This document shows, piece by piece, positions 1-64,000 of a DNA stretch of 64,000 nucleotides. The stretch comes from a virus, in IMG/VR virus record IMGVR_UViG_3300035183_000733, positions 214,496 through 278,495 of that record. One strand, 5' to 3'. The notes under the pieces were generated by a model that was not told the origin of the DNA, did no database searches, and worked only from the letters and a program-made list of their open reading frames with translations. The position numbers and the translations under genes were made by a program. Within the stretch, counting starts at the first letter, position 1. Each line of letters begins with the position of its first letter.

Positions 1-206
1 AAGCCCCCGCTCCTTGGCGAAGAACTTGCCCTCTTCAGCTCGAACTTGTAGCGGTCGGACCCGAGCTTTATGGGACGCCGTCGAACACTGCCACGTCCTT
101 CTTGGTGTGGTGCATCTCGACGAGCGCGCAGCAGGGCGTCGACCGGGTACCGGATGTATAGTTGCCAAATAGCACCCGAGCTCGTGCAGCTCGTATGTTT
201 TATTCA
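1..206 (-). pseudogene. Left-edge partial gene, apparently frameshifted
   Basis: An ATG on the minus strand at 206 opens a frame beginning MNKTYELHELGCYLATIHPV and running off the window. The best-looking coding signal changes frame at least twice in 200 bases: a stretch reading ALVEMHHTKKDVAVFDGVP lies in a second frame, and IKLGSDRYKFEL followed by EGKFFAKERG needs further shifts. This suggests one small protein broken by indels, either real or from poor sequence near a contig end. I do not recognise the family. Confidence 0.4.
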
Positions 207-320
207 TAAATTCTTTATTCTAAATTTTTTGGTTCCGTAAACGAACATGCTGTCGTTGCGAACGGGAGTCCACTCCGGACAATATTGTACGCACACATGC
301 TCTGCACCCTTGGGACGCAT

Positions 321-355
321 AAAGGCCTGGTTATCTTATTGATAACCAGGCCTTT
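321..355 (-). terminator. Perfect 15-bp hairpin, probable terminator
   Basis: Arms 321-335 and 341-355 are exact inverted repeats around a 5-base loop. The hairpin lies just downstream of the leftward genes ending at 406 and 507. The outer end of the stem is AAA/TTT, so a leftward transcript ends the stem in U residues, although no longer U-run follows. Confidence 0.5.
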
Positions 356-390
356 CCAATAAAGTTTCTAACAGCTTACTGTTTGGGCTG

Positions 391-428
391 CGTTTCAATG
401 ATGTTTTAGCGTTTCAATGATGTTTTAG
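391..428. repeat. 19-bp exact tandem duplication
   Basis: The unit CGTTTCAATGATGTTTTAG occurs at 391-409 and again at 410-428. It covers the 3' end of the small gene at 406-507. Because 19 is not a multiple of three, the duplication sets where that frame stops: with one copy the frame would run on toward the downstream hairpin. Confidence 0.85.
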
Positions 429-507
429 TGACACCGGCCTTGACATGCTTACCAACATCGTCCATGTTCTTGAATCCCGGGTACTCGTACAACAGTATCT
501 TGGCCAT
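406..507 (-). CDS. Small hypothetical protein (33 aa)
   Basis: A short frame begins MAKILLYEYPGFKNMDDVGK and ends in a lysine-rich tail. Its ATG overlaps the stop of the upstream gene in a TGATG arrangement typical of translationally coupled phage genes, which is the main support for it. The 3' end lies inside a 19-bp tandem duplication, so the last residues may be altered. No known family is recognised. Confidence 0.45.
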   Translation of the reverse strand: MAKILLYEYPGFKNMDDVGKHVKAGVTKTSLKR

Positions 508-1022
508 CAGAACAGCTTCTTAATCTTCTTGGCCATAGCCTTAGCCACAAGCTCTTCCTTATCGAGTATGTCCGCCATCTGCTGTTTGGTGTCGGCATCT
601 TTTATGGTCTCATAGAACTCGGTCAGCGCGAAGTAGTTTATTATCGGCGAGCACAAGCTCCTAAGAGAGCTTATCATGGCGTACAGGTACTCCTTCTCCT
701 GCTTGTGATTAGCCTTGGTGAAGTGCTGCAGGTTTGCATACACGTCGGAGCCGTTGGCCGCCTTAGCATGGCACAGTCCGCCCGTGCTCGGCTTTATTAT
801 TCGTAGCAGCTCTCCCGCGGGAACCTCTTCGTTGGTCTTGCCGGTCTGGTCGTGGTAGTGGTGCACAACGTCGCCCATCGGCACGTAAACCGATATGGTT
901 CCCTCGCGTATGGTGTCCTTCCTCTCGAGGTCCGCTATAATTGTGTCCATCAGCTCACCTGGACCTATAGTCACTGCGAGCGTGTTCTTCAATTCTTCAA
1001 TTGAGTAGTATGCTGCTTTCAT
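507..1022 (-). CDS. Hypothetical protein (171 aa)
   Basis: Soluble protein with an acidic/mixed N-terminal half and a helical C-terminal half ending in the lysine-rich KAMAKKIKKLF. There is no signal peptide, membrane segment or metal-binding cluster. It is the third-last gene of the leftward series, separated by 10 bases from the HAD gene upstream and overlapping a small frame downstream. I do not recognise the family; context only suggests a phage accessory protein. Confidence 0.75.
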   Translation of the reverse strand: MKAAYYSIEELKNTLAVTIGPGELMDTIIADLERKDTIREGTISVYVPMGDVVHHYHDQTGKTNEEVPAGELLRIIKPSTGGLCHAKAANGSDVYANLQHFTKANHKQEKEYLYAMISSLRSLCSPIINYFALTEFYETIKDADTKQQMADILDKEELVAKAMAKKIKKLF

Positions 1023-1032
1023 GTTACTAAAT

Positions 1033-1500
1033 TTACAACAAATATTTTAAAACGGTGTCCCAATTCGGAAACCTCTCTGTGCCAAAATGGATATGCTCAC
1101 CATTGAACCTGTCGACGCCGTACTTTATACGGTCGTCAATCAACGCCCTGCCGGTGAACTGTCCCTTGTCGTGTGTCTGCGTTAACTTTTTATACACGGA
1201 GTCTCCGAGATACTTAACACACCACTGTTGCTTCTCGCCCCAACTGTGTGGATTGTCCCAGCTCGGGGCCGTGAGTATCTCGACGTGGTACTTGCTCCTC
1301 AGTGCGTGGTACGCCTCAATTGCGCCGTCTATCGGCTTCAGCGAGTAGTAGAACCCCTTGATCAGCTGACAGTCGTCAATCATCTTCTTGCGCTCTGGCG
1401 TATCCTCCGGCGGGAGTTCCTGCCCGAGGACCTCAATAGCTCTGCCGAGGAAGTCGCACATCACCCCGTCCATGTCTATGTAAATCTTTTCTAACATCAT
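1033..1500 (-). CDS. HAD-superfamily 5'(3')-deoxyribonucleotidase-like protein
   Basis: The sequence starts IYIDMDGVMCDF, the HAD motif I with two aspartates; LTAPSW supplies the motif II threonine and ALIDDR the motif IV acidic pair. This arrangement and the 155-residue length fit the NT5C-type 5'(3')-deoxyribonucleotidases that dephosphorylate dNMPs, and other small phage HAD phosphatases. The start at 1500 overlaps the end of the upstream zinc-ribbon gene by four bases. A role in nucleotide pool control during infection is inferred; substrate cannot be read from sequence. Confidence 0.8.
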   Translation of the reverse strand: MMLEKIYIDMDGVMCDFLGRAIEVLGQELPPEDTPERKKMIDDCQLIKGFYYSLKPIDGAIEAYHALRSKYHVEILTAPSWDNPHSWGEKQQWCVKYLGDSVYKKLTQTHDKGQFTGRALIDDRIKYGVDRFNGEHIHFGTERFPNWDTVLKYLL

Positions 1501-1760
1501 GCTGTCCCCGTTCCTTCGATGTTAAACTTCGATTTCGCCTGGTTCTCCTCCGGCATCCCTGGTATTGACTTGTAGATGAAGCTCGGGACTTTGTTACATG
1601 CGCAACAAACGAATACAGGCACAGGCACGTGCTGGTCCTCGCGCTGCCCGGTCCGCAGACCAGACACTCGCTTGAACATCATCTTCTCAACAAATATAGT
1701 CCCGCCACAATCGCACTGTTGCCATGGCTGGTCGCTTAGCTTTACTTTTGGTGTATCCAT
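1497..1760 (-). CDS. Small zinc-ribbon-like protein (87 aa)
   Basis: Two cysteine pairs, QCDCGG near residue 16 and CCAC near residue 52, are spaced as in a zinc ribbon. The region between them is basic. The stop overlaps the start of the downstream HAD gene, so the two are probably co-translated. The function is unknown; zinc ribbons of this size in phages often bind nucleic acid or protein partners. Confidence 0.65.
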   Translation of the reverse strand: MDTPKVKLSDQPWQQCDCGGTIFVEKMMFKRVSGLRTGQREDQHVPVPVFVCCACNKVPSFIYKSIPGMPEENQAKSKFNIEGTGTA

Positions 1761-1762
1761 AA

Positions 1763-2032
1763 TTATTTCTTTTTAAAATATACACAGCCGAAGGTCTTGG
1801 AGTTGAACTCAACGTCTCTAAGCTCCGGCAAATTCTTGTTCCCGCATTTGCCCCAATCACTCTGATCCTGCTCAAACAAGCTGTGGTTGTCAACGAGCGT
1901 CTTGATCTCATCCTCTGATAGAGTCGGATGCTTCGTCTTGACAAAGTCGTACCGGTCCTTCCACCCGAGCTTTGGACTCTTGTGGAACTTAAAGTACTTG
2001 CACTCGTGACACCTGTTGGTAATCGTGTCCAT
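1763..2032 (-). CDS. Small Cys-rich hypothetical protein (89 aa)
   Basis: The chosen start, MDTITNRCHECKYF, leaves a 13-base gap after the upstream gene; an earlier in-frame ATG at 2080 would overlap that gene by 35 bases and is less likely. CHEC near the N-terminus plus CGNKN and a late single Cys could form a zinc site. The centre is charged and helical. It sits in a run of tightly packed small leftward genes. The family is not recognised. Confidence 0.65.
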   Translation of the reverse strand: MDTITNRCHECKYFKFHKSPKLGWKDRYDFVKTKHPTLSEDEIKTLVDNHSLFEQDQSDWGKCGNKNLPELRDVEFNSKTFGCVYFKKK

Positions 2033-2045
2033 CGGAAATCTTTGT

Positions 2046-2702
2046 TTAACTTGGTTTGTACTTTTTGAGCACCTCCGCAAATTTGTCTGCTATCTTCCAG
2101 TCGTATTCTCCGGTCGACAAATAAGCTTGCGTCTCGTCCTTCCACACTTTCTTGGCATACCCAAGTTTCTTTAGGTAATCAAACATCTCGGCCTTCTCGT
2201 TCCCTGGCATCTTCTTAACGAGCGAATCCATCTCTTTGCGGTATGACTCGTTGAGGTAGTACAGTCCGTGCGCTATCTCGTGGTCTATGATGTCCCACTG
2301 TCCCTTTACAGCACCTATGAGATAGAACTTGCCTGCATTGCTCGAAGCGTAGGTCTTGCGACGCGAAGACAACTTTGTCTTTATGCTCGACACAATATTG
2401 CGCATCTCGAGGTCGTACTTGTTGAAGTCGGGTATTCTATGCGACACATCATTGATGACCCAATCCGGAACGTTAAACCCGGCCCAATCCGACGGATACG
2501 TGAACACCCCTTCGTGCTTGCTCGCGTACCACTCCATAAAATCTACCAGAGTGAACATCTTCCCCTTGAATTTGGGGTTGGCAGACTCGTAGTACTCTTG
2601 GTACCTAAGGAACAGCATGGCGAGATCGTACTGGCTGTCGAACTCAGCCAGAAAGATTGCGTTGCAGTCAACCCAGATTATGTCCCTCAGTTTGTACTTC
2701 AT
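2046..2702 (-). CDS. HExxH-containing protein, possible metallopeptidase-like
   Basis: A 218-residue soluble protein with DHEIAHGLYYLNESYR in its second half, which is an HExxH zinc-metalloprotease signature with an acidic residue some residues downstream. A related layout occurs in uncharacterised proteins of large phages, but whether it is catalytic is unknown. The ATG overlaps the stop of the upstream terminase-like gene by four bases, implying co-expression. The HExxH motif is seen directly; protease activity is inference. Confidence 0.6.
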   Translation of the reverse strand: MKYKLRDIIWVDCNAIFLAEFDSQYDLAMLFLRYQEYYESANPKFKGKMFTLVDFMEWYASKHEGVFTYPSDWAGFNVPDWVINDVSHRIPDFNKYDLEMRNIVSSIKTKLSSRRKTYASSNAGKFYLIGAVKGQWDIIDHEIAHGLYYLNESYRKEMDSLVKKMPGNEKAEMFDYLKKLGYAKKVWKDETQAYLSTGEYDWKIADKFAEVLKKYKPS

Positions 2703-3331
2703 TTGTCCTCTATGTTCGTCTCGTAGTCCTTGTCAAACTGCTCCTTGCCTATCTCGTTTATCAGCTCGTGCTTCCACTCCTCGTCGCTCGTCCAGAACCT
2801 CTTGATGTCGTCAATTATGAACCTCCAGTCTACGAAGTCTATGTACAGGTCGTTGAGCTCGTGTTTCAGCATCTTAAGGTTGTCGCTGCCGCCCGTTGTA
2901 GATATTAGAAGCTCGTTCAAAGATCCGAGCTTGTTCATCTCCACGAGCTGGCGCACCGCCCTTTCCGGGAGCATGTTGAAATTATTCACATACACGAGGT
3001 CAGCCTTCACTATGCCTATGGACATGAGCACATACGAGCCGTTGTCCATTATTATCATGTCATCGTCGAAGCTCGCCACCCGGTGCACAAGGTCATCGCG
3101 CTGTATTATCTGCTTCATCATCGCTATGAGCTCCGTATCGTTGTACGCGCACGCACCAAAATAAGGTGTCCTCAACATCCTCTCGAGTATCAGGTGGCTC
3201 GCGGTGTAGGTCTTGCCCGCCCTGCGGCACCAATACATCCCCATCAAGCGGCGACGCTTAGTCATGTTCAAGAAGTGCTGCTGCCAGGTCTTGAACCTGT
3301 GTGGCCACTTAGATGATTGGGAGAACTCCAT
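2699..3331 (-). CDS. Terminase-like P-loop ATPase without nuclease domain
   Basis: Near residue 33 the protein reads YWCRRAGKTYTASH, resembling the Walker A of phage large terminases, where an arginine-rich loop precedes GKT. Around residues 115-145 follow a hydrophobic strand and NNFNMLPE, then ISTTGG, like Walker B and the coupling motif. It has only 210 residues, so it lacks the C-terminal RNase H-like nuclease of a full terminase. It could be a paralogous ATPase, a helicase-like protein, or one half of a split terminase. Confidence 0.55.
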   Translation of the reverse strand: MEFSQSSKWPHRFKTWQQHFLNMTKRRRLMGMYWCRRAGKTYTASHLILERMLRTPYFGACAYNDTELIAMMKQIIQRDDLVHRVASFDDDMIIMDNGSYVLMSIGIVKADLVYVNNFNMLPERAVRQLVEMNKLGSLNELLISTTGGSDNLKMLKHELNDLYIDFVDWRFIIDDIKRFWTSDEEWKHELINEIGKEQFDKDYETNIEDK

Positions 3332-3364
3332 TTTTATTTTACGTAAATAGTTCGTTATGTTCCG

Positions 3365-4270
3365 CTACCGGTGGGCCAACGCCATGAGAGACAGCTCGTC
3401 ATGTATAGAATCGACCTGCTTGACCGTATCGTACGTACTGTAGTTATTTATCACAGCATCCGAAGTTCGCATTTTAAGCCTCGGGTTCAACTGGTTCTTC
3501 ATGCGGGCCTCCTGCTGCTCTGGCGTTAGCTTGGACCTTTCTATGACTCTCTGTATACGCACGTCCTCTGGGGCATGCACGTATATGATGTAGTCGAAGT
3601 AATCAAACCACCCGCACTCGAACAATATGGCGGACTCGCACAACGTGTAGGCAGTATCGGCGTGTTCCTCGACAAACTTGTCGTACTCCAGCTTCACGTG
3701 GGAGTACAATACATCGCCAATTATCTTCCTGACGTGGTCTTGTGTGTCGCTCTCGAACATCATCACCTGCAGGGCGTCCCTGTTTACGGTTCCGTCCTCA
3801 TTGTAAATATCGGGTGAAATCTGGTCCTTCAGCTCCTGCTTCACGGCGGGGTTCTCCGCCGTGAGCTTCTTGGATACCACGTCAGTCAGAAAGACAGGGA
3901 CGCCGAGAGACGCAAATAACGCCGCGCAGTGGCTCTTGCCGCTGCCCATATCTCCGGTTATCGCCACCTTCATCGCCCGCATTTTTTGCAAAGATCCCCT
4001 GCTAAGGGTCTTTAATGTTTGATTGACAAGCGCCTCAAGCTCTGTCTTAGCCTCCTCCACAGTCATTTCGTCGAGTTTGAGATTGTTGAGGTTTATACTG
4101 AAGCTGCCGTGCCAGCCGCCTTCCGTCTTTGTTAGCACGGAGGAGATGGCGAAATCCGCAGAATATGATTCTACGGCGGATACAGGCTCTCTGAAACCGT
4201 AAGTCTCGAACTTCTTGGTTCCGTCCTCGTTGTGTGAGGAGTTGTCTTTAAACTTCTCTTTGAAATTCAT
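3365..4270 (-). CDS. coaE: Dephospho-CoA kinase with N-terminal extension
   Basis: Residues about 100-301 form a CoaE domain: P-loop GDMGSGKS at 106-113, a following FASLGVPVFLTDVVSKKL segment, CESAILFECGW and the lid-region VIERSKLTPEQQEAR. CoaE phosphorylates the ribose 3'-OH of dephospho-CoA, the last step of CoA synthesis. The first ~98 residues are an extra acidic domain not found in ordinary ~200-residue CoaE enzymes; an internal Met at 97 or 100 could give a normal-length protein. The gene overlaps its upstream neighbour by four bases. It may connect to the acyl carrier protein at 19520. Confidence 0.85.
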   Translation of the reverse strand: MNFKEKFKDNSSHNEDGTKKFETYGFREPVSAVESYSADFAISSVLTKTEGGWHGSFSINLNNLKLDEMTVEEAKTELEALVNQTLKTLSRGSLQKMRAMKVAITGDMGSGKSHCAALFASLGVPVFLTDVVSKKLTAENPAVKQELKDQISPDIYNEDGTVNRDALQVMMFESDTQDHVRKIIGDVLYSHVKLEYDKFVEEHADTAYTLCESAILFECGWFDYFDYIIYVHAPEDVRIQRVIERSKLTPEQQEARMKNQLNPRLKMRTSDAVINNYSTYDTVKQVDSIHDELSLMALAHR

Positions 4271-4944
4271 CGGTGGTCGAACTCGTTTGTGTTAATGAAT
4301 TCCACAATGGCGTCGAGGTCCATGTGCGGGTTGTATATCTGTTTGCCCTTGTATGTGAACTGTTCGTTGCACTCGTGTTCCTCTGCGGTCTTCACCGCGT
4401 AATGGAGCGTTAGGAACAGCTCGTTCAGTCCGGATTCGTAGTTGTATATGAATTTCCGGCAATGTTGCTCCTCTACGACTTCGGGATTGTCGTTATCTGC
4501 CGCCTCGAAAATTATTTGCACCATCAGGCCGCCATCGCGCTCTTCGGTACGGACCTTCCAGTTCTTGTACTTGAATGACACGAGCATTATCGCAGTCCTC
4601 TCTTTATCACCGAGCTCCGTGTCGAAAGTCATCTCCGTGAACGTATCGAGGTCGATGAATTGGGCGTGTTCGACTATGAACATCTCGATGAACATTACGG
4701 CCTTGTAAGCCGTGCGTACAACCTCGGTGTCTGTGGCGAACCTGGATATGTACCACTCCTTTATCGCCAGCGGTTTTTTGAACCTGAGTTCCACTCGCTC
4801 GACTTCAGTCAACGTCCCCATGTCAGGGATTACGGACAGGATGAAACCGCCAGAGCCCTCACGCACCTTAAACGTCCAGTTCTTGTACGATACATCAGCA
4901 AGCAACTTGTTGATGCTGTCTATGTTCTTAACTATGCTGCTCAT
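4267..4944 (-). CDS. Hypothetical protein with internal duplication (225 aa)
   Basis: The protein contains two copies of one module: YKNWTFKVREGSGGFILSVI near residue 20 and YKNWKVRTEERDGGLMVQII near residue 125, each followed by a strand-rich segment and a helix with FI-EMFIVE or ELFLTLHY. This points to a tandem duplication of a ~100-residue domain. No catalytic motif or membrane segment is visible. It overlaps both neighbours by a few bases, so it probably belongs to one transcript with the CoaE and Nudix-HD genes. Confidence 0.75.
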   Translation of the reverse strand: MSSIVKNIDSINKLLADVSYKNWTFKVREGSGGFILSVIPDMGTLTEVERVELRFKKPLAIKEWYISRFATDTEVVRTAYKAVMFIEMFIVEHAQFIDLDTFTEMTFDTELGDKERTAIMLVSFKYKNWKVRTEERDGGLMVQIIFEAADNDNPEVVEEQHCRKFIYNYESGLNELFLTLHYAVKTAEEHECNEQFTYKGKQIYNPHMDLDAIVEFINTNEFDHR

Positions 4945-6118
4945 ATTCTAAGATTGGTTGAATTTTTCCTTCGAGTAAATTATCGAGATAGTCCCACATC
5001 TCCTTGTACTTGTCGCCGCTTCTGAGCTTATTCCTGAAGTCTGGCTGCTCCTTGCGGTAGCCGTCGATCATCTTACCATTCCTCAAGCCGTTAGTTACAT
5101 TTGCTATGCGGTCGCACAATTTCTTAAACTCACCGAACTCGAACTCGAGTAGGCCATCGTAATACTTCTTCCCGGCTCTCTGCTGTCTGTTCTTGTCCTT
5201 GTCGTTGCTCATGGCGTAAGCGCCGTCGGCAACGAACTCGCCAAACCGCTTCTTGACGTCGTTGTACGTTTTGCGGGTGTCCTCAATTACATCGTGGTTC
5301 CACAACGCAGCCTTTACCAACCTGTGGTACTTGACCGGTATCAAATGAGAAAACTTATCAAAGACATCCAGCACATCAAACAAATGTTTTGAATACATGT
5401 GGTCGTCATAATCTTGAAGTACTGAGTTGTGCGCGCCTATGGCAAACACCATGGCTCGCTCGTCAACCGGGTATTTTTCGGGATTCACCTCCATGTCCGC
5501 TGTACGCGAAGCGCTGTACTCAAACATTACGCGGGGTGCGAGCTTGACGCGATTCTCTATGAATTGCGCCGGCATTGTTATCGGTCTCGACGTGAAGCTC
5601 GACATCACCATCAACCAATCGTTATCCGTGCGGTGTAAAATGTGGTAGAGTTCGCCGGTTCTTTTGTGAATGTAGTAGTTGCCTGCCTGCAGCTTGGAAT
5701 CGTTGATGAATTTTTGATATAATTCATAAGCGTCCTTGTTGTATCCAGGGTGAGATTTGGACATCCTAATGAACTCTGGCCAATCCATCCACTTGACACG
5801 GCCCGTCTCGTTGTTCTTGGTCGGCCACAAATGTGGATCGAAATAGTTATTGGGTGCGTAGTAATCGCAGACAAACAATCCGCATACGTACCCGTGCTCA
5901 TCGGTTTGTTCGGTCAAGTACCTCGGATTGACCACGTGGAGTCCAGTCTCCTCATATACTTCGCGGCGGAGTGTGTCCTCAGGCGTCTCATTCGGTTCGG
6001 CCTTCCCTCCAGGAAATCCAAAATCGTACAGGTCGTTCTTCCTCGACACGGCCAGCACCTGACCATCCTTGTTGATGATTAGGGCCAGTGCAACTTTAGG
6101 TTTATCATTATTCTCCAT
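4928..6118 (-). CDS. Nudix hydrolase fused to SpoT/MESH1-like HD domain
   Basis: Residues 1-140 are a Nudix hydrolase; the box GKAEPNETPEDTL with RREVYEETGL (38-60) matches GX5EX7REUXEEXGU. A ~80-residue linker domain follows. Residues ~225-396 resemble the (p)ppGpp-hydrolase HD fold of RSH enzymes: H245 in YSKHL, H275-D276 with E279-D280 in NHDVIEDT, and D336 in KLCDRIANV, matching the metal ligands. A combined pyrophosphohydrolase acting on alarmones or other nucleotide signals is inferred. A candidate promoter lies directly upstream with its -7 box four bases from the ATG, so the mRNA may be nearly leaderless. Confidence 0.8.
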   Translation of the reverse strand: MENNDKPKVALALIINKDGQVLAVSRKNDLYDFGFPGGKAEPNETPEDTLRREVYEETGLHVVNPRYLTEQTDEHGYVCGLFVCDYYAPNNYFDPHLWPTKNNETGRVKWMDWPEFIRMSKSHPGYNKDAYELYQKFINDSKLQAGNYYIHKRTGELYHILHRTDNDWLMVMSSFTSRPITMPAQFIENRVKLAPRVMFEYSASRTADMEVNPEKYPVDERAMVFAIGAHNSVLQDYDDHMYSKHLFDVLDVFDKFSHLIPVKYHRLVKAALWNHDVIEDTRKTYNDVKKRFGEFVADGAYAMSNDKDKNRQQRAGKKYYDGLLEFEFGEFKKLCDRIANVTNGLRNGKMIDGYRKEQPDFRNKLRSGDKYKEMWDYLDNLLEGKIQPILEYEQHS

Positions 6119-6122
6119 GGTT

Positions 6123-6154
6123 CAAAGGTACGAATAAAAATTGATTAACGAAAA
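6123..6154 (-). promoter_or_regulatory. Candidate Bacteroidetes-type promoter
   Basis: On the minus strand the sequence reads TTTTCG (6149-6154), an 18-base spacer, then TACCTTTG (6123-6130), fitting the Bacteroidetes TAnnTTTG -7 box. The same TTTTCG-18-TAnCTTTG layout recurs at 46371-46402. The -7 box ends four bases before the ATG at 6118. Confidence 0.5.
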
Positions 6155-6155
6155 C

Positions 6156-6965
6156 TTAGGTCGCGGTAACTTCCACGAACTTGGATACCTTGGAACGATC
6201 AACGGAAAATATAGGGATCGTCTTGCTTGAAACCCAATGACTTCTGGTCGCCCCGTCCTTTTCGTAGTACTCTCTCTCCACTATGTGACCGCGTTGCAGA
6301 ACCTCTGGCAGTTCGTGCCAGAGTATACCCCTTTCCGCGAGCATCTGTTTCATGGTCTCCACGTTCTTTTTGTTGAGTTCTTTGTGCGAGAATTCGGATT
6401 GTGCCAACGCCGAAACCGAGTTTCTTATGGCGTCCTGCTGCCTCCACACGAATACGTTGTTGACTTCGTCGAAAGGGACGCTCCACGCGCGAGCGTCGAA
6501 TACTGCGAGCTTGCGTTTCGGCGCGTCACCTACCACCTCGGCGGCAAGTATCCGCGGGTTCCAGTACATCTTGTCCATGTAATCGTTGAAGTGCGCAGAT
6601 GCCATCGATGCGGACACTGACACTATCTTGTCGACCTTGCCCTTGAACCAGTGCTCCGCTTCTGGGTTCTGGTGCGTGGTCATCAGCAAGGAAATCTCGT
6701 CAGACTGCATGTACGCAATCTTAACGTTCTGTATCTCCTCGCACAATTTTATAGTGGTGTAAAGCATAGCACCGGATATGTGCTCGTCGAACGGCTTCTC
6801 GAACCCGTTGGTGTATGTATGGAAGGCCTTGCCGTCTATTCTTATTATGGCGGGATAACCTTCCGAGAGCACCTTGCCAACGTTCTTCTCGTACCACTTC
6901 ATCCTGTCGCCAAGCGACAATGCCCTCACCTCATCCTCGGTATATACGTCCCTTATGTTTATCAT
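6156..6965 (-). CDS. tRNA(His) guanylyltransferase-like (Thg1/TLP) enzyme
   Basis: IIRIDGKAFHTYT (D44, G45) and YMQSDEISLLM (D89, E90) are the two metal-binding blocks of the Thg1 family, which adds nucleotides in the 3'-5' direction to tRNA 5' ends. The 269-residue length is close to the usual ~250-280. Bacterial and phage Thg1-like proteins often act in tRNA 5'-end repair rather than His-tRNA maturation, which fits the RNA ligase at 36828 and the HAD phosphatase at 58141. The ATG is just downstream of its neighbour's stop. Confidence 0.88.
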   Translation of the reverse strand: MINIRDVYTEDEVRALSLGDRMKWYEKNVGKVLSEGYPAIIRIDGKAFHTYTNGFEKPFDEHISGAMLYTTIKLCEEIQNVKIAYMQSDEISLLMTTHQNPEAEHWFKGKVDKIVSVSASMASAHFNDYMDKMYWNPRILAAEVVGDAPKRKLAVFDARAWSVPFDEVNNVFVWRQQDAIRNSVSALAQSEFSHKELNKKNVETMKQMLAERGILWHELPEVLQRGHIVEREYYEKDGATRSHWVSSKTIPIFSVDRSKVSKFVEVTAT

Positions 6966-6966
6966 A

Positions 6967-7497
6967 TTACGCTAATTTGAACTGTGATAGAAAATAACGG
7001 AGAAACGCGTTCGTCTCGCCGCCGACCGACTTGACCCAATTTTTGTACTCTCCGACAGGATCTCGCTGATCGATGACCTGATTCTTCAGCCAGCGCTCAC
7101 GGTCCGCATACGGCACCCCGTGGAATCCTGAAATATCGTCTACCGGACACGGGTATGTCTCGCGGTCCCACACCCTTGAGTCGACGAGAAACGCTATGCC
7201 ACTGAGCGCGTCATTTAAGTCCGGTTCGTTGAACACGGCGAACTTGAATTTGGCAGGCAGCTGGCTCAGCTCCTCCGCGATATTGCTCATGCCGCTCGGC
7301 TCGTTGTTGTTCGTGGTCCCGCCGTTCAAGATGATGAACGTCTTGTCTTCCCTTGCGAACTCCTTGAACTCCTTGGTTCCGGAGTATTGGAACGCGTACT
7401 CGACCACCGCGTGGCCGAACTGGATCCCCTTCTGTATGTCGGAGATGTTGTACGGGACGAACCCGTACATCCTGTATTTAATCCTTTCCTTCTTCAT
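6967..7497 (-). CDS. Hypothetical protein, possibly PTH2-like fold
   Basis: A 176-residue protein with IQKGIQFGHAVVEYA near the N-terminus, then TFIILNGGTT and FNEPDLNDALSGIAFLVDSR. The order of a GHA-containing helix, a strand, and a D-x-x-D/G strand recalls peptidyl-tRNA hydrolase II, in which a GQxxxQxxHA segment opens the fold, but the key residues do not match well enough to assign the enzyme. It overlaps the next upstream gene by 20 bases and is adjacent to the Thg1-like gene, so an RNA-related job is possible. Confidence 0.6.
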   Translation of the reverse strand: MKKERIKYRMYGFVPYNISDIQKGIQFGHAVVEYAFQYSGTKEFKEFAREDKTFIILNGGTTNNNEPSGMSNIAEELSQLPAKFKFAVFNEPDLNDALSGIAFLVDSRVWDRETYPCPVDDISGFHGVPYADRERWLKNQVIDQRDPVGEYKNWVKSVGGETNAFLRYFLSQFKLA

Positions 7498-8293
7498 TAT
7501 CTTTTTTAATTATAGGTCCTTCATCATTTATCCACGCTTCGAGGTCCGCGAGCGTGAACCACCCGTAATGGTGCTTTCTCTGCTCGACCGGATTCAACCA
7601 GAATATTACGTCAGTTTTGTCGTCGTTCCAACTCGGAGACAACGCATAATAATCTTTGCCGGCGGTCTTCAGCTTTTCGTAGATTCCCATAGCCTCTACC
7701 TTCTTACTCAACTCGAACGATGATTTGTCGGCCACATACATGGCATCCGTTATAGATTTGTCAAGCTTGGTCGCTATTGCTATAACGAACCCGCGATTGC
7801 TTATGAAGTTGCTGTTACCGAGAAATATCGCGATGTTGCGGGCGTAAAACGCCTCTTTGAGTTCGAGTATTTTTGACTGGTCGTCCGATACTATTAAGAA
7901 TCCCCTGTCGCACCAGTACGCCACGAAATCAGATCCCTTGCGCAACCGCATGTCGCGAACCGCGTCCTTGACGAGCGTATCTATCCACTTGGCGAACATT
8001 GAGTCGTAGAATCCTATGAACCTGTGCTTGCCTGCTATACCATGGACGAACTGCTTTGGTATGGTGTTTATCAATCTCGCGGACAGTCCGAAGTTCGGCT
8101 CGTCCTTGGTGCGCACGGGCAGGCCGAATATCTTGGTGACCTTTTTCTTGACGATGCCGTCGATATTAAAGGCTGCCTTGATCAGGTCGATGCCCGACTC
8201 GTGCTCGGCGCAAAAGTCAGACCCAAGGTCCACCCCGCAGAACTCACCTTTCTCGTTGGTGAGCCAAGCTTTATTTAGTACAGTCTTCTTCAT
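7478..8293 (-). CDS. Hypothetical protein (271 aa)
   Basis: A soluble 271-residue protein with no signal peptide or recognised catalytic motif. Its C-terminal part contains KHHYGWFTLADLEAWINDEG, a tryptophan-rich segment, and an acidic tail. It overlaps the downstream gene by 20 bases. It is the first gene downstream of the terminator that closes the tail block, so it probably has its own promoter in the 8294-8344 gap, where no clear consensus box is visible. Confidence 0.7.
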   Translation of the reverse strand: MKKTVLNKAWLTNEKGEFCGVDLGSDFCAEHESGIDLIKAAFNIDGIVKKKVTKIFGLPVRTKDEPNFGLSARLINTIPKQFVHGIAGKHRFIGFYDSMFAKWIDTLVKDAVRDMRLRKGSDFVAYWCDRGFLIVSDDQSKILELKEAFYARNIAIFLGNSNFISNRGFVIAIATKLDKSITDAMYVADKSSFELSKKVEAMGIYEKLKTAGKDYYALSPSWNDDKTDVIFWLNPVEQRKHHYGWFTLADLEAWINDEGPIIKKDNEEGKD

Positions 8294-8344
8294 CTGTGCG
8301 TTTGTTACAATAATAACAAAAAGCTCGTAATGGAAGAAATAAAA

Positions 8345-8366
8345 AACCCTCGACTTAGCGAGGGTT
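8345..8366 (-). terminator. Rho-independent terminator of the tail gene block
   Basis: AACCCTCG and CGAGGGTT (8345-8352, 8359-8366) pair around ACTTAG. Read leftward, the stem is followed by a six-U run (8341-8346 are all A). It lies between the last gene of the baseplate block (8389-8763) and the gene starting at 8293. Confidence 0.85.
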
Positions 8367-8388
8367 CTGTGAATTATTACCGCGGATT

Positions 8389-8763
8389 TTATACCGACTT
8401 TCTCTCGAGGAAGTCCTTCTTGAGTCGCTCCAGATTTCTCTGCAGCCTTTTGGAGTTGTCAATAACCCCTGTGTTTGTGCCGCTCTTGCGCTCGCGCTTG
8501 AGTGCGCCGACCATATTGTCTATGTTGTACTTCATGTTGGTGAGGATATTCATAGACTCAGGATCCAGGTTGGTGTAAGTCGTCTTGAGTAGGACTATTT
8601 CGTCCGACATCTCCGTTAGGAGCTGCGAGAGGTCAATGAGGGTCTTCTGGATTTTGGCTACCTTCTTCAGGTTGTCGGAAATCTCGAAGCTGCCGCTGAC
8701 CTTAGGTGACTTAACTTTCTCGTTGACAGTTTCAAACTTATCAAGTGATTGTATTTTTTTCAT
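8389..8763 (-). CDS. Coiled-coil protein, last gene of the tail block
   Basis: The chosen start MKKIQSLDKFETVNEK leaves a short gap after the spike gene; an earlier in-frame Met at 8850 would overlap that gene by 53 bases. Residues 30-125 form long amphipathic helices with a heptad-like pattern and a basic C-terminus. It is followed at once by the terminator at 8345-8366. A small structural or chaperone role in tail assembly is inferred from position only. Confidence 0.65.
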   Translation of the reverse strand: MKKIQSLDKFETVNEKVKSPKVSGSFEISDNLKKVAKIQKTLIDLSQLLTEMSDEIVLLKTTYTNLDPESMNILTNMKYNIDNMVGALKRERKSGTNTGVIDNSKRLQRNLERLKKDFLERKSV

Positions 8764-8797
8764 CGAACGTGGCGATATTTTATTTATATATCCGGCT

Positions 8798-9571
8798 TTA
8801 TTTGGATATTTTGCAAGTCTGCGACAGAGTAAGCTGTTCTGCCAAGGCACAGGCCGAGGCCATGGCCGATGGTGTCGGGTAAAGCTTAGCGTCGACAGCT
8901 GCCGATAACGTCTTCAGAAAGGCAAACAGAGGCTCGCCAAGAACCTGGCTGTACGATGCAACGTGACCGGTTTTAGTCTCTTTGCCGTCAATCCAGACCT
9001 CTGGGGCGGTGACCTTGACCCTCGATCCGGCTGTCGCGTTTATCTCGGAATCCGCCGTTATCGTGATGTTGTTGCCCCTGAGTTCTATGATAGCACTTGT
9101 GCCCTTGTGCTCTATGACTATTGCGTTATCGCTCTCTATTGTCACCCTCGATTCATCGAGGATGAAATTGAGACCCTTCTCCCTGGTGTAAAAAACCTTC
9201 AGACCCTTCTCGTCTTTATCATATATGAGCGCGTGCGCACCTTCGTAGGAATTCTTTATCTCTTCGAGCAGATCCGGCGACGCCTCCTGTATGTTATAGA
9301 AATATGGCGAATACAGATTTCCGTTGTCGAACATGACGTTGACGACAGCGCCCTTCCTCGGTATGGATATGGCGCCGCTACCGCCGGCCGTCCCAAACGT
9401 TATACCCATCTGCTGGTTGGCCCAAGGTATCTCGTCGTCCGCGAGGTCGTCGAACTTTCCGAACACGCGCACCCTGGCGCGACCCTGCTTGATGGGGTCC
9501 TCTATGTCCACAACCTCACCCATGAACACCATGCTCTTGAGGTCGTCGTTCTTTAGTTCTCTTACTTTCAT
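8798..9571 (-). CDS. Baseplate spike protein with gp5/VgrG-like OB-fold
   Basis: The N-terminal ~100 residues, with GRARVRVFGKFDD and GSGAISIPRKGAVVNVMFDN, match the OB-fold of T4 gp5, gpV and VgrG, which sits on the central hub. The middle has beta-helix-like alternation (IELRGNNITITADSEINATA), as in membrane-piercing spikes, then PEVWIDGKETKTGHVASYSQ and a short helical tail. No lysozyme domain is seen. Location next to the hub and gp53-like genes supports the call. It is a virion component at the tip of the tail tube. Confidence 0.85.
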   Translation of the reverse strand: MKVRELKNDDLKSMVFMGEVVDIEDPIKQGRARVRVFGKFDDLADDEIPWANQQMGITFGTAGGSGAISIPRKGAVVNVMFDNGNLYSPYFYNIQEASPDLLEEIKNSYEGAHALIYDKDEKGLKVFYTREKGLNFILDESRVTIESDNAIVIEHKGTSAIIELRGNNITITADSEINATAGSRVKVTAPEVWIDGKETKTGHVASYSQVLGEPLFAFLKTLSAAVDAKLYPTPSAMASACALAEQLTLSQTCKISK

Positions 9572-9577
9572 GATTTA

Positions 9578-10891
9578 TTATTTGAATACGTTGCCTAAAT
9601 CTGTCGGACTGTCCTTAGGAGGTTCCGGTACGTTAGGGTACACGTCCTCCTTGCCAAGTGTAGGCGGCACAGGCTGTTGCGCCGGATAGACGTTGTCACC
9701 TGCTGGTACCGTGAACTGATCCTCCCTATTTAGGAACCCGTTAAGTATGGCGCCGAGTGATGACTGGCTGCGGGCGTCGCCGTATACATTACCGAGAACC
9801 CGATCTCTCACCCGCTCTTGTAATTGGTTCAATCCACGCGCGACCAAGTCGCCAGGGGCTCTCTCGAGTTTCTTCTGAAGGTCACTTATGGAACCGCCGA
9901 CGAGCGTGCCGAGCGTGCTGTAATTTGACGACTTACTGAAGGCAGAGCCGAGCTCGTTGGGGCTCTTGATCTGGTCCTTAAGCAATGTGCGATCTGGAAC
10001 GTTGCCGTCCTTGATGTTTACCCGGCTTCGGTCATCAACACCGTATGAATCGGCAAGGGCCACGTATGAGTCATCAAAGCTCTTTATTTGGGAATACATG
10101 TTGTACTCGCGTATTCTACCAACCTTGATTTTGAATTTCTGCTTTGCCATCTCCATCTCCGCATGTGAAAGGTTTTCGGTCGGCCAGCTCTCGTCGAAAT
10201 CAAACTCGCAGTACTCGAGCTTGAACTGTAATATGGATATTAGATCGGTGACCTCCTCGAGCGATACCTGTAAGGTGCCATTGGTTGGGTTTTCTATAAC
10301 GCCCTGATCGGTCGTCGATACATTTTCTACCGCGCTCTTAATCCTGTGAAACTTACGCATCTCCGCCACCTGCAACACCATGGTAAAGTGCCTCAAATTT
10401 TCAGGGAGCAGTTCTCTCATGGCCACATAATCAAATGTAGCTTTCCTGTACATATCGGCAAGCGAGGTTATCCTCATGTCTATACTCTCCAGACAATTGA
10501 TGGTTAGCACCTTGTCCTTACCCCTGAAACTATTGAACGTCTCGCCCTTCTCGACCTTCCATAGATCGCCGACACCCTCAACTGATTGGAAATAATAAGG
10601 CGTCTTGTTGTTTATGTACTCGAGGTTTTGTTTGAACGCTCTCAGCATTTTTGCCTTCTCCACATATCCAATGTTCATCAAGTATTCTTCGGCGGACTCA
10701 AGACCGTGTGGGTTGTCAGCCTCGGCAAATAGCGCGTCATGCGTCATTTTATCGAGCGGATCCCTATGCGACGGATGGAATTCAAATATGAATTTAAACC
10801 CAAGGTAAGTCGGGTCCTCGGTCTCTCCTTGTGGTGTATTCTTGAACCCCTTGTGAAAGTTCTGTACTATTTGGTCGTAGCTTGCAAACAT
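9578..10891 (-). CDS. Baseplate/tail structural protein (437 aa)
   Basis: A large soluble protein beginning MFASYDQIVQNFHKGFKNTP. It has a folded N-terminal ~290 residues with LGFKFIFEFHP and YYFQSVEGVGDLWKVEKGE, then a low-complexity glycine/serine linker and a proline-rich tail near 390-437. It lies between the spike and hub genes. Its place corresponds to tube-capping or baseplate proteins of T4-type tails, but no specific T4 counterpart can be named from sequence alone. Confidence 0.7.
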   Translation of the reverse strand: MFASYDQIVQNFHKGFKNTPQGETEDPTYLGFKFIFEFHPSHRDPLDKMTHDALFAEADNPHGLESAEEYLMNIGYVEKAKMLRAFKQNLEYINNKTPYYFQSVEGVGDLWKVEKGETFNSFRGKDKVLTINCLESIDMRITSLADMYRKATFDYVAMRELLPENLRHFTMVLQVAEMRKFHRIKSAVENVSTTDQGVIENPTNGTLQVSLEEVTDLISILQFKLEYCEFDFDESWPTENLSHAEMEMAKQKFKIKVGRIREYNMYSQIKSFDDSYVALADSYGVDDRSRVNIKDGNVPDRTLLKDQIKSPNELGSAFSKSSNYSTLGTLVGGSISDLQKKLERAPGDLVARGLNQLQERVRDRVLGNVYGDARSQSSLGAILNGFLNREDQFTVPAGDNVYPAQQPVPPTLGKEDVYPNVPEPPKDSPTDLGNVFK

Positions 10892-10892
10892 C

Positions 10893-12350
10893 TTATCCTT
10901 GTGCTATATTTTCAGAGGTCTGCGGCGGAATAGGCCACTCCCTCCTTGTTAGTATGAGCTCTTGCCTGAACACAGTATCGTCCGCGTTCCAGGATACGGT
11001 CATACCCTTTATGTAATAGTATCCGCTGAGGAACCTATCAAATGTCAAACGCTCCTCCTCAGCCTGCTCTGGCTGCTTTGTAACCTGCAGCCTCGATTGA
11101 GACCCCGTATTCAATATCAATACAGGAACCCGCATGCCACGGTAAAGGTTAAAGTTGCATCTTGGCAACCACACCCTCAGTTCATACTTGTCTATCTCCT
11201 GACGGTTCTGCCAATTTTGAATAATCGCGTGCATGTAATTCTTATGGGCGTTGCCATCCGGCAGCGACTCGTGTATGCCGAGCCACTTGTACTTGTTGGT
11301 GTTCTTGTATATCTCCGGCTCCTTCATCCTGCCCCTCTGTAGTATCTTGTCGTCACCCACATTCTTAGTATTGGACGGCTCTATGAAGTGCGACTGGTAT
11401 TTGTCCGCAGGATTACTCGCAGAGCCATGTGCATCGTAGAATTGCACGTATCTCCTGTAGCCGTTTGTTATTATCACTTCGCCCGCATTGCTGACAAGCG
11501 TATAATTAGAAATCCAGTTACCCTGACCCCTCAGATTCTTGTGGTTGCTCAGTAGCAACTTAGTATCGAACTTCTCAAGCACGTGGCCAGCGTTATAGTC
11601 ACGCTGTGCCTGGAAGTTATCAAGCGCTTCGTCAAGCTCGAACTCTTCGCCGAACTGGTTGTTTACGTTTACGAAGTTCAGGTTGTAGTACTTGTCTATG
11701 AAGAAATCGAAGAAGCTGTCCTCGTCCTTATACGATGCCAGAGTCACGTCATTTATGAACTTCAAGTACGTGTCGAACGGGCAGATCCAAGTCATCTTGT
11801 CATCAGTCATCGTTTCATTCGAGGCGAAACCGAGCTGCAATTCTGTGGCCACGTCCATCAACACGTCCATGGAACCCTTATCCTTGAAAGCCCTGCAATG
11901 GTCGTAATACAAACCCGGAACCCGCAACACACCATTAAAAGTATACTTAGCGACCTCACCGTCACTATCTGTGCTCTTGCCTGACTGAACATTGGTTATC
12001 TCGAAGTCGAGGCGTATTGGGTTGAACTCGTCCAGCTTGCTTCGTACGAATATGGATATTGGGTCGCCGTCCTTGGGGTACGACTTCGATAGAAAAACAC
12101 CATCAGAACTCACTACGGTCACCGACAAGGTGGGATATTCCCCGGTCTCATCGAGCCTGAACCGCGTTAGCTCGTTCTCGGTAAACTTGTACTTGTTTAT
12201 TTGCACGAGCGGGAACAGCGAGCCCATCTGCTTGTGCTTGCGCTCTGTGGACTGCACGGGCGAGTTTGGATCGTCCGTATTGATGTGGTCCATCTGGTCA
12301 AGCGCGATGGTCGGCTTGGCGAGTTTTATTATTTTCTTCTCTACTGCCAT
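10893..12350 (-). CDS. Baseplate hub protein (gp27/gpD-like)
   Basis: A 485-residue protein: after a disordered N-terminus it reads FPLVQINKYKFTENELTRFR and alternating strand-rich segments, then RVWLPRCNFNLYRGMRVPVLILN in the second half, typical of hub proteins with duplicated tube-like domains. It sits directly upstream of the other central baseplate genes and overlaps the gp53-like gene by one base. The hub forms the trimer that the spike is mounted on. The hub call is inferred from order, size and fold pattern. Confidence 0.7.
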   Translation of the reverse strand: MAVEKKIIKLAKPTIALDQMDHINTDDPNSPVQSTERKHKQMGSLFPLVQINKYKFTENELTRFRLDETGEYPTLSVTVVSSDGVFLSKSYPKDGDPISIFVRSKLDEFNPIRLDFEITNVQSGKSTDSDGEVAKYTFNGVLRVPGLYYDHCRAFKDKGSMDVLMDVATELQLGFASNETMTDDKMTWICPFDTYLKFINDVTLASYKDEDSFFDFFIDKYYNLNFVNVNNQFGEEFELDEALDNFQAQRDYNAGHVLEKFDTKLLLSNHKNLRGQGNWISNYTLVSNAGEVIITNGYRRYVQFYDAHGSASNPADKYQSHFIEPSNTKNVGDDKILQRGRMKEPEIYKNTNKYKWLGIHESLPDGNAHKNYMHAIIQNWQNRQEIDKYELRVWLPRCNFNLYRGMRVPVLILNTGSQSRLQVTKQPEQAEEERLTFDRFLSGYYYIKGMTVSWNADDTVFRQELILTRREWPIPPQTSENIAQG

Positions 12351-12958
12351 TATGAGTTCTTCTTAAAGATCTTGTTCTCGAGCAATTTGGCCTTGACTCT
12401 GGCGCGCGATGCGGGTTCCGGACAATTGTTTTTGTTTACAACCACATCCCCACCAAATATTATCTTGCCGTCCACGACCTTCATCTCCTGCGATCCCGGT
12501 TCCGCAAAATTAGGCGGAAGGGCCTGGGCGGAAGCATTTGGCAAGGTGCTTGATTTCTTCTTTATGAAATCGAGCCTCTTCTGGTCCTTCTTGCTGAGCC
12601 TCTTAGGGTCGAAGAACCTCTTCCTTATATCCTCTTTCTTGTTCTCTGTTCCTGTGGATGCCCTCGAAAGTTTCATGCTCGATTCGTCTATGAGTAGCAG
12701 GATGTCACCCGCGTCAACAGAGAACGGATTGGATACACTGTTAAACTTTAACAGGTAGTCAAAGTTATTCTGATTGCCCAGGACGTGCTTTGCTACCAGG
12801 TCCGGGCGCATAGCAAAATCCTCAGTGACCAGCACGGTACCTGTAATCAGCTGCTGACCGGTGAACTTGAAAGACGCCTCGGTCAGGTCTATGATTATTT
12901 CGTTGCTCACCGGGTTGGTGAACTCGCTCTTCCTTCTTAGTGTGTCAATCAGCAGCAT
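12350..12958 (-). CDS. Baseplate wedge protein, T4 gp53-like (LysM-type fold)
   Basis: Residues 45-90 read FAMRPDLVAKHVLGNQNNFD followed by NSVSNPFSVDAGDILLL. This is the signature of gp53-type wedge proteins, where a LysM-like domain carries 'RPDxIA', an 'N.P...G' turn and a terminal hydrophobic strand. The C-terminal half is basic and probably extended. It overlaps both neighbours by one base, so it is tightly coupled with the hub and tail genes. Confidence 0.75.
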   Translation of the reverse strand: MLLIDTLRRKSEFTNPVSNEIIIDLTEASFKFTGQQLITGTVLVTEDFAMRPDLVAKHVLGNQNNFDYLLKFNSVSNPFSVDAGDILLLIDESSMKLSRASTGTENKKEDIRKRFFDPKRLSKKDQKRLDFIKKKSSTLPNASAQALPPNFAEPGSQEMKVVDGKIIFGGDVVVNKNNCPEPASRARVKAKLLENKIFKKNS

Positions 12959-14691
12959 TATTTGTTACCGTTTGTTTTAGAATCTTTGAAACCTTCACCA
13001 GCCCACGTGCGGGCTATGTTGATCTCAGTTATGTCGAACTTGTTGCCGTACATTGACGAGCCTTGTATCTTGGCGTTGTTTCCTCCGTTAGCATAAACTT
13101 CATTTATGGCGGTAGAGGTCTGGAATCCTCTGCGTCCGGTTTCTGTATTATTGGCCACCTCACCCTTGGTGCCGGACGTGTCTATAACAGAGTTGTGTGT
13201 GGATGAGAATACTGAGTCGTCCTTGATACCATAATATAGACGACCGTTACCGAGGTTGAACATAGATTCAATATCGCCCTTGTCACGCGGCTTACCGTGC
13301 TTCAGCTTTATAGTGACCTTCATCTCCGTAGGGAAATCATCAGCACCGAGCAATTCGCCGAATTCAAACTCGACGTCTGTGCATATAAGGTTGCCAATCA
13401 TCGCTATCGGGTTCATCGGGTTACCAACCACGAGGTGCCACTCGCCCACCGGCCTACCGGTCAACAGCGAGTTCATGGCGAGGATCTGCGGACGGTCCTT
13501 AGCGGCTATCTCGCCCATAGCGAACTTAGCTCCACCGGTCGCAAGCTCCTTGAGCGCGCTGATGGGGTCCTGTAGCAATTTAGAGAAGGTGTCCATGAAT
13601 GTGTTTCCGAGACTTTTGAATTCCTTGATCACGGAGTCGATATATCCTTCGACATCACCGGCGTAGAACGCTTTCTGATCGCCGAAGAAACTAACATTGG
13701 GGTGCTGCGGGAAGTACCTGATGGCACCGCCCCAGAACTTGGCGTTGTTGTAAGTGAGTGTCAATATGTTGGCGAGTATGTCGAGCATCGCCGCCTTCGG
13801 GTTGATGCCGCCTATAGACTTCAAGCTATAGTGGAAGTTTAGCGCTATGTCGTGCTCGAACTTGAGACCCATGTCTCTTGCCATAGTCTTGTTAACGGAG
13901 TTAACCGGTCCGTAAACTTTATTGGCGTACGGGCCTTCCGATCCATAAACCTGCTTAGCATAATCGGATTCGGCCTGCGCCTGTCCAGAATATTCTTTCG
14001 GATTAAGGAACCCCTTTATACCCGCGAGGATATTACCGCCAGGCACCGTAGCGAACGGGCTCGACTCGAATCCACGTTCATTACCGGTAACCTCCTGAAC
14101 CTTGGCCTCTATCTCCTTCCAGTTAAGACCTGCGGCAAATTTCAAAATGTCCCCAACCTTATTGCCTGTCTCCTCTCCCATCCATGTGACGGCCTGTGCT
14201 ATTGGCGGAACCTTCTTCTCGTCAGGTGTGCGCAAGTTATCGAGCATCGGAATTGGGAAGCGTCTGAGCGTCACCAGGTAATTGTTTGGGATCAGACCGT
14301 AGTATTTACAATATAAGAAATCGGCGTATGCGTACGGGGTCGAGCCAAACGGGCTGTAACCATTGGAGTTCTCCTGCGACCAAGTAATTATTTGGCTTGC
14401 CGACGGATTCCTTGATTCTACCGGTGTCAGCTTGGCATTGTTCTTATCGTATAGGGCGTTGAAATCTCCCGCTGCCGATGAGTACCTGAATACCGAATAG
14501 TCATTAAATAAAGACTTGGTGCCTTGACCCGGCATTTCCTTTAAAGTGAGGTTGTCCGAGTAAGCGTAGCTGAAAAAATCAAGCGACTTAACGCTCCTGC
14601 TCTCGAAGTTCTGAGAAGAGAATACACTCTTCTTAGGATCCGGTGAGGTTGCGTTAGCCGTTGTTGTTACGTTTGTGCCTTCTCCTGCCAT
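12958..14691 (-). CDS. Tail/baseplate structural protein (577 aa)
   Basis: First gene of the leftward tail block. The C-terminal third contains GEWHLVVGNPMNPIAMIGNL and then a segment with FELGELLGADDFPTEMKVTI-like strands and RDKGDIESMFNLGNGRLYYG. This pattern recurs in tail-tube or baseplate proteins of very large phages. The middle has a small-residue helix (AMLDILANILTL) that could be hydrophobic core. The exact virion role is not assignable by eye. A candidate phage promoter lies ~30 bases before the ATG. Confidence 0.7.
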   Translation of the reverse strand: MAGEGTNVTTTANATSPDPKKSVFSSQNFESRSVKSLDFFSYAYSDNLTLKEMPGQGTKSLFNDYSVFRYSSAAGDFNALYDKNNAKLTPVESRNPSASQIITWSQENSNGYSPFGSTPYAYADFLYCKYYGLIPNNYLVTLRRFPIPMLDNLRTPDEKKVPPIAQAVTWMGEETGNKVGDILKFAAGLNWKEIEAKVQEVTGNERGFESSPFATVPGGNILAGIKGFLNPKEYSGQAQAESDYAKQVYGSEGPYANKVYGPVNSVNKTMARDMGLKFEHDIALNFHYSLKSIGGINPKAAMLDILANILTLTYNNAKFWGGAIRYFPQHPNVSFFGDQKAFYAGDVEGYIDSVIKEFKSLGNTFMDTFSKLLQDPISALKELATGGAKFAMGEIAAKDRPQILAMNSLLTGRPVGEWHLVVGNPMNPIAMIGNLICTDVEFEFGELLGADDFPTEMKVTIKLKHGKPRDKGDIESMFNLGNGRLYYGIKDDSVFSSTHNSVIDTSGTKGEVANNTETGRRGFQTSTAINEVYANGGNNAKIQGSSMYGNKFDITEINIARTWAGEGFKDSKTNGNK

Positions 14692-14721
14692 GGTTAAAAT
14701 ATTTAATTTCGGGTCCTTTGC

Positions 14722-14749
14722 GGTCCTTACTATTATATATTCTCACCAA
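14722..14749 (-). promoter_or_regulatory. Candidate phage promoter of the tail block
   Basis: On the minus strand the gap reads TTGGTGAGAATATATAATAG followed by TAAGGACC, ending 30 bases before the ATG at 14691. The same block, TTGGTGAG then TATATAATA, occurs twice in tandem before the glycan island at 17929-17989. Two far-apart operons sharing this box suggests a phage-specific promoter. Confidence 0.5.
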
Positions 14750-14750
14750 T

Positions 14751-15113
14751 TTAAGGCTGTATTTCGTCGAATAGACGGTAGATGGGTTTAAGTTCTTGTC
14801 CAGGGTCGAACAAGATATATTCGAATTTGGTCCCGTTGGCCCTGAAGAAGGCCTTTACGTTCTTTACGAGGGTACCGGTGATGTTGTAGTGGAAGTATAT
14901 CACCTGGGTAGACTTCTTATTATTCATGGCCTGCATCAGGCGCTTCTCTATCTCATTGTTAGATATGAAGTCCTGGGCCGTCGATATTATGCCGGCGTCC
15001 GTGTAGTCGGACTCCAATATAATCTCACGGGCATCTATGATATAGCTCTGCCTGAAGTTGTCGACCTGCTTACGGACGGTCTTCCTGTCCTCCTTGGTGA
15101 ATATGAATCTCAT
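14751..15113 (-). CDS. Hypothetical protein (120 aa)
   Basis: The start MRFIFTKEDRKTVRKQ is preferred over an in-frame Met 39 bases upstream that would run into the previous gene. The protein alternates strands and helices (YIIDAREIILES, VIYFHYNITGTLVKNVKAFF, EYILFDPGQEL), consistent with a small alpha/beta fold. No catalytic residues stand out. It lies just upstream of the tail block but is separated from it by the candidate promoter. Confidence 0.6.
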   Translation of the reverse strand: MRFIFTKEDRKTVRKQVDNFRQSYIIDAREIILESDYTDAGIISTAQDFISNNEIEKRLMQAMNNKKSTQVIYFHYNITGTLVKNVKAFFRANGTKFEYILFDPGQELKPIYRLFDEIQP

Positions 15114-15155
15114 GTAAATAGGTGCCGGACGCCTTATCCACGCCCGGCACATTAT

Positions 15156-15626
15156 TTATCTGCGCTTTCCGGCGCGCATTATTTTGATGCGGTCCCTCTT
15201 CTCGGACTCTTTCTGACGCTTTCTTGCCACAGCCCTCTTTCGCCTCTCGCCTGCTTTAACCTGCTCGGCAGCCTTGGCAGCCTTCTGTCTCTCGACGGAT
15301 TCTTTGGCCAGAGTCAACGTCGCCTGCCTCGATTTAGAACGCTCCTCCTGACGCGCCCTATCGTGTGCGAGATTGTTCGCCATTATCTCCTTGGCACGGT
15401 CGGACCCGTACGTGGCGGTGAGATTCTCGAGCATGCGGGCCTCCCTGTCAGCACGGGCCTCCCTTAAGCGTACCTCGTTCTCCGCCAGAAACTGCCTGTG
15501 TATCTGGTCGCCAGCCTCTCTTGAACGCTTGCGTCTCTCGGCCGCTTGCGCCTGGTTTTCATTCTTAGTTGACAGGAGGCCAAGCTGCTTGGCCAATCTG
15601 CGACGTTCTCTTCTGTTGTAGTGCAT
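15156..15626 (-). CDS. Arg/Lys/Ala-rich coiled-coil protein (156 aa)
   Basis: The protein is almost entirely charged helix: it opens MHYNRRERRRLAKQLGLL and ends RKRQKESEKRDRIKIMRAGK, with more than a third of residues Arg, Lys or Glu. A long single coiled coil that binds nucleic acid or packs in the virion is plausible. The next gene downstream in reading order is similarly basic at its C-terminus. No family is recognised. Confidence 0.6.
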   Translation of the reverse strand: MHYNRRERRRLAKQLGLLSTKNENQAQAAERRKRSREAGDQIHRQFLAENEVRLREARADREARMLENLTATYGSDRAKEIMANNLAHDRARQEERSKSRQATLTLAKESVERQKAAKAAEQVKAGERRKRAVARKRQKESEKRDRIKIMRAGKRR

Positions 15627-15634
15627 CTGTATCT

Positions 15635-15946
15635 TTATTTACGGTTTTTTCTTCGTGCTTGCTTCTGCATGCGGCGGTTCTTCTTGCGCTTCTGCTCGGT
15701 TTTTTTGGACATCTGCTTTTTAGGCACACTCCTCCTGAAAGGATTAAAGGACACGGACTTAGGCTCAGCAAGCACCTCCAAATTAGATTGCGGGTTTATG
15801 TCCGCGGCGTTCTTATCCGGATCGAGGAACCCGTCCTTGTTCTCGTCGTTCTGCATCAATCCCTCGAGAAATACAGAATCTCCAAACCCCTTCTCCCCGT
15901 TTGCGTGCCCACCTACGAAATTGGGCTGTTCTTTTTTCTGTTCCAT
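15635..15946 (-). CDS. Small protein with EF-hand-like loop and basic tail (103 aa)
   Basis: The N-terminal half is acidic and includes DENKDGFLDPDKN, which resembles the Ca-binding loop of EF-hand/dockerin motifs (D-x-N/K-D-G-x-x-x-D). The C-terminal 30 residues are almost all Lys/Arg/Gln. The match to an EF-hand is short and may be chance. Eight bases separate it from the Arg-rich gene downstream. Confidence 0.5.
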   Translation of the reverse strand: MEQKKEQPNFVGGHANGEKGFGDSVFLEGLMQNDENKDGFLDPDKNAADINPQSNLEVLAEPKSVSFNPFRRSVPKKQMSKKTEQKRKKNRRMQKQARRKNRK

Positions 15947-15949
15947 TAT

Positions 15950-16104
15950 TTAGTGAGTGTTAATTTCTCCTACAACTTCAACCTTGTATTCTTGCCCGAG
16001 TTTAGAAAAGATCCCGTCGAGCGCCGCCTTGTTCTCCTCGGATGGCTCCACCTTTGAGTAAACCACAGCCACGTTGTCGATACCTACTCCAGCGCCTATG
16101 ATGC
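15950..16104 (-). CDS. Possible small protein, start uncertain
   Basis: Between two genes an open frame reads IIGAGVGIDNVAVVYSKVEP and ends in GEINTH before a TAA at 15950-15952. It looks coding, with an alternating strand-helix pattern, but has no ATG. A GTG at DNVAVV or a non-standard start overlapping the upstream gene is needed, or the true start lies in another frame. About 40-50 residues. Function unknown. Confidence 0.35.
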
Positions 16105-16701
16105 CCTCTTGAGAACATCATCTTTTACGTCGGCAGGCAGCGGCTGTTTCGCCGTTGTTTTTGTTTTTGTTTTTGTTTCTTCTTCCGGCTGTTGCTGTCC
16201 GGTGAATCCGAATATGTACCTGAACACCTTCATAAACAACGAGGGTATGAAGCAGTCGTCGGTATTTAATGCGTCCTTGACCGGGACCATGCTGAAACCT
16301 GATTTGTCTTCGCCCTCTGTCGCCAGACGCTCGAGGCCGGTAACATCGCATGCGAAGCACGGATGCGAGCATGCGTCATGCTTGCTCGTTGTGAGAAACC
16401 CGAGGAACGTCCACCTATCGGGATCAAGCACATCAAAGCCGCCGTCCTCCTTGAGCATCCTCTGTGCAGTGCTCAATACATCGGGGTCCTCGTCAGTGGA
16501 CGATCCAGTAAGCAGCGTAACCGACTTACCTCCGTCCCTAAATGGGTTCGTCTCTTCTACAACGCCTATTGTCGCGGGGAGCCCGCGTACAGAAGTATAC
16601 GGCATTATCACTATGCTGAGACCGTTCATCTCGGTACCAACACGTCCGTCCTTCTTTATGACGGAGAACCAATCGTTTGAATGTAAAATCTCTTTTTCCA
16701 T
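16096..16701 (-). CDS. Possible Nudix-fold protein (201 aa)
   Basis: The region from residue 15 to 140 (GLSIVIMPYTSVRGLPATIG, then TAQRMLKEDGGFDV and WTFLGFLTTS) follows the strand order of Nudix proteins, but the Nudix box glutamates are largely missing, so catalysis is doubtful. The C-terminus has a TKTKTKTT run encoded by a (TTTTTG)n-like microsatellite at about 16155-16178. It overlaps the upstream gene by one base. Low-certainty fold call. Confidence 0.5.
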   Translation of the reverse strand: MEKEILHSNDWFSVIKKDGRVGTEMNGLSIVIMPYTSVRGLPATIGVVEETNPFRDGGKSVTLLTGSSTDEDPDVLSTAQRMLKEDGGFDVLDPDRWTFLGFLTTSKHDACSHPCFACDVTGLERLATEGEDKSGFSMVPVKDALNTDDCFIPSLFMKVFRYIFGFTGQQQPEEETKTKTKTTAKQPLPADVKDDVLKRAS

Positions 16702-17267
16702 TATTCGTAGAATTTTTTTATCGCGTCCTTGACCGCAGCACGGATATTTTCTATATTTATATCGGCCACGATGTACTCAACTATCTCCTCCTGCGCGTTC
16801 TCAAAAGAGTTCTCCAAAACCTTGTAGAGCTCCTTGGGCGGCATATTGAGGTCGAGCGATATGTCAACGCCCACCCTGTTTGGCTTTTGCTTCTTAAGCA
16901 GGCTGTGTATGGGACTATCCTTTACAGTAGCGACCGACGCGTTGCGTATGGTTGCTTTTCCTATTGTGTTCAACGGCTGGTCAAGAGATATTGGGTCTCC
17001 TCCCAGTTGCATGGCTTCTTGCTCCGAATTGAGCTTCACGAGCATCTCCTCGAGCAGATTGTAGTTTACCCTGCTGCCATCGTCGAACCCTACGAACAGA
17101 AGACCATCATCCTCCATAACATCCTGGAATCGGCAAACCGTACCCGCGCGCTCCGTCTTCACCCACTGGTAAAGAGGCACCGCCGATAAGGTTTCGCGCA
17201 GAGATTGTAATTGTTCTGGCGTCATCTTATTTGTATCTTTTTTTAATAAATTCCTTAACCATTTCAT
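16701..17267 (-). CDS. Hypothetical protein (188 aa)
   Basis: A soluble protein with a KTERAGTVCRFQDVMEDDGL segment followed by LLFVGFDDGSRVNYNLL, which suggests a small beta-barrel in the first half. Later it has SPIHSLLKKQKPNRVGVDIS and a C-terminal helix ending DAIKKFYE. No motif allows a function to be named. It ends one base into the next gene, so the two are coupled. Confidence 0.65.
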   Translation of the reverse strand: MKWLRNLLKKDTNKMTPEQLQSLRETLSAVPLYQWVKTERAGTVCRFQDVMEDDGLLFVGFDDGSRVNYNLLEEMLVKLNSEQEAMQLGGDPISLDQPLNTIGKATIRNASVATVKDSPIHSLLKKQKPNRVGVDISLDLNMPPKELYKVLENSFENAQEEIVEYIVADINIENIRAAVKDAIKKFYE

Positions 17268-17282
17268 CTTATCCGTTTAAGA

Positions 17283-17864
17283 CTATTTTCGAGGTCTTGT
17301 GAGTACTGTGCTGCCGGCCTTTGGATCTTTGTCGGCGAGCATGGACCAGCGTCTGTGCGACTCTATCTTCTCGTACATCTCGTCCGCGCTGAACTCGGGG
17401 TCCGTTATGTGCCAATCGAAATCCTTGAACCCGGCAAAATCAGCACGGTCGGTAGCAAGACGCCTTTCCGGGTCGTCAGCGTCCTTCCTTGATGCAAGTC
17501 TCTGTCTGCGCACATCCTCGGGCGCGTCGATGTATATAACCAACGATTCCGAGCGCTCCTCGTCGGTCAACGCCTTGATCCCCGACGGGGTCATTATGAA
17601 CAGGTTGGCGCCGTCGAAGTGCTTCTTTGGCGTGCCGTAATACCACTTATCGGCGAACTTGTTCCACTCACGGAACTCATCGTTATTTATCATCCCCAGA
17701 AACTGCTCCTCGGATATGTAGTAATAGTTTACGCCCTCCACCTCGCCAGGCCTCGGCGGCCTCGTCGTGAACGATACGGAGCACTTGAACCCCTTCCGTT
17801 CGAGCTCGTGTTTCAAAAAATCCTTGCCGGATGCGCCCGGACCGATGAGTATTACCCTTTTCAT
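17283..17864 (-). CDS. gmk: Guanylate kinase-like nucleotide kinase
   Basis: LIGPGASGKDFL is the P-loop (G-P-x-x-S/A-G-K), FTTRPPRPGEVEGVNYYYIS is the GMP-binding segment of guanylate kinases, and YYGTPKKH plus VIYIDAPEDVRRQRLASR follow in order. Length 193 is usual for the family, which phosphorylates GMP/dGMP. Some phage relatives act on other dNMPs, so dNMP kinase is an alternative. It is the first gene of the leftward series and shares its upstream gap with the divergent glycan island. Confidence 0.85.
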   Translation of the reverse strand: MKRVILIGPGASGKDFLKHELERKGFKCSVSFTTRPPRPGEVEGVNYYYISEEQFLGMINNDEFREWNKFADKWYYGTPKKHFDGANLFIMTPSGIKALTDEERSESLVIYIDAPEDVRRQRLASRKDADDPERRLATDRADFAGFKDFDWHITDPEFSADEMYEKIESHRRWSMLADKDPKAGSTVLTRPRK

Positions 17865-17927
17865 CTAAATGCTTTTGATATTATACATGTCCTTGAAACT
17901 TTGTTGCGCCGGCTGTAAAACTTAATG

Positions 17928-17997
17928 TTTGGTGAGCAGTATATAATAAAAGCCGTAACTTATTTGGTGAGCAGTATATAATAAAAGCCATAACTTA
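17928..17997 (+). promoter_or_regulatory. Tandem 35-bp repeat, candidate promoters of the glycan island
   Basis: The unit starting TTTGGTGAGCAGTATATAAT and ending in AACTTA occurs at 17928-17962 and 17963-17997, differing at one base. Each copy contains TTGGTGAG and TATATAATA, also found before the tail block at 14722-14749. The second copy ends seven bases before the ATG at 18005. A doubled promoter is the simplest reading. Confidence 0.6.
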
Positions 17998-18004
17998 TAG
18001 ATAG

Positions 18005-18961
18005 ATGAGGACCCTGCACATAGGATTTACCGTACCCGCACTCTGCAAGGCGTTATCGGACGCATCGAGCGAATACCTGTTCCTCGACTGGACTCTGTGG
18101 ACCTCCGTGCCCAACAACACGGCGGCTCTTCACGCGAAGACGTTAGAGACGGCCGAGCGGTTCAAACCAGACCTGATATTCCTGCACGTGCAATCACCGG
18201 GTGTCTACACGCCGGAGGTGCTCGCCAAGCTACCGGGGTTTAAGGTGAACTGGACCTGGGACTTTCGAAAACTTACGCCTCAGTGGATGATTGATTGTGG
18301 GAGGTCCGTGGACGTAACCGCGTTCACCAACGATGAGGATGTTATGTTCATGCGCGCCCTCGGCATGAACGCCGAGTTCATCCAGAGCGGATTCAACGAT
18401 GATATATTCAGGCCAGACGGTGGCGTGGGAGAATACCCACAGATAGTTTTCATGGGCAACAACTACCCAAAGGAAGACTACGATTTCCCCCTGGCAGACT
18501 ATAGAATCAAGATGGTCAACACGCTGTCGTCCAAGTACGGTACAAATTTCGGAGTGTACGGATTCGGGTGGGGTAACGACATGCGTAACTTCATGTACAG
18601 GGAGGCCAAGGAGGCCGAGTGCTACAGGAGCTCTAAGGTGGCCATAAACGTGTCACACTTCGACGCGCTCAGGTACACATCAGACCGCATGCTACGCCTA
18701 ATGGGCAGCGGGGCACTGTGCTTGTCTAAGTGGTACCCCGGCATAGAACTCGATTTTGAAGACAAGATCAATATAAGAGTATGGCACGATTTGGATGAAC
18801 TCGATGAACTTATAGAATACTACCTTGACGAGAGGAACAAGGACGAGAGGATAAGAATATCGCAGGCAGGTTGCGAACTGGTTCACCGCAACTATACGTG
18901 GAACCACATGGCGGACAAAATTAAAAACCTGGTAACTAATGATTCATACGTTCGGAGATAG
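18005..18961 (+). CDS. CgeB-like glycosyltransferase (GT-B fold)
   Basis: A 318-residue protein with an N-terminal Rossmann-like half (DLIFLHVQSPGVYTPEVL) and a C-terminal half holding FMGNNYP, VYGFGWGNDM and MLRLMGSGALCLSKWYPGIE. The last segments match the nucleotide-sugar binding end of CgeB/Glyco_trans_1_2 proteins. This is the first gene of the rightward glycan operon, behind the tandem promoter. It overlaps the SGNH gene by 23 bases. Donor and acceptor sugars cannot be told. Confidence 0.8.
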   Translation: MRTLHIGFTVPALCKALSDASSEYLFLDWTLWTSVPNNTAALHAKTLETAERFKPDLIFLHVQSPGVYTPEVLAKLPGFKVNWTWDFRKLTPQWMIDCGRSVDVTAFTNDEDVMFMRALGMNAEFIQSGFNDDIFRPDGGVGEYPQIVFMGNNYPKEDYDFPLADYRIKMVNTLSSKYGTNFGVYGFGWGNDMRNFMYREAKEAECYRSSKVAINVSHFDALRYTSDRMLRLMGSGALCLSKWYPGIELDFEDKINIRVWHDLDELDELIEYYLDERNKDERIRISQAGCELVHRNYTWNHMADKIKNLVTNDSYVRR

Positions 18962-19523
18962 TCACGCTTGGTTCGCCTGGGACCAGATCGAGGGGGTTTC
19001 TACAAACAGGATAGGACCGATAACGGCGCAGAGTTTCGGCCGTAAGAAATTGGAGATACTGGATATATCCGAGCCGAGGTTCAATGTGGCGCCCGGCGAT
19101 TACGTATGCTTCTCGTTCGGAGAGATAGACTGCAGGTGCCACATAGGCAAATTCAGGTCGAGCAGCAGGATGCTGATGGACAGTATCGCAAAAAATTACT
19201 TCGAGGCCATAAATGCCAACATCGAAAAGATGCCAGGGGTGAAGGTCATGGTGTACAACATCCCTCCGACCCTCAGGAAGGCGGATGCTAAAGAGAACGT
19301 GGATTTCCCATTTTATGGGGAAGATGCGGAGCGCGCAGAGTACATAAGGTACATGAACGAAAGGTACAAAGAACTGTGTGGCGCCAACGATTTCTTATTT
19401 GTGGATGTTTACAATGATTATGCGGACAAATACGGGTTCCTTCAGAAGGAACTTAGCGACAACATGATACACATACAAGACCCTGTGTACATAAGGGAGT
19501 TCGTAAAAAATAATATAGTGTGA
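18939..19523 (+). CDS. SGNH/GDSL-family hydrolase
   Basis: HTFGDSHAWFAW provides block I (Gly-Asp-Ser), FSFGEIDCRCHIG corresponds to the block II/III region, and DNMIHIQD near the C-terminus gives the D-x-x-H catalytic pair. At 194 residues it is a minimal SGNH esterase with no signal peptide, so it acts in the cytoplasm. Located between a glycosyltransferase and an acyl carrier protein, it may acylate or deacylate the glycan or act on an acyl-carrier thioester. Confidence 0.8.
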   Translation: MIHTFGDSHAWFAWDQIEGVSTNRIGPITAQSFGRKKLEILDISEPRFNVAPGDYVCFSFGEIDCRCHIGKFRSSSRMLMDSIAKNYFEAINANIEKMPGVKVMVYNIPPTLRKADAKENVDFPFYGEDAERAEYIRYMNERYKELCGANDFLFVDVYNDYADKYGFLQKELSDNMIHIQDPVYIREFVKNNIV

Positions 19524-19837
19524 TGAAGGATATAATCCTTAACTACATAAAGAAAGAATTCGGTAGTCAAGACCGCAGCGAAAACAGGAGGCACCACTAC
19601 TCGTACTGCTATGCTCCATTTGAGAAGTGTACGTGCAACGATTTGTTCGATGTCAATTATGATACGTCACTGATAAACGGCGGATACATCGACTCGTTTT
19701 CGATGGTGGTCGTGCTGGTGTTCATAGAGAATGAGTTCGACATACAGGTGCCGGACGCTCTCGCGATACCGGAGAACTTTGATACGGTCAATAAAATGGT
19801 GGATCTGATAAAAAGAATAAAAGACAAAGATGAATAA
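19520..19837 (+). CDS. Acyl carrier protein-like
   Basis: GGYIDSFSMVVVLVFIENEF contains the D-S-F/L motif (D58, S59) whose serine carries 4'-phosphopantetheine, followed by FDIQVPDALAIPENFDTVNK, the typical helix II-III region. Before it is an insert of ~30 residues with HHYSYCYAP and CTC, which ordinary ~80-residue carrier proteins lack. The gene overlaps its neighbours by four and eight bases in the glycan operon. It could hold an acyl group for transfer onto a sugar. CoaE at 3365 could support its prosthetic group. Confidence 0.85.
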   Translation: MMKDIILNYIKKEFGSQDRSENRRHHYSYCYAPFEKCTCNDLFDVNYDTSLINGGYIDSFSMVVVLVFIENEFDIQVPDALAIPENFDTVNKMVDLIKRIKDKDE

Positions 19838-20450
19838 GTACTTCGACAAGATATTCTGCGTCAACCTTGATAAGCGTACTGACAAATGGGAACTGTGCCT
19901 GAAGGAATTCGAGCAGGCCGGCATCGACGTCGTACGGTTCTCCGCAGTCGACGGAAGCACCATTGCATTGCCGCCAAACTGTGCAATAACGCCTGGCGAA
20001 GTCGGGTGTTCGCTAAGTCACACCACCATTCTAAAGAGAATGCTGCACGAGGGATGGGAGAGGATTCTGATCCTCGAGGACGACATAGAGTTCTCCGTGC
20101 ACGCGCCGGCCCAGTTCCACCAATGGATCGGTCAGGTGCCTGCCGATTGGGACATGCTGTATCTCGGGGGCAACCACATAGCCCACCCGATACCGGTGAC
20201 GCAAAATGTGTCCAAGATAGTTAGGACGTACACGACGAGCCACTACGGCATAACCAAGAAGATGGCGGCCGAGGTGATAGCAGAGGTGGAGAAGTTCAAA
20301 TCCCAGATAGACGTCACGTATACCGATTTTCAGAAAACACACAACTGCTACGTGTTCAATCCGAGCATAGCGTGGCAGAAGCCGGGGCACAGCGACATAC
20401 AGAACGCATATATGGACTACACCAGACTAATGAAACCTCCAGGACAATAA
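19830..20450 (+). CDS. Glycosyltransferase family 25
   Basis: The start IFCVNLDKRTDKWELCLKEF is the GT25 (LPS beta-galactosyltransferase) opening; RFSAVDGS, GEVGCSLSHTTILKRML and ILILEDDIEF are the other conserved blocks, the last giving the metal-binding acidic pair. The 206 residues are close to the GT25 domain size. It overlaps the carrier-protein gene by eight bases. A second GT25 domain is fused to the enzyme at 23247, so the pathway probably uses two related linkages. Confidence 0.88.
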   Translation: MNKYFDKIFCVNLDKRTDKWELCLKEFEQAGIDVVRFSAVDGSTIALPPNCAITPGEVGCSLSHTTILKRMLHEGWERILILEDDIEFSVHAPAQFHQWIGQVPADWDMLYLGGNHIAHPIPVTQNVSKIVRTYTTSHYGITKKMAAEVIAEVEKFKSQIDVTYTDFQKTHNCYVFNPSIAWQKPGHSDIQNAYMDYTRLMKPPGQ

Positions 20451-21355
20451 TGTATCCACTGATAAACGGCAATAGAAAATTCATACTGTACTGGAACGCG
20501 AGGTGCGCCTGCACGTCTCTCAAAAACTGGTTCTACTTCGTCGACCGCGATACCTACTCGCACGTGGCATTGATAAACGGCAACGGGGTTTCTCTGCCCT
20601 CCAACAGGGTGCACATGGTCGTACCCTACATAGAAATCCCGTTCAAAATATCCAACGACGAAAATTTAAAGGACTACGTAAGCATCCTCGTGACCCGCAA
20701 CCCAGTGGACAGACTTGTGTCGGTTTTGAACCATTCTGTTCTTGAAGTGCTCGGTGTGACAAACCTGAACAAACACAAGATTGAGCGGATGGAGGACCTG
20801 CTGAGGTTTCTGGAAGAACGGGACATGGACTCCAATATAGAGCACCATCTAAATCTGCAGTGCCTGTTTCCGGACAACCACAACTGCCACAAAGGACCGA
20901 TAAGGGACCGGTTCAACCACATACTGCGGATAGAAGACGGCCCTGTCATACCACGAATAAACCAGATCCTCGGCACAAACGTTCCGGACTTCAGGGAGAA
21001 CATATCTGACAAGGACTCGTACGTCCCATTCCCGGAGCAGGTTGAACGAATTAAAAAATTATACGCGTGGGACTACTTCCACTTCTACCCGGACGATGAC
21101 GGCATAATAAACAATTCGTACTACAAGTTCTACCCGTACGAACAACCTTCAGAATACATCCCAAAGTTCGGAGACTGTAACACCGATATAATAATAATGC
21201 AAAACCGAATGATACATCTCGGCATGAACGTGTCCTGCACTGGTGTATACGACGAACAGACAAGAGCGGCCATAATACAGTGGCAATCGGATAACGGCAT
21301 GGACATAACTGGAGAGCTTGACGATAAAACTAAGAAATACATTAGAGGTCTATGA
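20450..21355 (+). CDS. Sulfotransferase-like enzyme with C-terminal peptidoglycan-binding domain
   Basis: NARCACTSLKNWF (residues 16-28) is the 5'-phosphosulfate-binding loop of carbohydrate sulfotransferases (type 'K.ACTSLKN'), and VTRNPVDRLVSVL is the 3'-phosphate block. The last ~72 residues, CNTDIIIMQNRMIHLGMNVS and then YDEQTRAAIIQWQSDNGMD, match a PG_binding_1 domain. The start ATG overlaps the GT25 stop. Sulfation of a glycan with PAPS is the expected activity; why it carries a cell-wall-binding domain is unclear. Confidence 0.8.
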   Translation: MYPLINGNRKFILYWNARCACTSLKNWFYFVDRDTYSHVALINGNGVSLPSNRVHMVVPYIEIPFKISNDENLKDYVSILVTRNPVDRLVSVLNHSVLEVLGVTNLNKHKIERMEDLLRFLEERDMDSNIEHHLNLQCLFPDNHNCHKGPIRDRFNHILRIEDGPVIPRINQILGTNVPDFRENISDKDSYVPFPEQVERIKKLYAWDYFHFYPDDDGIINNSYYKFYPYEQPSEYIPKFGDCNTDIIIMQNRMIHLGMNVSCTGVYDEQTRAAIIQWQSDNGMDITGELDDKTKKYIRGL

Positions 21356-22095
21356 TAACATTCAGCAATCTCGGCAAATACGGCCGCCTCGGCAACCAGA
21401 TGTTCCAGATAGCATCCGTTATTGGAATAGCTCGCGCCAACGGACACGAATACATATTCCCAGAGTGGAAGTACTCACACTACATGAAAAAAGAGCTCCC
21501 TGCCGGAATAGTGCCGGCTACGAAGGTGGACGAGGTAGGGTTTCATTACGGCGAGATAAAGGTCGGCGAGGGCATCTTTGATATTGTAGGATACCTGCAG
21601 TCATGGCGGTACTTCGACAAGTACAAAGAGGAGGCTCTCGGGTACTTCGAGCTAAAGCCAGAGCACGCCGAAAAAATAGACGCGCTCGCGGCATCGTTCG
21701 GAGACAATACCTGTTCTTTGCATATAAGGAGGACGGACTATGTGAATCTGTCGCAACACCATCCGGTCATGCCCATGGCATATTACACCAGGGCTATGGA
21801 GGTGATGGGTGATTGTACGTTTGTCATATTCTCTGACGATATAAACTGGTGTAGGGAGAATTTTGTAGGTAATAAGTTTGTTTTTGTAGACGAGCAGCAC
21901 CCGGACGTATACGACCTGATGTTGATGTCCAAGTGCAAGCACAACGTCATAGCAAACTCGAGCTTCAGCTGGTGGGGCGCGTACCTTAATAAAAACCCCA
22001 ACAAACGAGTTATAGCGCCTGGCAAATGGTTCGGACCTGCGTACGACAACCTCGATACAAAGGACTTGTTGCCAGAGAACTGGTCAAAAATATAA
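21352..22095 (+). CDS. Alpha-1,2-fucosyltransferase-like, GT11
   Basis: GRLGNQMFQIASVIGIARAN near the N-terminus, CSLHIRRTDYV in the middle and ANSSFSWWGAYL near the end are the three GT11 signature blocks; HIRRTDY contains the GDP-fucose-binding arginines. Length 247 is a little short of the usual ~280. It overlaps the sulfotransferase gene by four bases. The enzyme would add fucose from GDP-fucose; no GDP-fucose synthesis gene is in this window, so the donor may come from the host. Confidence 0.88.
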   Translation: MITFSNLGKYGRLGNQMFQIASVIGIARANGHEYIFPEWKYSHYMKKELPAGIVPATKVDEVGFHYGEIKVGEGIFDIVGYLQSWRYFDKYKEEALGYFELKPEHAEKIDALAASFGDNTCSLHIRRTDYVNLSQHHPVMPMAYYTRAMEVMGDCTFVIFSDDINWCRENFVGNKFVFVDEQHPDVYDLMLMSKCKHNVIANSSFSWWGAYLNKNPNKRVIAPGKWFGPAYDNLDTKDLLPENWSKI

Positions 22096-22109
22096 AGAAT
22101 AAATATACT

Positions 22110-22631
22110 ATGCCAATAAAGAAAGATACATTCAAGAAATACCTAAATCCCTGCCTCGTAGAAACGGGTTCTTACATGGGTGATGGTATACAAGGGGCGC
22201 TTGACGCCGGGTTCAAAAGGGTCATATCTATAGAGCTGTCCGAGAAATTCTACAACCACTGCGTTGCAAGATTCAAGGATAATCCAAACGTCAAGATAGT
22301 GCAGGGCGACTCCGCCGACGTGCTATACGATGCGATAAAGGATGTCGATACTCCCATAACGTTCTGGCTCGACGGGCACTGGTCCGCCGGTGAGACTGCG
22401 TACGGCAAGAAGAACTGCCCGCTCATAGAGGAGTTCGAGCAGATCCAGCGGCACGGCATCAAGAACCACATAATTCTCGTGGACGATATGCGCTGCTGGC
22501 AGGTAGAGGACCCGGAGATCAAGTTCGGAGAGAACGACATAAAGGAGAAAATCCTACAAATAAATGAAGGATACAAATTCTCGTACGAGGACGGACACAT
22601 ACCGAATGATATTTTAGTCGCAAAACTATGA
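22110..22631 (+). CDS. SAM-dependent methyltransferase-like protein
   Basis: The start MPIKKDTFKKYLNPCLVETG is chosen because the earlier frame lies inside the fucosyltransferase gene. ETGSYMGDGIQGAL resembles motif I of class I methyltransferases, VISIELSE motif II and VQGDSADV motif III; a later WLDGHWSAGET and IILVDDMRCW resemble small sugar-modifying methyltransferases. A glycan O-methyltransferase role is inferred from the operon. Overlap of four bases with the next gene. Confidence 0.75.
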   Translation: MPIKKDTFKKYLNPCLVETGSYMGDGIQGALDAGFKRVISIELSEKFYNHCVARFKDNPNVKIVQGDSADVLYDAIKDVDTPITFWLDGHWSAGETAYGKKNCPLIEEFEQIQRHGIKNHIILVDDMRCWQVEDPEIKFGENDIKEKILQINEGYKFSYEDGHIPNDILVAKL

Positions 22632-23245
22632 TGACACCAGAACAGCTACACAACCACTTCATGTCGGAGATACGAAGGTGGTTCGACAACAGGGGAGACC
22701 AGACGCACAGGGTAAACTATGCGCTAACGCAGGATTCTGTAGTCATCGATCTCGGCGGGTACGAGGGCAAATGGGGTAAGACCATCAGCGACATGTACGG
22801 ATGCACGATACACGTGTTCGAGCCAGTGGCCTCGTTCTGCCAGAACATCAAAGCGATGTTCGCCAACAGCCCAAAGGTGCACGTTTACCAGACCGCGCTC
22901 GGTCACGAGAAAAGCGATGCAACCATAACGATGTCGGCAGATGGATCGGGCATGTTCGCGGAGGGCGACGAGAAGGTGCCTATAACTATAGACTCGGTGC
23001 ACGAGTTCCTCGCAAACATACAGAAGGTGGACCTGATAAAGATAAACATAGAGGGCGCCGAATACGACCTACTTGACTGCCTGACTACAGATGAACTTTT
23101 GAAGCTCGATAATATTCAAGTACAATTCCATACGTTTTATCCGGAGTGCCAGCAGCGCAGGGACGCTATAAGGACACGCCTATCAAGGACACACGTACTT
23201 ACATACAATTACGATTTTGTTTGGGAAAATTGGAAACTAAAATAA
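22628..23245 (+). CDS. FkbM-family methyltransferase
   Basis: DSVVIDLGGYEGKWGKTISD is the SAM-binding motif I, IHVFEPVASF motif II, and IQKVDLIKINIEGAEYDLL the FkbM hallmark 'D.IKIDIEGAE'. The 205-residue length is right for a bare FkbM domain. These enzymes methylate sugar hydroxyls. It follows another methyltransferase and is followed by a GT10-GT25 fusion. Confidence 0.87.
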   Translation: MMTPEQLHNHFMSEIRRWFDNRGDQTHRVNYALTQDSVVIDLGGYEGKWGKTISDMYGCTIHVFEPVASFCQNIKAMFANSPKVHVYQTALGHEKSDATITMSADGSGMFAEGDEKVPITIDSVHEFLANIQKVDLIKINIEGAEYDLLDCLTTDELLKLDNIQVQFHTFYPECQQRRDAIRTRLSRTHVLTYNYDFVWENWKLK

Positions 23246-23246
23246 C

Positions 23247-24902
23247 ATGGGATATTTCAGCAAACAGTACAAAAGCAAGTTGGTACATTTTGTACAGAAG
23301 AAACTGAACCAGCAACAAAAACAAGAAGAAGTGAGCACACCACAATCACCAGTCAGCCAGGAGGATTTGGATGATTTCAAGCCAGAGCAGGTAGTCGGCA
23401 GCTTGCCGGCTCCGCTAACCCCGCCGGCAACTAAGAAGAAGGTGCCGCTTGCCGACACTCTGTTCGGGCACGTGCCGGACGACAGACGTTATTTCGACTG
23501 GGATCGTAACGTTAACGCGTACAACTATGTGTTCATGACGGATGCGAGCATCAAGAATCACGGGATGTTTAACGGCAAGACTAAGTACGCATGGATGATT
23601 GAGTCACCAGAGATAACAACAGACGAGTATGGGTGGCTTGCTCAGAATGCAACGCAGTTCAACAAGGTATTTACGTTCAAGCGATCATTGCTCGACTCCG
23701 ATCCTGTCAGGTTCAAGTTTGTTCCGGGCGGGTCATGCTGGATAAAGGAGAAGGATTGGGGACTGCACCCCAAGACCAAACTGGTGTCGATGATAACGTC
23801 AAACAAGAACTTCACAAGCGGACATCATCTACGCCACAGAATCGTGCAACGCCTGCGCTCTAAGATTGACTTATACGGGCGCGGGTTCAACGACATACCG
23901 GATAAGATAGAGGGTTTGAAAGATTACATGTTCTCCTTTGCGATAGAGAACACGAAGGAGGATTATTACTTCACGGAGAAGCTGATAGATTGCTTCATGA
24001 CCGGCACTGTTCCGATATACTACGGATGCCCGTCCATTGCTCAGTTCTTTAATCCGAACGGCATAATACAGATAGACAACCTGGCCGAGGCCGAGACGAT
24101 GCTTAACTCCCTGACGCCTGATATGTACCAGAAGATGCTGCCGGCGATAAGGGACAACTATGAGCGCTGCATAAGGCAGTTCCTATCATACGAAGACTTC
24201 ATGTACTTCAACTACCCTGAACTTCTGTTCGGACTCGGGTCTTCTCCAAGTCCATTAAACGATGTGGTGGACGAAGTGTACTGCATAAACCTCGAGAGAA
24301 GGCACGATAGATGGCTCGAGGTTTCTCAGCAATTTGACGTGCACAACATCAAGGTGACGCGCTGGCTTGCGGTGGACGGATGGAAGATCGAGGGCACGCA
24401 CCACATGAGGCACGGAGATATGCAAGGCGACAAGATAAAAGGTGCCGTCGGATGTCTGCGTTCGCATCGCAATGCCATAAAGGACGCGCTCGACAAAGGT
24501 CACAATTCTATATGTGTGTTTGAGGATGACGTTGTACTGCAGCCCGACTTCAACAAAAGATTCGTGAAGCTAATGTCCACTGTTCCCAAAGACTGGGAAA
24601 TGCTGTACATTGGATGCCACTGGCACGGACTACCAAACCCGAGACACATAGGCAATAACGTATATTCGCTCAACTGCTTCGGAGTGTTCGGCGTATTGAT
24701 ACGCGGTCAGCACATGCTACAGAGGATATACGAAGTCACTAAGGGAGAGGAGATGACGCTCGACGATTACCTGTGCTACAGGGTACAACCTGGTCACAAG
24801 GTGTATACGACCATACCATTCTTGGTCAAAGTAAAGGAGGACTTTTCTGATATTGCCAACCAGTTTGCCGACTACAAAATAGTCAGCAAGTATTTCTACT
24901 AA
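23247..24902 (+). CDS. Bifunctional GT10 (fucosyltransferase-like) and GT25 enzyme
   Basis: After a glutamine/proline-rich N-terminal ~70 residues, residues ~75-330 form a GT10 alpha-1,3-fucosyltransferase-like domain: FAIENTKEDYYFTEKLIDCF followed by GTVPIYYGCPSI is the GDP-fucose binding signature. Residues ~340-551 are GT25: VYCINLERRHDRWLEV, LAVDGWKI, AVGCLRSHRNAIKDAL and ICVFEDDVVLQPDF. Two glycosyl additions by one polypeptide are implied. It lies one base after the FkbM gene. Confidence 0.85.
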   Translation: MGYFSKQYKSKLVHFVQKKLNQQQKQEEVSTPQSPVSQEDLDDFKPEQVVGSLPAPLTPPATKKKVPLADTLFGHVPDDRRYFDWDRNVNAYNYVFMTDASIKNHGMFNGKTKYAWMIESPEITTDEYGWLAQNATQFNKVFTFKRSLLDSDPVRFKFVPGGSCWIKEKDWGLHPKTKLVSMITSNKNFTSGHHLRHRIVQRLRSKIDLYGRGFNDIPDKIEGLKDYMFSFAIENTKEDYYFTEKLIDCFMTGTVPIYYGCPSIAQFFNPNGIIQIDNLAEAETMLNSLTPDMYQKMLPAIRDNYERCIRQFLSYEDFMYFNYPELLFGLGSSPSPLNDVVDEVYCINLERRHDRWLEVSQQFDVHNIKVTRWLAVDGWKIEGTHHMRHGDMQGDKIKGAVGCLRSHRNAIKDALDKGHNSICVFEDDVVLQPDFNKRFVKLMSTVPKDWEMLYIGCHWHGLPNPRHIGNNVYSLNCFGVFGVLIRGQHMLQRIYEVTKGEEMTLDDYLCYRVQPGHKVYTTIPFLVKVKEDFSDIANQFADYKIVSKYFY

Positions 24903-24903
24903 T

Positions 24904-25554
24904 ATGAAGACACTCGTTTACTGTGGTATTCATAATTGCAATACCATCATGCAGCTCATAGATAAGTTTGACGTCATCATTGGATTCGATGCTAATCCCC
25001 GAAAGATTGCGCGCGCAGCCAAGATACTCCCACCAAAGGTGAAGAAGGTATTCGGCGCCCTGTGCGACAAAGATACCGGACATATCGAGTTCAACATAAT
25101 GAAGAAGTGGGACGCATCATCATCCATGGGCACGTTCAACCCAGAGTTTCACCACATGAAAGATCCCAACTCGGTGTTATACAATACGGGTATAAAGAAG
25201 TTGAAAGTTCCTTGCATAAACTTGTCAGAGTACCTAAAGCGTCGTGGAATAGAGAAGATAGACCTTCTCGTCACCGATCTACAGGGTATGGACTTGACCG
25301 TACTAAAGACCATGGAGTCTTGGATAAAAGAAAAACGCATTGTGAATATACAATGCGAGGTTGAAAAGGATGACAAGCCAAACATTTACGATGGGCTTGG
25401 CGGCAACAAAATGAAAGATTTCATGGAACTGCTATCTGAAAACTACGACTTCATAGCATACCATACGGTCAACGACTGGTGGGAGGGCGACGGCGTATGG
25501 CGGTTGAAAGGCGTCGACGAACCCATAGAAATCGTGCCAGAGATTATCGAGTAA
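24904..25554 (+). CDS. FkbM-like methyltransferase (last rightward island gene)
   Basis: LVYCGIHNCNTIMQLIDKFD begins a Rossmann fold lacking a canonical glycine-rich loop; IGFDANPRKIARA corresponds to motif II, and KIDLLVTDLQGMDLTVLKTM is the FkbM 'D.IKIDVEG.E' segment with Q/G in place of E/G. Domain size 216 fits FkbM. The degenerate motif I leaves activity uncertain. Its stop overlaps the end of the convergent gene at 25544-25999. Confidence 0.72.
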   Translation: MKTLVYCGIHNCNTIMQLIDKFDVIIGFDANPRKIARAAKILPPKVKKVFGALCDKDTGHIEFNIMKKWDASSSMGTFNPEFHHMKDPNSVLYNTGIKKLKVPCINLSEYLKRRGIEKIDLLVTDLQGMDLTVLKTMESWIKEKRIVNIQCEVEKDDKPNIYDGLGGNKMKDFMELLSENYDFIAYHTVNDWWEGDGVWRLKGVDEPIEIVPEIIE

Positions 25555-25999
25555 AGAACTTGTCGAACGACAATATCTTGCGCTTCTTCTTCTTCTTTGT
25601 CGGTGCAACACTTGGAACGTCACCAGAACCAGTCACGCCTCGAGATGCAAGAACCGGAGCACCCATTCCATTTACTGAATCAACAGTACCGAATCCGGAA
25701 TCTGGTCCAGGACCTCCGCCTTCTCCGTCTTCGCTAACTTCGTGTTTAACTTCGTCGTACTTATTCACGTATCCCTCTTTAACTGGGAACCATCCCTCGT
25801 TCTTGAATTTCTCGAACATTTCGGATTCTGTGACAGCGAGTTCACCGGTCTCCTCGTCGTAGTGCGCGAGGCCTATCGGTTTGTCAAGCTTGAAATACTT
25901 GCCTTCGTCAAGATGTCCAAATTCCCGTATAACTACGGTCTTCTCGTCGAGTTCGGCCGGAAGCTGTGCGAGTAAATCTCTTAGGTCTTTTATGCGCAT
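25544..25999 (-). CDS. Hypothetical protein (151 aa), Gly/Ser-rich C-terminus
   Basis: The first ~80 residues, MRIKDLRDLLAQLPAELDEK then FGHLDEGKYF, look like a small folded domain of the type seen in many phage and bacterial proteins that open with an 'LR.LL..LP' helix. The C-terminal half is low-complexity (GEGGGPGPDS) and ends in a lysine run and FDKFFTR. It overlaps the convergent methyltransferase gene by 11 bases and the upstream GT gene by 10. Confidence 0.6.
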   Translation of the reverse strand: MRIKDLRDLLAQLPAELDEKTVVIREFGHLDEGKYFKLDKPIGLAHYDEETGELAVTESEMFEKFKNEGWFPVKEGYVNKYDEVKHEVSEDGEGGGPGPDSGFGTVDSVNGMGAPVLASRGVTGSGDVPSVAPTKKKKKRKILSFDKFFTR

Positions 26000-26772
26000 T
26001 GGTCCTGTATGTTGAATTTATTGTCCACTCTCTTGACGTCGTACATCCTTCTCTCCTTGCCGGCGAACAGGCACTTCTGCCCGTACTGCCAGTTCTCGTA
26101 GTGCTGGGCTATCTCCTCAATCCTGTCCTTGAAATTAACAGAAGCGGACGAGTTTATCAGCTTTGCACGTATATCCTTGCGAACATACGAGAAGTGGTGC
26201 ATCTGTATCTCATTTCGCTCAAACAGCTTGATGTTGCCTGGCAGCATCCTTCTTGTAGGATCTGCAGCAACCGGCCACCGCGAACTCATCGAGAATACAC
26301 GACCGTCTATTTTATATATCAGCGGGACGTAATATTCTTCGGGCGGATCCACTATGAACTCTCCGGACCGGTAGTACGTGAGCATCTTGCACGCGCTCGA
26401 TTGGAACCCGCCTGCCTCGACCATCTGCCTGGCGAACATGAGCTCGTCCTTATCGTACAGCTCGTCCACGTCCATCGTCATGAAGTGTGTGCACCCGACT
26501 GACTTGGCGAGGTCGAGCCCCCAGTTGCGCTTGGCCAGTTCGTTAACGTGACCCCCATTAACCTTAGGAACGTACCGAGCCATCTCATCTATCTTGCCAG
26601 ACATCCTCAGTCTGCGCACTTCCGCCTCTACATCCGCGTTTATGAAATTGCCGAGGTTCGAGGTTGTCTGGTATATTACACAGATATAATCGGCAACCGG
26701 ACGAACACTGTCGATCGACGATTCGAGTAGTTCGATACCGTCAAAAACGTTGTATGCCACTCCTAAACGCAT
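25990..26772 (-). CDS. Glycosyltransferase family 2/92-like
   Basis: A 260-residue protein opening RLGVAYNVFDGIELLESSID, with CTHFMTMDVDELYDKDE giving the D-x-D metal motif and a later SSRWPVAADPTRRMLPGNIK. The pattern matches GT-A enzymes of the GT2/GT92 group found in surface-glycan clusters. It lies immediately downstream of the homing endonuclease remnant in the leftward half of the island. Confidence 0.75.
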   Translation of the reverse strand: MRLGVAYNVFDGIELLESSIDSVRPVADYICVIYQTTSNLGNFINADVEAEVRRLRMSGKIDEMARYVPKVNGGHVNELAKRNWGLDLAKSVGCTHFMTMDVDELYDKDELMFARQMVEAGGFQSSACKMLTYYRSGEFIVDPPEEYYVPLIYKIDGRVFSMSSRWPVAADPTRRMLPGNIKLFERNEIQMHHFSYVRKDIRAKLINSSASVNFKDRIEEIAQHYENWQYGQKCLFAGKERRMYDVKRVDNKFNIQDQCA

Positions 26773-26782
26773 AATTTAAAAG

Positions 26783-27073
26783 TCATACCATTTTTAGATT
26801 TACCGGAAACACACAATTTTTTATAGTATTTTTATGTAAACCACTGTGCTTAACAGCAAGATTTAAACTATCGAAGTGAATTATTTGGTCATCTTCGGTA
26901 CGCATGTCAATCGGCATTAAATTTTTCTTAGTTTTTCGTATCTTATCTCTGGTATCTTTATTATGAGTTTTTCCATAAAATGGATTGGCTTTACCAAATT
27001 TTTTAATACCGAACATTGGATTGTTGGTACCCGACATCGATTCTGATATTTTAGTTTTTGTTTCATCTGACAT
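26783..27073 (-). pseudogene. C-terminal part of GIY-YIG homing endonuclease (NUMOD3/NUMOD1)
   Basis: The frame reads MSDETKTKISESMSGTNNPM, GKANPFYGKTHNKDTRDKIR and then LNLAVKHSGLHKNTIKNCVF, i.e. NUMOD3 repeats followed by a NUMOD1-like DNA-binding helix. It is separated from the nuclease part at 27115-27621 by a one-base shift in an A5 run (27134-27138); adding one base would join the two frames. The sequence is more AT-rich than the flanking glycosyltransferases, a sign of mobile origin. Confidence 0.75.
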
Positions 27074-27080
27074 AACCCAA

Positions 27081-27222
27081 CCTTTATTAGCATCACTAAT
27101 TATCTTCTTAGTTTCTACAGAATGTTGTTTACCAAAAATGGATTAGCACTACCAATAAACCGACCTTTATTAGCATCACTAATTATCTTCTTAGTTTCTA
27201 CAGAATGTTGTTTACCAAAAAA
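27081..27222. repeat. About 58-bp direct repeat inside the homing endonuclease gene
   Basis: A block beginning CCTTTATTAGCATCACTAAT and ending GTTGTTTACCAAAA occurs at about 27081-27137 and again at about 27164-27220. It encodes one NUMOD3 repeat unit (HSVETKKIISDANKG). The copies are nearly identical, so the duplication is recent. Confidence 0.85.
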
Positions 27223-27621
27223 TCCGTTATCAGTACCAACGCATTTACCAGTTCTCGATTTACTAATTTTATTCTTTATCTCATCAGATAATATCGTACC
27301 ATACCTGCTGCCGGCTGTGGGGTTTATATTATATCCATATTCACATGCTCTCAGTATATCTATAAAAAATTGTTCGCGTTCAAGCAACTTATGTACATCT
27401 TCTATTTTTTCTATAATATCAAATACGAAGTCGATTTGTCCGTATTTGTTCCAAGCACGTTGTAGGTAGATATTATGGTGTAATCCCTTATTTAACTTAG
27501 CAAGATGTCCAGAACTTTTATGGTAGAATCGTTGATAATAGTTTATAGCAGAACCTACATAAAATTTAGAGGTAGTTAAATTTTTAATTATATAAACAGC
27601 TGCTCCCGTATATATTTCCAT
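27115..27621 (-). pseudogene. GIY-YIG homing endonuclease, nuclease part (gene frameshifted)
   Basis: AAVYIIKNLTTSKFYVGSAI is the GIY-YIG core (VYI...YVG), then RAWNKYGQIDFVFDIIEK and a catalytic-region LEREQFFIDILR. NUMOD3 repeats begin near residue 110 (DEIKNKISKSRTGK). The frame ends prematurely after ANPFLVNNIL because an A5 run at 27134-27138 is one base short. The intact gene would be about 26783-27621. It is free-standing between two glycosyltransferase genes and AT-rich. Confidence 0.85.
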
Positions 27622-27630
27622 ATCTTATAT

Positions 27631-28317
27631 CTACTTGGTACCGGTATTTCTGGCGAGATCGGACATTTTTTTATAAAACTCGAAACTTGTACTATCTACT
27701 TTATCTTTAAGCCAATTCAGTTCTTCATCATTTATTTTATACTGACATAGGTCCCATCTATGACCTATACCTCCAAATAAAGCACCTTCTTTATATCCCT
27801 TAATACCTATGGATATTGGCTTGTCCGGAATGAATGTCTTGCCAGTCAACTTCTTCCATATCTCTATGTCGGTGAACACGTAGTTATCATCAGGCCACCG
27901 CATCTTGGAGGCGCCAGCTGCAGACATGAGCGTGCTCATGGCCGAGGCCCTTGGTAAATGCGTGTACTTCAACCAGGCGCGCATACCGAGATGGTAGTAG
28001 ATTGTCTCACCTATGCCGTACACGAGCGGGCGACCTGCGTTAATCCAGTTGTTGTACATGGTCTCAATGTAATTGTGCGCATACCAGTCGTCGTCCTCTA
28101 TGAGCACGATGGCCTCGGTATTCGGGTTGGCCGCGAGGATGCGTTCACACCCAATGCGGTATCTCCAGGTAATATCCTTCTTGGCCGCGTCCTTAGGCGG
28201 ATCGTCAACGACTTCAACGTGGGTCGGCTTCAGCGTCTGAGCTTCGAGCAACCTGTGTGCATTGGATAGAAATTGCGGTCGGTCGCCGCGGGTCGGAATT
28301 AAAACCGAAATGTTCAT
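27631..28317 (-). CDS. Glycosyltransferase family 2
   Basis: NISVLIPTRGDRPQFLSNAH opens a GT-A fold; EAIVLIEDDDWYAHNYIETM supplies the D-D-D metal site. The end (FGGIGHRWDLCQYKINDEEL) is less conserved. It is 228 residues and overlaps the ATP-grasp gene by four bases, so the two are co-translated. It belongs to the leftward half of the glycan island. Confidence 0.82.
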   Translation of the reverse strand: MNISVLIPTRGDRPQFLSNAHRLLEAQTLKPTHVEVVDDPPKDAAKKDITWRYRIGCERILAANPNTEAIVLIEDDDWYAHNYIETMYNNWINAGRPLVYGIGETIYYHLGMRAWLKYTHLPRASAMSTLMSAAGASKMRWPDDNYVFTDIEIWKKLTGKTFIPDKPISIGIKGYKEGALFGGIGHRWDLCQYKINDEELNWLKDKVDSTSFEFYKKMSDLARNTGTK

Positions 28318-29450
28318 ATCTTCTTCTTTTTAGCGCGGTCCTTAATACTATTCAGCGTCTGGCCAAAGCTCTTCTCAACATCGAATTTAACGTTAGATGT
28401 CTTGCGACCGTCCTCCTTATAGGTCCAATCCATCCTTCTTCCCATCGATGCGGAGTGCGAAAACTTTACCTTGGACTTGCTCGCGCGTACAAGCTCGTCG
28501 CGCATCTGCTTTATCTTCTTCATAGTGACCTCGTCTGGTTTGCGGCCATAGAAGTCTTCAAATATCTCCAAGTATATCCTGACTATCTGGTCCTTGTTTA
28601 GACCCGGGCACGTGTTGGCTTCTATAATCCACACCTTGCCTTTCGAGTCGAGACCGAAGTCGAGACCCATAACCTGCAGCTTCAGTTTCTCACAGACAGT
28701 CGGCATGATGGACTCCATCTGCTTCCACACCTTATCGTCGAGGTCCGAGTTCTTTATCTCGACCCACTTATAGCTGCTACGACCGTCAAGTGTTCCCTTC
28801 TTACCAAATAGGTCCTTGCTCGGGAATATGTTGGCACTCTCCCTCAGACTCTTGGCCTTCTCATTTATCGGGATCCTTTCGGCGATGTACACCCTCTTGC
28901 CATTTACGGTTATCACCCTGAATTCCCTCTTCAGATCGAACTTCTCGCTGAACAAATCAAGTTTGAATTCTTCGTCCTCCGGTTTAAAACTGTCAAGTTC
29001 TTCCTTGGTTTTAAATACGGTGATGCCCTCTCCTTTGCTACCATCCTTGGGTTTGGCTATTATGGGGAACTTAAGCTTCGATACGTCCTCTTGCTTGAAC
29101 ACGGTATTCGGCACGAAGTCAAGACCATCCATCGCCTTGTGGAACTCTATCTTGTCGTTGGCGTACTTAAGGTTATCGGGGTGGTTGTATATGTTCTTCT
29201 TTTTGAAAACGCCGCTCTCTATCAGGTCGTATATCTCATCATGATTACCATAGTTGTAAACCGGCAGCTCGGAGTTTATGGAGTCTTTAAAAATACCTGG
29301 CGCCATCACGAGATCGAACAGATTCTCCGCCACACGTCGGACAAGGTGGTCGATGTGACTGAAAGAGAACCGATCCGAGTGCGGAATCAGGTATATTTTC
29401 CGCAAGTCTTTCGGGGTTGCATACTCCCCAAACTTCATCAACTTTTTCAT
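28314..29450 (-). CDS. ATP-grasp enzyme
   Basis: KLKFPIIAKPKDGSKGEGIT (near residue 127) is the ATP-grasp lysine/glycine-rich loop and GLDFGLDSKGKVWIIEANTC (near 263) the metal-binding E-x-N end. The N-terminal ~110 residues form a preATP-grasp domain; the C-terminal ~80 residues are basic. The family joins carboxylates to amines or thiols using ATP; the substrate is unknown. Being coupled to a GT2 gene suggests it modifies a sugar or peptide of the glycan. Confidence 0.78.
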   Translation of the reverse strand: MKKLMKFGEYATPKDLRKIYLIPHSDRFSFSHIDHLVRRVAENLFDLVMAPGIFKDSINSELPVYNYGNHDEIYDLIESGVFKKKNIYNHPDNLKYANDKIEFHKAMDGLDFVPNTVFKQEDVSKLKFPIIAKPKDGSKGEGITVFKTKEELDSFKPEDEEFKLDLFSEKFDLKREFRVITVNGKRVYIAERIPINEKAKSLRESANIFPSKDLFGKKGTLDGRSSYKWVEIKNSDLDDKVWKQMESIMPTVCEKLKLQVMGLDFGLDSKGKVWIIEANTCPGLNKDQIVRIYLEIFEDFYGRKPDEVTMKKIKQMRDELVRASKSKVKFSHSASMGRRMDWTYKEDGRKTSNVKFDVEKSFGQTLNSIKDRAKKKKI

Positions 29451-29485
29451 TAACGAACTCTTGTTTTCTTATATATCAAAGAGAA

Positions 29486-29511
29486 AAGCCCGACCTGCTA
29501 AGATCGGGCTT
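29486..29511 (-). terminator. Rho-independent terminator
   Basis: AAGCCCGA pairs with TCGGGCTT around a small interior pair and loop; read leftward the stem is followed by a U-rich stretch. It lies between the small gene at 29531-29773 and the ATP-grasp gene. Confidence 0.75.
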
Positions 29512-29530
29512 GTTTCTTGAAAGCCGGCGC

Positions 29531-29773
29531 TTAAGCCTTAGCTTCTGCCACAGGAGCTGTTTCTGCTGTCGCAGGAGTTGCTGTGGCCTCAGGCTTCTGC
29601 TCTACAGCGAACACTGATACCGCTTTGTCGAGGAGAGCTGCATCCTTGAGGGTGTATACTCCTTTAGACTGTGCGAAGTGAACGCCTTGGATAAGAAGAC
29701 CAAGTGCTTGCTGTGGCGTCAGATTCTCAGGAACCTGGTTGTTTGCCGCCGGTTGTTGAACGTTGTTTTCCAT
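29531..29773 (-). CDS. Small Ala/Gln/Pro-rich protein (80 aa)
   Basis: N-terminal MENNVQQPAANNQVPENLTP is disordered, the middle LTPQQALGLLIQGVHFAQSK and GVYTLKDAALLDKAVSVF form two helices, and the tail is alanine/proline-rich. Followed by a strong terminator, so it is probably a monocistronic, abundant product. Function unknown; small helical proteins of this kind occur in virions. Confidence 0.6.
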   Translation of the reverse strand: MENNVQQPAANNQVPENLTPQQALGLLIQGVHFAQSKGVYTLKDAALLDKAVSVFAVEQKPEATATPATAETAPVAEAKA

Positions 29774-29900
29774 GGAAACGTTTGGTTTAAGTTACTATTG
29801 GATCATTATATGCAGGCAGAACTTAGATGTTTCATCGACGGCGGCACGTTTTTCGTTAAGCACCGCCACCGTAAGGGTCATACAAATTATGGAATAATTT

Positions 29901-32444
29901 TTACGAACATTTCGAACTTCCACACGAAGTACAGGTCAAACACCCCTCCTGGAATATTACAGACTCGGACCCGCAGTCCTTGCACTTCTTATCGGTCGCC
30001 CGAGTGCCGTCCGGGATGTACTTCTTGATCATCCTCTGGATGCCACCCTTCCACGTGGTTATCACCTCGTCATCGAGATTCAATGAAGTGATAAGATCTA
30101 CCACATAAGGCAGGGGCATTCCATGCCTCAGAATTCCTGACAGCATCTTGGCGTAATTCCAGTAATGCGGGTCGAAAGACTTGTTCAACCACTCAACCAC
30201 AACTTCCTCACCCTTGTCCACGTAGATGAAGTCGTACTTTGATCCACTGTCGGTTTTGGTTTTGCGTATACGGCCAGTATCGATCTTTCCGGGCACCTTT
30301 ATGTGCTCGGCCTTACCTGTGAACACTTCATAAGGTCTGCCATCAAACAGCCCAACAAAACCTATCCACTGTTCGCCCTTGTTCATGAACCTGTGAATGT
30401 CGCACTCGAGAGTCTTCGGACGGCGAGGCGCATTATTGTCCTTGGCCTTAGGCTTGTCCTCCTCCTTCTCCTTCTTCTCCACAAGAACTCCGGAACGTGA
30501 CCCGTCCCTGTATATGGTGCAACCCTTGCAGCCGGCCTTCCAAGCCGCGACGTAAACCTCGTTTACGAGTTCCTCCGTCACGTGATTGGGCAGGTTAACC
30601 GTAACCGATATTGAGTGGTCAATCCATTTCTGTATCGCACCCTGCATGTTAACCTTCTCCACCCAGTCAACATCATTAGCCATGGCCTTGTAGTAAGGTG
30701 ACTTCTCAATTACTTTATTGAGCTCCTCGGTAGACATGTGAGCAACCGCATCTGGATCGTATCCGTTGACAATCATCCAGGTTTTGAAGTGGTGGTGGAA
30801 CACGTTATACTCCTCCCAGCTATCTCCGACCTCATCAACGAAATCGACCCTCGCGCTCTTGTCGTTAGGGTTGATCTTCTTACGACGCATGTACGCAGCC
30901 ATGAACGCGCACTCTACACCTGACGTTGTCTGCGTCATCAAAGACACAGTGCCGGTAGGAGCTATGGTCAACAGAGCGATATTTCTACGACCGTACTTGG
31001 CGAGCAATTCGCGCAACTCCGGGTCTGCTTCCTTGAGCCTGTTCAAGAACGGATTGTTGACCTCGAGCTTCTCATCATAAATAGGAAACGCGCCGCGTTC
31101 CTTCGCCATAATTGCCGAACTCTTGTATGCGGATATGGCGAGTGCCTTGTGCACAGACTCGGCAAATGCAGTTGCCTCCTTTGTACCATAACGAAGTCCA
31201 AGCGCTGCAAGCATATCACCCTCGGCCGTAACACCAGTTCCAGTCCTGCGACCATTAGCGCACTTCTGACGAATCTCCTCCCACATAGAAAGCTCGTTGA
31301 ACTTAATCTCTGCGCTCTCTGGATCAGATTTGATTTTGGTTATAATATCATCAATCTTCTCGAGCTCAAGCTCGACAATATTGTCCATCATCCTCTGCGC
31401 TATGCGAACGTGCTTGTCGAACAACTCAAAATCGAAGTAAGCATCCGGAGTGAACGGATTACGAACATACGCATAAAGATTCAAAGCAAGTAATCGGCAA
31501 GAATCGCCAGAACATAATGGCAACTCACCACACGGGTTAGTAGATACGGTCCTGAACCCGAATGCAGAATAGCAATCGGCCGGAGATTCCTTAATGATCT
31601 TATCCCAGAACAAAACGCCCGGCTCCGCAGACTTCCACGCATTATGAATGATCTTCTTCCATAATGCAGCGGCGTCGATCTCCTTGTGAATGCGCCCATC
31701 GCCGTATATCGGCCACTGCTGCTTGTACATCCGGCCCGCAAGTACGGCATCCATGAAATCATCGTGGATCTTCACAGAAACGTTAGCTCCGGTGACCTTC
31801 GTGCTATCCATCTTAGCATCGATGAAAGCCTCGGACTCCGGGTGCCGGATAGAAACGGACAACATAAGTGCCCCACGACGCCCATCCTGCGCGACCTCTC
31901 GGGTTGTGTTCGAATAGCGCTGCATGAATGGAACTATACCAGTGGACGTGATTGCTGCATTATTGACGGCAGTGCCCGCTGGCCTAATGTCGGACAAGTC
32001 CGTGCCCACGCCACAACGCCTCTTCTGTAGCTGTGCAATGCGCTCGTCTATCCTCATGATGCCACCGTAAGAATCACCCATTCCGTCTGGGTTACCAACC
32101 ACGAAACAGTTGGACAAAGAAATCTTCTGCAGGTTGTTGCCGATACCTGCCATCGGGCTGCCTTGAGGTATTATGTACCTGAACCTATCGAGTAGAGAAA
32201 AGAACTCTTCCTCACTCACAGGGTTCGGGAACTTGGCCTCGACCCTGGCGATCTCCGACGCAATCCTACGGTGCATGTCCTCCGGGGTCAGCTCGTAGAT
32301 GTTGCCATCGGAATCCTTCAATGCGTACTTGTTAATCCAAACACTCGCCGCCAACTCGTCGCCACCGAAGTAGCTTTTTGCCTTCTCGAGCACCTCAGCG
32401 TAGCTGTAGGATTTTTTCTCTGTTTTAGTTTCGATTACTTCCAT
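29901..32444 (-). CDS. nrdJ: Class II (adenosylcobalamin-dependent) ribonucleotide reductase
   Basis: An 847-residue reductase: ISLSNCFVVGNPDGMGDSYG gives the first active-site Cys, VSTNPCGELPLCSG the N-x-C-x-E radical centre, and GCKGCTIYRDGSRSGVL the NrdJ-specific loop. The C-terminal zinc ribbon has two C-x2-C pairs (CKDCG, CTSCGS) plus the terminal KCS likely to shuttle electrons. It converts ribonucleotides to deoxyribonucleotides under any oxygen level, using B12. No radical-activase or NrdB partner is needed. No cobalamin riboswitch fits the 54-base upstream gap. Confidence 0.95.
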   Translation of the reverse strand: MEVIETKTEKKSYSYAEVLEKAKSYFGGDELAASVWINKYALKDSDGNIYELTPEDMHRRIASEIARVEAKFPNPVSEEEFFSLLDRFRYIIPQGSPMAGIGNNLQKISLSNCFVVGNPDGMGDSYGGIMRIDERIAQLQKRRCGVGTDLSDIRPAGTAVNNAAITSTGIVPFMQRYSNTTREVAQDGRRGALMLSVSIRHPESEAFIDAKMDSTKVTGANVSVKIHDDFMDAVLAGRMYKQQWPIYGDGRIHKEIDAAALWKKIIHNAWKSAEPGVLFWDKIIKESPADCYSAFGFRTVSTNPCGELPLCSGDSCRLLALNLYAYVRNPFTPDAYFDFELFDKHVRIAQRMMDNIVELELEKIDDIITKIKSDPESAEIKFNELSMWEEIRQKCANGRRTGTGVTAEGDMLAALGLRYGTKEATAFAESVHKALAISAYKSSAIMAKERGAFPIYDEKLEVNNPFLNRLKEADPELRELLAKYGRRNIALLTIAPTGTVSLMTQTTSGVECAFMAAYMRRKKINPNDKSARVDFVDEVGDSWEEYNVFHHHFKTWMIVNGYDPDAVAHMSTEELNKVIEKSPYYKAMANDVDWVEKVNMQGAIQKWIDHSISVTVNLPNHVTEELVNEVYVAAWKAGCKGCTIYRDGSRSGVLVEKKEKEEDKPKAKDNNAPRRPKTLECDIHRFMNKGEQWIGFVGLFDGRPYEVFTGKAEHIKVPGKIDTGRIRKTKTDSGSKYDFIYVDKGEEVVVEWLNKSFDPHYWNYAKMLSGILRHGMPLPYVVDLITSLNLDDEVITTWKGGIQRMIKKYIPDGTRATDKKCKDCGSESVIFQEGCLTCTSCGSSKCS

Positions 32445-32498
32445 CTCTCTTCTGAAAAATTGTTTGTTTTTTTTTATAGAACAATCCCCGAAAAAGTC

Positions 32499-34421
32499 TC
32501 ACTTTCTTTCGGGCAGCTCTGTATATATTTCCGCATCTTTTAAGATTTCCAAAACACCCGCAACTACCTCATTTGGAGTCACAAAGGCTGATTTATCTAA
32601 GGCAACATCGCGCCACCATCTGAACTGGTCCGGGCGCAAATATTCTCTTGATTTTAAGAGGTTTAGGTGGATGGAATGTCCAAAAATTTTTGGGTCCGAC
32701 TTCGAAAAAATAACCACACCTTTTTTGTTGTGGTACGCTGCAAAATGAGGGAAGAACGAGTCCACCGACACGAACGTATCGCATGCGTTGAGGATCTTTA
32801 GGAGTTTATCGGGCGCCGCGTTCAGTATGACTTCGTCGCATCCGACCAACTTCTCGCCAGCAACACCTACCTGTATGGTGTAAGCGCCGAGTGCGCGAAG
32901 CATGCCAACCACCTCCGGCCAGTCCTGGTAATTCTTGGCGTTTTCCATCCCCGGCAACTTAGCAGCCCATGGGGCTATCACTATGACTTTACCATCGAGT
33001 GAGCCCTTCTCGAAATCCGATACATCAGGAGTCAACTCTAACTTTGGTTCATTGCTCGGGATAGTATCAACGCTGGATGTCATCCCAGCGAACTTGATAG
33101 CGAGGTCGAACCTCCTCTCTGCGGTAACTGTCACCTTCGCTATTGTATCGACGAGTTCGTCAGGGCCGCCAAATAACTCGTTGACGCACCTGACAACACC
33201 CGGCCAGTCGCGCTCGAAGTAGTCGTGAAACATTATCACGGCGCCGTCCTTCAGCTTGGGCAGGTAGTTCTTTACATCGTTCATGACCGACTCGTAATCG
33301 TGCATGCTATCTATGAATATGAAGTCGAACTCGTCGTTCTTCAGCAACTGGTGCACGTTCTGCGACATACCAATGAGCGGTGTGACGTTGTTGAGATGCG
33401 CGGTGTTCCTTGCGAAATCAACGTAGGTGGTGAGCGACTGCATCTGAGTCTGTCCGCCGTTGTCCGCCTTGAACGTGTCTATGCACACGATGCTCGTCGC
33501 CTTCGGCGCCATAAAACAAGCGCTCTTGCCCTTGTACGAGCCTATCTCTATACATCTGCGGCCCTCGGCGTTTTTTGCGAGGAACTCGCCCTCCGCCCTG
33601 GAGAGCCATCCCTCGACATTCATTGGATCTTGTAAATTCATCTTCCGTTGTATTCTTAATTTAGCGGCATGCGAGTCCTCTGCCGTATAGTACGAGCCCG
33701 TGCTCTTCCATGTGTAGATTATGCTCGGCTTCTTTGCGTGTACGTGTTTGACCCGATACTTCGCGGCAACGCGCAACCAGTACTCCCAGTCCTCCATCGG
33801 GACGGCATCCTCGGAGAACTGACCGACGTCTATACACTCCCTCTTCATGACCACGGTTGATATGAAGATATAATTGCCCTGCTTGAGCAACTCATAATCG
33901 AACTCCTCCGGATTCGGTATGCCGAATATCTGCAAAGGCTCGCCCTTCTCGTTCTCGCACTCGACGTTCGAATACACCATATCATACCCGTCATCAATGG
34001 CCTGCAAGCTACGGGCCAGGTGCCATGGGAACCACATGTCGTCGCTATCACAAAATGCCACGTGAGTGAAAGCTTCCGGCGTGTTGTCCAAACTCCTTAT
34101 GTACTCGAGTGCAACATTTCGTGCAGCGGCCGGTCCGCGGCCGCTGCCATTAAGGATTACGAGCCTCCGAGTGTGCTCTTGCACGATACTCTCGAGAAGT
34201 TCCCGGCTCCCGTCGGTGGCTCCGTCGTCGATGGCGAGAAGTATAATCTCGTTCGGACCGCGCATCTCGGTGGGGTTCAATGCCACGGCGGCGGACCTGA
34301 GAATTAGGCTGTTGCCATCCGCGTCTTTGGTATTCTTGAACGGCATGACTATTGCAATGCGTCCGGCAAAATACGGCGGATCTGGCTTGTCGCATCTCTG
34401 GCTCTCAATATCATTTATCAT
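32499..34421 (-). CDS. Three-domain enzyme: GT2, class I methyltransferase, GT9-like
   Basis: Residues ~20-250 are a GT2 domain (AIVMPFKNTKDADGNSLILR, then AFCDSDDMWFPWHL as the D-x-D region, and PMEDWEYWLRVA). Residues ~275-450 are a Methyltransf_24-type domain (RRCIEIGSYKGKSACFMAP; FDFIFIDSMHDYESVM). Residues ~475-640 resemble a GT9/heptosyltransferase half (VIVIAPWAAKLPGMENAK; CDTFVSVDSFFPHFAAYH). One polypeptide would add a sugar, methylate it and possibly extend it. It overlaps the next upstream gene by four bases. Confidence 0.8.
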   Translation of the reverse strand: MINDIESQRCDKPDPPYFAGRIAIVMPFKNTKDADGNSLILRSAAVALNPTEMRGPNEIILLAIDDGATDGSRELLESIVQEHTRRLVILNGSGRGPAAARNVALEYIRSLDNTPEAFTHVAFCDSDDMWFPWHLARSLQAIDDGYDMVYSNVECENEKGEPLQIFGIPNPEEFDYELLKQGNYIFISTVVMKRECIDVGQFSEDAVPMEDWEYWLRVAAKYRVKHVHAKKPSIIYTWKSTGSYYTAEDSHAAKLRIQRKMNLQDPMNVEGWLSRAEGEFLAKNAEGRRCIEIGSYKGKSACFMAPKATSIVCIDTFKADNGGQTQMQSLTTYVDFARNTAHLNNVTPLIGMSQNVHQLLKNDEFDFIFIDSMHDYESVMNDVKNYLPKLKDGAVIMFHDYFERDWPGVVRCVNELFGGPDELVDTIAKVTVTAERRFDLAIKFAGMTSSVDTIPSNEPKLELTPDVSDFEKGSLDGKVIVIAPWAAKLPGMENAKNYQDWPEVVGMLRALGAYTIQVGVAGEKLVGCDEVILNAAPDKLLKILNACDTFVSVDSFFPHFAAYHNKKGVVIFSKSDPKIFGHSIHLNLLKSREYLRPDQFRWWRDVALDKSAFVTPNEVVAGVLEILKDAEIYTELPERK

Positions 34422-36319
34422 GACCAGGCCCTCCCCTTCACGTAAAGCTCCCTGAATGCGTCGAGCAACGTACCGTTCCAGTTCTCTTCAACCCCGAACT
34501 GATACACGTTCATCTTGCTAATACGTTTTTCGTCGAACATCTGCTTGGCGTCCGCGATGCTCATCAGATCCACGCCGGAATCGTCGAACACGTGGGGGAA
34601 GCACGCAGCTATGGTTATGCGGTCATCCGGGTACTTGGCCTTGACCTCTGGTAGAATCATCTTAAAGCTCCAGTGATCTCCGAGCCCGCAATCGAGAACG
34701 ATATATCTGCGTCCCTTCAGCTTCACCCCCCACTCCTCCATCTTGCGCCTGAATACGGCCTCGTCGGCCTCCCATAGTTTGGAATCGTCGAAACTGCGTA
34801 TTCCACCCACGGTCTCCCTCAAATGATGAGTCACGGCAGAGCGGTCTATCAGGAGCTGCCACCCCGCACGTTTCATCTCGTGCGTGAATATAGTCTCCTC
34901 CCTGTGGCCAACTGTAGACAGCTCCTTACAGTACCCGTGCGCGGCTGCCACCTTCCTGAACACGAAGGTGCTGTACAGATGGTCTGCCGGTATAATGCCA
35001 GTTCCGACAGACCACTGTATGTTGCTGGACGAGCATATCTCCGATATTTTTGTGGAGCAAGGGCCGGGCACATTCTGCCCCGGAGTCGGGACGCTGCCCC
35101 CAACGGCGCCTACCCCTTCGTCGAAGCATGCCATCAGTTTCTCGAGGACATCCGGCTCGGCGGAGTTGTCGTCGTCGAGCCTCCATAGAAACTCGGTGCC
35201 CGCCATGTCGATGGCCTTCTGGTGGTTTAGCACCTGACCCTTTCCCTCGCCGAACACCACGTCCCAATTTATGCCGGCATCGAGGAGCATCTTGAACAGA
35301 TGCTGGTATACGCTGTACTTGCGCAGGTCGACCGGCTTCTCGTTGTAGTCGTCCATGAATATGATCAGACGCTTTGGCTTCAGCTTCTGGTTTATCACTG
35401 ACATTATGGCGAGCGGCAGCGTTGAGAAGTACCTGCCCCTGGTAGATATGTAGCAGGTCACGTCCGCGTGCGTAGCGTAATAAGCATTCTTGGTGCGATG
35501 CTCCAACAGCTTCATGCGCCTCTCGAACTTCTCCTCCCAACCGGCCACCTCTGAGTGAACCGTCGCCTCGCCGACGTGGTAGATCGGGTACGACGTGACG
35601 TAATCGCCGGCCGTCGGACCGTCGTCCGGCACACACACGCACCTGTACCCGTTCTTCTCGAGCCTCATGCAGAAATCGATGTCCTCTCCGCCACCGGGGT
35701 TGAACGTCTCGTCAAGGTATCCGATCTCATAGAACGTCCGGCGCCTTATCATGGCGAGGAAGAATATCACGAATGGCCTGCCCGTCTCCTTGGACATTAT
35801 CTTCTTTGGGCCGGTGATGCCGACGGTCGGGTCGAGGTCAAACGGCTCGCGGAGCATCTCGAGCCACTTGCCGTCCTTGCCCCACTCGAGAACCTGCGCA
35901 TCGTTGTTCATTAGAACCACGAACTCGCCCCTGGCGAGCCCCAACCCTATGTTAACTGCAACGGTGTATCCGAGCGGCTCGTCGATCTCGACTATCCTTA
36001 TGCGATACCCGTCCGCGTAATGCGGCGCCTCCCTCGCGTAATCGACGGTTCCGTCGGTGCAGCCGTTCGCCACGACTATCACCTCGGCGTCGCCGGATAC
36101 GAGCAGGTCCTTGGTCGACGTAATAACCGAATCGAGGCACGGCTTGAAGCAGTCCTCGAAGTGGTTGTACGTCGGTATTATTATTGAGTATTTGGGCAGC
36201 TTGACCCTTTCGAATTCTACCATACCATCTATTACCGGCGGATCGCCCATTTGTCGCGGGTCCCTAAAAAAAAATGACGAAACGGCGCTTCGGCCGAAAC
36301 AAAAGTTCGAAACGCGCAT
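34418..36319 (-). CDS. Tandem GT2 glycosyltransferase with C-terminal GT-B-like part
   Basis: The first GT2 domain (YSIIIPTYNHFEDCFKPCLD; GEFVVLMNNDAQVLEWG; GGGEDIDFCMRLEKNG) is followed by a second (CYISTRGRYFSTLPLAIMSV; FLWRLDDDNSAEPDVLEK; GHREETIFTHEMKRAGW). The last ~100 residues, RRYIVLDCGLGDHWSFKMIL, look like a GT9-type fragment. The start is uncertain: the first 32 residues look like non-coding sequence, so a start at 36250 or 36223 is possible. It heads the leftward half of the island. Confidence 0.8.
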   Translation of the reverse strand: MRVSNFCFGRSAVSSFFFRDPRQMGDPPVIDGMVEFERVKLPKYSIIIPTYNHFEDCFKPCLDSVITSTKDLLVSGDAEVIVVANGCTDGTVDYAREAPHYADGYRIRIVEIDEPLGYTVAVNIGLGLARGEFVVLMNNDAQVLEWGKDGKWLEMLREPFDLDPTVGITGPKKIMSKETGRPFVIFFLAMIRRRTFYEIGYLDETFNPGGGEDIDFCMRLEKNGYRCVCVPDDGPTAGDYVTSYPIYHVGEATVHSEVAGWEEKFERRMKLLEHRTKNAYYATHADVTCYISTRGRYFSTLPLAIMSVINQKLKPKRLIIFMDDYNEKPVDLRKYSVYQHLFKMLLDAGINWDVVFGEGKGQVLNHQKAIDMAGTEFLWRLDDDNSAEPDVLEKLMACFDEGVGAVGGSVPTPGQNVPGPCSTKISEICSSSNIQWSVGTGIIPADHLYSTFVFRKVAAAHGYCKELSTVGHREETIFTHEMKRAGWQLLIDRSAVTHHLRETVGGIRSFDDSKLWEADEAVFRRKMEEWGVKLKGRRYIVLDCGLGDHWSFKMILPEVKAKYPDDRITIAACFPHVFDDSGVDLMSIADAKQMFDEKRISKMNVYQFGVEENWNGTLLDAFRELYVKGRAWS

Positions 36320-36451
36320 AAAAAAATTATCCCAAAAACCCCAGGGTTTGTAACCGGTTAAGTACTTACGCGGTGGAAGAATCTCCAGCCGTCGCTGATC
36401 GGACCCGAAAATTTGCCTATATTAGGCCGATTGACAAACAAAAAGATAACC

Positions 36452-36805
36452 ATGAAAAAATTCATGTTAGTCCTGCTCGCGCTGTCGTTCGCTGCTGCTG
36501 GATCGGCGCAGAGCGAGACCAAGTCGCCCAGGAAGATCAACTCGGTGACGCAGAATACCGCTGAGCAGCAGACGGCCGAGATGATACCGGCAGACACGCA
36601 GCTGATCGCTGTGGTGACGATGAAGAAGGACACGCTTTTCTTCAACAAGGACGAGGCCATCTGCTACACCATCAAGGAGGTGTGGGACATGAATAACTAC
36701 CCGGATCGCCCGGTGATCCTCTTCGTGTCTAACGACCAACTCAAGTCGGTGTACAGCCGAGTTTATGGCGTGAAAGTGGAGGTAGAGGGTCCGATCAAGA
36801 ACTAA
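36452..36805 (+). CDS. Small exported protein (117 aa)
   Basis: The start MKKFMLVLLALSFAAAGSAQ is chosen because it is a textbook signal peptide with an AxA-like cleavage site near residue 19; an in-frame ATG 39 bases upstream lacks this. The mature part (AVVTMKKDTLFFNKDEAICY; DRPVILFVSNDQLKSVYSRV) is a small strand-rich domain. It is the first rightward gene after the divergence at 36.3 kb. Function unknown; export to the periplasm is inferred. Confidence 0.7.
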   Translation: MKKFMLVLLALSFAAAGSAQSETKSPRKINSVTQNTAEQQTAEMIPADTQLIAVVTMKKDTLFFNKDEAICYTIKEVWDMNNYPDRPVILFVSNDQLKSVYSRVYGVKVEVEGPIKN

Positions 36806-36827
36806 CCGATCTACGATTTTCAAGTCC

Positions 36828-38069
36828 ATGCTCGCCATTCAGAAACACATAATAGAGCACGGGCTCGACGCGACCATCGAGAAGTTCAAGCTCGATTTCA
36901 AGGACTATCCGCACAAAGTGCTGCTTAAGTACAAGCAGATAGAGTCCCCTATGTCCATGCCAGAGGTGCAGGACGCGAGGGGGCTCGTTCTTCGCAAGTC
37001 CGACTGGAGCGTCCTGTCCCTTGCATTCAGAAAATTCTTCAACGTGGGCGAGGGCAACGGCGAGCCATTAGACTGGTCGACCGCGCGCATCTACGAGAAG
37101 CTCGACGGCACGCTCGTGCACGTCTACAGCGACGGCCATGATATTTGTTTTGGTACAACCGGCACCGCTGAGGGGGAGGGATCTGTGGATAACTTCCATT
37201 GGTCCCCGGACGGGGCGACAGAGGGGTCGTTCGGCACGTTCGCCGATCTTTTCTGGAAGGCGTTCCTCGAGACCAACCGGGCGGTAGCCCCCGACGGCAT
37301 GGTATACGAGAGCAGGAGGCAGGCGTTCGCCCGGTGGTCCGGATACACGCTCGCGTTCGAGCTGTGCACGCCGTACAACATAGTGGTCACGCCGCACACA
37401 GATTTCCGCGTGTACCTTCTCGGCGCTCGCAAGCTGGACACAATGGAGGAGGTCGGTTTCGACGACCTCAATAGGATGGCGGAGGCGCTTGGCGTGCTTA
37501 GACCGAGGACGTTCGACGTGAGCGATGTCGACGAGCTCATGGTCATGGTGGCGAAACAGCCGTTCAGCATGGAGGGCGTGGTGGCGTGCGACGCGAACTT
37601 CAACAGGCGCAAGCTGAAGAACCCGGCATACGTATCGGTTCACCACATGCGCAAAGCTACCGCTTACTGGAGGATAGTCGACGTTGTCCGTTCCGGCGAG
37701 ATGGACGAGTACCTCGCGTACTTCCCGGGAAGGAAGGAGGAGGTGTCCGATATTGAGTCAAAATGGAAAAGCTTAATATCTAAGATGGAAGAGATGGCGG
37801 CGGACGTCAAGCCGCACGCAGATAAAGTGAGGGCGAGCGACCCGGAATCTCCAGAATCGAGACTCGCAAGAAAGGACGCGGCAATGTTTATATCAAAGGA
37901 GGCGAAGCGGAGGGGGTTGACCCCTTTCCAGGCTTACTTCTTCAATATGCTCGGCGGCGCCAGGGCTGTGCGCTCGCCGGAATCGAGGACCGCCAATCTG
38001 TACGACTATTTGTTGCGATACGACGGAAGAGAGATGTATGCGCAGCTTAAAAAGTGGAAGATGGAATAA
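36828..38069 (+). CDS. rnlA: RNA ligase, T4 Rnl1-like
   Basis: IYEKLDGTLVHVY holds motif I with the nucleotidyl lysine K91; ARGLVLRKSDWSVLSLAFRK is the upstream conserved block, ELCTPYNIVV motif III-like, FSMEGVVACD motif IV and KLKNPAYVSVHHM motif V. The C-terminal ~140 helical residues match the Rnl1-specific domain. 413 residues versus 374 for T4 Rnl1. Rnl1 reseals tRNAs cut by host anticodon nucleases. A phosphatase/kinase partner may be the HAD protein at 58141. Confidence 0.9.
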   Translation: MLAIQKHIIEHGLDATIEKFKLDFKDYPHKVLLKYKQIESPMSMPEVQDARGLVLRKSDWSVLSLAFRKFFNVGEGNGEPLDWSTARIYEKLDGTLVHVYSDGHDICFGTTGTAEGEGSVDNFHWSPDGATEGSFGTFADLFWKAFLETNRAVAPDGMVYESRRQAFARWSGYTLAFELCTPYNIVVTPHTDFRVYLLGARKLDTMEEVGFDDLNRMAEALGVLRPRTFDVSDVDELMVMVAKQPFSMEGVVACDANFNRRKLKNPAYVSVHHMRKATAYWRIVDVVRSGEMDEYLAYFPGRKEEVSDIESKWKSLISKMEEMAADVKPHADKVRASDPESPESRLARKDAAMFISKEAKRRGLTPFQAYFFNMLGGARAVRSPESRTANLYDYLLRYDGREMYAQLKKWKME

Positions 38070-38212
38070 TTCTGCAGGGCAAGAATAAATTCGTTGATTT
38101 TTTGTTATTATTGTTGTGGCGCGTCGATATAGAAGCGCGGCCCTTCACACCAAGGCCTAAGTTCGAGGCGGCGGTCACCAGGTAGGTGTTAGACGATTAT
38201 GCGTGATGGCGG

Positions 38213-39265
38213 ATGTCATCGTTTGTTAAACCTATTTTCAAATTAGAAAGCATGGGAAGAAATGCAAGAAGAAACGACGAAGTACCTATTGAGGGGAAGG
38301 TCGATGAGTCCAAGAATGATAGCGAGCAGAAGCCCTCGGAAATGCAATGGTCGGTACACGATGCGGGGACCGTGTTCTCTCCGTGTAACGAGACGAGGAG
38401 CAAAGTGCCGGCAGGAGTCTACAGGCTCGGCTACTCACAACACCTTGGGACATACATGTCCAAGAACAACACTATACTTAGCGACAAGTTGCTGAGGCTT
38501 CCGATCAAGGAATGCAACGAGATCATAGACGACGTCAAGAACTTCTGGGAGGAGACGACCAAGCACAAGTTCAAGGAGTATAATACTGTGTACAAGCGGG
38601 GCATCATAGTGTATGGTCCTCCGGGCAACGGCAAGTCGTACATGATGCAGATAATAATATCCGACCTCGTCAAGCAGAACGGCGTCGTGATCACGCTCGA
38701 CACCGTGAACTGCGTCGAGCTTTTCGTGGGATTCGCACAGAAATTCAGGAAGATAGAACCGGAGCGACCGCTCGTCGTTATTCTTGAAGATATAGATAAC
38801 GTCATAGATGCGGGTGCAAACGTGCTGTCCGCCTTGATGAACATCCTTGATGGTGTAAACCAGATAGACAACGTCGTGTATCTTGCAACTACCAACTATC
38901 CGGAGAAACTTCAAGAGCGTATCTCGAACAGGCCGAGCAGGTTCGACCGTGTGTATCTCGTGGACGCGCCGAACAGGGAGGTTCGTGAGTACTTCATAAG
39001 ACACAAACTTCACCAGAAGGATGTGGACGAGCTCGACATGGAGAAGTGGCTGAACGCCACTGACGGACTTAGTTTGTCCCACATAAAGGAACTCATAGTG
39101 TCAGTGGTGATACTCGGGAAGGCGTTTGACGAGGTGATAGCTCACTTCGAGGACATGAAGCGTCCGAAGAACGGAAGAGGCGCAATTAAAAACGTGGGGT
39201 TCATGCGCCAGAAAAACGAGGGACTGGAAGAGAAAAGACGAGCGGGATTTGCGGCCGGTAATTAA
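38213..39265 (+). CDS. AAA+ ATPase
   Basis: IIVYGPPGNGKSYMMQIIIS is Walker A, LVVILEDIDNVIDAGANVLS Walker B, YLATTNYPEKLQERISNRPS holds sensor 1, and RPSRFDRVYLVD the arginine-finger end, in the order seen in BCS1/FtsH-type AAA domains. The N-terminal ~110 residues are a separate region. There is no protease domain or membrane segment. It may remodel a protein complex; the partner is unknown. The next gene follows directly at its stop. Confidence 0.85.
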   Translation: MSSFVKPIFKLESMGRNARRNDEVPIEGKVDESKNDSEQKPSEMQWSVHDAGTVFSPCNETRSKVPAGVYRLGYSQHLGTYMSKNNTILSDKLLRLPIKECNEIIDDVKNFWEETTKHKFKEYNTVYKRGIIVYGPPGNGKSYMMQIIISDLVKQNGVVITLDTVNCVELFVGFAQKFRKIEPERPLVVILEDIDNVIDAGANVLSALMNILDGVNQIDNVVYLATTNYPEKLQERISNRPSRFDRVYLVDAPNREVREYFIRHKLHQKDVDELDMEKWLNATDGLSLSHIKELIVSVVILGKAFDEVIAHFEDMKRPKNGRGAIKNVGFMRQKNEGLEEKRRAGFAAGN

Positions 39266-40033
39266 ATGATAAAGGTTGATATGGACACACCAATGACAAA
39301 ACCACACCTGACCCAGTCGGAAATGATGGAGCAAGGCAAAATAATGTTCGAGCGGTACGGATGCCTGACCGGCAAAGTGTACGCGGACAACGCCCTGGAA
39401 TTCGGCAAGAACGTGCTGTGCAAAGTGAACACCATGAAATCGCACGGCGACTCGCACTACGTCGGCGGATTCCTGGTGATGAAGCACGACGACGGTAAGG
39501 GCACCGAACTCTACGAGGTGCGCGATGGCGACACGTTCCGCGCCACCGACCCGGTCGAGGTCACCGAAGCAGAACTCGAGGGCTTGCACAGCCTTATCGT
39601 CGAGGAGTTCCAGCAAGCGTACGGCAGGATCTCGGAGAAGAGCTACCTGTTCAAGTTCGAAGACGGCGAGGGCAAGAAGCTCGAGCAGGTTCTCCCGTAC
39701 ATAAACGCGAGCAGGCTCAACAATTACCCGGTGCACTTCTACTACGCACCCACGTCGGCATGCTTCAGGCTCGTCGAGATACTTCCGGAGAACGTGGTCA
39801 TAGAGAGGAACGAAGACGGCGAGACGAAGGTGAAGTCGTTCAAGTACAGGGAGAACCAGTTGACCATAGAGGGCAACCCATTCAGCTCGAGCAACCGTAA
39901 CCTCCGGCTAATTCGGTTCAAGAGCCAGGAGCTGAAAGACTCGGCGACGGATGGCGTGCAGTTCGGCACTGACATGCTGTACTTGCTGAGCAGGTGGCAC
40001 TATCAGCAGATACTTGAGTTGATAATGGACTGA
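39266..40033 (+). CDS. Hypothetical protein (255 aa)
   Basis: A soluble acidic protein, MIKVDMDTPMTKPHLTQSEM onward, with no recognised motif. Segment LLSRWHYQQILELIMD at the C-terminus is helical, the middle (HYVGGFLVMKHDDGKGTELY) strand-rich. It starts at the base after the AAA+ gene stop, so the two are probably one operon, which suggests a shared process. Confidence 0.65.
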   Translation: MIKVDMDTPMTKPHLTQSEMMEQGKIMFERYGCLTGKVYADNALEFGKNVLCKVNTMKSHGDSHYVGGFLVMKHDDGKGTELYEVRDGDTFRATDPVEVTEAELEGLHSLIVEEFQQAYGRISEKSYLFKFEDGEGKKLEQVLPYINASRLNNYPVHFYYAPTSACFRLVEILPENVVIERNEDGETKVKSFKYRENQLTIEGNPFSSSNRNLRLIRFKSQELKDSATDGVQFGTDMLYLLSRWHYQQILELIMD

Positions 40034-40060
40034 AACTAAAACACACAAACACGATATAAA

Positions 40061-40342
40061 ATGCTTACTATAGTTTACGTTCCGCCTGGAAAGTACGGGC
40101 ACATGATAGATACCTTTTTTCACGCGACCACGAATGGTAAGGATGCCATGATGGGTCTTGCGGACCCTGAGTTAAAGGTGGATATTCCGTGCGTTGGGCA
40201 TGTCCAATCAGAGAACGCGGAGGGCGCAATATCCGAGAGGGCTGTCAGGTGCCTTGAGTACTGCAAGAACGAAAGACCGACAAAGTTCGACGAGATGGTG
40301 AAGACCCTCGGAGAGCTCGCGAATGTGCACAACATAAAGTAA
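40061..40342 (+). CDS. Hypothetical protein (93 aa)
   Basis: A small soluble protein beginning MLTIVYVPPGKYGHMIDTFF. It has two cysteines (PCVGH and RCLEYCKNE) but no zinc pattern. The leader before the ATG is A-rich (AACACACAAACACGATATAA), as often found in Bacteroidetes genes. Its stop overlaps the phosphatase start by one base, implying coupling. Confidence 0.6.
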   Translation: MLTIVYVPPGKYGHMIDTFFHATTNGKDAMMGLADPELKVDIPCVGHVQSENAEGAISERAVRCLEYCKNERPTKFDEMVKTLGELANVHNIK

Positions 40343-41229
40343 TGGAAGACAGAGAATTCAGAGAACAGCTAAAGATGATGGAGACCATGCGGGAGATGGG
40401 GAAGTTCTACGCATGTATAGCGGACGTGCACGGCGAGATAAGCGAGCTGGAGCGGGTGCTCGCGTCCATCGAGGCATGGCGCAAGTACAACAAGGTGTCC
40501 AAGGACAACCCCCAGTATGTGTTTCTCGGCGACTTCATCGACCGCGGGCCCGAGCCTCGAGCCGTCATAATGAAGGTTAAGGAGTACGTGGACAACGGAG
40601 CTATATGCCTGTTCGGCAATCACGACGCATTTCTCGTTGGCACAGGCGACATGTCGATGACACAGTTCGAGAACGGCAAGTGGGCGTATCATTCGCACCT
40701 ATGGTCGATAAACCACGGGTGGAAGACCTGCGTCCAGCTGTATGGCGCGAGGCCCACGGATATAGAGCCGCTCAGAAACGAGAACATGGGAATACCGACC
40801 GGTGAGGACGTTAATGTCTACTGGGGAAAAATACTCGATAGCGAGGAGTACGCGTTCTTGAAAGAGCACGCCAAGCTGTTTCATGAGACGGACTCGCTGT
40901 TCTTCAGTCATGCGCCGCAGAGCAAAAATGAGTACACGAACAACAGCCTTATATGGGGGAGGCAGTCCGACTACAGCAACCCGAAGGGCGACGGCTGCTT
41001 CATAACCCCGAACAACAAGATGATGTCCGTTCACGGGCACTTCCACAGGTTGAGCCAGGGCATTAACTTCCCAAGGATACATAACTACGTTCACGGCGGA
41101 CTGCCCAAGCAGGTGGTGCTCGCCGATTGCGGATGTGGGTGCGGATCGGGCGGCAGGTTGATGTCTGTGATAGTTAAGGAATTCGACGTAGCGGCCCGCA
41201 GGGCGCCGCGAATTATGGCGATTATATAG
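40342..41229 (+). CDS. PPP-family metallophosphatase
   Basis: CIADVHGEISELERVL (D-x-H), VFLGDFIDRGPEPRAVI (GDxxDRG), ICLFGNHDAFLVG (GNH) and MMSVHGHFHRLSQG (HGH) are the metal-binding blocks of PPP phosphatases in the correct order. The group includes lambda protein phosphatase and ApaH-like Ap4A/RNA-cap hydrolases. 295 residues. Substrate could be phosphoprotein, dinucleoside polyphosphate or RNA 5' end. Confidence 0.88.
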   Translation: MEDREFREQLKMMETMREMGKFYACIADVHGEISELERVLASIEAWRKYNKVSKDNPQYVFLGDFIDRGPEPRAVIMKVKEYVDNGAICLFGNHDAFLVGTGDMSMTQFENGKWAYHSHLWSINHGWKTCVQLYGARPTDIEPLRNENMGIPTGEDVNVYWGKILDSEEYAFLKEHAKLFHETDSLFFSHAPQSKNEYTNNSLIWGRQSDYSNPKGDGCFITPNNKMMSVHGHFHRLSQGINFPRIHNYVHGGLPKQVVLADCGCGCGSGGRLMSVIVKEFDVAARRAPRIMAII

Positions 41230-41262
41230 TAAAGTAAGTAAAACCAACAAAAAACAAAAACA

Positions 41263-41445
41263 ATGGAAAAGTTCGAAAAGATCAAGGAGCTTGTAGCTTC
41301 GTTAGAGCCGGAAGTGGCTAAGTTTGAAAGTGGAAACGCTTCTGCAGGAACTCGTGCGCGCGGAATCCTGCAGGAGATAGCCGTTCTCTGCAAAGAGAGC
41401 CGCGCCGACATCCAGGCAGCTAAGAATGCCAAGAAGGGTTCTTAA
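41263..41445 (+). CDS. Histone H1-like protein (Hc1 family)
   Basis: Sixty residues, KFEKIKELVASLEPEVAKFE then GTRARGILQEIAVLCKESRA and a lysine tail, match the small histone H1 proteins common in Bacteroidetes. These are short helical basic proteins thought to bind DNA. It is preceded by an A-rich leader and followed by a strong terminator, so it is likely highly expressed. The phage copy may compact DNA or replace the host protein. Confidence 0.85.
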   Translation: MEKFEKIKELVASLEPEVAKFESGNASAGTRARGILQEIAVLCKESRADIQAAKNAKKGS

Positions 41446-41469
41446 GCAGTTATTCGTACGGAAATAAGA

Positions 41470-41496
41470 GGGTCGCAATTCCAGCGACCCTTTTTT
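41470..41496 (+). terminator. Rho-independent terminator after the histone H1-like gene
   Basis: GGGTCGC (41470-41476) pairs perfectly with GCGACCC (41484-41490) around a 7-base loop, followed by six T's. It closes the transcript from the phosphatase and H1-like genes. Confidence 0.92.
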
Positions 41497-41513
41497 ATTT
41501 GTATTTTTATTCG

Positions 41514-41522
41514 TAACTTTAC
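41514..41522 (+). promoter_or_regulatory. Candidate TAnnTTTR promoter box directly before a start codon
   Basis: TAACTTTAC lies three bases before the ATG at 41526; about 18 bases upstream is a T-run (the terminator's) that could act as the -33 element. It resembles the Bacteroidetes -7 consensus TAnnTTTG. The spacing predicts a nearly leaderless transcript. Confidence 0.4.
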
Positions 41523-41525
41523 TCT

Positions 41526-41777
41526 ATGAATAAAATCAAAGCCGAAATAAATGGGCACAACCTTGAGCTGTGGTATCACAGTACGCTCGGTGTTCTGGAA
41601 GCGGTTTACCATCCTCGTACACTGCTTACGTCAGAGCCGTCCAGGCCTTTGTGCCTCGACTTCTTTTCGTGGAGCATCGCGTGCCGACCGATTATAGTAG
41701 AGACAATGTATTCGGGGGTTGAATTTTCTGTGAGAAACGAGACCGGCCCGTTGTCCAGCATGAACGTAATGCTGTAA
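41526..41777 (+). CDS. Hypothetical protein, probably frameshifted 5' part
   Basis: Begins MNKIKAEINGHNLELWYHST, which looks like a real start behind the candidate promoter. The frame ends at 41777, and reading-frame quality changes near 41765-41825: a second frame reads VMEVDSGILKTDHQTHTLEV and then the original frame resumes as KFDEVRVAVPGG. This suggests one longer protein (about 41526-42134) broken by two or more indels. No family is recognised. Confidence 0.45.
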   Translation: MNKIKAEINGHNLELWYHSTLGVLEAVYHPRTLLTSEPSRPLCLDFFSWSIACRPIIVETMYSGVEFSVRNETGPLSSMNVML

Positions 41778-41840
41778 TGGAAGTAGACTCTGGCATATTG
41801 AAGACAGATCACCAGACGCATACTCTCGAAGTTTGATGAG

Positions 41841-42134
41841 GTGCGCGTGGCCGTTCCAGGCGGGGAGTCTCCGTTCGAGCACGTATTCTTAATAGCTGAC
41901 ATGCCTGACGTCAAGCATATCGTTGACCAATTCAAAATGGATGTAACTTACTTGGTGATGTACAATAGCCGTGTCAGGCAGGAGTATAAGGACAACATTT
42001 ACATTCACGAAAACAACTATAATTTAGAAACTATGGTAAGATCGGTACAACCAGCATCATTAGAAACTATCAAGGGCATTCTTGCGGTCCTTCCCGAACC
42101 ATCGTCCATAAAGATCAATATGTCGTGGGATTAA
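41841..42134 (+). CDS. Hypothetical protein, probably 3' part of the preceding gene
   Basis: An open frame from 41802 reads RQITRRILSKFDEVRVAVPG and continues through FEHVFLIADMPDVKHIVDQF to INMSWD. A GTG at 41841 is the only start-like codon near its 5' end. The frame is the same as the gene starting at 41526, which is interrupted in between. It ends as the next frame starts (overlap of 10 bases). Confidence 0.45.
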   Translation: MRVAVPGGESPFEHVFLIADMPDVKHIVDQFKMDVTYLVMYNSRVRQEYKDNIYIHENNYNLETMVRSVQPASLETIKGILAVLPEPSSIKINMSWD

Positions 42135-42469
42135 ACAACGGCCTCGCCGAGAGGGTATCTCAGTTGCTACTTGGTCAGACTGGGATCGAGCTTGTTTGCA
42201 GGGATTCGGTTGTGCTCATGATGAAGGACCCTTCTAAAGAGAAGCTGATTGATCTTTGTACAAGCAAAATACCGCCGCGTGATATTCCAATGTGGCTTGA
42301 AGAAGCGTGTTTCTTCCAGGAAGACCACACAATAAACGTTCACCTGACAAACTATGAACTGACCATCGACTACTGGGAACCTAATGATATAGTCACAGGC
42401 ATCCTCAAAGCGGCCGAGAAGTTCGATGACATCACTGTCAAGGTAAACAAAATACCAAGTAACCTATAA
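42125..42469 (+). CDS. Hypothetical protein (114 aa)
   Basis: A frame starting with GTG at 42125 reads GLNNGLAERVSQLLLGQTGI and ends KAAEKFDDITVKVNKIPSNL, with balanced strand-helix content. The GTG overlaps the previous frame's stop. It stops 10 bases before the PRPP-synthetase-like gene. No motif is recognised. Confidence 0.55.
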   Translation: MGLNNGLAERVSQLLLGQTGIELVCRDSVVLMMKDPSKEKLIDLCTSKIPPRDIPMWLEEACFFQEDHTINVHLTNYELTIDYWEPNDIVTGILKAAEKFDDITVKVNKIPSNL

Positions 42470-42479
42470 TTCCAGCAAT

Positions 42480-43475
42480 ATGTACGTAGCTTTCTCAACA
42501 ACCAATTACGCATACCTCCTCGGCGAAATAGTAGGCCGCAGAGTTGAGGCGCCGATTATGTCTGGCGGATTGGAACGAAAAGTTTTCGCCGACGGCGAGA
42601 TCTACCACAAGTTTAACCTGTCCGATATTGAGGACAAGGATGTCATCATAATCGGAGGCACATATACTGCTGAGGAGACCCTCGAATTGTACGACCTCGG
42701 ATGCTCTGCCGTCAAGCACGGTGCGAAGTCGCTCACGCTGTTCATCCCGTACTTCGGGTACTCCACTATGGAGCGCGCGCTGAAGCCCGGGGAGATCGTG
42801 AAGGCCAAGACGAGAGCGAGGCTGTTGTCGACCATTCCGAGCGGAGCAAGACCAAATCGCATAGTGTTTCTCGACCTGCATACTGAAGGACTCCCGCACT
42901 ACCTCGAGGGCAACGTTCAGCCTATTCACATGTACGCGAAGGACCTCGTTATTGAGGCTTGCCGTGAGATTGCCGGAGACGATTTCGTTCTGGGCTCTAC
43001 GGATGCCGGACGCGCCAAGTGGATCGAGTCTCTCGCCAAGGACATGAAAGTTAATTGCGCGATTATTACCAAGCGCCGCATCAGCGGCAGCGAGACCGAG
43101 GTGACCAGCGTTAACGCTGACGTGAAGGATCGAATCGTCATCATATACGACGACATGATTCGCACCGGCGGTTCCGTCATTGGTGCGGCCGAGAAGTACC
43201 TCGAGGCAGGTGCCAAGGAGGTGCATGTTGTCGCGACGCATGGAGTGCTCCCGGGAAACTCGGTAGCGAAGATGGCCGATTCCGGCAAGGTGAAGACTAT
43301 TACGGTGACGGACTCGCACCCGAGGGCGCGCGAGGTCATGGCCGAGATATGCAAGTGCGTTGAGACGGATGTGCCCATCGCGGGGTTCGTCGTGTACAAG
43401 GATTGCGGATTCAAAGTTAAACATATAGCGGACCACGTCAGACAAAGACTGTGCGTCTCAAAATACTCGATGTAA
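42480..43475 (+). CDS. prs: Ribose-phosphate pyrophosphokinase-like enzyme (Prs family)
   Basis: FADGEIYHKF, LFIPYFGYSTMERALKPGEI, VFLDLHTEGLPHYL and IVIIYDDMIRTGGSVIGAAE are the conserved blocks of PRPP synthetases, the last being the PRPP-binding loop. Length 331 is normal. PRPP synthetase makes PRPP from ribose 5-phosphate and ATP for nucleotide and NAD synthesis. Related phage enzymes (Adps) instead pyrophosphorylate ADP-ribose in NAD-rebuilding pathways that defeat NAD-depleting defences; this cannot be excluded. Confidence 0.87.
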   Translation: MYVAFSTTNYAYLLGEIVGRRVEAPIMSGGLERKVFADGEIYHKFNLSDIEDKDVIIIGGTYTAEETLELYDLGCSAVKHGAKSLTLFIPYFGYSTMERALKPGEIVKAKTRARLLSTIPSGARPNRIVFLDLHTEGLPHYLEGNVQPIHMYAKDLVIEACREIAGDDFVLGSTDAGRAKWIESLAKDMKVNCAIITKRRISGSETEVTSVNADVKDRIVIIYDDMIRTGGSVIGAAEKYLEAGAKEVHVVATHGVLPGNSVAKMADSGKVKTITVTDSHPRAREVMAEICKCVETDVPIAGFVVYKDCGFKVKHIADHVRQRLCVSKYSM

Positions 43476-43892
43476 AATGGAATACTACACAAATGAGCGG
43501 CGGCAGCGTCACTGTCATGCGCAAGACGATATTCGGATCTTGACACTTTGACAACCGTGAGGTCCGCCCGATAGAAGACCAAGGCCGTGGTGATACCTGG
43601 CGGCAATAAGTTGTTGGAGAATTGCATTCTGGTGCCCAAATGGGCAGAACCTCATATATTTGAGAACTGGAAGGAAAGCTTGAAAGAAAAAGTCGCCTGG
43701 CCGCTCCCCAAAAATTACATCCGATTGATACCAGTTCGGGGCTTTTTCATTTATGTCGGAATTTTTATTTTGGTCCGAAACGCTTGTCACCATTATAACG
43801 GAGTGTTTCAAACAAATGCACGTTGGTAATTATTCTGTTTTCCGTCACTTATTTTATCTGCGGTTTCTAATTTAGCAGTACATAATTTAACC
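43476..43892 (+). other. 417-base gap with frame remnants
   Basis: Several short open stretches appear in different frames: MEYYTNERRQRHCHAQDDIR from 43477, FDNREVRPIEDQGRGDTWRQ, then MVIPGGNKLLENCILVPKWA to about 43829. Together they look like one small gene disrupted by indels, but no single frame is convincing. The end carries an AT-rich stretch that may hold the promoter for the gene at 43893. Confidence 0.3.
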
Positions 43893-44645
43893 ATGACAGA
43901 AACATCGGAAGCAAACTTAAAGGAGCGGATAGCAGGCACTATCGCTCAAATCAAAGAGGGAAACCTCACACCAAAAAATTCAGGCATCGGGAGAATGTTC
44001 CATGAGCTAATGTCCATCAATAAGGAGGAGTACCTCCAGTTACTTGACGAATATAAGCCGATTGCTGCCGAGTATTTCAAGAAATATCCCAACAAGTCAA
44101 GCGTTAACAAAGAGAAGCTCATTCAAAGAGAGATGGAGAGAATCCTCGCGGGTCTCGACAACAACGGAGACGAGGGGGATTTCGGAGATGACGAGGACCG
44201 TCCGCGCTCTAAGAGAGGACCTACGGACGCTAAACCTAAAAGCGTGAACCGCGACAGGATAGCGAAGGTGAAGATCCTCACACCGAAGGTCGTGAGACCG
44301 AAGGGCGCCCGCGACCGCTCGAACTTCAAATTCAACGGCATCGAGTACGGCAAGGGCCCGCTTGTCCATGCTATTCTCACGGCCCACGTGGAGGCGAACA
44401 AGGGCATCAAGCACGACCAGATGAAGCTCGCGTTCCCAGACGCATTGCTGCGCAGCTATGGGATATTCAAGAAGCTCGAAGAGGCACAGGAGATTTCGAA
44501 GGATCGCAAGCGTTATTTCTTGAAGGAGTCGCAAATAATAAAGTTGGCTGACTGCAGCATCGCGGTGTGCAACCAGTTCACGAGCGACAACATTCAGGCG
44601 TTCCTCGGCGCGGCCAGGAAGCTTGGTTATTCCATAGAGCAGTAA
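43893..44645 (+). CDS. Regulator-like paralog A flanking the ABC cassette (250 aa)
   Basis: Residues ~1-85 are helical (LKERIAGTIAQIKEGNLTPK), a basic linker follows, and residues ~145-250 form a domain shared with the gene at 50300: FKFNGIEYGKGPLVHAILTA, KLAFPDALLRSYGIF, RYFLKESQIIKLADCSIAVC and NQFTSDNIQAFLGAARKLGY. The domain family is not recognised. It lies at the upstream border of the ABC-importer-like cassette, with its paralog at the other border; a shared regulatory job is inferred. Confidence 0.7.
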   Translation: MTETSEANLKERIAGTIAQIKEGNLTPKNSGIGRMFHELMSINKEEYLQLLDEYKPIAAEYFKKYPNKSSVNKEKLIQREMERILAGLDNNGDEGDFGDDEDRPRSKRGPTDAKPKSVNRDRIAKVKILTPKVVRPKGARDRSNFKFNGIEYGKGPLVHAILTAHVEANKGIKHDQMKLAFPDALLRSYGIFKKLEEAQEISKDRKRYFLKESQIIKLADCSIAVCNQFTSDNIQAFLGAARKLGYSIEQ

Positions 44646-44664
44646 TAGGAGCCCGTTTTTTATC

Positions 44665-44673
44665 TAACTTTAC
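44665..44673 (+). promoter_or_regulatory. Candidate TAnnTTTR promoter box before the cassette membrane gene
   Basis: TAACTTTAC ends four bases before the ATG at 44678, with a T-run just upstream. Same layout as at 41514-41522 and similar to 6123-6154. Confidence 0.35.
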
Positions 44674-44677
44674 AAAA

Positions 44678-44806
44678 ATGTGGATGCTCCTCATAATACT
44701 GGTGGTGTTCGTGCCCGAATCGAAGGGTACGAACACCCTCAGCAGAGCATGGAACTCTTTCAAGCAAGGTAGTATCCAAGAGTATTCCCTCGTTCGAAAG
44801 TACTAA
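44678..44806 (+). CDS. N-terminal membrane-anchor segment of a cassette protein
   Basis: The frame starts MWMLLIILVVFVPESKG, a clear hydrophobic anchor, then degenerates. In another frame downstream, VRTPSAEHGTLSSKVVSKSI continues smoothly into the 44826 frame. Deleting one base near 44725 would join anchor and body into one ~229-residue protein. A 12-13-bp near-perfect inverted repeat (44704-44716, 44725-44737) lies exactly at the join. Confidence 0.45.
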   Translation: MWMLLIILVVFVPESKGTNTLSRAWNSFKQGSIQEYSLVRKY

Positions 44807-44825
44807 TGTAAGCACAACTCCTATC

Positions 44826-45158
44826 GTGACACCGAGCAATCTGAGCGGTGGTACAGAGCCGCCGGAATTCGTAGAATACTTCAAGGAGGTATTCAAAGAG
44901 GCGAACTTGCCGGGCCCCGATTATTTCGAGTTCGTCAACGCACTCGAAAATCCGGCGCTCAAATCCATTCCAGAGCAGATGAAGCTTGTGAGTATCTTTG
45001 CCGGGTTCGCCGCGCAGGGATGCACCAAAGAGCGCTTGACCGAGAGCGCCCAGACGTACATTGGTTGTTTGCTGATAAGAAGAAGAAGTTTGAGGACGCG
45101 CTCGAGCAGAGCTTCGACGAGACCGTCGGCAAGCGCGAGACCGAGGTTGCGAGACTGA
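44826..45158 (+). CDS. Cassette membrane-anchored coiled-coil protein, 5' part
   Basis: The frame reads GTEPPEFVEYFKEVFKEANL and MKLVSIFAGFAAQGCTKERL, a helical domain, and then loses coding quality after ESAQTY at about 45057. The coding signal moves to a second frame (HWLFADKKKKFEDALEQSFD) that runs to 45367. A one-base indel near 45057 explains this. The in-frame open region extends upstream to about 44697. It is the first body gene of the ABC cassette. Confidence 0.55.
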   Translation: MTPSNLSGGTEPPEFVEYFKEVFKEANLPGPDYFEFVNALENPALKSIPEQMKLVSIFAGFAAQGCTKERLTESAQTYIGCLLIRRRSLRTRSSRASTRPSASARPRLRD

Positions 45159-45367
45159 CTGAGGAGAACCAGAAGCTGGACGAGGAGATGCAGAAGCTCG
45201 TCGAGAAGAAGATGAAGAACGGCGAGACCATCGCCAAGCTGACAACTGAGATTGGTGAGGAGACCAACCGTCTCAAGTTGAAGCACGCAGACTTCAACGC
45301 AACGTACGAGCGCATGGTGAAGGAGATTTCCGATAACTCCACAAAGATCGAGCAGTACATTCAGTAA
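45020..45367 (+). CDS. Cassette coiled-coil protein, 3' part
   Basis: From HWLFADKKKKFEDALEQSFD on, the sequence is one long coiled coil (TEENQKLDEEMQKLVEKKMK; EIGEETNRLKLKHADFNATY). The first ~13 residues of this frame are out of frame with the real protein, which continues from the 44826 frame. Long coiled coils behind an N-terminal anchor resemble PspA-like or toxin-resistance scaffold proteins, but no family can be named. Confidence 0.55.
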   Translation: MHQRALDRERPDVHWLFADKKKKFEDALEQSFDETVGKRETEVARLTEENQKLDEEMQKLVEKKMKNGETIAKLTTEIGEETNRLKLKHADFNATYERMVKEISDNSTKIEQYIQ

Positions 45368-45388
45368 GTAAACCTAAAATAAATAAAA

Positions 45389-46366
45389 ATGCAAACGTTA
45401 GATAAACTGCAAAAAGCGCATTGGCTGGAGAAAGTACTTCGCCTTGCAATCCCGGTAGGATTGATCTGGGGAGGTATTAAGCTCTTCAACTACATCGCAC
45501 CGTCAATAATCGATTTCCTCACAAACATCTGGGTGATCCTGGGAATAGGCGTGCCGTTGGCCATGCTTGTGCTGTACGTCATGAAGAACCCAAAGTTCAT
45601 CTGGATGTCATACACAAACCTGTGCCGCAAGATCACAGCTTTTTTCGTGAAGCTCGATTTCTTGTCGTACATGGACAGCTATGTGGACACTCTCATCGAG
45701 AAGCTGGCTAACCTTCGCAAGAGCAAAACATATCTTGTTGGTAAGAAGGTTAAGCTGGAAAATCAGATGAACGGACTGGTTAAGAACATCGACGAGAATC
45801 TCAGGAAGGCGAAGGCCGCGAAGGACCTCGGAGACAAAACTCTATCAAATCACCATTCAAGTCTCGCATCGAGCGACAAGCAGACACTTGATGTGTACAA
45901 ACCGATGCTCGCTAAGATGAACGCCAATATCAGCTTCCTCGATCGTCTTGAGACCAACTGGGCCCTCGGTATCGACAAGCTGAAGCACGAGGTGAACCGC
46001 ATGCGCACACAGTACGAGACCATGTCTGAGATGGCCAAGGCTGTTGGACAAGCCGAGGAGTTCGCCAACGGCAACACAGAGGAGGCCAAAATCTACCGCA
46101 TGTCGGTTAACGCGTTCGAAGAATCGTTGTCTCAGAAGATTGCCGCTATTGACGAATTCGAGAAGAACTCGAAGAACATCATGGCTTCACTTGATCTTGA
46201 ACGCAAGATGACGGAAAATGAGGGCACCGAGTTACTCGACCAATACATCGCGAACGGATCTTCCTTATTCCTCCCGGAGAACGATGATGACCTCAGGCAA
46301 TTCTCGAGTGTCGAAGTTTTCGCAAGCGGAACTAAGAACACGGAGTTTTCCAACTTACTTAAATAA
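45389..46366 (+). CDS. Membrane protein with long cytoplasmic coiled coil (325 aa)
   Basis: Two N-terminal membrane segments (AIPVGLIWGGIKLFNYIAPS and IWVILGIGVPLAMLVLYVMK) are followed by ~240 helical residues with heptad character (VKLENQMNGLVKNIDENLRK; LETNWALGIDKLKHEVNRMR; YETMSEMAKAVGQAEEFANG). PspA/TelA-like scaffolds look like this. It sits between the other coiled-coil gene and the solute-binding protein gene, so it probably acts at the inner membrane with the transporter. Confidence 0.75.
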   Translation: MQTLDKLQKAHWLEKVLRLAIPVGLIWGGIKLFNYIAPSIIDFLTNIWVILGIGVPLAMLVLYVMKNPKFIWMSYTNLCRKITAFFVKLDFLSYMDSYVDTLIEKLANLRKSKTYLVGKKVKLENQMNGLVKNIDENLRKAKAAKDLGDKTLSNHHSSLASSDKQTLDVYKPMLAKMNANISFLDRLETNWALGIDKLKHEVNRMRTQYETMSEMAKAVGQAEEFANGNTEEAKIYRMSVNAFEESLSQKIAAIDEFEKNSKNIMASLDLERKMTENEGTELLDQYIANGSSLFLPENDDDLRQFSSVEVFASGTKNTEFSNLLK

Positions 46367-46370
46367 CATT

Positions 46371-46402
46371 TTCGTAAATCAGAAAAACTACGTAACTTTG
46401 TA
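46371..46402 (+). promoter_or_regulatory. Candidate Bacteroidetes-type promoter for the solute-binding gene
   Basis: TTTTCG (46371-46376), 18 bases, then TAACTTTG at about 46395-46402, directly repeated once as TAACTTTG. This is the same architecture as at 6123-6154. The leader to the ATG at 46442 is about 40 A-rich bases. Confidence 0.5.
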
Positions 46403-46510
46403 ACTTTGTGGAACAAAATAAAAATATAAAAACAAAGTGCTATGAGCAAAATCGGTAACTTTTTCAAAGGATTGACAATGGGGGAATATTCTTCCTGGCG
46501 TTAATCATCG

Positions 46511-47860
46511 TTGGTGGAACCCTTGGAGTCGGATACAAAATTCTTCGGCTGGTTCCAAAAACCAACAAAACAGTCGGGACAAATTACGGTAGCGGATCTT
46601 CCGCCACTGCAGTATGACAAGAACGCGAACGCGCCAAAGCGTGCGCTCCCCGACACTACACAAATGACAACCCTTGCAGTTCCAGAATGGAGAGCGGGTA
46701 TCATGGGTTGGAACGCGCAGGCCGGTGTGGCTTACGCAAACGGTGGTCCTTCAACAATGAAGGGATCTATCATGGAGGAACAAGGCGTTAAATTGCGTCT
46801 TATCTGCCAGAACAACTGTACCGAGCAGGGCAACCAATTGTTCGCCTTCGCGCAGGACTACGCTTCCGGAAACAAGAACTCGTCAAAGGGCTATCACATG
46901 ATTGCTTGGATGGGAGACGGGGTTCCGTCTTATCTCGCAGGTCTTAACGACCAAATCAAAAAACAACTCGGTGACGATTACATTATTCAGGCGTTCACAG
47001 CGTTCGGTGCTTCATTCGGTGAGGGCAAGGCCATCTATAAGGATGGTTCCTTCCGTCAAGACCCGCAGAAATTGCGCGGTTCCCTTTGGGTTGGTGTGTT
47101 GCGTGACGGCGACTGGAATATTCTAATGAAGTATGCCGACCTTAACGGTATTGACGTCAACAACGACCCTACCACGTACGACCCTACGGCCATCAACTGG
47201 ATGGGTATCGATGACTACATTAAAGCAGCCCAAATCTACGTGTCTAAGACCACTGAGAAGCGTCCTATCGTTATCAATGGTAAAAGGACAGGCCGAGATA
47301 CAACTGTCACAGTGGACGGTTGCGTTACGTGGACTCCGGGAGACAAAATCTGTTTCGAGGGTCGTGGTGGTGTAACAGTATTCTCGACTAAGGATAATGG
47401 TGCGCAGATGCCTAACACGTGGTTGGCTTGTAAGAAGTGGTTACAGGACAACAAAGCGAGCGTTGAGAAATTCATCCTTGCTGGTTGTTTAGGTGGCGAC
47501 CAGGTTAAGTCCCACACTTCGGCATTGGCATTTGCTTGCCGTGTGCAGGATGCGATATACCAAGACGCTGGCTTGACGGCTGATGACTGGCAGCAGTACT
47601 TCGTAGGTAAGCAATTTACAGATGCGCAGGGCAACATAAACGAAATCGGTGGATCCCGCGTGTTCAACCTTGCGGACCTTGCGGAGTATTACGGCTTAAA
47701 CGGAAGCACCGATAAGTACAAAGCCGTGTATGTTACTTTTGGTGACCTATGTGTTAAAGCATACCCGGATGTAATGCCTACGTACTTCCCTTACGAGGAG
47801 GTGGTGGACTTGAGTACGTGCAGTCAGTGTATACAAACAATAAAAACAACGCCAACATGA
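46511..47860 (+). CDS. ABC solute-binding protein domain (gene frameshifted; OmpA-tethered)
   Basis: The frame encodes a NitT/TauT-type periplasmic binding domain: LAVPEWRAGIMGWNAQAGVA, DYIIQAFTAFGASFGEGKAI, and GAQMPNTWLACKKWLQDNKA. The gene really starts at ATG 46442 (MSKIGNFFKGLTMG); a signal-anchor, GGIFFLALIIVGGTLGVGYK, lies in another frame because of an indel in the G-run at 46480-46484 and a second near 46540. Near 47813 a third one-base shift separates DLS-YVQSVYTNN and so cuts off the OmpA domain. One tethered protein of ~600 residues is inferred. Confidence 0.78.
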   Translation: MVEPLESDTKFFGWFQKPTKQSGQITVADLPPLQYDKNANAPKRALPDTTQMTTLAVPEWRAGIMGWNAQAGVAYANGGPSTMKGSIMEEQGVKLRLICQNNCTEQGNQLFAFAQDYASGNKNSSKGYHMIAWMGDGVPSYLAGLNDQIKKQLGDDYIIQAFTAFGASFGEGKAIYKDGSFRQDPQKLRGSLWVGVLRDGDWNILMKYADLNGIDVNNDPTTYDPTAINWMGIDDYIKAAQIYVSKTTEKRPIVINGKRTGRDTTVTVDGCVTWTPGDKICFEGRGGVTVFSTKDNGAQMPNTWLACKKWLQDNKASVEKFILAGCLGGDQVKSHTSALAFACRVQDAIYQDAGLTADDWQQYFVGKQFTDAQGNINEIGGSRVFNLADLAEYYGLNGSTDKYKAVYVTFGDLCVKAYPDVMPTYFPYEEVVDLSTCSQCIQTIKTTPT

Positions 47861-48255
47861 CAGTGGCTTCTATGCCTACGTTCTCGGAGAACCAGAAGAT
47901 GTCGCAGCTTGTGTCTAACAAGTCGTACGTTATCGAGTTCCAGACCGGCTCCGCCACCATCTTACCTGCATCTATCCCTACTCTTAATCAGTTGGCAAAC
48001 GACTTGATTATCGCAGAGAACCTCCTCGTGTCCATCGAGGGTCACACGGATAATCAGGGTGACGATGGAATGAACATGCAGTTATCACAGCAACGTGCTG
48101 AAGCGGTTCGTCAGTGGTTAATCAACAAAGACCAGAAGATATTCCGTAACAAGGTGTCTGCTCAGGGCTTTGGCGAGACCACTCCTATCGGGGACAACAA
48201 CACTGATGCGGGTCGTAAGAAGAACCGCCGTGTTGAAATCAAACTTGGCCGTTAA
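47818..48255 (+). CDS. OmpA-like peptidoglycan-binding domain of the solute-binding protein
   Basis: YVIEFQTGSATILPASIPTL, LLVSIEGHTDNQGDDGMNMQ, LSQQRAEAVRQWLINK and DAGRKKNRRVEIKLGR are the OmpA_C signature in order, including the Asp/Arg that bind diaminopimelate. Its first in-frame residues QSVYTNNKNNANMTVASMPT continue the solute-binding protein of the frame ending at 47860, so it is the C-terminal domain of that protein, not a separate gene. It would anchor the binding protein to the cell wall. Confidence 0.85.
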   Translation: MQSVYTNNKNNANMTVASMPTFSENQKMSQLVSNKSYVIEFQTGSATILPASIPTLNQLANDLIIAENLLVSIEGHTDNQGDDGMNMQLSQQRAEAVRQWLINKDQKIFRNKVSAQGFGETTPIGDNNTDAGRKKNRRVEIKLGR

Positions 48256-48260
48256 CATTG

Positions 48261-48288
48261 AGAGCCGGTATTTTACCGGCTCTTTTTT
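48261..48288 (+). terminator. Rho-independent terminator inside the ABC cassette
   Basis: AGAGCCGGTA (48261-48270) pairs with TACCGGCTCT (48274-48283) around TTT and is followed by more T's. It separates the binding-protein gene from the permease gene, so the latter needs read-through or its own promoter. It also makes an upstream start at 48258 for the permease unlikely. Confidence 0.9.
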
Positions 48289-48299
48289 ATCCATTCGTC

Positions 48300-49097
48300 A
48301 TGAATAAAGTTACAGCATTCATCAAAGACATATTCACGCCAAACAAGCAGCTCAAACAAAACAAGCAGCTCCTGGTGTTGACAATATGGGTGGCGACCGT
48401 CCTAATATACTGGACGTTCAGTCACACACAACTCCTCCCGAGTTTACCAAATATATGGGAAGCTACCAAGGGTTTATTCGCTAACGGATTTCTCGCAGAG
48501 CTCCTGTCGAGTATCTGGCTATGCGCTAAGGGAATGTTCTGGGCCACCATCATATCATTGGTGATAGCATACCTGGCAGTCATGCCTTTCTTCCGGCCGT
48601 TCACGGCGTTCGTTGGTAAGGCGAGATTCATGACAACTATAGGCTTAACTTTCCTATTTGCCCTTATATGCAAGGACACCACGTCACAGAAGGTGGCGCT
48701 GCTCGTGTTCGGCATAACTGTATTTCACGTTACGTCCATCTCGGCAATCATATCGAGTGTTACCAAGGCGGAGCTTGACTACGCGAGAACACTCAAGAAG
48801 AGTGAGTGGGAGACGGTGTGGGAAGTCATCATACTCGGAAAGGCGGACCAGGTCCTTGATGTGATACGACAGAACTTTGCGATTGCGTGGATGATGCTTG
48901 CAATGGTAGAGAACCTATGCCGGTCGGAAGGCGGTATCGGTGTGATACTCAACGACCAGAACAAAGTATTCCACCTCGATGCGGTTTACGCTATCCAGAT
49001 AATGATTTTGATACTCGGTATGTTCTTTGACTGGATGCTTGGCTTCGTGCGCAAGACTCTTTGTCCTTACGCATACATAACACTTGAAAGAAAATGA
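48300..49097 (+). CDS. ABC transporter permease, TauC/NitT-type
   Basis: About six hydrophobic segments (LLVLTIWVATVLIYWTFS; MFWATIISLVIAYLAVMPFF; TIGLTFLFALICKDTTSQKV; AVYAIQIMILILGMFFDWML). The cytoplasmic loop YARTLKKSEWETVWEVIILG corresponds to the EAA loop that docks the ATPase. The start MNKVTAFIKD is chosen because the terminator hairpin occupies the bases just upstream. 265 residues is usual. It overlaps the ATPase gene by four bases, so they form one unit. Confidence 0.87.
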   Translation: MNKVTAFIKDIFTPNKQLKQNKQLLVLTIWVATVLIYWTFSHTQLLPSLPNIWEATKGLFANGFLAELLSSIWLCAKGMFWATIISLVIAYLAVMPFFRPFTAFVGKARFMTTIGLTFLFALICKDTTSQKVALLVFGITVFHVTSISAIISSVTKAELDYARTLKKSEWETVWEVIILGKADQVLDVIRQNFAIAWMMLAMVENLCRSEGGIGVILNDQNKVFHLDAVYAIQIMILILGMFFDWMLGFVRKTLCPYAYITLERK

Positions 49098-49921
49098 AGC
49101 AAGAATATCAAATACTCGAAAAGACTATCCTTAAGGTCACAGATGTTTCGCTTAAGCTCGACGATAAGCTAATCCTGCGAGATATAAATCTCGAGATTAA
49201 GGACGTTGTACGTCCTGTCAAGACTACCGGACAGATCGTCGGATTTCTCGGACCATCCGGTCGTGGGAAGACGATGCTGTTCAACATACTTTCCGGATTA
49301 CGTAAACCCACAACCGGCGAGGTGCTCGTAAATGGCAAGCCGGTTTATCCTGGCATGGTTGGCGTAGTCGCACAAGCGTATCCGTTGTTTCAACATCGTT
49401 CGATTCTCGGAAACTTGCAGCTTGCGGCCGCAAAGAACACTCGCTTAAGTAAGGCGGAGCAGAAGGATAAGATTGAGTTCTACCTCGAGCGATTCAAATT
49501 GGCCGACAAGCATAAGTTCTATCCGGCGCAACTATCCGGTGGACAGAAGCAACGTATCGCGATTATTCAGCAGTTGTTGTGTTCGGAAAATTTCTTGTTG
49601 ATGGATGAGCCGTTCTCAGGACTTGACCCGAATATGACTGAAGAGGTATGCGAGGTCATCACGGAGGTCGCAAATCTTGATGACTTAAACACCATAGTGG
49701 TGGTATCCCACGATTACCACTCTACGTCTTCCATAGCAAACAATCTCTGGTTCATGGGATATGACTTCAGGGAGGACGGTACCCCAGAGCCTGGTGCATA
49801 CATCAAGTTCCAGGAGGACATGATGGACCGCGGGTTCGCGTGGCGATTCCCAGAGATACTCGACGACACAGACTTCGGCAAGTTCACGAGAGACGTGCGG
49901 CGTGCATTCAAAAATCTTTAA
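49094..49921 (+). CDS. ABC transporter ATPase, TauB/NitT-type
   Basis: Walker A GPSGRGKT (53-60), Q-loop in VVAQAYPLFQHRSI, signature LSGGQKQR (147-154), Walker B FLLMDEPFSGLD and H-loop VVSHDYHS are all present and in order. Residue 58, usually a small residue, is Arg (GRGKT), a change worth noting but not clearly inactivating. 275 residues. It powers the permease encoded by the overlapping upstream gene. Confidence 0.93.
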   Translation: MKQEYQILEKTILKVTDVSLKLDDKLILRDINLEIKDVVRPVKTTGQIVGFLGPSGRGKTMLFNILSGLRKPTTGEVLVNGKPVYPGMVGVVAQAYPLFQHRSILGNLQLAAAKNTRLSKAEQKDKIEFYLERFKLADKHKFYPAQLSGGQKQRIAIIQQLLCSENFLLMDEPFSGLDPNMTEEVCEVITEVANLDDLNTIVVVSHDYHSTSSIANNLWFMGYDFREDGTPEPGAYIKFQEDMMDRGFAWRFPEILDDTDFGKFTRDVRRAFKNL

Positions 49922-50060
49922 ACAAATCTGTGTGGACAAGTCCTTCCGTAGGCGGCTCTACGCCGAGGTTCCTGTTGTTGTGGAATGTCTTGGCTTGGGC
50001 TTCACGGTCGCCGACCTTGAACTTGCACCTGTGGATTCCTACCTCGGCGTACGCCGTCAC
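49908..50060 (-). CDS. Possible small gene opposite the cassette end (50 aa)
   Basis: On the minus strand, a GTG start opens VTAYAEVGIHRCKFKVGDRE then AQAKTFHNNRNLGVEPPTEG and ends in LVHTDLFKDF, a plausible small beta domain; the open frame extends further upstream without ATG. It overlaps the ATPase gene tail by 14 bases. The plus strand here also has an open 46-codon stretch, so coding on this side is uncertain. Confidence 0.25.
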   Translation of the reverse strand: MTAYAEVGIHRCKFKVGDREAQAKTFHNNRNLGVEPPTEGLVHTDLFKDF

Positions 50061-50114
50061 CGTAGGAGATAACAAAAGGTGACCACACGGCAGATGCTTC
50101 AGGGTGAGTGACTT

Positions 50115-50215
50115 GTAACTTATTGATTATCAATACATTATGGAAAAGTCCTGGAAATTAAGTTTTCCAGGACTTTTCCATTTATACTCTATCTTGCTGA
50201 TAATCAATAAGTTAC
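50115..50215. repeat. Nested perfect inverted repeats (two hairpins in one)
   Basis: Outer arms GTAACTTATTGATTATCA at 50115-50132 and their exact complement at 50198-50215 enclose an inner perfect hairpin with 17-bp arms, 50141-50157 and 50164-50180. The inner stem is followed by TTTATA and can serve as a terminator on the plus strand after the ABC cassette. The outer palindrome is AT-rich and may be a protein-binding or cruciform site. Confidence 0.85.
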
Positions 50216-50263
50216 GGAAATTGTTAGTAAGTATTTTCCGAAATATTTTTACGGAATAGGAAA

Positions 50264-50284
50264 AACCTCTTAACTTTACTCCAT
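50264..50284 (+). promoter_or_regulatory. Candidate promoter before paralog B
   Basis: TAACTTTAC at about 50273-50281 with TTTTAC about 18 bases upstream (50248-50254). The ATG is ~20 bases downstream at 50300. Resembles the other TAnnTTTR boxes of this window. Confidence 0.35.
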
Positions 50285-50299
50285 AATCAATACAAGACC

Positions 50300-50938
50300 A
50301 TGAAAACAACAACAGACAACAAAGCTAAAGTCACAGCATTCTTAACTAAGAACCCGAAGAGCGATGCAAAGGCCATTGAGAAAGCAACTGGTATCAAACG
50401 TTCCGAAGTGTTTGCCGTTATCGGTGAGCTTGGTAAACAAATTGACACTTTCCAAAAGGGGGCTAAGAGTGTGAAGTTGTTCTCGGTAGTTATGCCCTCT
50501 GTTGAAAAGGCAAAAGCCGCAAAAGCCGCAAAAGCAGCCGAGGTTGAGAAAACTGCCAAGACCGACAAGTCGGAAGGTAAGAACTTCGGACGCGATTTCT
50601 CCAAGTACCAATTCAACGGACAGGAATTTCGCAAGGGCAAATTAGTTTTGGCCGTTGTGAAATTCATCGCTGAGAAACAGGGATGCAGTTTCAAGAAGTT
50701 GCTTGAAATTTTCCCTTCTGAGTTGGTGCGCAACTACGGTGTGTTCACCGAGGCAAGCACGGCCCGCAAGATGAACGCGAGCGGTAAGCAGCGTTACTTC
50801 TGCCAGGCGGACCAGTTCATCAAATTGAAGGATGGTTCTGTTGTGGCCGTTACAAACCAAATCAGTTCGAACAACATCGACCCAATCTTGGAGATTGCAC
50901 GTCAGAACGGTTGCAAAATCGTAGCTGTCCGTCCCTGA
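50300..50938 (+). CDS. Regulator-like paralog B flanking the ABC cassette (212 aa)
   Basis: The N-terminal 55 residues (KVTAFLTKNPKSDAKAIEKA then TGIKRSEVFAVIGELGKQID) look like a winged helix. After an alanine/lysine-rich linker, residues ~103-212 share the domain of the gene at 43893: YQFNGQEFRKGKLVLAVVKF, LLEIFPSELVRNYGVF, GKQRYFCQADQFIKLKDGS and NQISSNNIDPILEIARQNGC. The two paralogs bracket the transporter cassette. DNA binding is inferred, not shown. Confidence 0.72.
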   Translation: MKTTTDNKAKVTAFLTKNPKSDAKAIEKATGIKRSEVFAVIGELGKQIDTFQKGAKSVKLFSVVMPSVEKAKAAKAAKAAEVEKTAKTDKSEGKNFGRDFSKYQFNGQEFRKGKLVLAVVKFIAEKQGCSFKKLLEIFPSELVRNYGVFTEASTARKMNASGKQRYFCQADQFIKLKDGSVVAVTNQISSNNIDPILEIARQNGCKIVAVRP

Positions 50939-51021
50939 ATGTTGTTACTTGGGACCAGTTGAACAGGCCTGAGCGCCCGTTCAGATATTCATTGTATATT
51001 TGTACAATAAAACCAATAAGG

Positions 51022-52152
51022 ATGAAATCGGTAAAACTTTTTACACTGGAAAAGTCACGGTGGGAAACATTCGAGTACGATAAACTCAGCGACATCTCCG
51101 CTGAGTTCAAAAAGCGTGGCATTAGCATCGGCCAGCGCGTGAGCATCGGCGACGGCGCGATCATCGGCCGGGGCGCGAGCATCGGCGACGGCGCGAGCAT
51201 CGGCGAAGGCGCGAGCATCGGCCCCCGCACGAACATCGGCGAAGGCGCGAGCATCGGATGGGACGCGAGCATCGGCCCCCGCACGAACATCGGCGAAGGC
51301 GCGAGCATCGGCCGGGGCGCGAGCATCGGCCGGGGCACGAACATCGGCGACGGCGCGATCATCGGCGACGGCGCGATCATCGGCGAAGGCGCGAGCATCG
51401 CCCCACGCGCGAAAATCGGCCCACGCGCGAGCATCGGCGACGGCGCGATCATCGGCCCCCGCACGAACATCGGCGAAGGCGCGAGCATCGGCGACGGCGC
51501 GAACATCGGATGGGACGCGAGCATCGGCCCCCGCACGAACATCGGCGAAGGCGCGAACATCGGCCGGGGCGCGAGCATCGGCCGGGGCGCGAGCATCGGC
51601 GACGGCGCGAGCATCGCCCCCCGCGCGAACATCGGCCCCCGCGCGATCATCGGCGAAGGCGCGATCATCGCCCCCCGCGCGAGCATCGGCGACGGCGCGA
51701 TCATCGGCGACGGCGCGAGCATCGGCCCCCGCGCGAACATCGGCCGGGGCGCGAAAATCGGCGAAGGCGCGAAAATCGGCCGGTGCGCGAGCATCGGCGA
51801 CGGCGCGATCATCGGCGACGGCGCGAGCATCGGATGGGACGCGAAAATCAGCCGGTACGCGATCATCGGCGACGGCACGATCATCGGCGACGGCGCGAGC
51901 ATCGAGGAATGCGTTATCGTGCGCTCTCTCAGCTTCAACGGATCAAGACATCACGTGTCGTATTGGGGCTCAGATGAGATTCAAATCGGCTGCATGAAAT
52001 ACTCTATAAAATATTGGCAAAATAACTTCAAGAGCATCGGTGAAACCGAAGGTTACAGCGCAGAAGAGATCGCGGAGTATGGTACCTACATCGAGTTGAT
52101 TGCAAATTTGCATGAGAAAAACGCGTTGTCTCACATCGTCAAAAAGAAGTAG
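51022..52152 (+). CDS. Giant hexapeptide-repeat (left-handed beta-helix) protein
   Basis: Start ATG at 51022 is preceded by AATAAGG; an earlier in-frame start at 50911 overlaps the previous gene. Residues 35-298 are 44 consecutive hexads of the form [S/I/N/K]-I-G-x-x-A, such as SIGDGA, IIGEGA, NIGRGA and SIGPRT. Three hexads make one coil of a left-handed beta-helix, so ~14-15 coils. Residues 299-376 form a helical cap (VSYWGSDEIQIGCMKYSIKY). A protein this regular could be a structural rod or a scaffold; it has no obvious acyltransferase catalytic histidine. Confidence 0.82.
   Translation: MKSVKLFTLEKSRWETFEYDKLSDISAEFKKRGISIGQRVSIGDGAIIGRGASIGDGASIGEGASIGPRTNIGEGASIGWDASIGPRTNIGEGASIGRGASIGRGTNIGDGAIIGDGAIIGEGASIAPRAKIGPRASIGDGAIIGPRTNIGEGASIGDGANIGWDASIGPRTNIGEGANIGRGASIGRGASIGDGASIAPRANIGPRAIIGEGAIIAPRASIGDGAIIGDGASIGPRANIGRGAKIGEGAKIGRCASIGDGAIIGDGASIGWDAKISRYAIIGDGTIIGDGASIEECVIVRSLSFNGSRHHVSYWGSDEIQIGCMKYSIKYWQNNFKSIGETEGYSAEEIAEYGTYIELIANLHEKNALSHIVKKK
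51124..51915 (+). repeat. 18-bp minisatellite: 44 tandem repeats
   Basis: The hexad units are encoded by 18-base repeats around GGCGCGAGCATCGGC, with variation mostly at the two codons that follow ATC GGC (GAC GGC, GAA GGC, CGG GGC, CCC CGC, TGG GAC). Larger blocks are also repeated. It is much more GC-rich than its flanks and has no stop in several frames. Copy number is expected to be unstable. Confidence 0.9.
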
Positions 52153-52155
52153 GAT

Positions 52156-52326
52156 ATGATGGAGTACGCCAAAGATTTTCGTCTGCTGTATGTCTACAGG
52201 GGTGCGGACGATTTCGATGGTGGCCCTTGCCACCATCAACAAGTGCCAGAGACCACTACAACCGGAAAATACAGGTTCCAGCATTTTGAGAAGCTATCGC
52301 CGGAGAGACAAACGTTAACGGAATAA
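52156..52326 (+). CDS. Small hypothetical protein (56 aa)
   Basis: ATG at 52156 (or 52159), preceded by AGTAGG, opens MMEYAKDFRLLYVYRGADDF then HHQQVPETTTTGKYRFQHFE, ending QTLTE at TAA 52324. It lies between two genes with only 4 and 13 bases of spacing, which supports it. No known family. Confidence 0.55.
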   Translation: MMEYAKDFRLLYVYRGADDFDGGPCHHQQVPETTTTGKYRFQHFEKLSPERQTLTE

Positions 52327-52339
52327 AATTGCACGAACC

Positions 52340-52546
52340 ATGAGATTTTTTAAACTGGAAGACAAAGATGCTACTCTCAGTAGCCTAAACGGCAACAAGC
52401 TTCATTATGAGTTCAAGGGAGACTGCTTGACTGAGCGCATCAACGACATGCGCAAGCGTATCGAGGACGCGCTATCAATGCGCAACTGGAATGTGCCTGG
52501 CATCTCCGTCGAATTCATTTACGATGTCGATATTGATAAAAAATAA
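52340..52546 (+). CDS. Small hypothetical protein (68 aa)
   Basis: Begins MRFFKLEDKDATLSSLNGNK, with a helical middle (RINDMRKRIEDALSMRNW) and ends GISVEFIYDVDIDKK. Its first residues resemble those of the hexapeptide-repeat protein (both read FKLE or FTLE after a short start), which may reflect a common small N-terminal module. It overlaps the next gene by 23 bases. Confidence 0.55.
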   Translation: MRFFKLEDKDATLSSLNGNKLHYEFKGDCLTERINDMRKRIEDALSMRNWNVPGISVEFIYDVDIDKK

Positions 52547-53081
52547 GCACGTGCTTAGAGTCTCCAGAATAAAAACCGACCCCAGGCTATGCGCCGACGT
52601 CATGATCAATTCCTGGTCCATGCGCGTGCGCGGCATGGAGATGTGCCTGCACGAGGACGGCTCTGGCTCTCTGGAGGTGTATTGTGGTGATGATTGGGAT
52701 AAGGATCGCAATGAGTTCGTAAACGGAAAGCGTTTTCACCGCAAGATGGACGGTAAGTCGAGGATCGTGCTACAGTACAACTTTGACACCAGGGATATAT
52801 TCACCGCGACCGATGACGCGGGGCGCGGTCATTTTCCGAGCGGCAGCGAGTTTGAACCAACGGAGTACAAGTTGCAGTACGTGGAGAAACAGATGCTCGA
52901 GGGCCTTTACGATGTGCTCGACTACATCGAGTCCCACCCAGTGCAAGTTGTGGATCATTTCTTGTTTGCCGAGCCGAACCCGACATACCTCACGAATGCG
53001 ATATTCGCAGGTTCACGATGCGATATTCGCAGGTTCACGATTCACGTCATCGGTGAGCCGAGATACGGCCAACAGGATTAG
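52524..53081 (+). CDS. Hypothetical protein (185 aa), 3' end altered by a tandem duplication
   Basis: The start MSILIKNKHVLRVSRIKTDP is chosen over an upstream in-frame ATG at 52491 inside the previous gene. The protein is strand-rich (MCLHEDGSGSLEVYCGDDWD; SRIVLQYNFDTRDIFTATDD), then helical (LQYVEKQMLEGLYDVLDYIE). At 52996-53039 a 22-bp exact tandem duplication shifts the frame; removing one copy would join this frame to the one ending at 53427. No family recognised. Confidence 0.55.
   Translation: MSILIKNKHVLRVSRIKTDPRLCADVMINSWSMRVRGMEMCLHEDGSGSLEVYCGDDWDKDRNEFVNGKRFHRKMDGKSRIVLQYNFDTRDIFTATDDAGRGHFPSGSEFEPTEYKLQYVEKQMLEGLYDVLDYIESHPVQVVDHFLFAEPNPTYLTNAIFAGSRCDIRRFTIHVIGEPRYGQQD
52996..53039. 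repeat. 22-bp exact tandem duplication
   Basis: ATGCGATATTCGCAGGTTCA plus CG occurs at 52996-53017 and again at 53018-53039. As 22 is not a multiple of three it changes the reading frame of the gene it lies in. Confidence 0.9.
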
Positions 53082-53095
53082 GAGCAAGGAGCACA

Positions 53096-53427
53096 ATGGG
53101 AATTATGGCACAGACGGGAGTCGGAGGTTGCTCGATTTGAGCGTGTCCCCGCCTAAGAATCATCAGTACGCCAGCCTGATGAACGACGGGTTCATCTACT
53201 GCGGGATAGAGTGGGGTGACGGAAAAGTGGATAATCACAACTGGCACTATGATTCGGACAAGGTCCAGGCAGTTATCAATCTCAATAAAGTGGATAACGT
53301 GTTCGTAGTTGACCAAGCAGCGGCGGAAAAATTCAAGGAGAACTGGTTCAACGACAATCCGGAAGAGACCATACTGTCCAACGAGGCGTACCACCAGATG
53401 CAGATCGAGCGCTCGTGCACAAGATGA
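53096..53427 (+). CDS. Hypothetical protein, frame interrupted
   Basis: A strong ribosome-binding sequence (TTAGGAGCAAGGAG) precedes ATG 53096, whose frame soon stops. The real coding signal, LSVSPPKNHQYASLMNDGFI then GIEWGDGKVDNHNWHYDSDK and NVFVVDQAAAEKFKENWFND, is in the adjacent frame to 53427. Either an indel near 53100-53140 or the upstream tandem duplication explains the mismatch. After 53409 another frame continues as KMMKSLKTQEEQTTKPEGWD to 53528. Alternative starts in frame are GTG 53143 and ATG 53179. Confidence 0.5.
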
Positions 53428-53528
53428 TGAAGTCGCTCAAGACACAGGAGGAACAAACAACGAAACCGGAAGGATGGGACAACATGTCGCTCGAGAATAA
53501 AGTGAAGTTCGCAGAGAACCACAACTAA
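53424..53528 (+). CDS. Short 3' frame (34 aa), probable tail of the preceding gene
   Basis: MMKSLKTQEEQTTKPEGWDN and then MSLENKVKFAENHN ends at TAA 53526. It follows directly on the previous frame with a one-base shift (QIER then ALVHK), so it may be the true C-terminus of that protein. Confidence 0.35.
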   Translation: MMKSLKTQEEQTTKPEGWDNMSLENKVKFAENHN

Positions 53529-53560
53529 TACAAAACGTAAATGGACATCCTGGTATCAAA

Positions 53561-54058
53561 ATGATAGAACCATTCAGCCTAAGAGAAGTATTCACCGTAT
53601 CGGGGCAACCTGGCCTGTGGAAGATAAAGAGCTACAGCGCGGCTATGGGCATAGCCGTTATGTCCAAGCTGGTGAATCCAAAGCAGACGGTCAGGGCGAA
53701 GACGTCCGACTTATCCCCGATAGAATCTATAAGAATATCAACAACTCTACCAGAATTTAAACCGCCACCTGGCGGATTCTCCGATCCGAACATAGTCACC
53801 GTGGCCACGGTATTCGAGAGTATATGGAATCTTAAACAATCTGGTTCAAGCGTAAGGAGCGCGGCAGAATTTGAGGCATGCGATAAGGAGACACAGTCTT
53901 CGGAAATTTTGCTCGTCATGCAGCACGCGGACCTAAGTAAATTCTTACCTTCTCATTACGTGAAGATACTCAGATGGTACGCGGATCTCGAGACCGCCAT
54001 GTCGATGCTCGAGCCTGCAATCGATCCGTATGACGAGCTGAACTTAAAAATTAGATAA
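53561..54058 (+). CDS. DUF5606-like protein (165 aa)
   Basis: REVFTVSGQPGLWKIKSYSA then IAVMSKLVNPKQTVRAKTSD and SPIESIRIS follow the pattern of DUF5606, a small Bacteroidetes family opening with 'ISGKPGLYK' and 'S.LEDI.IYT'. A helical C-terminal half (KFLPSHYVKILRWYADLETA) is added. The molecular role of the family is not known to me. It points to a Bacteroidetes gene source. One base separates it from the TPM gene. Confidence 0.65.
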   Translation: MIEPFSLREVFTVSGQPGLWKIKSYSAAMGIAVMSKLVNPKQTVRAKTSDLSPIESIRISTTLPEFKPPPGGFSDPNIVTVATVFESIWNLKQSGSSVRSAAEFEACDKETQSSEILLVMQHADLSKFLPSHYVKILRWYADLETAMSMLEPAIDPYDELNLKIR

Positions 54059-54059
54059 A

Positions 54060-55781
54060 ATGCGCAAAGTTATATCGATACTTCTGGTGCTGCTTAACGC
54101 GGTCGCGTGGGCGCAAAAGCTTCCGGAAAAGGACCCGCGACTTTACGTGACAGACCTTGACAACCTCCTCCAGTACGAGGAGAGAGTGGCTCTTGATCAG
54201 AAAATACGCGACTACAGGGCGAAGACTACCACCGAATTCGCCATAGCCATTGTCCCGACACTCGACGGATACGATGTGGCCGATTACGGAAACAAACTGT
54301 TCAAGAAGTGGGGCATTGGCGACAAGAAACTCAACAACGGTTTGCTTCTCCTGGTTTGTGCAAAGGAGAGGAAATGGCGTATAGAGGTCGGATACGGTCT
54401 TGAGCCTTTCTTGACCGATTATTACACGAAGGGACGCGGTGACGCCTTGCTTAAACCGAACTTCAAGCAGAAAAAATATTACGAGGGCATGGATGCGTTA
54501 TTAAGCGACTTCATGGCCAAACTTGGCAACGAGAAGTTCGAGTTGATGCTTGCCAACTATAAGAAGACTCAGGCCGAAATTGCTGCCGAGCAGGCTGCAC
54601 AGGCGGAGAGAGACAGGATAGAGAGCGAACGTAGACAAGAGGCGTTTCTCAACGGCCTTATGTGGTTTCTTGGGGCTGCAGGTATAATAGGTTTCATCGT
54701 ATTGCTGATAGCACTCGACCGCCGCAAAAAGAGACGCGAGCGCGAGGAACGCGAACGGGTAGAGCGCGAGGAAGCGGCTCGCAAGGCCAGAGTTGCCAAG
54801 CTGAAGTCTGACATTCTCGAGTTAAAGAAATTTAAGAGGAACACAGAGCCGACGGTAGCTATAATAGAATCATTCAAGTACGACATCGGCCAGGCCAACA
54901 TGCGGAAGGTGTTCAACACCGACTGTGAAGAGATTGACCGTGAGGTTGTGGAGCTCAGCGACATAGAGTTCGAACTCCAGGAGACTCTTACCAGGTTGAA
55001 ATACATCGTCAAGGAATCCACACATGCGATTCACGAGTATGAAGTGAAGATGAAGAACGCGACAGAGACTGAACATGCGGTAAACTCTATTGCACGGATG
55101 ACGGGAGTGCTTAGATCGCAGCAGCTTGACGCGAAAGTTGTGTACGACTCGATCACCAAGAAGTACAAGCGTGAAGTGTGGGACGGCCGCATGAAGGAAC
55201 CTTCGTACATCGACAGCAATCTCAAGGAGGCCGAGCGCTTGTACGAGAAGGCCGTCAATTTTCTGAAGGACAGTAAAATATCACAGGCACGCGAGTGTGC
55301 GACCTCTGCGACCTCTATACTGTGCAGGTCTAATTCGTACTTACGTTCGCCTTATGAGTTAAGAGACTCATTGAACAAGGCCGAGAAAGTTATGACGGAT
55401 TTTGAAACCGACATCAAGAACAAAATAACTAAGGCGGAACGTCTGTCTAAAGATTCTGACGTGGAATCCTCGTCCAAGCGCAAACTCACCGAAGCTAAGA
55501 CCAAGTACGCGGGGTTCACAAAAACGGGCCATCCGCTTGTCGACGCTGCAGCTGCGCTTGCTATACTGTCGGCATTTGACTCGGCGTACAGGGCCATGGA
55601 TTCCGATATTTCTGACGCTAAGCGTAAGCGGGAGGAAGAGGAACGCAGGCGTAGACGCAACAGCTCTTCTTCATCGTTCGGTTCTTCCTTCGGTTCGAGC
55701 AGCTGTTCATCGTCGAGCTGTTCATCATCGTCGTTTGGTGATTGTAGTTCTGGATGTGGGAGCTCGAGTGGAGATTGGTAA
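54060..55781 (+). CDS. TPM-domain membrane protein with coiled coil and Ser/Cys-rich tail
   Basis: Signal peptide (MRKVISILLVLLNAVAWAQ), then a TPM domain (YVTDLDNLLQYEERVALDQK; TTEFAIAIVPTLDGYDVADY; NNGLLLLVCAKERKWRIEVG; YGLEPFLTDYYTKGRGDALL). A membrane helix near 200-220 (FLGAAGIIGFIVLLIALDRR) leads to a ~300-residue cytoplasmic coiled coil and a C-terminal run of serines, cysteines and glycines. TPM proteins are known from bacterial envelopes and photosystem assembly. 573 residues. Confidence 0.85.
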   Translation: MRKVISILLVLLNAVAWAQKLPEKDPRLYVTDLDNLLQYEERVALDQKIRDYRAKTTTEFAIAIVPTLDGYDVADYGNKLFKKWGIGDKKLNNGLLLLVCAKERKWRIEVGYGLEPFLTDYYTKGRGDALLKPNFKQKKYYEGMDALLSDFMAKLGNEKFELMLANYKKTQAEIAAEQAAQAERDRIESERRQEAFLNGLMWFLGAAGIIGFIVLLIALDRRKKRREREERERVEREEAARKARVAKLKSDILELKKFKRNTEPTVAIIESFKYDIGQANMRKVFNTDCEEIDREVVELSDIEFELQETLTRLKYIVKESTHAIHEYEVKMKNATETEHAVNSIARMTGVLRSQQLDAKVVYDSITKKYKREVWDGRMKEPSYIDSNLKEAERLYEKAVNFLKDSKISQARECATSATSILCRSNSYLRSPYELRDSLNKAEKVMTDFETDIKNKITKAERLSKDSDVESSSKRKLTEAKTKYAGFTKTGHPLVDAAAALAILSAFDSAYRAMDSDISDAKRKREEEERRRRRNSSSSSFGSSFGSSSCSSSSCSSSSFGDCSSGCGSSSGDW

Positions 55782-55801
55782 AAAATTATTAAAAACCTAA
55801 T

Positions 55802-56716
55802 ATGAAAAACAAACAACTCTGGGATAAGCTCGCGTCGTTCATGGTGGACGACAATAGCGCTCCTCGCAGCTTCTTGAAGAAGCTCGCTAAGGAGAACGGG
55901 TGGAGCATGGAGCTTGCTGCGCGTGCATTTGAAGAATACAAGAAGTTCATGTATTTGGCTACAATTATGGAGGTCACTCCATCCAAACGCATAGATGAGG
56001 TTTGGCACCTGCACCTGCAATATACCAAATCATACTGGAAGGACCTCTGCGCAGGGATTCTCGGAACCGAGATTCACCACAATCCAGGTGACGGTAATGA
56101 GGTGGCAGAAGCTAAATTCCGTGATGTGTACAAGGAAACTAAGGAAGCCTACGTGGTGGAATTCGGACAGACTCCGCCATCTGACATCTGGGGCGGCGAC
56201 GAGGTTGTGCGTGACGAGCGTCAAATTATAGTAGACACTGTCAGAAAACGCTCGAAGTTCGCGAACGGAGTCAGGGCAGTTCTCGGAATTTCCTCTGTTC
56301 TGTTGATGACATCCGGCACAGCATGGATGCTCGTTTTAGGGTTGATACTTGGCGGGGTTATTGTTGCCGCTATAATAAATTCAATCGTCAGAAACAACAG
56401 GCGTTCCAATTCCAGAAATTCCAAGAGTTACGGTTCTTCGTACGGAAGCTCTTCGTACACGAGATCCTACTCATCGTGTTCGAGTAAAAAAAAGAAGAAA
56501 GATGACGATAATAACAATAGTGGATGCTCGTCGTCACCAATAATATCGAGCTGTTCTTCGTCGTGTTCCGGACATAGTCACAGCAGTTGTTCAAGTCACA
56601 GCAGTTGTTCAAGCAGTTGTTCCTCATCATCAGGTGGAGGGGATTCGGGCGGCGGCGGATCGAGTTCGTGTGGTAGTTCGTGTGGCGGCGGCGGATGCGG
56701 CGGCGGCGGTGATTAA
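55802..56716 (+). CDS. GRDP/TIGR04222-like membrane protein with Cys/Ser/Gly-rich tail
   Basis: The N-terminal region with MEVTPSKRIDEVWHLHLQYT then SYWKDLCAGILGTEIHHNPG matches glycine-rich-domain (DUF1399-like) proteins, whose hallmark is 'S..VD.VWH.H'. One or two membrane segments near 160-200 (AVLGISSVLLMTSGTAWMLV; LGLILGGVIVAAIINSIVR) precede a ~100-residue tail of Ser, Cys and Gly. Bacterial relatives of this layout accompany TPM proteins, as here. A cell-envelope role is inferred. Confidence 0.78.
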   Translation: MKNKQLWDKLASFMVDDNSAPRSFLKKLAKENGWSMELAARAFEEYKKFMYLATIMEVTPSKRIDEVWHLHLQYTKSYWKDLCAGILGTEIHHNPGDGNEVAEAKFRDVYKETKEAYVVEFGQTPPSDIWGGDEVVRDERQIIVDTVRKRSKFANGVRAVLGISSVLLMTSGTAWMLVLGLILGGVIVAAIINSIVRNNRRSNSRNSKSYGSSYGSSSYTRSYSSCSSKKKKKDDDNNNSGCSSSPIISSCSSSCSGHSHSSCSSHSSCSSSCSSSSGGGDSGGGGSSSCGSSCGGGGCGGGGD

Positions 56717-56735
56717 CTTTAATACAAAATTTGAA

Positions 56736-57188
56736 ATGAAAGAGACAATAATGGCCGATTTGAAAGCGGCAATGAAGAGCGGTGATAAATTTAGGCTCGA
56801 GACCATCAGGTCTATAAACACTGCAGTTACTAATTATGAGAAAGCTAATCCGGGGCAGGAAATCGACAAGTCCAAGATTCTGCGGGCGCTTGAGTCACAG
56901 AGAAAGATGTCCATAGAGGCATTTGTTTTGGCCGCAGATAACGAGCGCGCAGAAGCTGAGAGGCGCGAGCTTGCCGTGATCCGGGAGTATATCGACAAGT
57001 TCTTGCCGAAGCAGATGACCGAAGATGAGATCCGCAAAGAGCTCGAATGCATAGTTGTGGCTGTTGGGGGCAAGAGTGGAAATCCGAACGCTGTCATAGG
57101 CAAAGCCATGGGCGAGTTCTCGAAGAAATTCAAGGGTCTCGCGGATATGAGCCTCGTAAGTAAAATGCTCAAAGAAGTGCTCGCGTAA
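56736..57188 (+). CDS. yqeY: GatB/YqeY-domain protein
   Basis: The start MKETIMADLKAAMKSGDKFR is used because the frame upstream is inside the previous gene. LETIRSINTAVTNYEKA, VIREYIDKFLPKQMTEDEIR, GNPNAVIGKAMGEFSKKFKG and LADMSLVSKMLKEVL are YqeY-type blocks. 150 residues is the normal length. The bacterial family is linked to tRNA-dependent amidation by shape only; its phage role is unknown. It overlaps the next gene by one base. Confidence 0.87.
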   Translation: MKETIMADLKAAMKSGDKFRLETIRSINTAVTNYEKANPGQEIDKSKILRALESQRKMSIEAFVLAADNERAEAERRELAVIREYIDKFLPKQMTEDEIRKELECIVVAVGGKSGNPNAVIGKAMGEFSKKFKGLADMSLVSKMLKEVLA

Positions 57189-57568
57189 TGTTTAACGAGA
57201 AGAAGACATATTATGATACCGAAGGGCGCAAGTACGTTGTCGGTAGCGACGGCCTCGGGAGCCGCCTGACTCTTCTCGTGGCAGCGGCTAACGAGAGTAT
57301 ACCGCACCGTTTCATCCAGGAATGCGATATGATAATAGTAATGGACCCGGTCCGTTACAAGTTCGTTGTCATGCGCAACCGGTTGGACAACTTTCATGGT
57401 GAGGGAACGTCCATATCTAAACTCTACGAGAAACACGTAGCTGCCTCGAGGCGGCTGGTGTGGACCGGACAGATACTCATAAGCAGCTTATTAACGCACC
57501 ACATCGATAAAATTAACTCCGACATCCGAAACCTTTACGCGTTCAGGCGATATTATTTATTGCTATGA
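57188..57568 (+). CDS. Hypothetical protein (126 aa)
   Basis: The protein starts MFNEKKTYYDTEGRKYVVGS and shows a small alpha/beta pattern (DMIIVMDPVRYKFVVMRNRL) before a helical C-terminus ending AFRRYYLLL. No motif is recognised. It overlaps the YqeY gene by one base and the next gene by four. Confidence 0.65.
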   Translation: MFNEKKTYYDTEGRKYVVGSDGLGSRLTLLVAAANESIPHRFIQECDMIIVMDPVRYKFVVMRNRLDNFHGEGTSISKLYEKHVAASRRLVWTGQILISSLLTHHIDKINSDIRNLYAFRRYYLLL

Positions 57569-57798
57569 CCGTACAGGAATTCAGAGTCAAGAAGGTTGTC
57601 ACAACCAAGGCAGAGCTCATCAGATTGAAGGAGTGGGACTCTTTCGTCATGTTTTACAAGCTCGACAAGCAGGGGATGGTGGATTGCCCAGACGACGAGA
57701 AATTCGTGCTGGATCCAGACGATGCGGCTATATTCAACTTGCTCCCAATGGAGGAGGCGAATAAGCTCGACGAATTCTATCAAAACCAATTACAATGA
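57565..57798 (+). CDS. Small hypothetical protein (77 aa)
   Basis: Begins MTVQEFRVKKVVTTKAELIR; the second half is acidic (DCPDDEKFVLDPDDAAIFNL). It overlaps both neighbours by four bases, typical of a tightly packed phage operon. Family unknown. Confidence 0.6.
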   Translation: MTVQEFRVKKVVTTKAELIRLKEWDSFVMFYKLDKQGMVDCPDDEKFVLDPDDAAIFNLLPMEEANKLDEFYQNQLQ

Positions 57799-57935
57799 TA
57801 AAGAGAGAGAAGATCCAGAACTTTGCCAAGAACGGCGCGAAGACGAGCACCACAGCATCGGTGCTGTCATTGGTAGGAATATTCTTCCTGGTGATGCACA
57901 TCATAATTATATTAGTTGCTATCTTTGATAGATGA
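57795..57935 (+). CDS. Small membrane protein (46 aa)
   Basis: The ATG overlaps the stop of the previous gene (ATGA) and the stop overlaps the next start. MIKREKIQNFAKNGAKTSTT is a charged N-terminus, followed by ASVLSLVGIFFLVMHIIIIL, a clear membrane helix, and a short DR end. It is too short for many gene callers but the double overlap makes it convincing. Confidence 0.65.
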   Translation: MIKREKIQNFAKNGAKTSTTASVLSLVGIFFLVMHIIIILVAIFDR

Positions 57936-58144
57936 AGCAACGGGATATAGATTTCTTACTTGGGCTGACTCTACTCATATTGGTTATAGCCCAGATAATA
58001 CTTGTTATTCTTAAGCTTCTTGATGTCGGCTCGATAGGTGAGTGGAATTGGTTCGCGGTATTCACCCCGACAATAGCCCCGATTGCCATAGCCGGCTTCG
58101 CTATTATGATGTCATACATAATGATCCTATCGTTTAGAAAATGA
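57932..58144 (+). CDS. Small membrane protein (70 aa, two helices)
   Basis: MKQRDIDFLLGLTLLILVIA begins helix 1, ending near LLDVGS; TPTIAPIAIAGFAIMMSYIM is helix 2, followed by a basic end SFRK. It overlaps the preceding small membrane gene by four bases and the HAD gene by four. The pair of small membrane proteins may act together. Confidence 0.65.
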   Translation: MKQRDIDFLLGLTLLILVIAQIILVILKLLDVGSIGEWNWFAVFTPTIAPIAIAGFAIMMSYIMILSFRK

Positions 58145-58677
58145 AAAAAACAAAAGTATACGTATTTGATTTCGACGGAACGTTGATGCAATCGCCGGAG
58201 CCTGAGGAAGGCAAGGCAATGTACGAAAGACAGTTCGGACAAGCCTACCCACATAAGGGATGGTGGAGCAAGAGAGAAAGCTTGCACCAGGAGTTTGATA
58301 TTAAGCCGAACGAGGCCGTACTCGCTCACTATCGAGAGGCCGTTGCCGCAGAGGCGCAAATGATAATGATGACGAACAGGCTCGCCAAACTCGAGGACCT
58401 GTTGCAGTTCCATCTCGACAAGCATGGTGTAAAGTTCGACAACAAGTCATTCGGTGACACGGAGAAGGGGAGACAGACCAAGCCCCAACGGCTGTCATAT
58501 TTTCTCGAGGAACTCAGGGGCAAGGGATTTCACCCCGTTGACATTATAGTGCTCGACGACATGGAGGACCAGATCCAGCACTATCTCACCATGCGCGAGG
58601 ACTGGAGAGCATGGGGGTCTCCTATGACGGTAAGGATACTTCAAGTTATGCCGAATGGAACTATCACCGAAAGATAA
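58141..58677 (+). CDS. HAD phosphatase, Swiss-Army-Knife RNA-repair type
   Basis: VYVFDFDGTLMQSPEPEEGK is HAD motif I followed by the 'SP.P' turn; YPHKGWWSKRESLHQEF matches the 'GWW' block of HAD_SAK domains; AQMIMMTNRLAKLEDLL gives the motif II threonine, and VDIIVLDDMEDQI the acidic motif IV. 178 residues. SAK-type HADs are linked to RNA end repair. With Rnl1 at 36828 it could remove 2',3' phosphates; a kinase half is not seen here. Confidence 0.78.
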   Translation: MKKTKVYVFDFDGTLMQSPEPEEGKAMYERQFGQAYPHKGWWSKRESLHQEFDIKPNEAVLAHYREAVAAEAQMIMMTNRLAKLEDLLQFHLDKHGVKFDNKSFGDTEKGRQTKPQRLSYFLEELRGKGFHPVDIIVLDDMEDQIQHYLTMREDWRAWGSPMTVRILQVMPNGTITER

Positions 58678-59182
58678 GGTACCAAATCTGTCCGAAATTT
58701 TCTGGACATACCTCGCACCCGGATTTCTAATAAAGATCCGGGACCAGTTCCGCACGTGGAGACTCAAGCGATATAAGATGCGGAAAGTCAAGGAGTCCAA
58801 GCTGATACACGACGAGGACTACTATATGGAGTTCAACATCATCGTGGACGACGGACACAACCCCCAGTGCATTGGACCGTTCAATATAACGATACCGGCC
58901 AAGGGCGCTTATTTTGCGAAGCGCAAACTGAAGGTACACGTCAAGGAGGTCGTGGACGTGGATGTGCTCCACATCGACAGGTCGGACAATCCGCACGTTG
59001 TATACAGCAGGAACACCGAGAGCAGCATGTACAACGTGCTGTTGTACTCTGGCGTGGGCGAACTGGTTGACGTGGTGAAAGGAGTTCAGGCCACATCTTC
59101 AAGGGAGGCGTATCTCAAGGTTAATCCGTTTGTCGTGGAGCACGCGATGTGGGACGCGGTCAAACAGGAGGAAATGAGCTAA
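58655..59182 (+). CDS. Hypothetical protein (175 aa)
   Basis: It starts MELSPKDKVPNLSEIFWTYL, inside the HAD gene end. A basic N-terminal helix (RDQFRTWRLKRYKMRKVKES) is followed by a beta-rich domain (EFNIIVDDGHNPQCIGPFNI; RKLKVHVKEVVDVDVLHIDR). No motif is recognised. Confidence 0.6.
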   Translation: MELSPKDKVPNLSEIFWTYLAPGFLIKIRDQFRTWRLKRYKMRKVKESKLIHDEDYYMEFNIIVDDGHNPQCIGPFNITIPAKGAYFAKRKLKVHVKEVVDVDVLHIDRSDNPHVVYSRNTESSMYNVLLYSGVGELVDVVKGVQATSSREAYLKVNPFVVEHAMWDAVKQEEMS

Positions 59183-59186
59183 CATC

Positions 59187-59345
59187 ATGTTAGAAAAATT
59201 GTTATATTTATTCGGTATTCGTACAAGCCTCAAAACTTGGTCGTTTCCTCAAGAAAACAACGCCGGAATTAAAGTCAACGCCGGATATGTTTATCATACA
59301 TCAAATCCTTTTTTAGAGATACAAATCTTCACCAAATGTCAATAG
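59187..59345 (+). CDS. Small hypothetical protein (52 aa)
   Basis: ATG 59187, four bases after the previous stop, opens MLEKLLYLFGIRTSLKTWSF and ends FLEIQIFTKCQ at a TAG. It is AT-rich compared with its neighbours. It overlaps the start of the next gene by 10 bases. Function unknown. Confidence 0.45.
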   Translation: MLEKLLYLFGIRTSLKTWSFPQENNAGIKVNAGYVYHTSNPFLEIQIFTKCQ

Positions 59346-59946
59346 GCAAGTTCAACAACTTTGATAAAGTAGACGAGAAGCTCAGCGCCGATGCTCAGTC
59401 GTACATATCCAAAAAAAAATAGCTAAGCTGAGAAGCGAGGGCAAGAATCCCAAACAGGCCGCTGCCATAGCGTATAGCTATGCCAAGCGCAAGGGCTACA
59501 AGATACCAGATGTCAAAGAATCGTTAACCGAGGCTGCATCACATGTCGAGTCGTTCAAGAAGGAAGTTACCAAACTTTTCATGGAATACGATGAGACAAA
59601 GTTCACGGCTGATGAACGCAACGAGATCATTGATTGGCTCAGCGATAAATCGACTGTCGGCTTCTTTGCTGGTCTATTAAAAAACAAGAAGAAGACCAAC
59701 ATACTCGAGTCGGACAACCCGCTCAACGACGATAACTCGACGCTCGACATCAAGACTATGACGTCACTCCAGTTCTACAAACTGATAGACCTGCTCGAGG
59801 TGGAGCTCGACCTCTACGCAGCATACGGTTACAACACGCGTAAGTACGCAGAGACCGAGAAGCTCAAGAGGACGTATATGAGTCACGCGGGTAAGACCTG
59901 GGAGCAAATTAAAAAAGAGGCTGAAGAGGCCGAGTCTGTTTTCTAA
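59336..59946 (+). CDS. Hypothetical protein interrupted at an A9 run (about 203 aa)
   Basis: ATG 59336 opens MSIGKFNNFDKVDEKLSADA and then SYISKKK and a stop at the A9 run 59411-59419. With ten A's the frame continues as IAKLRSEGKNPKQAAAIAYS, then KKEVTKLFMEYDETK to 59946, all in one frame. Either the assembly has lost one A or expression relies on transcriptional slippage at the run. AKLRSEGKNPKQAAAIAYSY is typical of phage capsid or Mu-F-like accessory proteins, but the family is unclear. Confidence 0.6.
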
Positions 59947-59974
59947 ACAGTTAATCGTAATCGGAGCAGTAAAT

Positions 59975-59991
59975 GTGGGTTCGAATCCCAC
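59975..59991 (+). other. tRNA T-arm-like sequence (possible tRNA remnant)
   Basis: GTGGG TTCGAAT CCCAC is a perfect 5-bp T-stem with the conserved TTCGAAT loop, followed by CACTTGTT. A complementary acceptor strand, D-arm and normal anticodon arm are not seen upstream: the 59936-59950 hairpin belongs to the end of a gene. It may be a degraded tRNA or an att-like tRNA 3' fragment. Confidence 0.35.
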
Positions 59992-59999
59992 CACTTGTT

Positions 60000-60077
60000 A
60001 TGATTACATTTAATATAACCGATGACTCCGGACTTAAGGTTAAGATAAGGAGGCAAGACCGTAAATATAATAAGTAA
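60000..60077 (+). CDS. Possible tiny protein (25 aa)
   Basis: An ATG at 60000, just after the tRNA-like T-arm, opens MITFNITDDSGLKVKIRRQD and ends RKYNK at TAA 60075. It lies 4 bases before the next gene. It may be real or may be only the leader of the HAD gene. Confidence 0.25.
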   Translation: MITFNITDDSGLKVKIRRQDRKYNK

Positions 60078-60081
60078 GAAC

Positions 60082-60684
60082 ATGGAAAAAAAAATTATAG
60101 GAGTCGACCTCGACTCGACACTCATAACGATGACTGTATGCGGTAAGGCCGCAAAGGAACTTGGATACGACTACACTGACGTGGACGTTATCGACTGGTA
60201 CCAATCAAACTTCCCGGACGACATGAAGCGTCGCATGCTTGAGATGTTTGTAGATCCGGTTATCATGTGCGATGCTGTTGAGCCGATTGAGGGCTCGCAG
60301 GAGACCATCAAGCGTTGGATCGATGCCGGTCATCACATATCGTTGATAACGGCCAGAGGCCCCGCTCTGCACGCGCCGACAATAGACATGGTCAACAGGC
60401 TGTACCCGGAGATCAAGGACATAAACTTCGTCGACTTTAACGAGACCAAGATCAACAAGATAATGGACAAGGGCGTGGAGATCTGGGTCGACGACGCGCC
60501 GCATGGCGTAATAGACGCGCTGTCATTGCACGTGCCGACCATAATGGTGTCCAATAAGTACACTAAGTACAACTGGAAAATAAAGCACCACCCGCGCATC
60601 CACGCAATAGTCAAGAAGATCCAGGACATAACTGACGACCATATAATAAAAGCTAAATCGCCATGGGTAAAGGAAACCGCATAG
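60082..60684 (+). CDS. HAD-superfamily 5'-nucleotidase-like protein
   Basis: KIIGVDLDSTLITMTVCGKA gives motif I (D-x-D), AGHHISLITARGPALHA motif II (T-A-R-G), and EIWVDDAPHGVIDAL motif IV. The arrangement is that of small nucleotidases and phosphatases such as the 5' nucleotidase group also seen at 1033. 200 residues. An A-rich leader precedes the ATG. It overlaps the next small gene by 22 bases. Confidence 0.75.
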   Translation: MEKKIIGVDLDSTLITMTVCGKAAKELGYDYTDVDVIDWYQSNFPDDMKRRMLEMFVDPVIMCDAVEPIEGSQETIKRWIDAGHHISLITARGPALHAPTIDMVNRLYPEIKDINFVDFNETKINKIMDKGVEIWVDDAPHGVIDALSLHVPTIMVSNKYTKYNWKIKHHPRIHAIVKKIQDITDDHIIKAKSPWVKETA

Positions 60685-60848
60685 ATCCGGAACAGCTGTT
60701 CTTCGTGGCGCTGTTCTTGTTCATGTTTGGCATGACTATATACAGGAACTCTGTGAACGACGAAGTTAAAAATAATGAGGCACAAATGAAAACTCCACAA
60801 AATGACAGCACTAATATTCTTCATACTGATACTGTTGATCGATCATAA
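60663..60848 (+). CDS. Small membrane protein (61 aa)
   Basis: MGKGNRIDPEQLFFVALFLF then MFGMTIYRNSVNDEVK shows a single membrane helix near residue 10-27, followed by an acidic/Asn-rich tail. Its start overlaps the HAD gene end, and a terminator follows 39 bases after the stop. Confidence 0.6.
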   Translation: MGKGNRIDPEQLFFVALFLFMFGMTIYRNSVNDEVKNNEAQMKTPQNDSTNILHTDTVDRS

Positions 60849-60887
60849 ATAATTCGTCTGGAGGACCCAGGCGAGGAAGACGAAGAT

Positions 60888-60909
60888 AGGACCCACATGG
60901 GTCCTTTTT
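60888..60909 (+). terminator. Rho-independent terminator
   Basis: AGGACCC (60888-60894), loop ACAT, GGGTCCT (60899-60905), then five T's. It separates the small-gene operon from the replication genes that start at 60981. Confidence 0.92.
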
Positions 60910-60980
60910 CATTTTCTCATCGCGTAGAAACATCTTAGTGCCATCGCTGTATAAGAGATAAAATAAAGGCACAATTAGAG

Positions 60981-62285
60981 ATGGTTAACCCGCAGTTAGA
61001 GAAGATATTTTTTCACAACATCGTACGCAATTCAGGCTACATGGACGCCTCGCAGAATAGGTTCTTCGAGGAGCCAGTAATTAAGAAAGTTTTTCCCGTG
61101 GTAAAGGAGTTCTGGAACAAGTACAAGGAATGTCCTACACTACCACAGGTACGCGAGATACTCAGGCTGAAGGGGGTCGACGTTACGCCTGGACAAGTAG
61201 ATACTCTGTGGGATGTAAACCTCGAGAAGTATGAAGACGAATGGCTCACGGACAACACAGAGACGTTCATCGAGTACAAGGCGCTCGAAACATCCACGGT
61301 CGATTTGGTGAACTACCTGAAGACCACGCCAGTAAATTCCGAGAACATCAAGAATATAGTCCAGCAGGCGAAGAGCCTCATAGTGGACAGGAACAATATA
61401 GACTTCAGCTTCTCTGAGGGCTCAGACTTCTTCAACCCGTCCTCTCACGTCCAGCCGACGTACAACACGTTCTCCACTGGGTACCCGTTCATAGACCTCG
61501 TTACCGACGGCGGTTTCTCCGCCAAAACGCTCACTGTGTTCCTCGGTCAGGCCAAGGTCGGTAAGTCTATATGGCTCGCCAACCTTGCGGCCAAGGCCGT
61601 CAAAAACGGCCACAACGTGGCGATAATATCGCTCGAGATGTCCGAGGCTCTTTATGTCAAGAGGATAGGCACGAACATGCTCAACATACCGGTGTCGGAC
61701 TACAAGTTGGCGTCCAAGGATCAGGAACTAATCAAGGAGAAGATAAGCCAGGTGGGCTTCGACACGCTACAACTACCGGGGAAGCTGTTCATCAAGGAGT
61801 TCCCGACATCCACCGCATCTTCGCTCGACATCGAAGCGTACTTGAGGAGGATGGAGGAACGTTACAAGATGAAGTTCAAGGTGGTCATCATCGACTACAT
61901 AAACATCATGAAGAACTGGCGGAACCCTAACACGGAGAACACCTACATGAAGATTAAGCAGATAGCGGAGGACGTGCGAGCCATGGCGCAGACCAACGAG
62001 TGGGCGGTAATTTCGGCTACGCAGGTCAAGCAGTCAGTGTTTGATACCAATGACATGTCTATGGGCGCTGCGTCCGAATCGTCAGGGCTCGTGGCCACGG
62101 TCGACCTCATGATGGGTATAATCCAGGACCCGCTCATGTACGCCAACAAGAAGTACAAGCTGAAAGTGCTCGCCAACCGGCACGAGGGGTACAAGAACGC
62201 ATCCAAGATATTCGACATAGACTACAAGTACATGAGGATAAGCGAGGACCCTACTACGGGTATCATGGAGGACACATTCGATTAA
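60981..62285 (+). CDS. DnaB/T4 gp41-like replicative helicase
   Basis: The N-terminal ~140 residues are helical. TLTVFLGQAKVGKSIWLANL carries Walker A (189-196), VAIISLEMSEALYVKR the H1a/DnaB conserved block, FKVVIIDYINIMKN the Walker B and AVISATQVKQSVFD motif H3 with the conserved Gln; LKVLANRHEGYKNASKIFDI matches the end of the motor. 434 residues. It is the hexameric replicative helicase that unwinds DNA ahead of the polymerase. The following genes may be its loader and recombination partners. Confidence 0.92.
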   Translation: MVNPQLEKIFFHNIVRNSGYMDASQNRFFEEPVIKKVFPVVKEFWNKYKECPTLPQVREILRLKGVDVTPGQVDTLWDVNLEKYEDEWLTDNTETFIEYKALETSTVDLVNYLKTTPVNSENIKNIVQQAKSLIVDRNNIDFSFSEGSDFFNPSSHVQPTYNTFSTGYPFIDLVTDGGFSAKTLTVFLGQAKVGKSIWLANLAAKAVKNGHNVAIISLEMSEALYVKRIGTNMLNIPVSDYKLASKDQELIKEKISQVGFDTLQLPGKLFIKEFPTSTASSLDIEAYLRRMEERYKMKFKVVIIDYINIMKNWRNPNTENTYMKIKQIAEDVRAMAQTNEWAVISATQVKQSVFDTNDMSMGAASESSGLVATVDLMMGIIQDPLMYANKKYKLKVLANRHEGYKNASKIFDIDYKYMRISEDPTTGIMEDTFD

Positions 62286-62295
62286 AAATAACAAC

Positions 62296-63159
62296 ATGAA
62301 CAATGAAACTGACAGAAAGCAACAGCACGCAAACAATGGTTACGGAGAAGAGACCGGAGCCATCAATATCGATCCATACTCGGACGAGATTCTCGAGGAG
62401 GCTCTGGAATCTGATCAGGGCGCCATTCACATATTTGGCAAGCGGCCGGATGGAGTTCTAAGGAACAATCTGGAAGAACCAAATATAATAGGAATAGGAA
62501 TACTCCTAAATATGAAAAAGAGCAAAAAAGACAAGAAGCCGGCCAAGCCAACGGCTCGCTCAGTATTCGGTGGCGACGAACCCGCGTCGGGCGGTTCCGC
62601 TGGCAGGCGCGAGTTTATGAAGGACGGCAAGAAGTATTCCTACTCTAAACTTAGCTTCGACGAGTTTGATATACAGGAAAGTAAGAAGGGCAATAATACC
62701 GCGTCAAAGACCGCGCCGCGCCAAGAGGATAAGATCTTCGGCAACACATACAACACTGGCAGCACTGAGACTCACAAACTGCCCGACATAAAGGTCAACG
62801 ATGAATATGCTGATGCGAGGCTCGACGATTGCTACAACTCGGAACAGTACATGGTCAGGCGAGAGTTGCTCAACAAGGTATACGAGATATACAACAACTC
62901 GCAGTGGAAGGGACTACCTAAAGACAAGAAGTTCCCGAAGGAGCTGGCGCCGTTCATATTCAACGACCTCTGGAACGGACTGAACAATGGGTCGGGGTAT
63001 TCCGCGATGGACATGTTTATAGCCATCGCCGAGTTCATGGACACATCGTACGAGAAAGTGTACGAGGCGGCAGGACTGAAGGTCAAGACCATGGTTATTC
63101 AGGAGCTCGAGGGCAAGTACGCCATACTATCAAAAAAGAAACGAAACAGACTATTCTAA
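62296..63159 (+). CDS. Hypothetical protein between helicase and nuclease genes (287 aa)
   Basis: The N-terminal ~70 residues are acidic (TGAINIDPYSDEILEEALES). Another plausible start at MKKSKKDKKPAKPTARSVFG (62512) would leave a basic, disordered segment and a helical C-terminal domain (YMVRRELLNKVYEIYNNSQW; GYSAMDMFIAIAEFMDTSYE). Its location right after the helicase and before SbcD fits a replication-accessory protein such as a loader, but this is only position. Confidence 0.65.
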   Translation: MNNETDRKQQHANNGYGEETGAINIDPYSDEILEEALESDQGAIHIFGKRPDGVLRNNLEEPNIIGIGILLNMKKSKKDKKPAKPTARSVFGGDEPASGGSAGRREFMKDGKKYSYSKLSFDEFDIQESKKGNNTASKTAPRQEDKIFGNTYNTGSTETHKLPDIKVNDEYADARLDDCYNSEQYMVRRELLNKVYEIYNNSQWKGLPKDKKFPKELAPFIFNDLWNGLNNGSGYSAMDMFIAIAEFMDTSYEKVYEAAGLKVKTMVIQELEGKYAILSKKKRNRLF

Positions 63160-63737
63160 TGATAAAGGTAAATTCAAACATCACGTGGGACCAGTCGAAG
63201 ATACTGGATACGTGGAGACCGGTTTTGGAAAAGGCCGGAGTGCGCGAGGACTTGATGCAGTTCGCCGCCAATTATGCTCACTGTCACACATTGAGGGACA
63301 ATAATGCTACCAGTATTTTTTCGAACCAAAAGGAAACTCCATCTATGTTGCCGGTCGCAATTAAGATACTTACCATGCTTAACATAAATGGTAAAAACGT
63401 CCAGCTGACGACGGCACCAAATTATGAGTATATTGATGATGTTACAGAGAATATTGGATTTGGTGAAACTCACACATTCCAAGTATCCATAAATATACCA
63501 GTTACAGAACCAATTAGTTCATCGCTTGCCGAAGAACTTATGACCAAGAAACTGGCGGATATGATAAACTTCAATCTAAGGAGATTTGACACAATAGTAA
63601 TATACCTACTGGCAGAATCCAGCAGAATATCTGAGACCACACTCGCGCCCAAATTGTACATGAGATGCAGACTAAATTTCTGGGATAGAAACAGCGAGCC
63701 GGAGAACTTGTACCAGGTAAGTAATGATGGTGAATGA
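63159..63737 (+). CDS. Hypothetical protein (192 aa)
   Basis: The protein starts MIKVNSNITWDQSKILDTWR and continues with helices (REDLMQFAANYAHCHTLRDN) and strand-rich stretches (HTFQVSINIPVTEPI; FDTIVIYLLAESSRI; LAPKLYMRCRLNFWD). The size and layout suggest a structural or replication-related phage protein, but no family is recognised. It overlaps the previous gene by one base and the next by 14. Confidence 0.65.
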   Translation: MIKVNSNITWDQSKILDTWRPVLEKAGVREDLMQFAANYAHCHTLRDNNATSIFSNQKETPSMLPVAIKILTMLNINGKNVQLTTAPNYEYIDDVTENIGFGETHTFQVSINIPVTEPISSSLAEELMTKKLADMINFNLRRFDTIVIYLLAESSRISETTLAPKLYMRCRLNFWDRNSEPENLYQVSNDGE

Positions 63738-63924
63738 TGGTGAACAATACCATATCACGAGAGTAAATGTGGTGGACAAAGATTCGTACATTGCCGCAAA
63801 GGATAGTTACATGACAGCCATAAATGAATCCGACGTTTTGCGTCTCGCGGAAGAAATTGAGGCGAAGGCAGAAACATTGAAGAACTCCGCGTCTATACTT
63901 AGACGAGCTATATTCGAAAAATAA
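63724..63924 (+). CDS. Small hypothetical protein (66 aa)
   Basis: Two possible ATGs (63724 and 63727) lie in a 10-bp tandem repeat, AATGATGGTG twice (63723-63742). The sequence, VNVVDKDSYIAAKDSYMTAI then VLRLAEEIEAKAETLKNSAS, is helical. The stop overlaps the start of the nuclease gene. Confidence 0.6.
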   Translation: MMVNDGEQYHITRVNVVDKDSYIAAKDSYMTAINESDVLRLAEEIEAKAETLKNSASILRRAIFEK

Positions 63925-64000
63925 TGGTTACAAATTTCCCAGCAGCGAAGCGTGTCTGGTTCATAACGGACATCCATTTTGGCGTGCGGAGCAACCTCGT
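63924..64000 (+). CDS. SbcD/Mre11/T4 gp47-like nuclease, partial
   Basis: The visible 25 residues, VTNFPAAKRVWFITDIHFGV and RSNL, contain D-x-H-x-G, the first metal motif of the SbcD/Mre11 phosphoesterases that form the recombination exonuclease with SbcC/gp46. The ATG overlaps the previous stop. The gene runs off the window. The call is firm for a calcineurin-like phosphoesterase and inferred for SbcD. Confidence 0.8.
   Translation, partial: MVTNFPAAKRVWFITDIHFGVRSNL

Follow-up and report, generated by a model that had tools for sequence, protein, structure and literature searches.

A glycan-building gene island with fused glycosyltransferases beside the baseplate operon of a jumbo myophage

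Proven virion glycans are few among phages, and virion glycosylation in mycobacteriophages reportedly involves a few glycosyltransferases (GTs). Passages citing Freeman et al. 2023 describe phage GTs in that system and glycosylated subunits of the capsid and tail tube. The locus studied here likewise has phage-encoded GTs, although virion glycans have been seen there and genes here; compared with those passages, it has 11 GT domains, several of them fused, together with methyl- and sulfotransferases, an acyl-carrier-protein (ACP)-like protein and an APS kinase. In cyanophage P-SSM2, a 15-gene cluster is interpreted, in the passages concerned, as modifying an outer polysaccharide (Iyer et al. 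2021, PMC7824862). Such LPS/capsule clusters resemble our island in being large, in holding many GTs and in varying between relatives. However, the published clusters also hold sugar-nucleotide enzymes, NAD epimerases among them, whereas the whole record studied here (G000) gave no Epimerase match (NAD epimerase/dehydratase, sugar-nucleotide synthesis), which is present in its relative G001; our island also adjoins baseplate genes and its GTs are fused. Chlorovirus PBCV-1 shares with it virus-coded multidomain GT proteins (A111/114R) and, according to the passages concerned, makes an atypical major capsid protein glycan without host organelles (PMC7826918). PBCV-1 is a eukaryotic virus with a known glycan structure, whereas the phage island is known from its genes, and the likeness drawn here is one of domain organisation. 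Moraphages are large aquatic phages whose core includes four GT ortholog groups, yet the relevant passages leave GT function unassigned and contain no baseplate-linked island (PMC12619734). Methylophilaceae phage P19250A, which has a named bacterial host, offers a pair of GT2 and GT9-like genes (0025/0026, 38–40% identical) close behind a tail-fibre-family gene; these are two small separate genes rather than parts of two large fusions, and the annotation shows no decoration module. The literature searched, in which subscription papers were thinly covered, yielded no account of a glycan island linked to baseplate genes.

Gene content of the island

The window, i.e. the whole 64,000-nt stretch analysed, spans positions 214,496–278,495 of a 373,759-bp record from a jumbo myophage of the Lak/PAU/MaF61 kind. 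The phage is uncultured and known from sequence alone. A preliminary description had read about 18 kb of the window (18005–36319) as a glycan-building island with many fused enzymes in two convergent operons, and our analysis confirms this. The island encodes 11 GT domains in 8 proteins by Pfam, fold and motif, with 8 domains above Pfam cut-offs, 1 assigned by fold (GT-A, pLDDT 93) and 2 weak (Table 1); the GT2, GT10, GT11, GT25 (twice) and CgeB-like assignments all came from Pfam, which also showed three multidomain GT fusions (GT2–GT2, GT2–MT–GT9 and GT10–GT25). Plus-strand genes (18005–25554) and minus-strand genes (25544–36319) converge at ~25,550, and the former overlap by a few bases or lie at most 11 bases apart, suggesting an operon-like arrangement. 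Three methyltransferase domains scored above the Pfam cut-off, and a fourth methyltransferase-like gene was recognized by motif; the sulfotransferase described earlier also matched its Pfam family. For the proposed esterase and ACP, the motifs were present, yet the Pfam scores fell below the cut-off. Pfam and PHROGs searches covered chosen proteins of the record, and for two genes the Pfam search took slightly longer forms (starts 20372 and 22026) than the coordinates listed. The island DNA had no megablast match among 50,697 phage records.

Table 1. Features of the window discussed in the text
Feature	Coordinates	Strand	Basis
Baseplate/tail operon, used as anchor	8798..14691	-	PHROGs
35-bp tandem duplication, divergent gap before plus operon	17928..17998	+	each copy TTGGTGAG-3 bases-TATATAATA, promoter-like
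CgeB-like GT, 318 aa	18005..18961	+	Pfam Glyco_trans_1_2 1.8e-18
SGNH/GDSL-like esterase or acyltransferase, 194 aa	18939..19523	+	Lipase_GDSL_2, motifs
ACP-like, 105 aa	19520..19837	+	Pfam PP-binding 0.0051 (below cut-off); DSF attachment motif
GT25, 206 aa	19830..20450	+	Pfam 2.2e-15; ILEDD motif; 51% identity to G001
Sulfotransferase with C-terminal PG_binding_1, 302 aa from ATG 20447	20447..21355	+	Pfam, motifs
GT11, fucosyltransferase type, 247 aa	21352..22095	+	Pfam 2.7e-24; HIRRTD, SSFSWW motifs
Class I methyltransferase-like, weak, 174 aa	22107..22631	+	ETGSYMG motif only
FkbM-type methyltransferase, 205 aa	22628..23245	+	Pfam 1.2e-8; 38% identity to G001
GT10–GT25 fusion, 551 aa	23247..24902	+	Pfam GT10 7.7e-13, GT25 9.6e-13
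Second FkbM-type methyltransferase, 216 aa	24904..25554	+	Pfam 5.5e-11
Small conserved protein, 151 aa	25544..25999	-	44%/91 aa in G001; 43%/72 aa in L046
Predicted GT-A fold GT, 260 aa	25990..26772	-	AlphaFold2, Foldseek, MDVDE motif
GIY-YIG/NUMOD3 homing endonuclease, two frames, between two GT genes	26783..27621	-	Pfam GIY-YIG 1e-8, NUMOD3 8.7e-10
GT2-like, 228 aa, EDDD motif	27631..28317	-	Pfam GT2 0.0024 (below cut-off)
ATP-grasp enzyme, 378 aa	28314..29450	-	Pfam ATPgrasp_YheCD 2.3e-9
Class II (B12) ribonucleotide reductase	29901..32444	-	NrdJ_Z 7.8e-164
GT2–methyltransferase–GT9 C-half fusion, 640 aa	32499..34421	-	Pfam 1.3e-12, 2.6e-19, 0.0054 (weak)
GT2–GT2 fusion, 633 aa	34418..36319	-	Pfam 4.2e-27, two stretches

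Inspection of the island GTs for inactive motifs, a check put forward with the preliminary description, found the catalytic motifs of known families intact. GT10 and GT11 are best known as fucosyltransferase families, and the GT10 donor motif is of the type EN...DYYFTEKL. The GT10–GT25 protein carries it as ENTKEDYYFTEKL at residue 234, and its closest solved relatives are an alpha-1,3-fucosyltransferase (1.1e-11), a procollagen galactosyltransferase (6.8e-10) and 'putative glycosyltransferase R655' (6.1e-7). GT11 homologues are present in G001, L014 and L020, and the CgeB-like protein has a 47% identical homologue in G001, fused there to a second GT-like domain. A single frame joins Sulfotransfer_2 (2.4e-7) to PG_binding_1 (5.3e-10), with the PAPS-site-like motifs RCACTS and RNPVDRLVS. 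The SGNH-like protein matches Lipase_GDSL_2 at 3.2e-6 (28.2 bits, under the curated cut-off of 32.9) and has the motifs GDS, GEID and DNMIH. Solved-structure searches gave no match for the sulfotransferase, GT11 and CgeB-like proteins; the weak methyltransferase-like protein had neither a significant Pfam family nor a solved-structure relative.

On the minus strand, the protein starting at 25990 has no Pfam or NCBIfam match, and a confident AlphaFold2 model (pLDDT 93.4) predicts a GT-A fold glycosyltransferase with a DxD-type motif (MDVDE). Foldseek matched it to TarS (2.6e-8) and SunS (5.4e-8), and VIA-align superposed it on ThuS with Z 14.6 and rmsd 4.0 over 184 aligned residues. As nucleotidyltransferases follow the GTs by just 2–3 Z in the VIA-align list, the GT reading rests jointly on Foldseek rank, motif and context. 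Relatives at ~27% identity occur in all 15 matched Lak-phage records; a glycan island around the Lak relative was considered and rejected, no other probe having matched nearby in Lak-B5.

Three genes within the island appear to serve other functions. The ribonucleotide reductase and the homing endonuclease, both missed by the preliminary description, are not glycan-related; the latter has a GC content of 36%, and a different gene occupies its place in G001 and L046. The ATP-grasp enzyme had been counted among the island enzymes, yet it is probably functionally separate and tied to the reductase, which it follows in LR756500, where no GT was recognized among the ORFs inspected by eye. We considered a role for it as a sugar enzyme and doubted it. 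No bacterial source for the gene was found in a search of genome contigs.

Core, exchangeable module and position beside the baseplate operon

Comparison with related phages for gain and loss, as proposed earlier, separated the island into a kept and an exchanged part. The order GT2–GT2, GT2–MT–GT9, reductase, ATP-grasp, GT2, GT-A and 25544 is kept in G001 and L046 and partly in L027. Between the window and G001, core GT identity is 39–54%, similar to that of the tail-side genes 8798–16701 (41–67%); the GT2–GT2 fusion is 46.5% identical over 600 columns, the GT2-like protein 51% and the GT9 part 54%. In place of the plus-strand module, G001 carries genes for GDP-mannose dehydratase (GMD; 4.7e-111), a hexapeptide acetyltransferase and a DegT aminotransferase, along with a cupin-like gene. 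This exchange, the position of the CgeB gene elsewhere in G001 and the unrelated reductase and homing endonuclease in the same stretch would also suit a mixed accessory island, gathered by recombination at a tolerant spot and acting on several targets (virion, host glycan or host protein). We regard such an origin as quite improbable, as the plus-strand operon is tight with overlapping genes and the core order is kept in relatives.

The island adjoins a baseplate/tail operon identified by PHROGs (baseplate protein 2.6e-16 at 8798–9571; weak tail-sheath match, 0.0016, at 12350–12958). Its gene 12958–14691 has relatives in PAU, pT24, PTm1, MaF61, MA9V and Lak phages; the predicted structure of this gene's product (pLDDT 44.9) was unusable. 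Among 16 loci with anchor gene 16701, glycan genes lie upstream at the same place in 11, from 6 further lineages; 4 have none and 1 is too short. The full survey of 27 loci gave 11 with upstream glycan probes and 16 without, 13 of the latter having upstream sequence (L019, L023 and L024 have almost none). These counts include non-independent loci (L012–L016 are near-identical, L010 and L011 are alike, and L005 and L017 share the same tail-gene match), and since only the window, G001, L014 and L020 supplied probes, unrelated glycan genes would escape them. No such island was found at that place in MaF61, PAU, PTm1 and LR756500.

The core GTs have relatives in small phages, where those of 25990 and of the GT2-like gene adjoin each other and where, as in P19250A, the GT9 part is a separate gene beside GT2 (L029 and L031). 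Relatives of 25990 lie among virion genes in 6 of 7 tested loci (L037, L038, L039, L040, L042 and L045; at L036, the 3 proteins tested around the relative gave no structural match), and the GT2/GT9 pair does so in both loci tested, L029 and L031 (major head, portal), but virion genes fill much of small-phage genomes, so this neighbourhood is weaker evidence than it appears. The test left out L043 and L044 for 25990 and L028 and L030 for GT2/GT9.

Predicted acceptor and role of the glycan

The earlier suggestion of a complex, decorated glycan made by the phage itself is well supported as an inference by the intact motifs, the core order kept at the identities given above and an APS kinase (Pfam 9.2e-67; solved APS kinases 6.8e-55) encoded immediately before the terminase and tail-sheath genes. 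APS kinase was found in 1 of 5 records and Sulfotransfer_2 in 1 of 12, both in G000. LR756500 has an APS kinase and no match to the island sulfotransferase, so the two need not go together.

The virion and the cell surface had both been named as destinations of the glycan; the evidence leans towards the virion, given the baseplate neighbourhood, the GT relatives in head and tail clusters and the lack of an initiating transferase or flippase match in the 5 records searched. For the acceptor, order of steps, sugars and purpose, we infer that, during particle assembly in the host cytoplasm, at least one of the phage's own virion proteins probably serves directly as the base on which a decorated oligosaccharide is built. 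The GT25, CgeB-like, GT2 and 25990 enzymes would start and extend a chain on the cytoplasmic acceptor using host nucleotide sugars, and GT10 and GT11 would attach branch sugars. FkbM and the other methyltransferases may then cap hydroxyls, the sulfotransferase may add sulfate from PAPS that the phage APS kinase helps to supply, and the SGNH and ACP-like proteins may add or trim an acyl group. The likely purpose would be to hide or alter the particle surface, and relatives would exchange decoration genes in the way that antigens are exchanged.

Alternatively, the target might be the LPS, capsule or O-antigen of the host envelope, altered in the course of infection or pseudolysogeny so that superinfecting phages are kept out. 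The phage GTs would then work on lipid-linked intermediates of the host, which would itself flip and export the product. This agrees with the published interpretation of large GT clusters in jumbo cyanophages, among them that of P-SSM2 (Iyer et al. 2021), with the Kdo- and fucose-pathway genes (GMD, Fcl-like epimerase, KdsD-like SIS and KdsA-like) that distant relatives hold in the corresponding position, and with the peptidoglycan-binding domain of the sulfotransferase, which assembly on the virion leaves unexplained. However, the initiating sugar transferase Bac_transf (PF02397) and the Wzx flippase (PF01943) were absent from all 5 records searched, while positive controls matched; host machinery could fill this gap. 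The island GTs are of the soluble type, and these two families gave no sign of a phage-encoded export route by lipid carrier. Hydropathy stays below the transmembrane-like level of 1.6 in 19 of 20 island proteins and reaches 1.83 in the ACP-like protein, and the island holds no clear membrane protein. Together with the baseplate genes alongside and the virion-gene setting of the GT relatives in small phages, this makes envelope remodelling unlikely.

Glycosylation of phage DNA bases (hypermodification) against restriction ranks low, and we consider it very improbable. An Asn-to-Asp change in the thymidylate-synthase family shifts the substrate to dCMP. The family member in G000 has Asp for the Asn of the two synthases shown (PFDIASY), as in G002, and a hydroxymethylase-like relative occurs in G001 (3.4e-20). 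However, the G000 protein retains IWNEW and, among solved structures, matches thymidylate synthases best, making methylation likelier than hydroxymethylation. Tet_JBP matched in none of 7 records, the control being likewise silent. DNA hypermodification by GTs of viruses has been reported (Pyle et al. 2024, as cited in passages of PMC12619734), but a sulfotransferase, an ACP and many GTs are more than base modification needs.

Assembly of the glycan on the virion further raises the tentative idea, which we hold with less than even confidence, that phages have their own version of the autonomous glycosylation seen in chloroviruses. In a lineage of jumbo phages, a fixed baseplate-side locus, combining a fused-GT core, an exchangeable cassette and its own sulfate-donor help, might produce a species-specific sulfated, methylated and branched particle glycan in the manner of an antigen locus. 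If huge phages do carry a conserved, baseplate-linked glycan locus in which decorations are exchanged, particle glycans could count among evolving phage traits. The core GTs, the GT2/GT9 pair shared with P19250A, and the co-occurring APS kinase and sulfotransferase of G000 offer a testable set.

The gap before the plus-strand operon holds a promoter-like tandem duplication (Table 1), whose element is shared only with gene 12958 and may hint at joint expression with virion genes. G001 lacks this element, and the five upstream regions compared have no common stretch of at least 11 bases. The element was defined after the fact, and against the same 60-bp upstream stretch a further two sites in the window reach similar scores. 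In the 373,759-bp record, TTGGTGN2-6ATATAA occurs three times, twice within the duplication and once before the baseplate-operon gene 12958–14691.

Enzymes of the island

The record holding the window has 373,759 bases (window at 214,496-278,495) and is that of a jumbo myophage of the Lak/PAU/MaF61 kind. Its tail-side gene 12958-14691 has matches in 31 of 50,697 phage records, namely phages of Prevotella (Lak), Tenacibaculum, Sphingomonas (PAU), Chryseobacterium and Flavobacterium plus uncultured phages, and the best-covered matches of its tail-sheath gene are LR756500, MaF61, other uncultured huge phages and Lak phages.

The enzymes that the preliminary description had named in a glycan-building island at 18005-36319 were confirmed by Pfam, the SGNH and ACP matches being the weaker part, under curated cut-offs; the GT9 match also falls under its cut-off. 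We counted 11 glycosyltransferase (GT) domains across eight proteins: CgeB-like, GT25, GT11, GT10+GT25, GT2+GT9 with a methyltransferase between, GT2+GT2, a GT2-like protein (below cut-off) and a GT-A fold protein. Inspection of the protein sequences found the motifs of GT10, GT11, GT25, GT2, sulfotransferase, FkbM, SGNH and ACP. Gene 25990 is without a Pfam match. Its AlphaFold2 model, built from 10 aligned relatives (pLDDT 93.4), matched TarS and SunS at the top and SpsA at rank 10 in Foldseek (E 2.6e-8 to 1.1e-6) and aligned with ThuS in VIA-align (Z 14.6, rmsd 4.0, 184 residues); the predicted structure is that of a GT-A fold protein.

By hydropathy the island proteins are soluble, except the ACP-like protein (peak 1.83). 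An export route was looked for and not found: the families for bacterial sugar transferase (PF02397) and for Wzx (PF01943) had matches in none of five records, while positive controls matched in 9/14 and 13/14 genomes. No NAD-epimerase family match was found in the whole record, so either the host or other enzyme families must provide the sugar donors.

Features and their locations
Feature	Location	Strand	Details
Sulfotransferase fusion	window 20447-21355	+	with peptidoglycan-binding domain; 0 similar proteins among 50,697 phage records
Methyltransferase	window 22107-22631		by motif alone
GT-A fold protein (predicted)	window 25990-26772
GIY-YIG homing endonuclease	window 26783-27621		low GC; inside island, foreign to glycan system
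Class II ribonucleotide reductase	window 29901-32444		inside island, foreign to glycan system
F-E-x-[FY]-like short N-termini	window 28314-29450; L033:3659-5284, 5952-6587; L046:9998-11146; L060:14794-15783		common to ATP-grasp proteins and to some of their neighbours; by eye, resemble capsid-targeting sequences of T4 type
OmpA-like protein, ABC-type permease, ABC ATPase	window 47818-49921	+	BPD_transp_1 3.3e-5; ATPase 1e-25; unusual for a phage
Repeat array, 43 copies x 18 bp	window 51124-51904	+	~66% GC; hexapeptide-repeat (beta-helix-like) stretch in gene ending at 52152
Thymidylate-synthase-family protein	G000:C1:291020-292126 (L052:321-1427)		outside window; Asp for Asn (PFDIASY), IWNEW retained
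APS kinase	G000 325,082-325,660		PF01583 9.2e-67; 24 solved APS kinases or fusions, E up to 1e-20
Terminase, 1276 aa	G000:C1:326688-330518 (L056:8689-12519)		internal helicase-loader, primase, endonuclease family matches; suggests an intein (by eye)
Stretch 82% identical to GT2-GT2 protein residues 2-29	G000:C1:357058-357141	-	with a stop; possibly a copied gene start
GDP-fucose-type (GMD, Fcl-like) and Kdo-type (SIS/KdsD-like, KdsA-like) genes	L014:3206-6482; L020, L010-L013, L025		near baseplate operon in distant relatives; sets vary
CMP/dCMP 5-hydroxymethylase-like protein	G001, L053:4242-5135		best solved match 3.4e-20; near ordinary-looking thymidylate synthase
UDP-galactopyranose mutase	L029:5399-6496		GLF 2.5e-77; adjoins major head gene, unrelated phage contig
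25990 relative (~27%)	e.g. MK250024.1:331517-332206		in 15/15 matched Lak records

Conserved core and exchanged module

Comparison with related phages for gain and loss, as the preliminary description had proposed, revealed a core that is kept and a plus-strand module that is exchanged. The 482-kb phage record G001 carries a syntenic island at ~88.7-108.2 kb, with protein identities to the window of 39-54% in the GT core, 41-67% in the tail-side genes 8798-16701 and 29-51% in the shared plus-strand genes (CgeB, GT25, GT11, FkbM, GT10). SGNH, ACP, sulfotransferase, 22107 and the second FkbM were unmatched at 1e-3 in the 60 kb of G001 searched, which instead has a GDP-mannose dehydratase (GMD; 4.7e-111), a DegT aminotransferase (3.2e-17), a hexapeptide acetyltransferase (6.6e-11), a cupin-like gene (by eye) and a CgeB-GT fusion. 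The 42-kb contig L046 keeps the core in the same order as far as its end, within CgeB, and L027 has GT2-GT2, GT2..GT9, the reductase and, less strongly matched, ATP-grasp. LR756500 carries an ATP-grasp relative (27% identical) behind its reductase, and by eye no GT gene was recognised among the surrounding ORFs; reductase and ATP-grasp thus look like an older pair round which GT genes gathered.

The pattern TTGGTGAG-(2-3)-TATATAATA occurs twice ahead of the plus operon and once ahead of gene 12958, with no further copy in the whole 373,759-base record and 0.04 expected from window shuffles. It was picked out by looking, i.e. defined after the fact; two other places score equal or nearly equal against the same 60-bp upstream stretch, and G001 is without it. 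We give little weight to this promoter-like element common to both.

Tail-side location and probable role of the island

Next to the island come gene 17283 (guanylate kinase), genes 16701 and 16096, and then the baseplate operon. Surveying 27 loci around the tail gene with glycan-gene probes, we found gene 16701 in 16, with glycan genes upstream in 11 of these, from six lineages (G001; L007; L010/L011; L012-L016; L020; L025). They were not found upstream in L005, L017, L021 and L051; L019 is too short. No probe matched at that place in the isolated phages MaF61, PAU and PTm1. The L014 genes encode a pyruvyl transferase, GT11, Fcl-like epimerase, GMD, SIS (KdsD-like), KdsA-like protein, GT2 and methyltransferase; L020 has a 2OG-Fe(II) oxygenase in addition.

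Beyond G001, relatives of 25990 occur in nine contigs, five with a 27631 relative close by. In small phages they lie among terminase, portal, tape-measure and head-protease genes, and PHROGs confirmed structural neighbours in six of seven loci (L037, L038, L039, L040, L042, L045, but not L036; L043 and L044 left out). Relatives of the second GT2 and GT9 parts form an adjacent gene pair flanked by head protease and portal genes in L029 and L031, and a pair close behind a tail-fibre-family gene in the Methylophilaceae phage P19250A. The island's large fusions therefore resemble enlarged forms of GT pairs travelling with virion genes; since virion genes fill a large share of small genomes, these neighbours are support, not proof. 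A 2OG-Fe(II) oxygenase adjoins GTs in L038, L045 and L020, an arrangement that would suit a hydroxylated residue as the glycosylation site. In Lak-B5 the 25990 relative sits in a 683-aa frame, the rest of the island not being nearby.

We lean towards a putative role of the island enzymes in virion glycosylation. DNA glycosylation is unlikely; in its favour, the phage's thymidylate-synthase-like protein has the Asn to Asp change in PFDIASY, found too in phage record G002. This protein may act on dCMP, which would hint at cytosine modification among these phages. Host-envelope remodelling is possible, and is how GT clusters of jumbo cyanophages were interpreted (PMC7824862). Phage-encoded glycan clusters (PMC7824862) and virion glycosylation were each known; what sets this island apart is its conserved fused core, exchanged decoration module, baseplate-side location and sulfate-donor gene.

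Putative sulfate supply

That gene, the APS kinase, directly precedes the terminase gene and the tail sheath (phrog_34521, 1.5e-127). APS kinase was found in one of five records and Sulfotransfer_2 in one of 12, the same record having both. The kinase is rare in phage records (matched in 5 of 50,697); LR756500, among the five, shows no match to the island sulfotransferase, which counts against a strict pairing of the two.

What the first reader, a model, noticed from the sequence alone, without database searches (positions are those of the whole stretch)
51022..52152. Protein with 44 near-identical hexapeptide repeats on an 18-bp minisatellite
Residues 35-298 are an uninterrupted run of [S/I/N/K]IG[x][x]A hexads, predicting a ~15-coil left-handed beta-helix ended by a helical cap. 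Variation is confined to a few alternating pairs (DG, EG, RG, PR, WD), and larger blocks such as SIGPRTNIGEGA recur, a sign of expansion by unequal exchange or slippage. Ordinary hexapeptide enzymes have 5-10 coils and less regular sequence. This could be a length-variable rod, ice-binding-like surface or virion fibre.
Basis: partly seen in the sequence, partly recalled or inferred. Interest (0 to 1): 0.82.

Follow-up and report, generated by a model that had tools for sequence, protein, structure and literature searches.

The report
Length-variable phage beta-solenoid with shared cap
A giant phage encodes a rod-like protein built from 44 near-identical six-residue repeats closed by a cap that many unrelated phages put on quite different repeat rods, and in the relatives compared the repeat number changes far faster than the sequence around it, so this looks like a modular, fast-evolving non-enzymatic rod rather than a one-off curiosity or an ordinary enzyme.

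Summary
In detail: 51022-52152 encodes 376 aa with 44 uninterrupted hexads (residues 35-298, 18-bp units). It is one copy of a mobile gene. The same 374-kb phage carries a second full copy (about 31 hexads), a truncated copy and a cap relic.

The key to the protein is its ~70-residue C-terminal cap (three strands and two helices in AlphaFold2, pLDDT 88-94). The cap has no Pfam or PDB match. It recurs in about 40 viral contigs, a Vibrio phage and, more distantly, P22-like Salmonella phages, always after a repetitive solenoid. The solenoids differ: left-handed hexapeptide, YdcK-like or right-handed pentapeptide.

Array length is hypervariable. Two contigs with 100% identical flanks have about 11 and 29 repeats. 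P22-like isolates with 99-100% identical flanks range from about 8 to 26. Published phages L and ST64T (>99.9% identical) differ by one repeat there.

The array has no His and no TxT, scores below every NCBIfam acyltransferase cut-off shown, is nearly neutral, and lacks fixed cap-to-cap register. Family neighbours are mostly recombination and DNA-methylase genes. An acyltransferase, ice-binder or DNA mimic is therefore unlikely, and a virion fibre is disfavoured.

Best reading: an intracellular, early-region, length-variable rod with a conserved functional cap. Its target is unknown.

The parts
50995..51002 (+). TATATTTG box, matches the Bacteroidota -7 promoter element TAnnTTTG (element recalled from general knowledge), 27 bp upstream of the ATG
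   Evidence: one of only 2 boxes among 25 start regions examined; expected 0.027 per 90-bp window. Suggestive only; no clear -33 element.
51022..52152 (+). whole gene, 376 aa
51022..51123 (+). N-terminal cap, residues 1-34 (beta-beta-alpha)
   Evidence: AlphaFold2 E2-8, E13-19, H22-31, pLDDT about 70-81; shared with other hexapeptide members and similar in arrangement to the pentapeptide member L059
51124..51915 (+). array of 44 hexads of 18 bp, 73% GC against 49% for the window
51916..52149 (+). C-terminal IGC-cap, residues 299-376 (beta-beta-beta-alpha-alpha, pLDDT 88-94 over residues ~311-360)

Best explanation
This is a non-enzymatic, probably cytoplasmic rod protein of a phage-wide modular family. 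A short N-cap starts a beta-solenoid, tandem repeats extend it, and a conserved C-terminal domain (here called the IGC-cap, motif IGCxxHTxxxWxxxxxxIGxxxxYsxeqIxeYxxYI) closes it. Because the same cap closes hexapeptide, YdcK-like and pentapeptide solenoids, the conserved working part is inferred to be the cap (target binding, or pairing of two rods as the C-terminal helices do in Qnr/MfpA). The solenoid is inferred to be a stiff spacer whose length changes repeat by repeat through replication slippage or unequal recombination without breaking the frame. The gene is inferred to act inside the cell early in infection, among recombination, methylase and antirestriction genes, as a host-takeover or counter-defence factor. 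Shown: architecture, shared cap, length hypervariability, paralogs, likely horizontal spread, early-region neighbourhood in relatives. Inferred: cytoplasmic action, dimerisation, host-directed role; the target is unknown.
For: Shared cap on different solenoids; hhalign between the hexapeptide and pentapeptide groups aligns the cap only, probability 99.4%, E 3.6e-21; P22-like cap 96.1%, E 2.9e-9. Same N beta-beta-alpha / C beta-beta-beta-alpha-alpha arrangement predicted for P0001 and for pentapeptide member L059. YdcK-type member L045 matches solved YdcK 2f9c, E 2.5e-22. Length change: L056/L057 with 100% identical flanks and arrays of 141 against 411 nt; P22-like isolates with about 8 to 26 repeats and 98.9-100% identical flanks; phages L and ST64T, >99.9% identical, differ in length at two sites, one of them one 15-bp repeat in early-left-operon orf232 (PMC8022706). 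Own-genome copies: flanks 84-93% identical, about 44 against 31 hexads, a truncated copy and a cap relic. No cap-to-cap register: hexad counts take all three values mod 3 (anchors of three rows corrected by hand). Neighbours: Erf, Dam, YqaJ/PDDEXK, ssDNA-binding protein, RecE.
Against: I found no expression, localisation or binding data for any member. The cap could itself be merely a folding cap with no target. A few members lie near terminase, endolysin or baseplate genes (L009), and the second copy in this genome is about 13 kb from the gp23-like capsid gene. The neighbour survey shows only the commonest 25 families per PHROG scan and has no random-gene control. The array part of the AlphaFold2 model is of low confidence (pLDDT about 43-78).
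Confidence: 0.55

Rival explanations
1. Virion fibre, spike or decoration rod whose length and surface vary to change adsorption.
For: Beta-solenoid rods are common in tail spikes; long repetitive arrays suit a fibre; one relative (L009) sits a few genes before its terminase; this phage has a T4-like tail-fibre attachment/RNA ligase gene at 36828-38069.
Against: The target gene is more than 55 kb from terminase and about 155 kb from the gp23-like capsid gene. Family neighbours are mainly recombination and methylase genes, and P22-like members are in the early left operon. No tail-fibre domain was found in it; the Foldseek hits of the P0001 model to tailspikes are weak (TM about 0.2-0.3) and the model is poor.
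Confidence: 0.12
2. DNA-mimic or topoisomerase/nuclease modulator: the solenoid imitates B-DNA, as Qnr and MfpA do for gyrase, and length sets affinity.
For: Pentapeptide members are structural neighbours of MfpA/Qnr in Foldseek; position next to ral, methylases and recombination genes; phage gyrase modulators are known (PMC10886550).
Against: Array net charge is close to zero in the target and differs in sign between members (window -3 over 264 residues, or -1 in the automatic segment; others from -17 to +4), unlike an acidic DNA mimic. The part conserved across the family is the cap, not a solenoid surface.
Confidence: 0.12
3. A hexapeptide acyltransferase that acquired extra coils.
For: Hexapep profile 1.9e-49 and PDB matches to LpxA, GlmU and others; phages do encode hexapeptide O-acetyltransferases such as NeuO (PMC3046976, abstract).
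Against: No histidine before residue 310, hence none in the array. All 25 NCBIfam matches shown fall below their curated cut-offs. No coil-breaking loops. The cap is shared with pentapeptide proteins that cannot have this active site.
Confidence: 0.03
4. Selfish or neutral repeat: a small cap gene in which the array drifts in length with little effect on function.
For: Arrays from about 2 to over 40 repeats with the same caps; single-repeat changes between otherwise near-identical phages; no fixed register.
Against: The reading frame and the inward Ile/Gly/Ala pattern are kept in both full copies here, and very long arrays recur in several repeat chemistries, which suggests that a rod is wanted.
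Confidence: 0.15

Closest known systems
PHROG phrog_5353 (phage family of unknown function)
   Same: Matches hexads and cap of P0001 together, E 6.8e-80; the cap alone 8.7e-9.
   Different: Profile has 256 positions, so this member has a much longer array; no function is given for the family.
P22-like early-left-operon pentapeptide gene (ST64T Orf-232, ST104 ORF19, phage L orf232)
   Same: Hyper-repetitive beta-solenoid followed by a related GC..H...W cap; array length varies between near-identical phages.
   Different: Pentapeptide (right-handed) instead of hexapeptide; the second half of the cap diverges (hhalign aligns only its first 33 residues).
YdcK family (PDB 2f9c, 2pig; NCBIfam NF040481)
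   Same: Other members of the capped family (for example L045, L041) have a YdcK-like N-cap and VxGNA repeats.
   Different: P0001 has another N-cap and repeat type; the L041 match to the YdcK model stays below its cut-off and does not reach the cap.
LpxA/LpxD/GlmU/NeuD hexapeptide acyltransferases
   Same: Hexapeptide left-handed beta-helix sequence pattern.
   Different: Far more coils, no loops, no array histidine, below all curated cut-offs shown.
Qnr/MfpA pentapeptide repeat proteins
   Same: Rod-like beta-solenoid with C-terminal helices; the pentapeptide member L059 matches them in Foldseek.
   Different: Different repeat and handedness in P0001, near-neutral charge, and a beta-beta-beta-alpha-alpha cap with no sequence match in the PDB.
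Pentapeptide + DUF5758 phage proteins
   Same: Phage L028 carries one about 2.3 kb from its own capped hexapeptide gene; similar N-cap to L059.
   Different: Another C-terminal domain on the same kind of N-cap and solenoid, suggesting that the modules are exchanged.

Membership tests
IGC-capped phage beta-solenoid family (phrog_5353 and relatives; named here) | C-terminal cap with IGC...W...IG...Y....I..Y..YI | tested here: met
IGC-capped phage beta-solenoid family (phrog_5353 and relatives; named here) | near-identical tandem solenoid repeats directly before the cap, number varying between close relatives | tested here: met
   (own copies about 44 and 31 hexads), 89 and 106 for relatives
LbH acyltransferases (LpxA, LpxD, GlmU, NeuD) | hexapeptide repeat solenoid | tested here: met
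   Hexapep 1.9e-49
LbH acyltransferases (LpxA, LpxD, GlmU, NeuD) | catalytic histidine on the solenoid | tested here: not met
   His only at residues 310, 311, 364, 371, all in the cap
LbH acyltransferases (LpxA, LpxD, GlmU, NeuD) | score over the curated family cut-off | tested here: not met
   best 150.9 bits against a cut-off of 207 for LpxD-like NF002060; all 25 shown are below
LbH antifreeze proteins (spruce budworm type) | TxT ranks on one face | tested here: not met
   0 TxT in the array; CfAFP is not among the Pfam matches of P0001
DNA-mimic pentapeptide proteins (Qnr/MfpA) | pentapeptide repeat | tested here: not met
   period is 6; only sister members with the same cap have period 5
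DNA-mimic pentapeptide proteins (Qnr/MfpA) | acidic, DNA-like surface | tested here: not met
   whole-protein net charge -1 and array -3; surface electrostatics not computed
Phage virion fibre or spike | gene within a structural module / protein in virions | tested here: inconclusive
   gene is distant from terminase and capsid genes; no proteomics available
YdcK family | YdcK N-cap and score over the NF040481 cut-off | tested here: not met
   no YdcK hit for P0001 among the 25 shown or in Pfam; met in part by sister members L045 and L041

The most novel reading that the evidence does not exclude
Phages use one conserved effector cap that can be mounted on unrelated, even opposite-handed, beta-solenoids, and tune it by slippage-driven rod length as a fast, frame-safe form of variation (a contingency-locus-like ruler) in the arms race with the host.
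Probability: 0.25. Interest if true: 0.8.

Novelty: new variant of a known kind. Interest (0 to 1): 0.55.

Why it matters
Arrays like this are usually annotated as hexapeptide transferases, pentapeptide or YdcK proteins and left apart. The shared cap joins them into one phage family and shows that the fold of the rod is exchangeable while the end is not. In phages L and ST64T one repeat of such a gene is one of only two length differences in about 40 kb, so the array is among the fastest-changing parts of those genomes. P22-like phages of laboratory Salmonella are cultured, so the open question of what phage-encoded repeat solenoids do becomes directly testable. Several metagenomic contigs also end inside these arrays, so assembled catalogues probably under-represent them (consistent with PMC9238414).

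Tried and rejected
Acyltransferase: rejected (no array His, below cut-offs). Ice binding: rejected (no TxT). Diversity-generating retroelement: considered from the codon pattern (AGC/ATC/AAC/AAA at one slot), but the first codon base never varies and whole units recur, so cassette shuffling fits better; no search for a reverse transcriptase was run. Face-specific periodicity: residue types show no significant period 3 (p 0.26-0.44). DNA mimic: weakened by near-zero charge of varying sign. Assembly artefact: not excluded for the exact repeat number, but length variation also appears in sequenced isolate phages. Foldseek with the P0001 model gave only weak matches to right-handed helices (best E 9e-4, TM 0.3) because the array model is poor; not used. 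Two genome-contig scans with cap patterns confirmed no relative: the patterns are strict, so this does not show absence from bacteria. The L009 terminase found nothing in G000, without a positive control in that search. No E. coli genome matched the P22-like gene by megablast.

Full report
What is there. The window is bases 214,496-278,495 of a 373,759-bp virus record. The record has a T4 gp23-like capsid gene at about 110 kb, terminase matches at 326-329 kb and, inside the window, ribonucleotide reductase, a DnaB-like helicase and a T4-like RNA ligase/tail-fibre attachment gene, so it is a jumbo phage. The finding is a real 376-aa ORF at 51022-52152. Residues 35-298 are 44 hexads without interruption.

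DNA-level expansion. The unit varies almost only in set slots: AGC/ATC/AAC/AAA at position 1; GAC, GAA, CGG, CCC/CCA or TGG at position 4, with its partner codon at position 5; GCG or ACG at position 6. Every Ile codon is ATC, 54 of 54, against 7 of 11 in the rest of the gene and 35 of 93 in four neighbours. GGA occurs in the array only before TGG. GC is 73% against 49% for the window. This is the mark of recent unit duplication. The longest exact internal repeat is 53 bp.

Copies in the same genome. A second full copy (295 aa, about 31 hexads by the same anchors) lies on the other strand at about 96.1-97.0 kb, and directly next to it is a truncated copy without the cap (83 aa). N-flanks are 84-93% and C-flanks 92% identical in DNA, but the arrays differ in number and order. 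A ~100-bp cap relic lies at 312.5 kb. A 38.6-kb metagenomic phage contig (L009) has a cap region 90% identical in DNA, and its terminase has no match in this genome, which suggests recent horizontal spread between different phages.

The cap. Residues ~302-368 have no Pfam match and no significant PDB match. Searches with alignments of the cap gave 8 and then 44 IMG/VR loci (some are duplicates), and protein searches added a Vibrio phage and human-gut phages. Wherever enough sequence upstream is available, the cap follows a repeat solenoid, but the repeats belong to several kinds: IGxxA, LGxxC and LGNxV hexads; V[YS]G[ND]A hexads of the YdcK kind (PDB 2f9c, E 2.5e-22); pentapeptides A[DN]Lxx, AQLNN, FRGGV and GGTIL. 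Profile comparison of the hexapeptide and pentapeptide groups aligns only the cap (probability 99.4%, E 3.6e-21). AlphaFold2 predicts the same beta-beta-alpha start and beta-beta-beta-alpha-alpha end on both. The pentapeptide model is confident (mean pLDDT 91) and matches right-handed pentapeptide structures. The array of P0001 is modelled with low confidence, so its left-handedness rests on the Hexapep profile and on sequence matches to solved LbH proteins, not on the model. Other C-terminal domains can also follow similar N-caps and solenoids, for example DUF5758 in L028. The P22-like cap is a more distant relative: tblastn E 5e-3 from the L020 cap, hhalign 96.1% over its first half.

Length variation. 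Contigs L056 and L057 are 100% identical in the gene's flanks and 400 bp on either side but have arrays of 141 and 411 nt. L051/L054 have identical N- and C-flanks with arrays of 339 and 375 nt. Because these are metagenomic assemblies I looked at sequenced isolates. In P22-like phages with 98.9-100% identical flanks the pentapeptide array has about 8 (PM43), 14 (ST160), 15 (ST64T), 21 (ST104) and 26 (Salfasec13b) repeats (counts after the common SGSR, read from the alignment). The paper on phage L states that L and ST64T are >99.9% identical, that 16 bp of difference occur at two sites, and that one is a 15-bp deletion of one pentapeptide repeat in the early left operon gene orf232 (PMC8022706). 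L050 keeps N-cap and C-cap with about two hexads.

Register. Measuring from the first solenoid Ile/Leu to the cap anchor, hexapeptide members have about 44, 31, 39, 19, 14, 28, 15, 9 and 5 hexads. The remainder within a hexad is constant within a repeat type, but the number of hexads takes every value modulo 3, so the two caps are not held in a fixed rotation. The script used a wrong N anchor for the window, copy B and L028; those three were recounted by hand. This argues against a function that needs one flat face along the rod in fixed relation to both ends, such as ice binding.

Where it acts. Of 122 near neighbours of family loci, the recurring named families are Erf-type annealing proteins, exonucleases, RecE and DNA methyltransferases; Pfam gives Dam, ERF, PDDEXK, YqaJ and ssDNA-binding proteins, with single terminase and Mu gp36 hits. 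Next-nearest genes give HNH endonucleases, endolysins, NinG and replication genes, and two baseplate-hub/lysozyme hits. In most P22-like phages examined the gene lies downstream of ral or N and upstream of gp17, cIII, kil and erf in the early left operon. This is a DNA-metabolism and early neighbourhood, not mainly a structural one. There is no random-gene control, and only the commonest 25 families per PHROG scan were visible.

Mechanism. Shown: the modular architecture, the DNA-level expansion, the fast length change, the copies and the early neighbourhood. Inferred: the protein is intracellular (no evident signal sequence, by eye), not an enzyme of the known hexapeptide kinds and not an acidic DNA mimic. 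The conserved cap is the working end, by target binding or by pairing two rods as Qnr and MfpA do through C-terminal helices (PMC10886550), and the solenoid is an adjustable spacer. A counter-defence or takeover role is the most likely setting, with no direct evidence. I put 0.55 on the whole statement; the architecture and length variation alone deserve about 0.9.

Novelty. The hexapeptide fold, pentapeptide proteins and phrog_5353 are known. Seven full-text literature searches found no description of the shared cap or of its use on solenoids of opposite handedness, but most subscription papers are not in that library. I class it as a new variant of a known kind.

Noticed in passing
window 46511-49921: Transporter-like cluster in a phage: a 398-449 aa protein without a convincing family match, an OmpA/YiaD-like protein (47857-48255), a TauC-like permease (48300-49097) and an ABC ATPase (49094-49921).
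   Followed up: partly
window 43893-44645 and 50300-50938: The two proteins look like paralogs by eye over their C-terminal ~100 residues (FNG.E..KG.LV...FP..L.R.YG.F ... NQ..S.NI); the second lies directly before the finding.
   Followed up: no
window 54060-55781 and 55802-56716: TPM-domain protein followed by a protein with a Ser/Cys/Gly-rich tail; both genes carry short tandem repeats coding that tail.
   Followed up: no
window 50862-51938 (-) and 51258-51977 (+): The 18-bp array is open in other frames too (358-aa antisense ORF, 239-aa Arg/His-rich ORF), an automatic result of the repeat that could be mis-annotated as genes.
   Followed up: no
window 17928-17998: 35-bp direct repeat (two copies, 97%) between a run of - strand genes and a run of + strand genes; a possible divergent control region.
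   Followed up: no
G000:C1:325988-328652 (L082, L083): Two terminase matches, the second in an open frame of 1283 aa, long enough to hold an intein or another insertion.
   Followed up: no
L052 1-480 and 3335-4060: Another phage with two hexapeptide solenoid genes that share the N-cap but end in different C-terminal domains.
   Followed up: partly
L009, L010, L037, L040, L043, L048, L062 and others: Viral contigs begin or end inside the repeat array, as expected for short-read assembly breaking at such repeats.
   Followed up: partly
L016 3001-3405 (Aeromonas phage Ahp1_CNU-2021): A phage hexapeptide solenoid protein with irregular repeats and a different C-terminal part.
   Followed up: no
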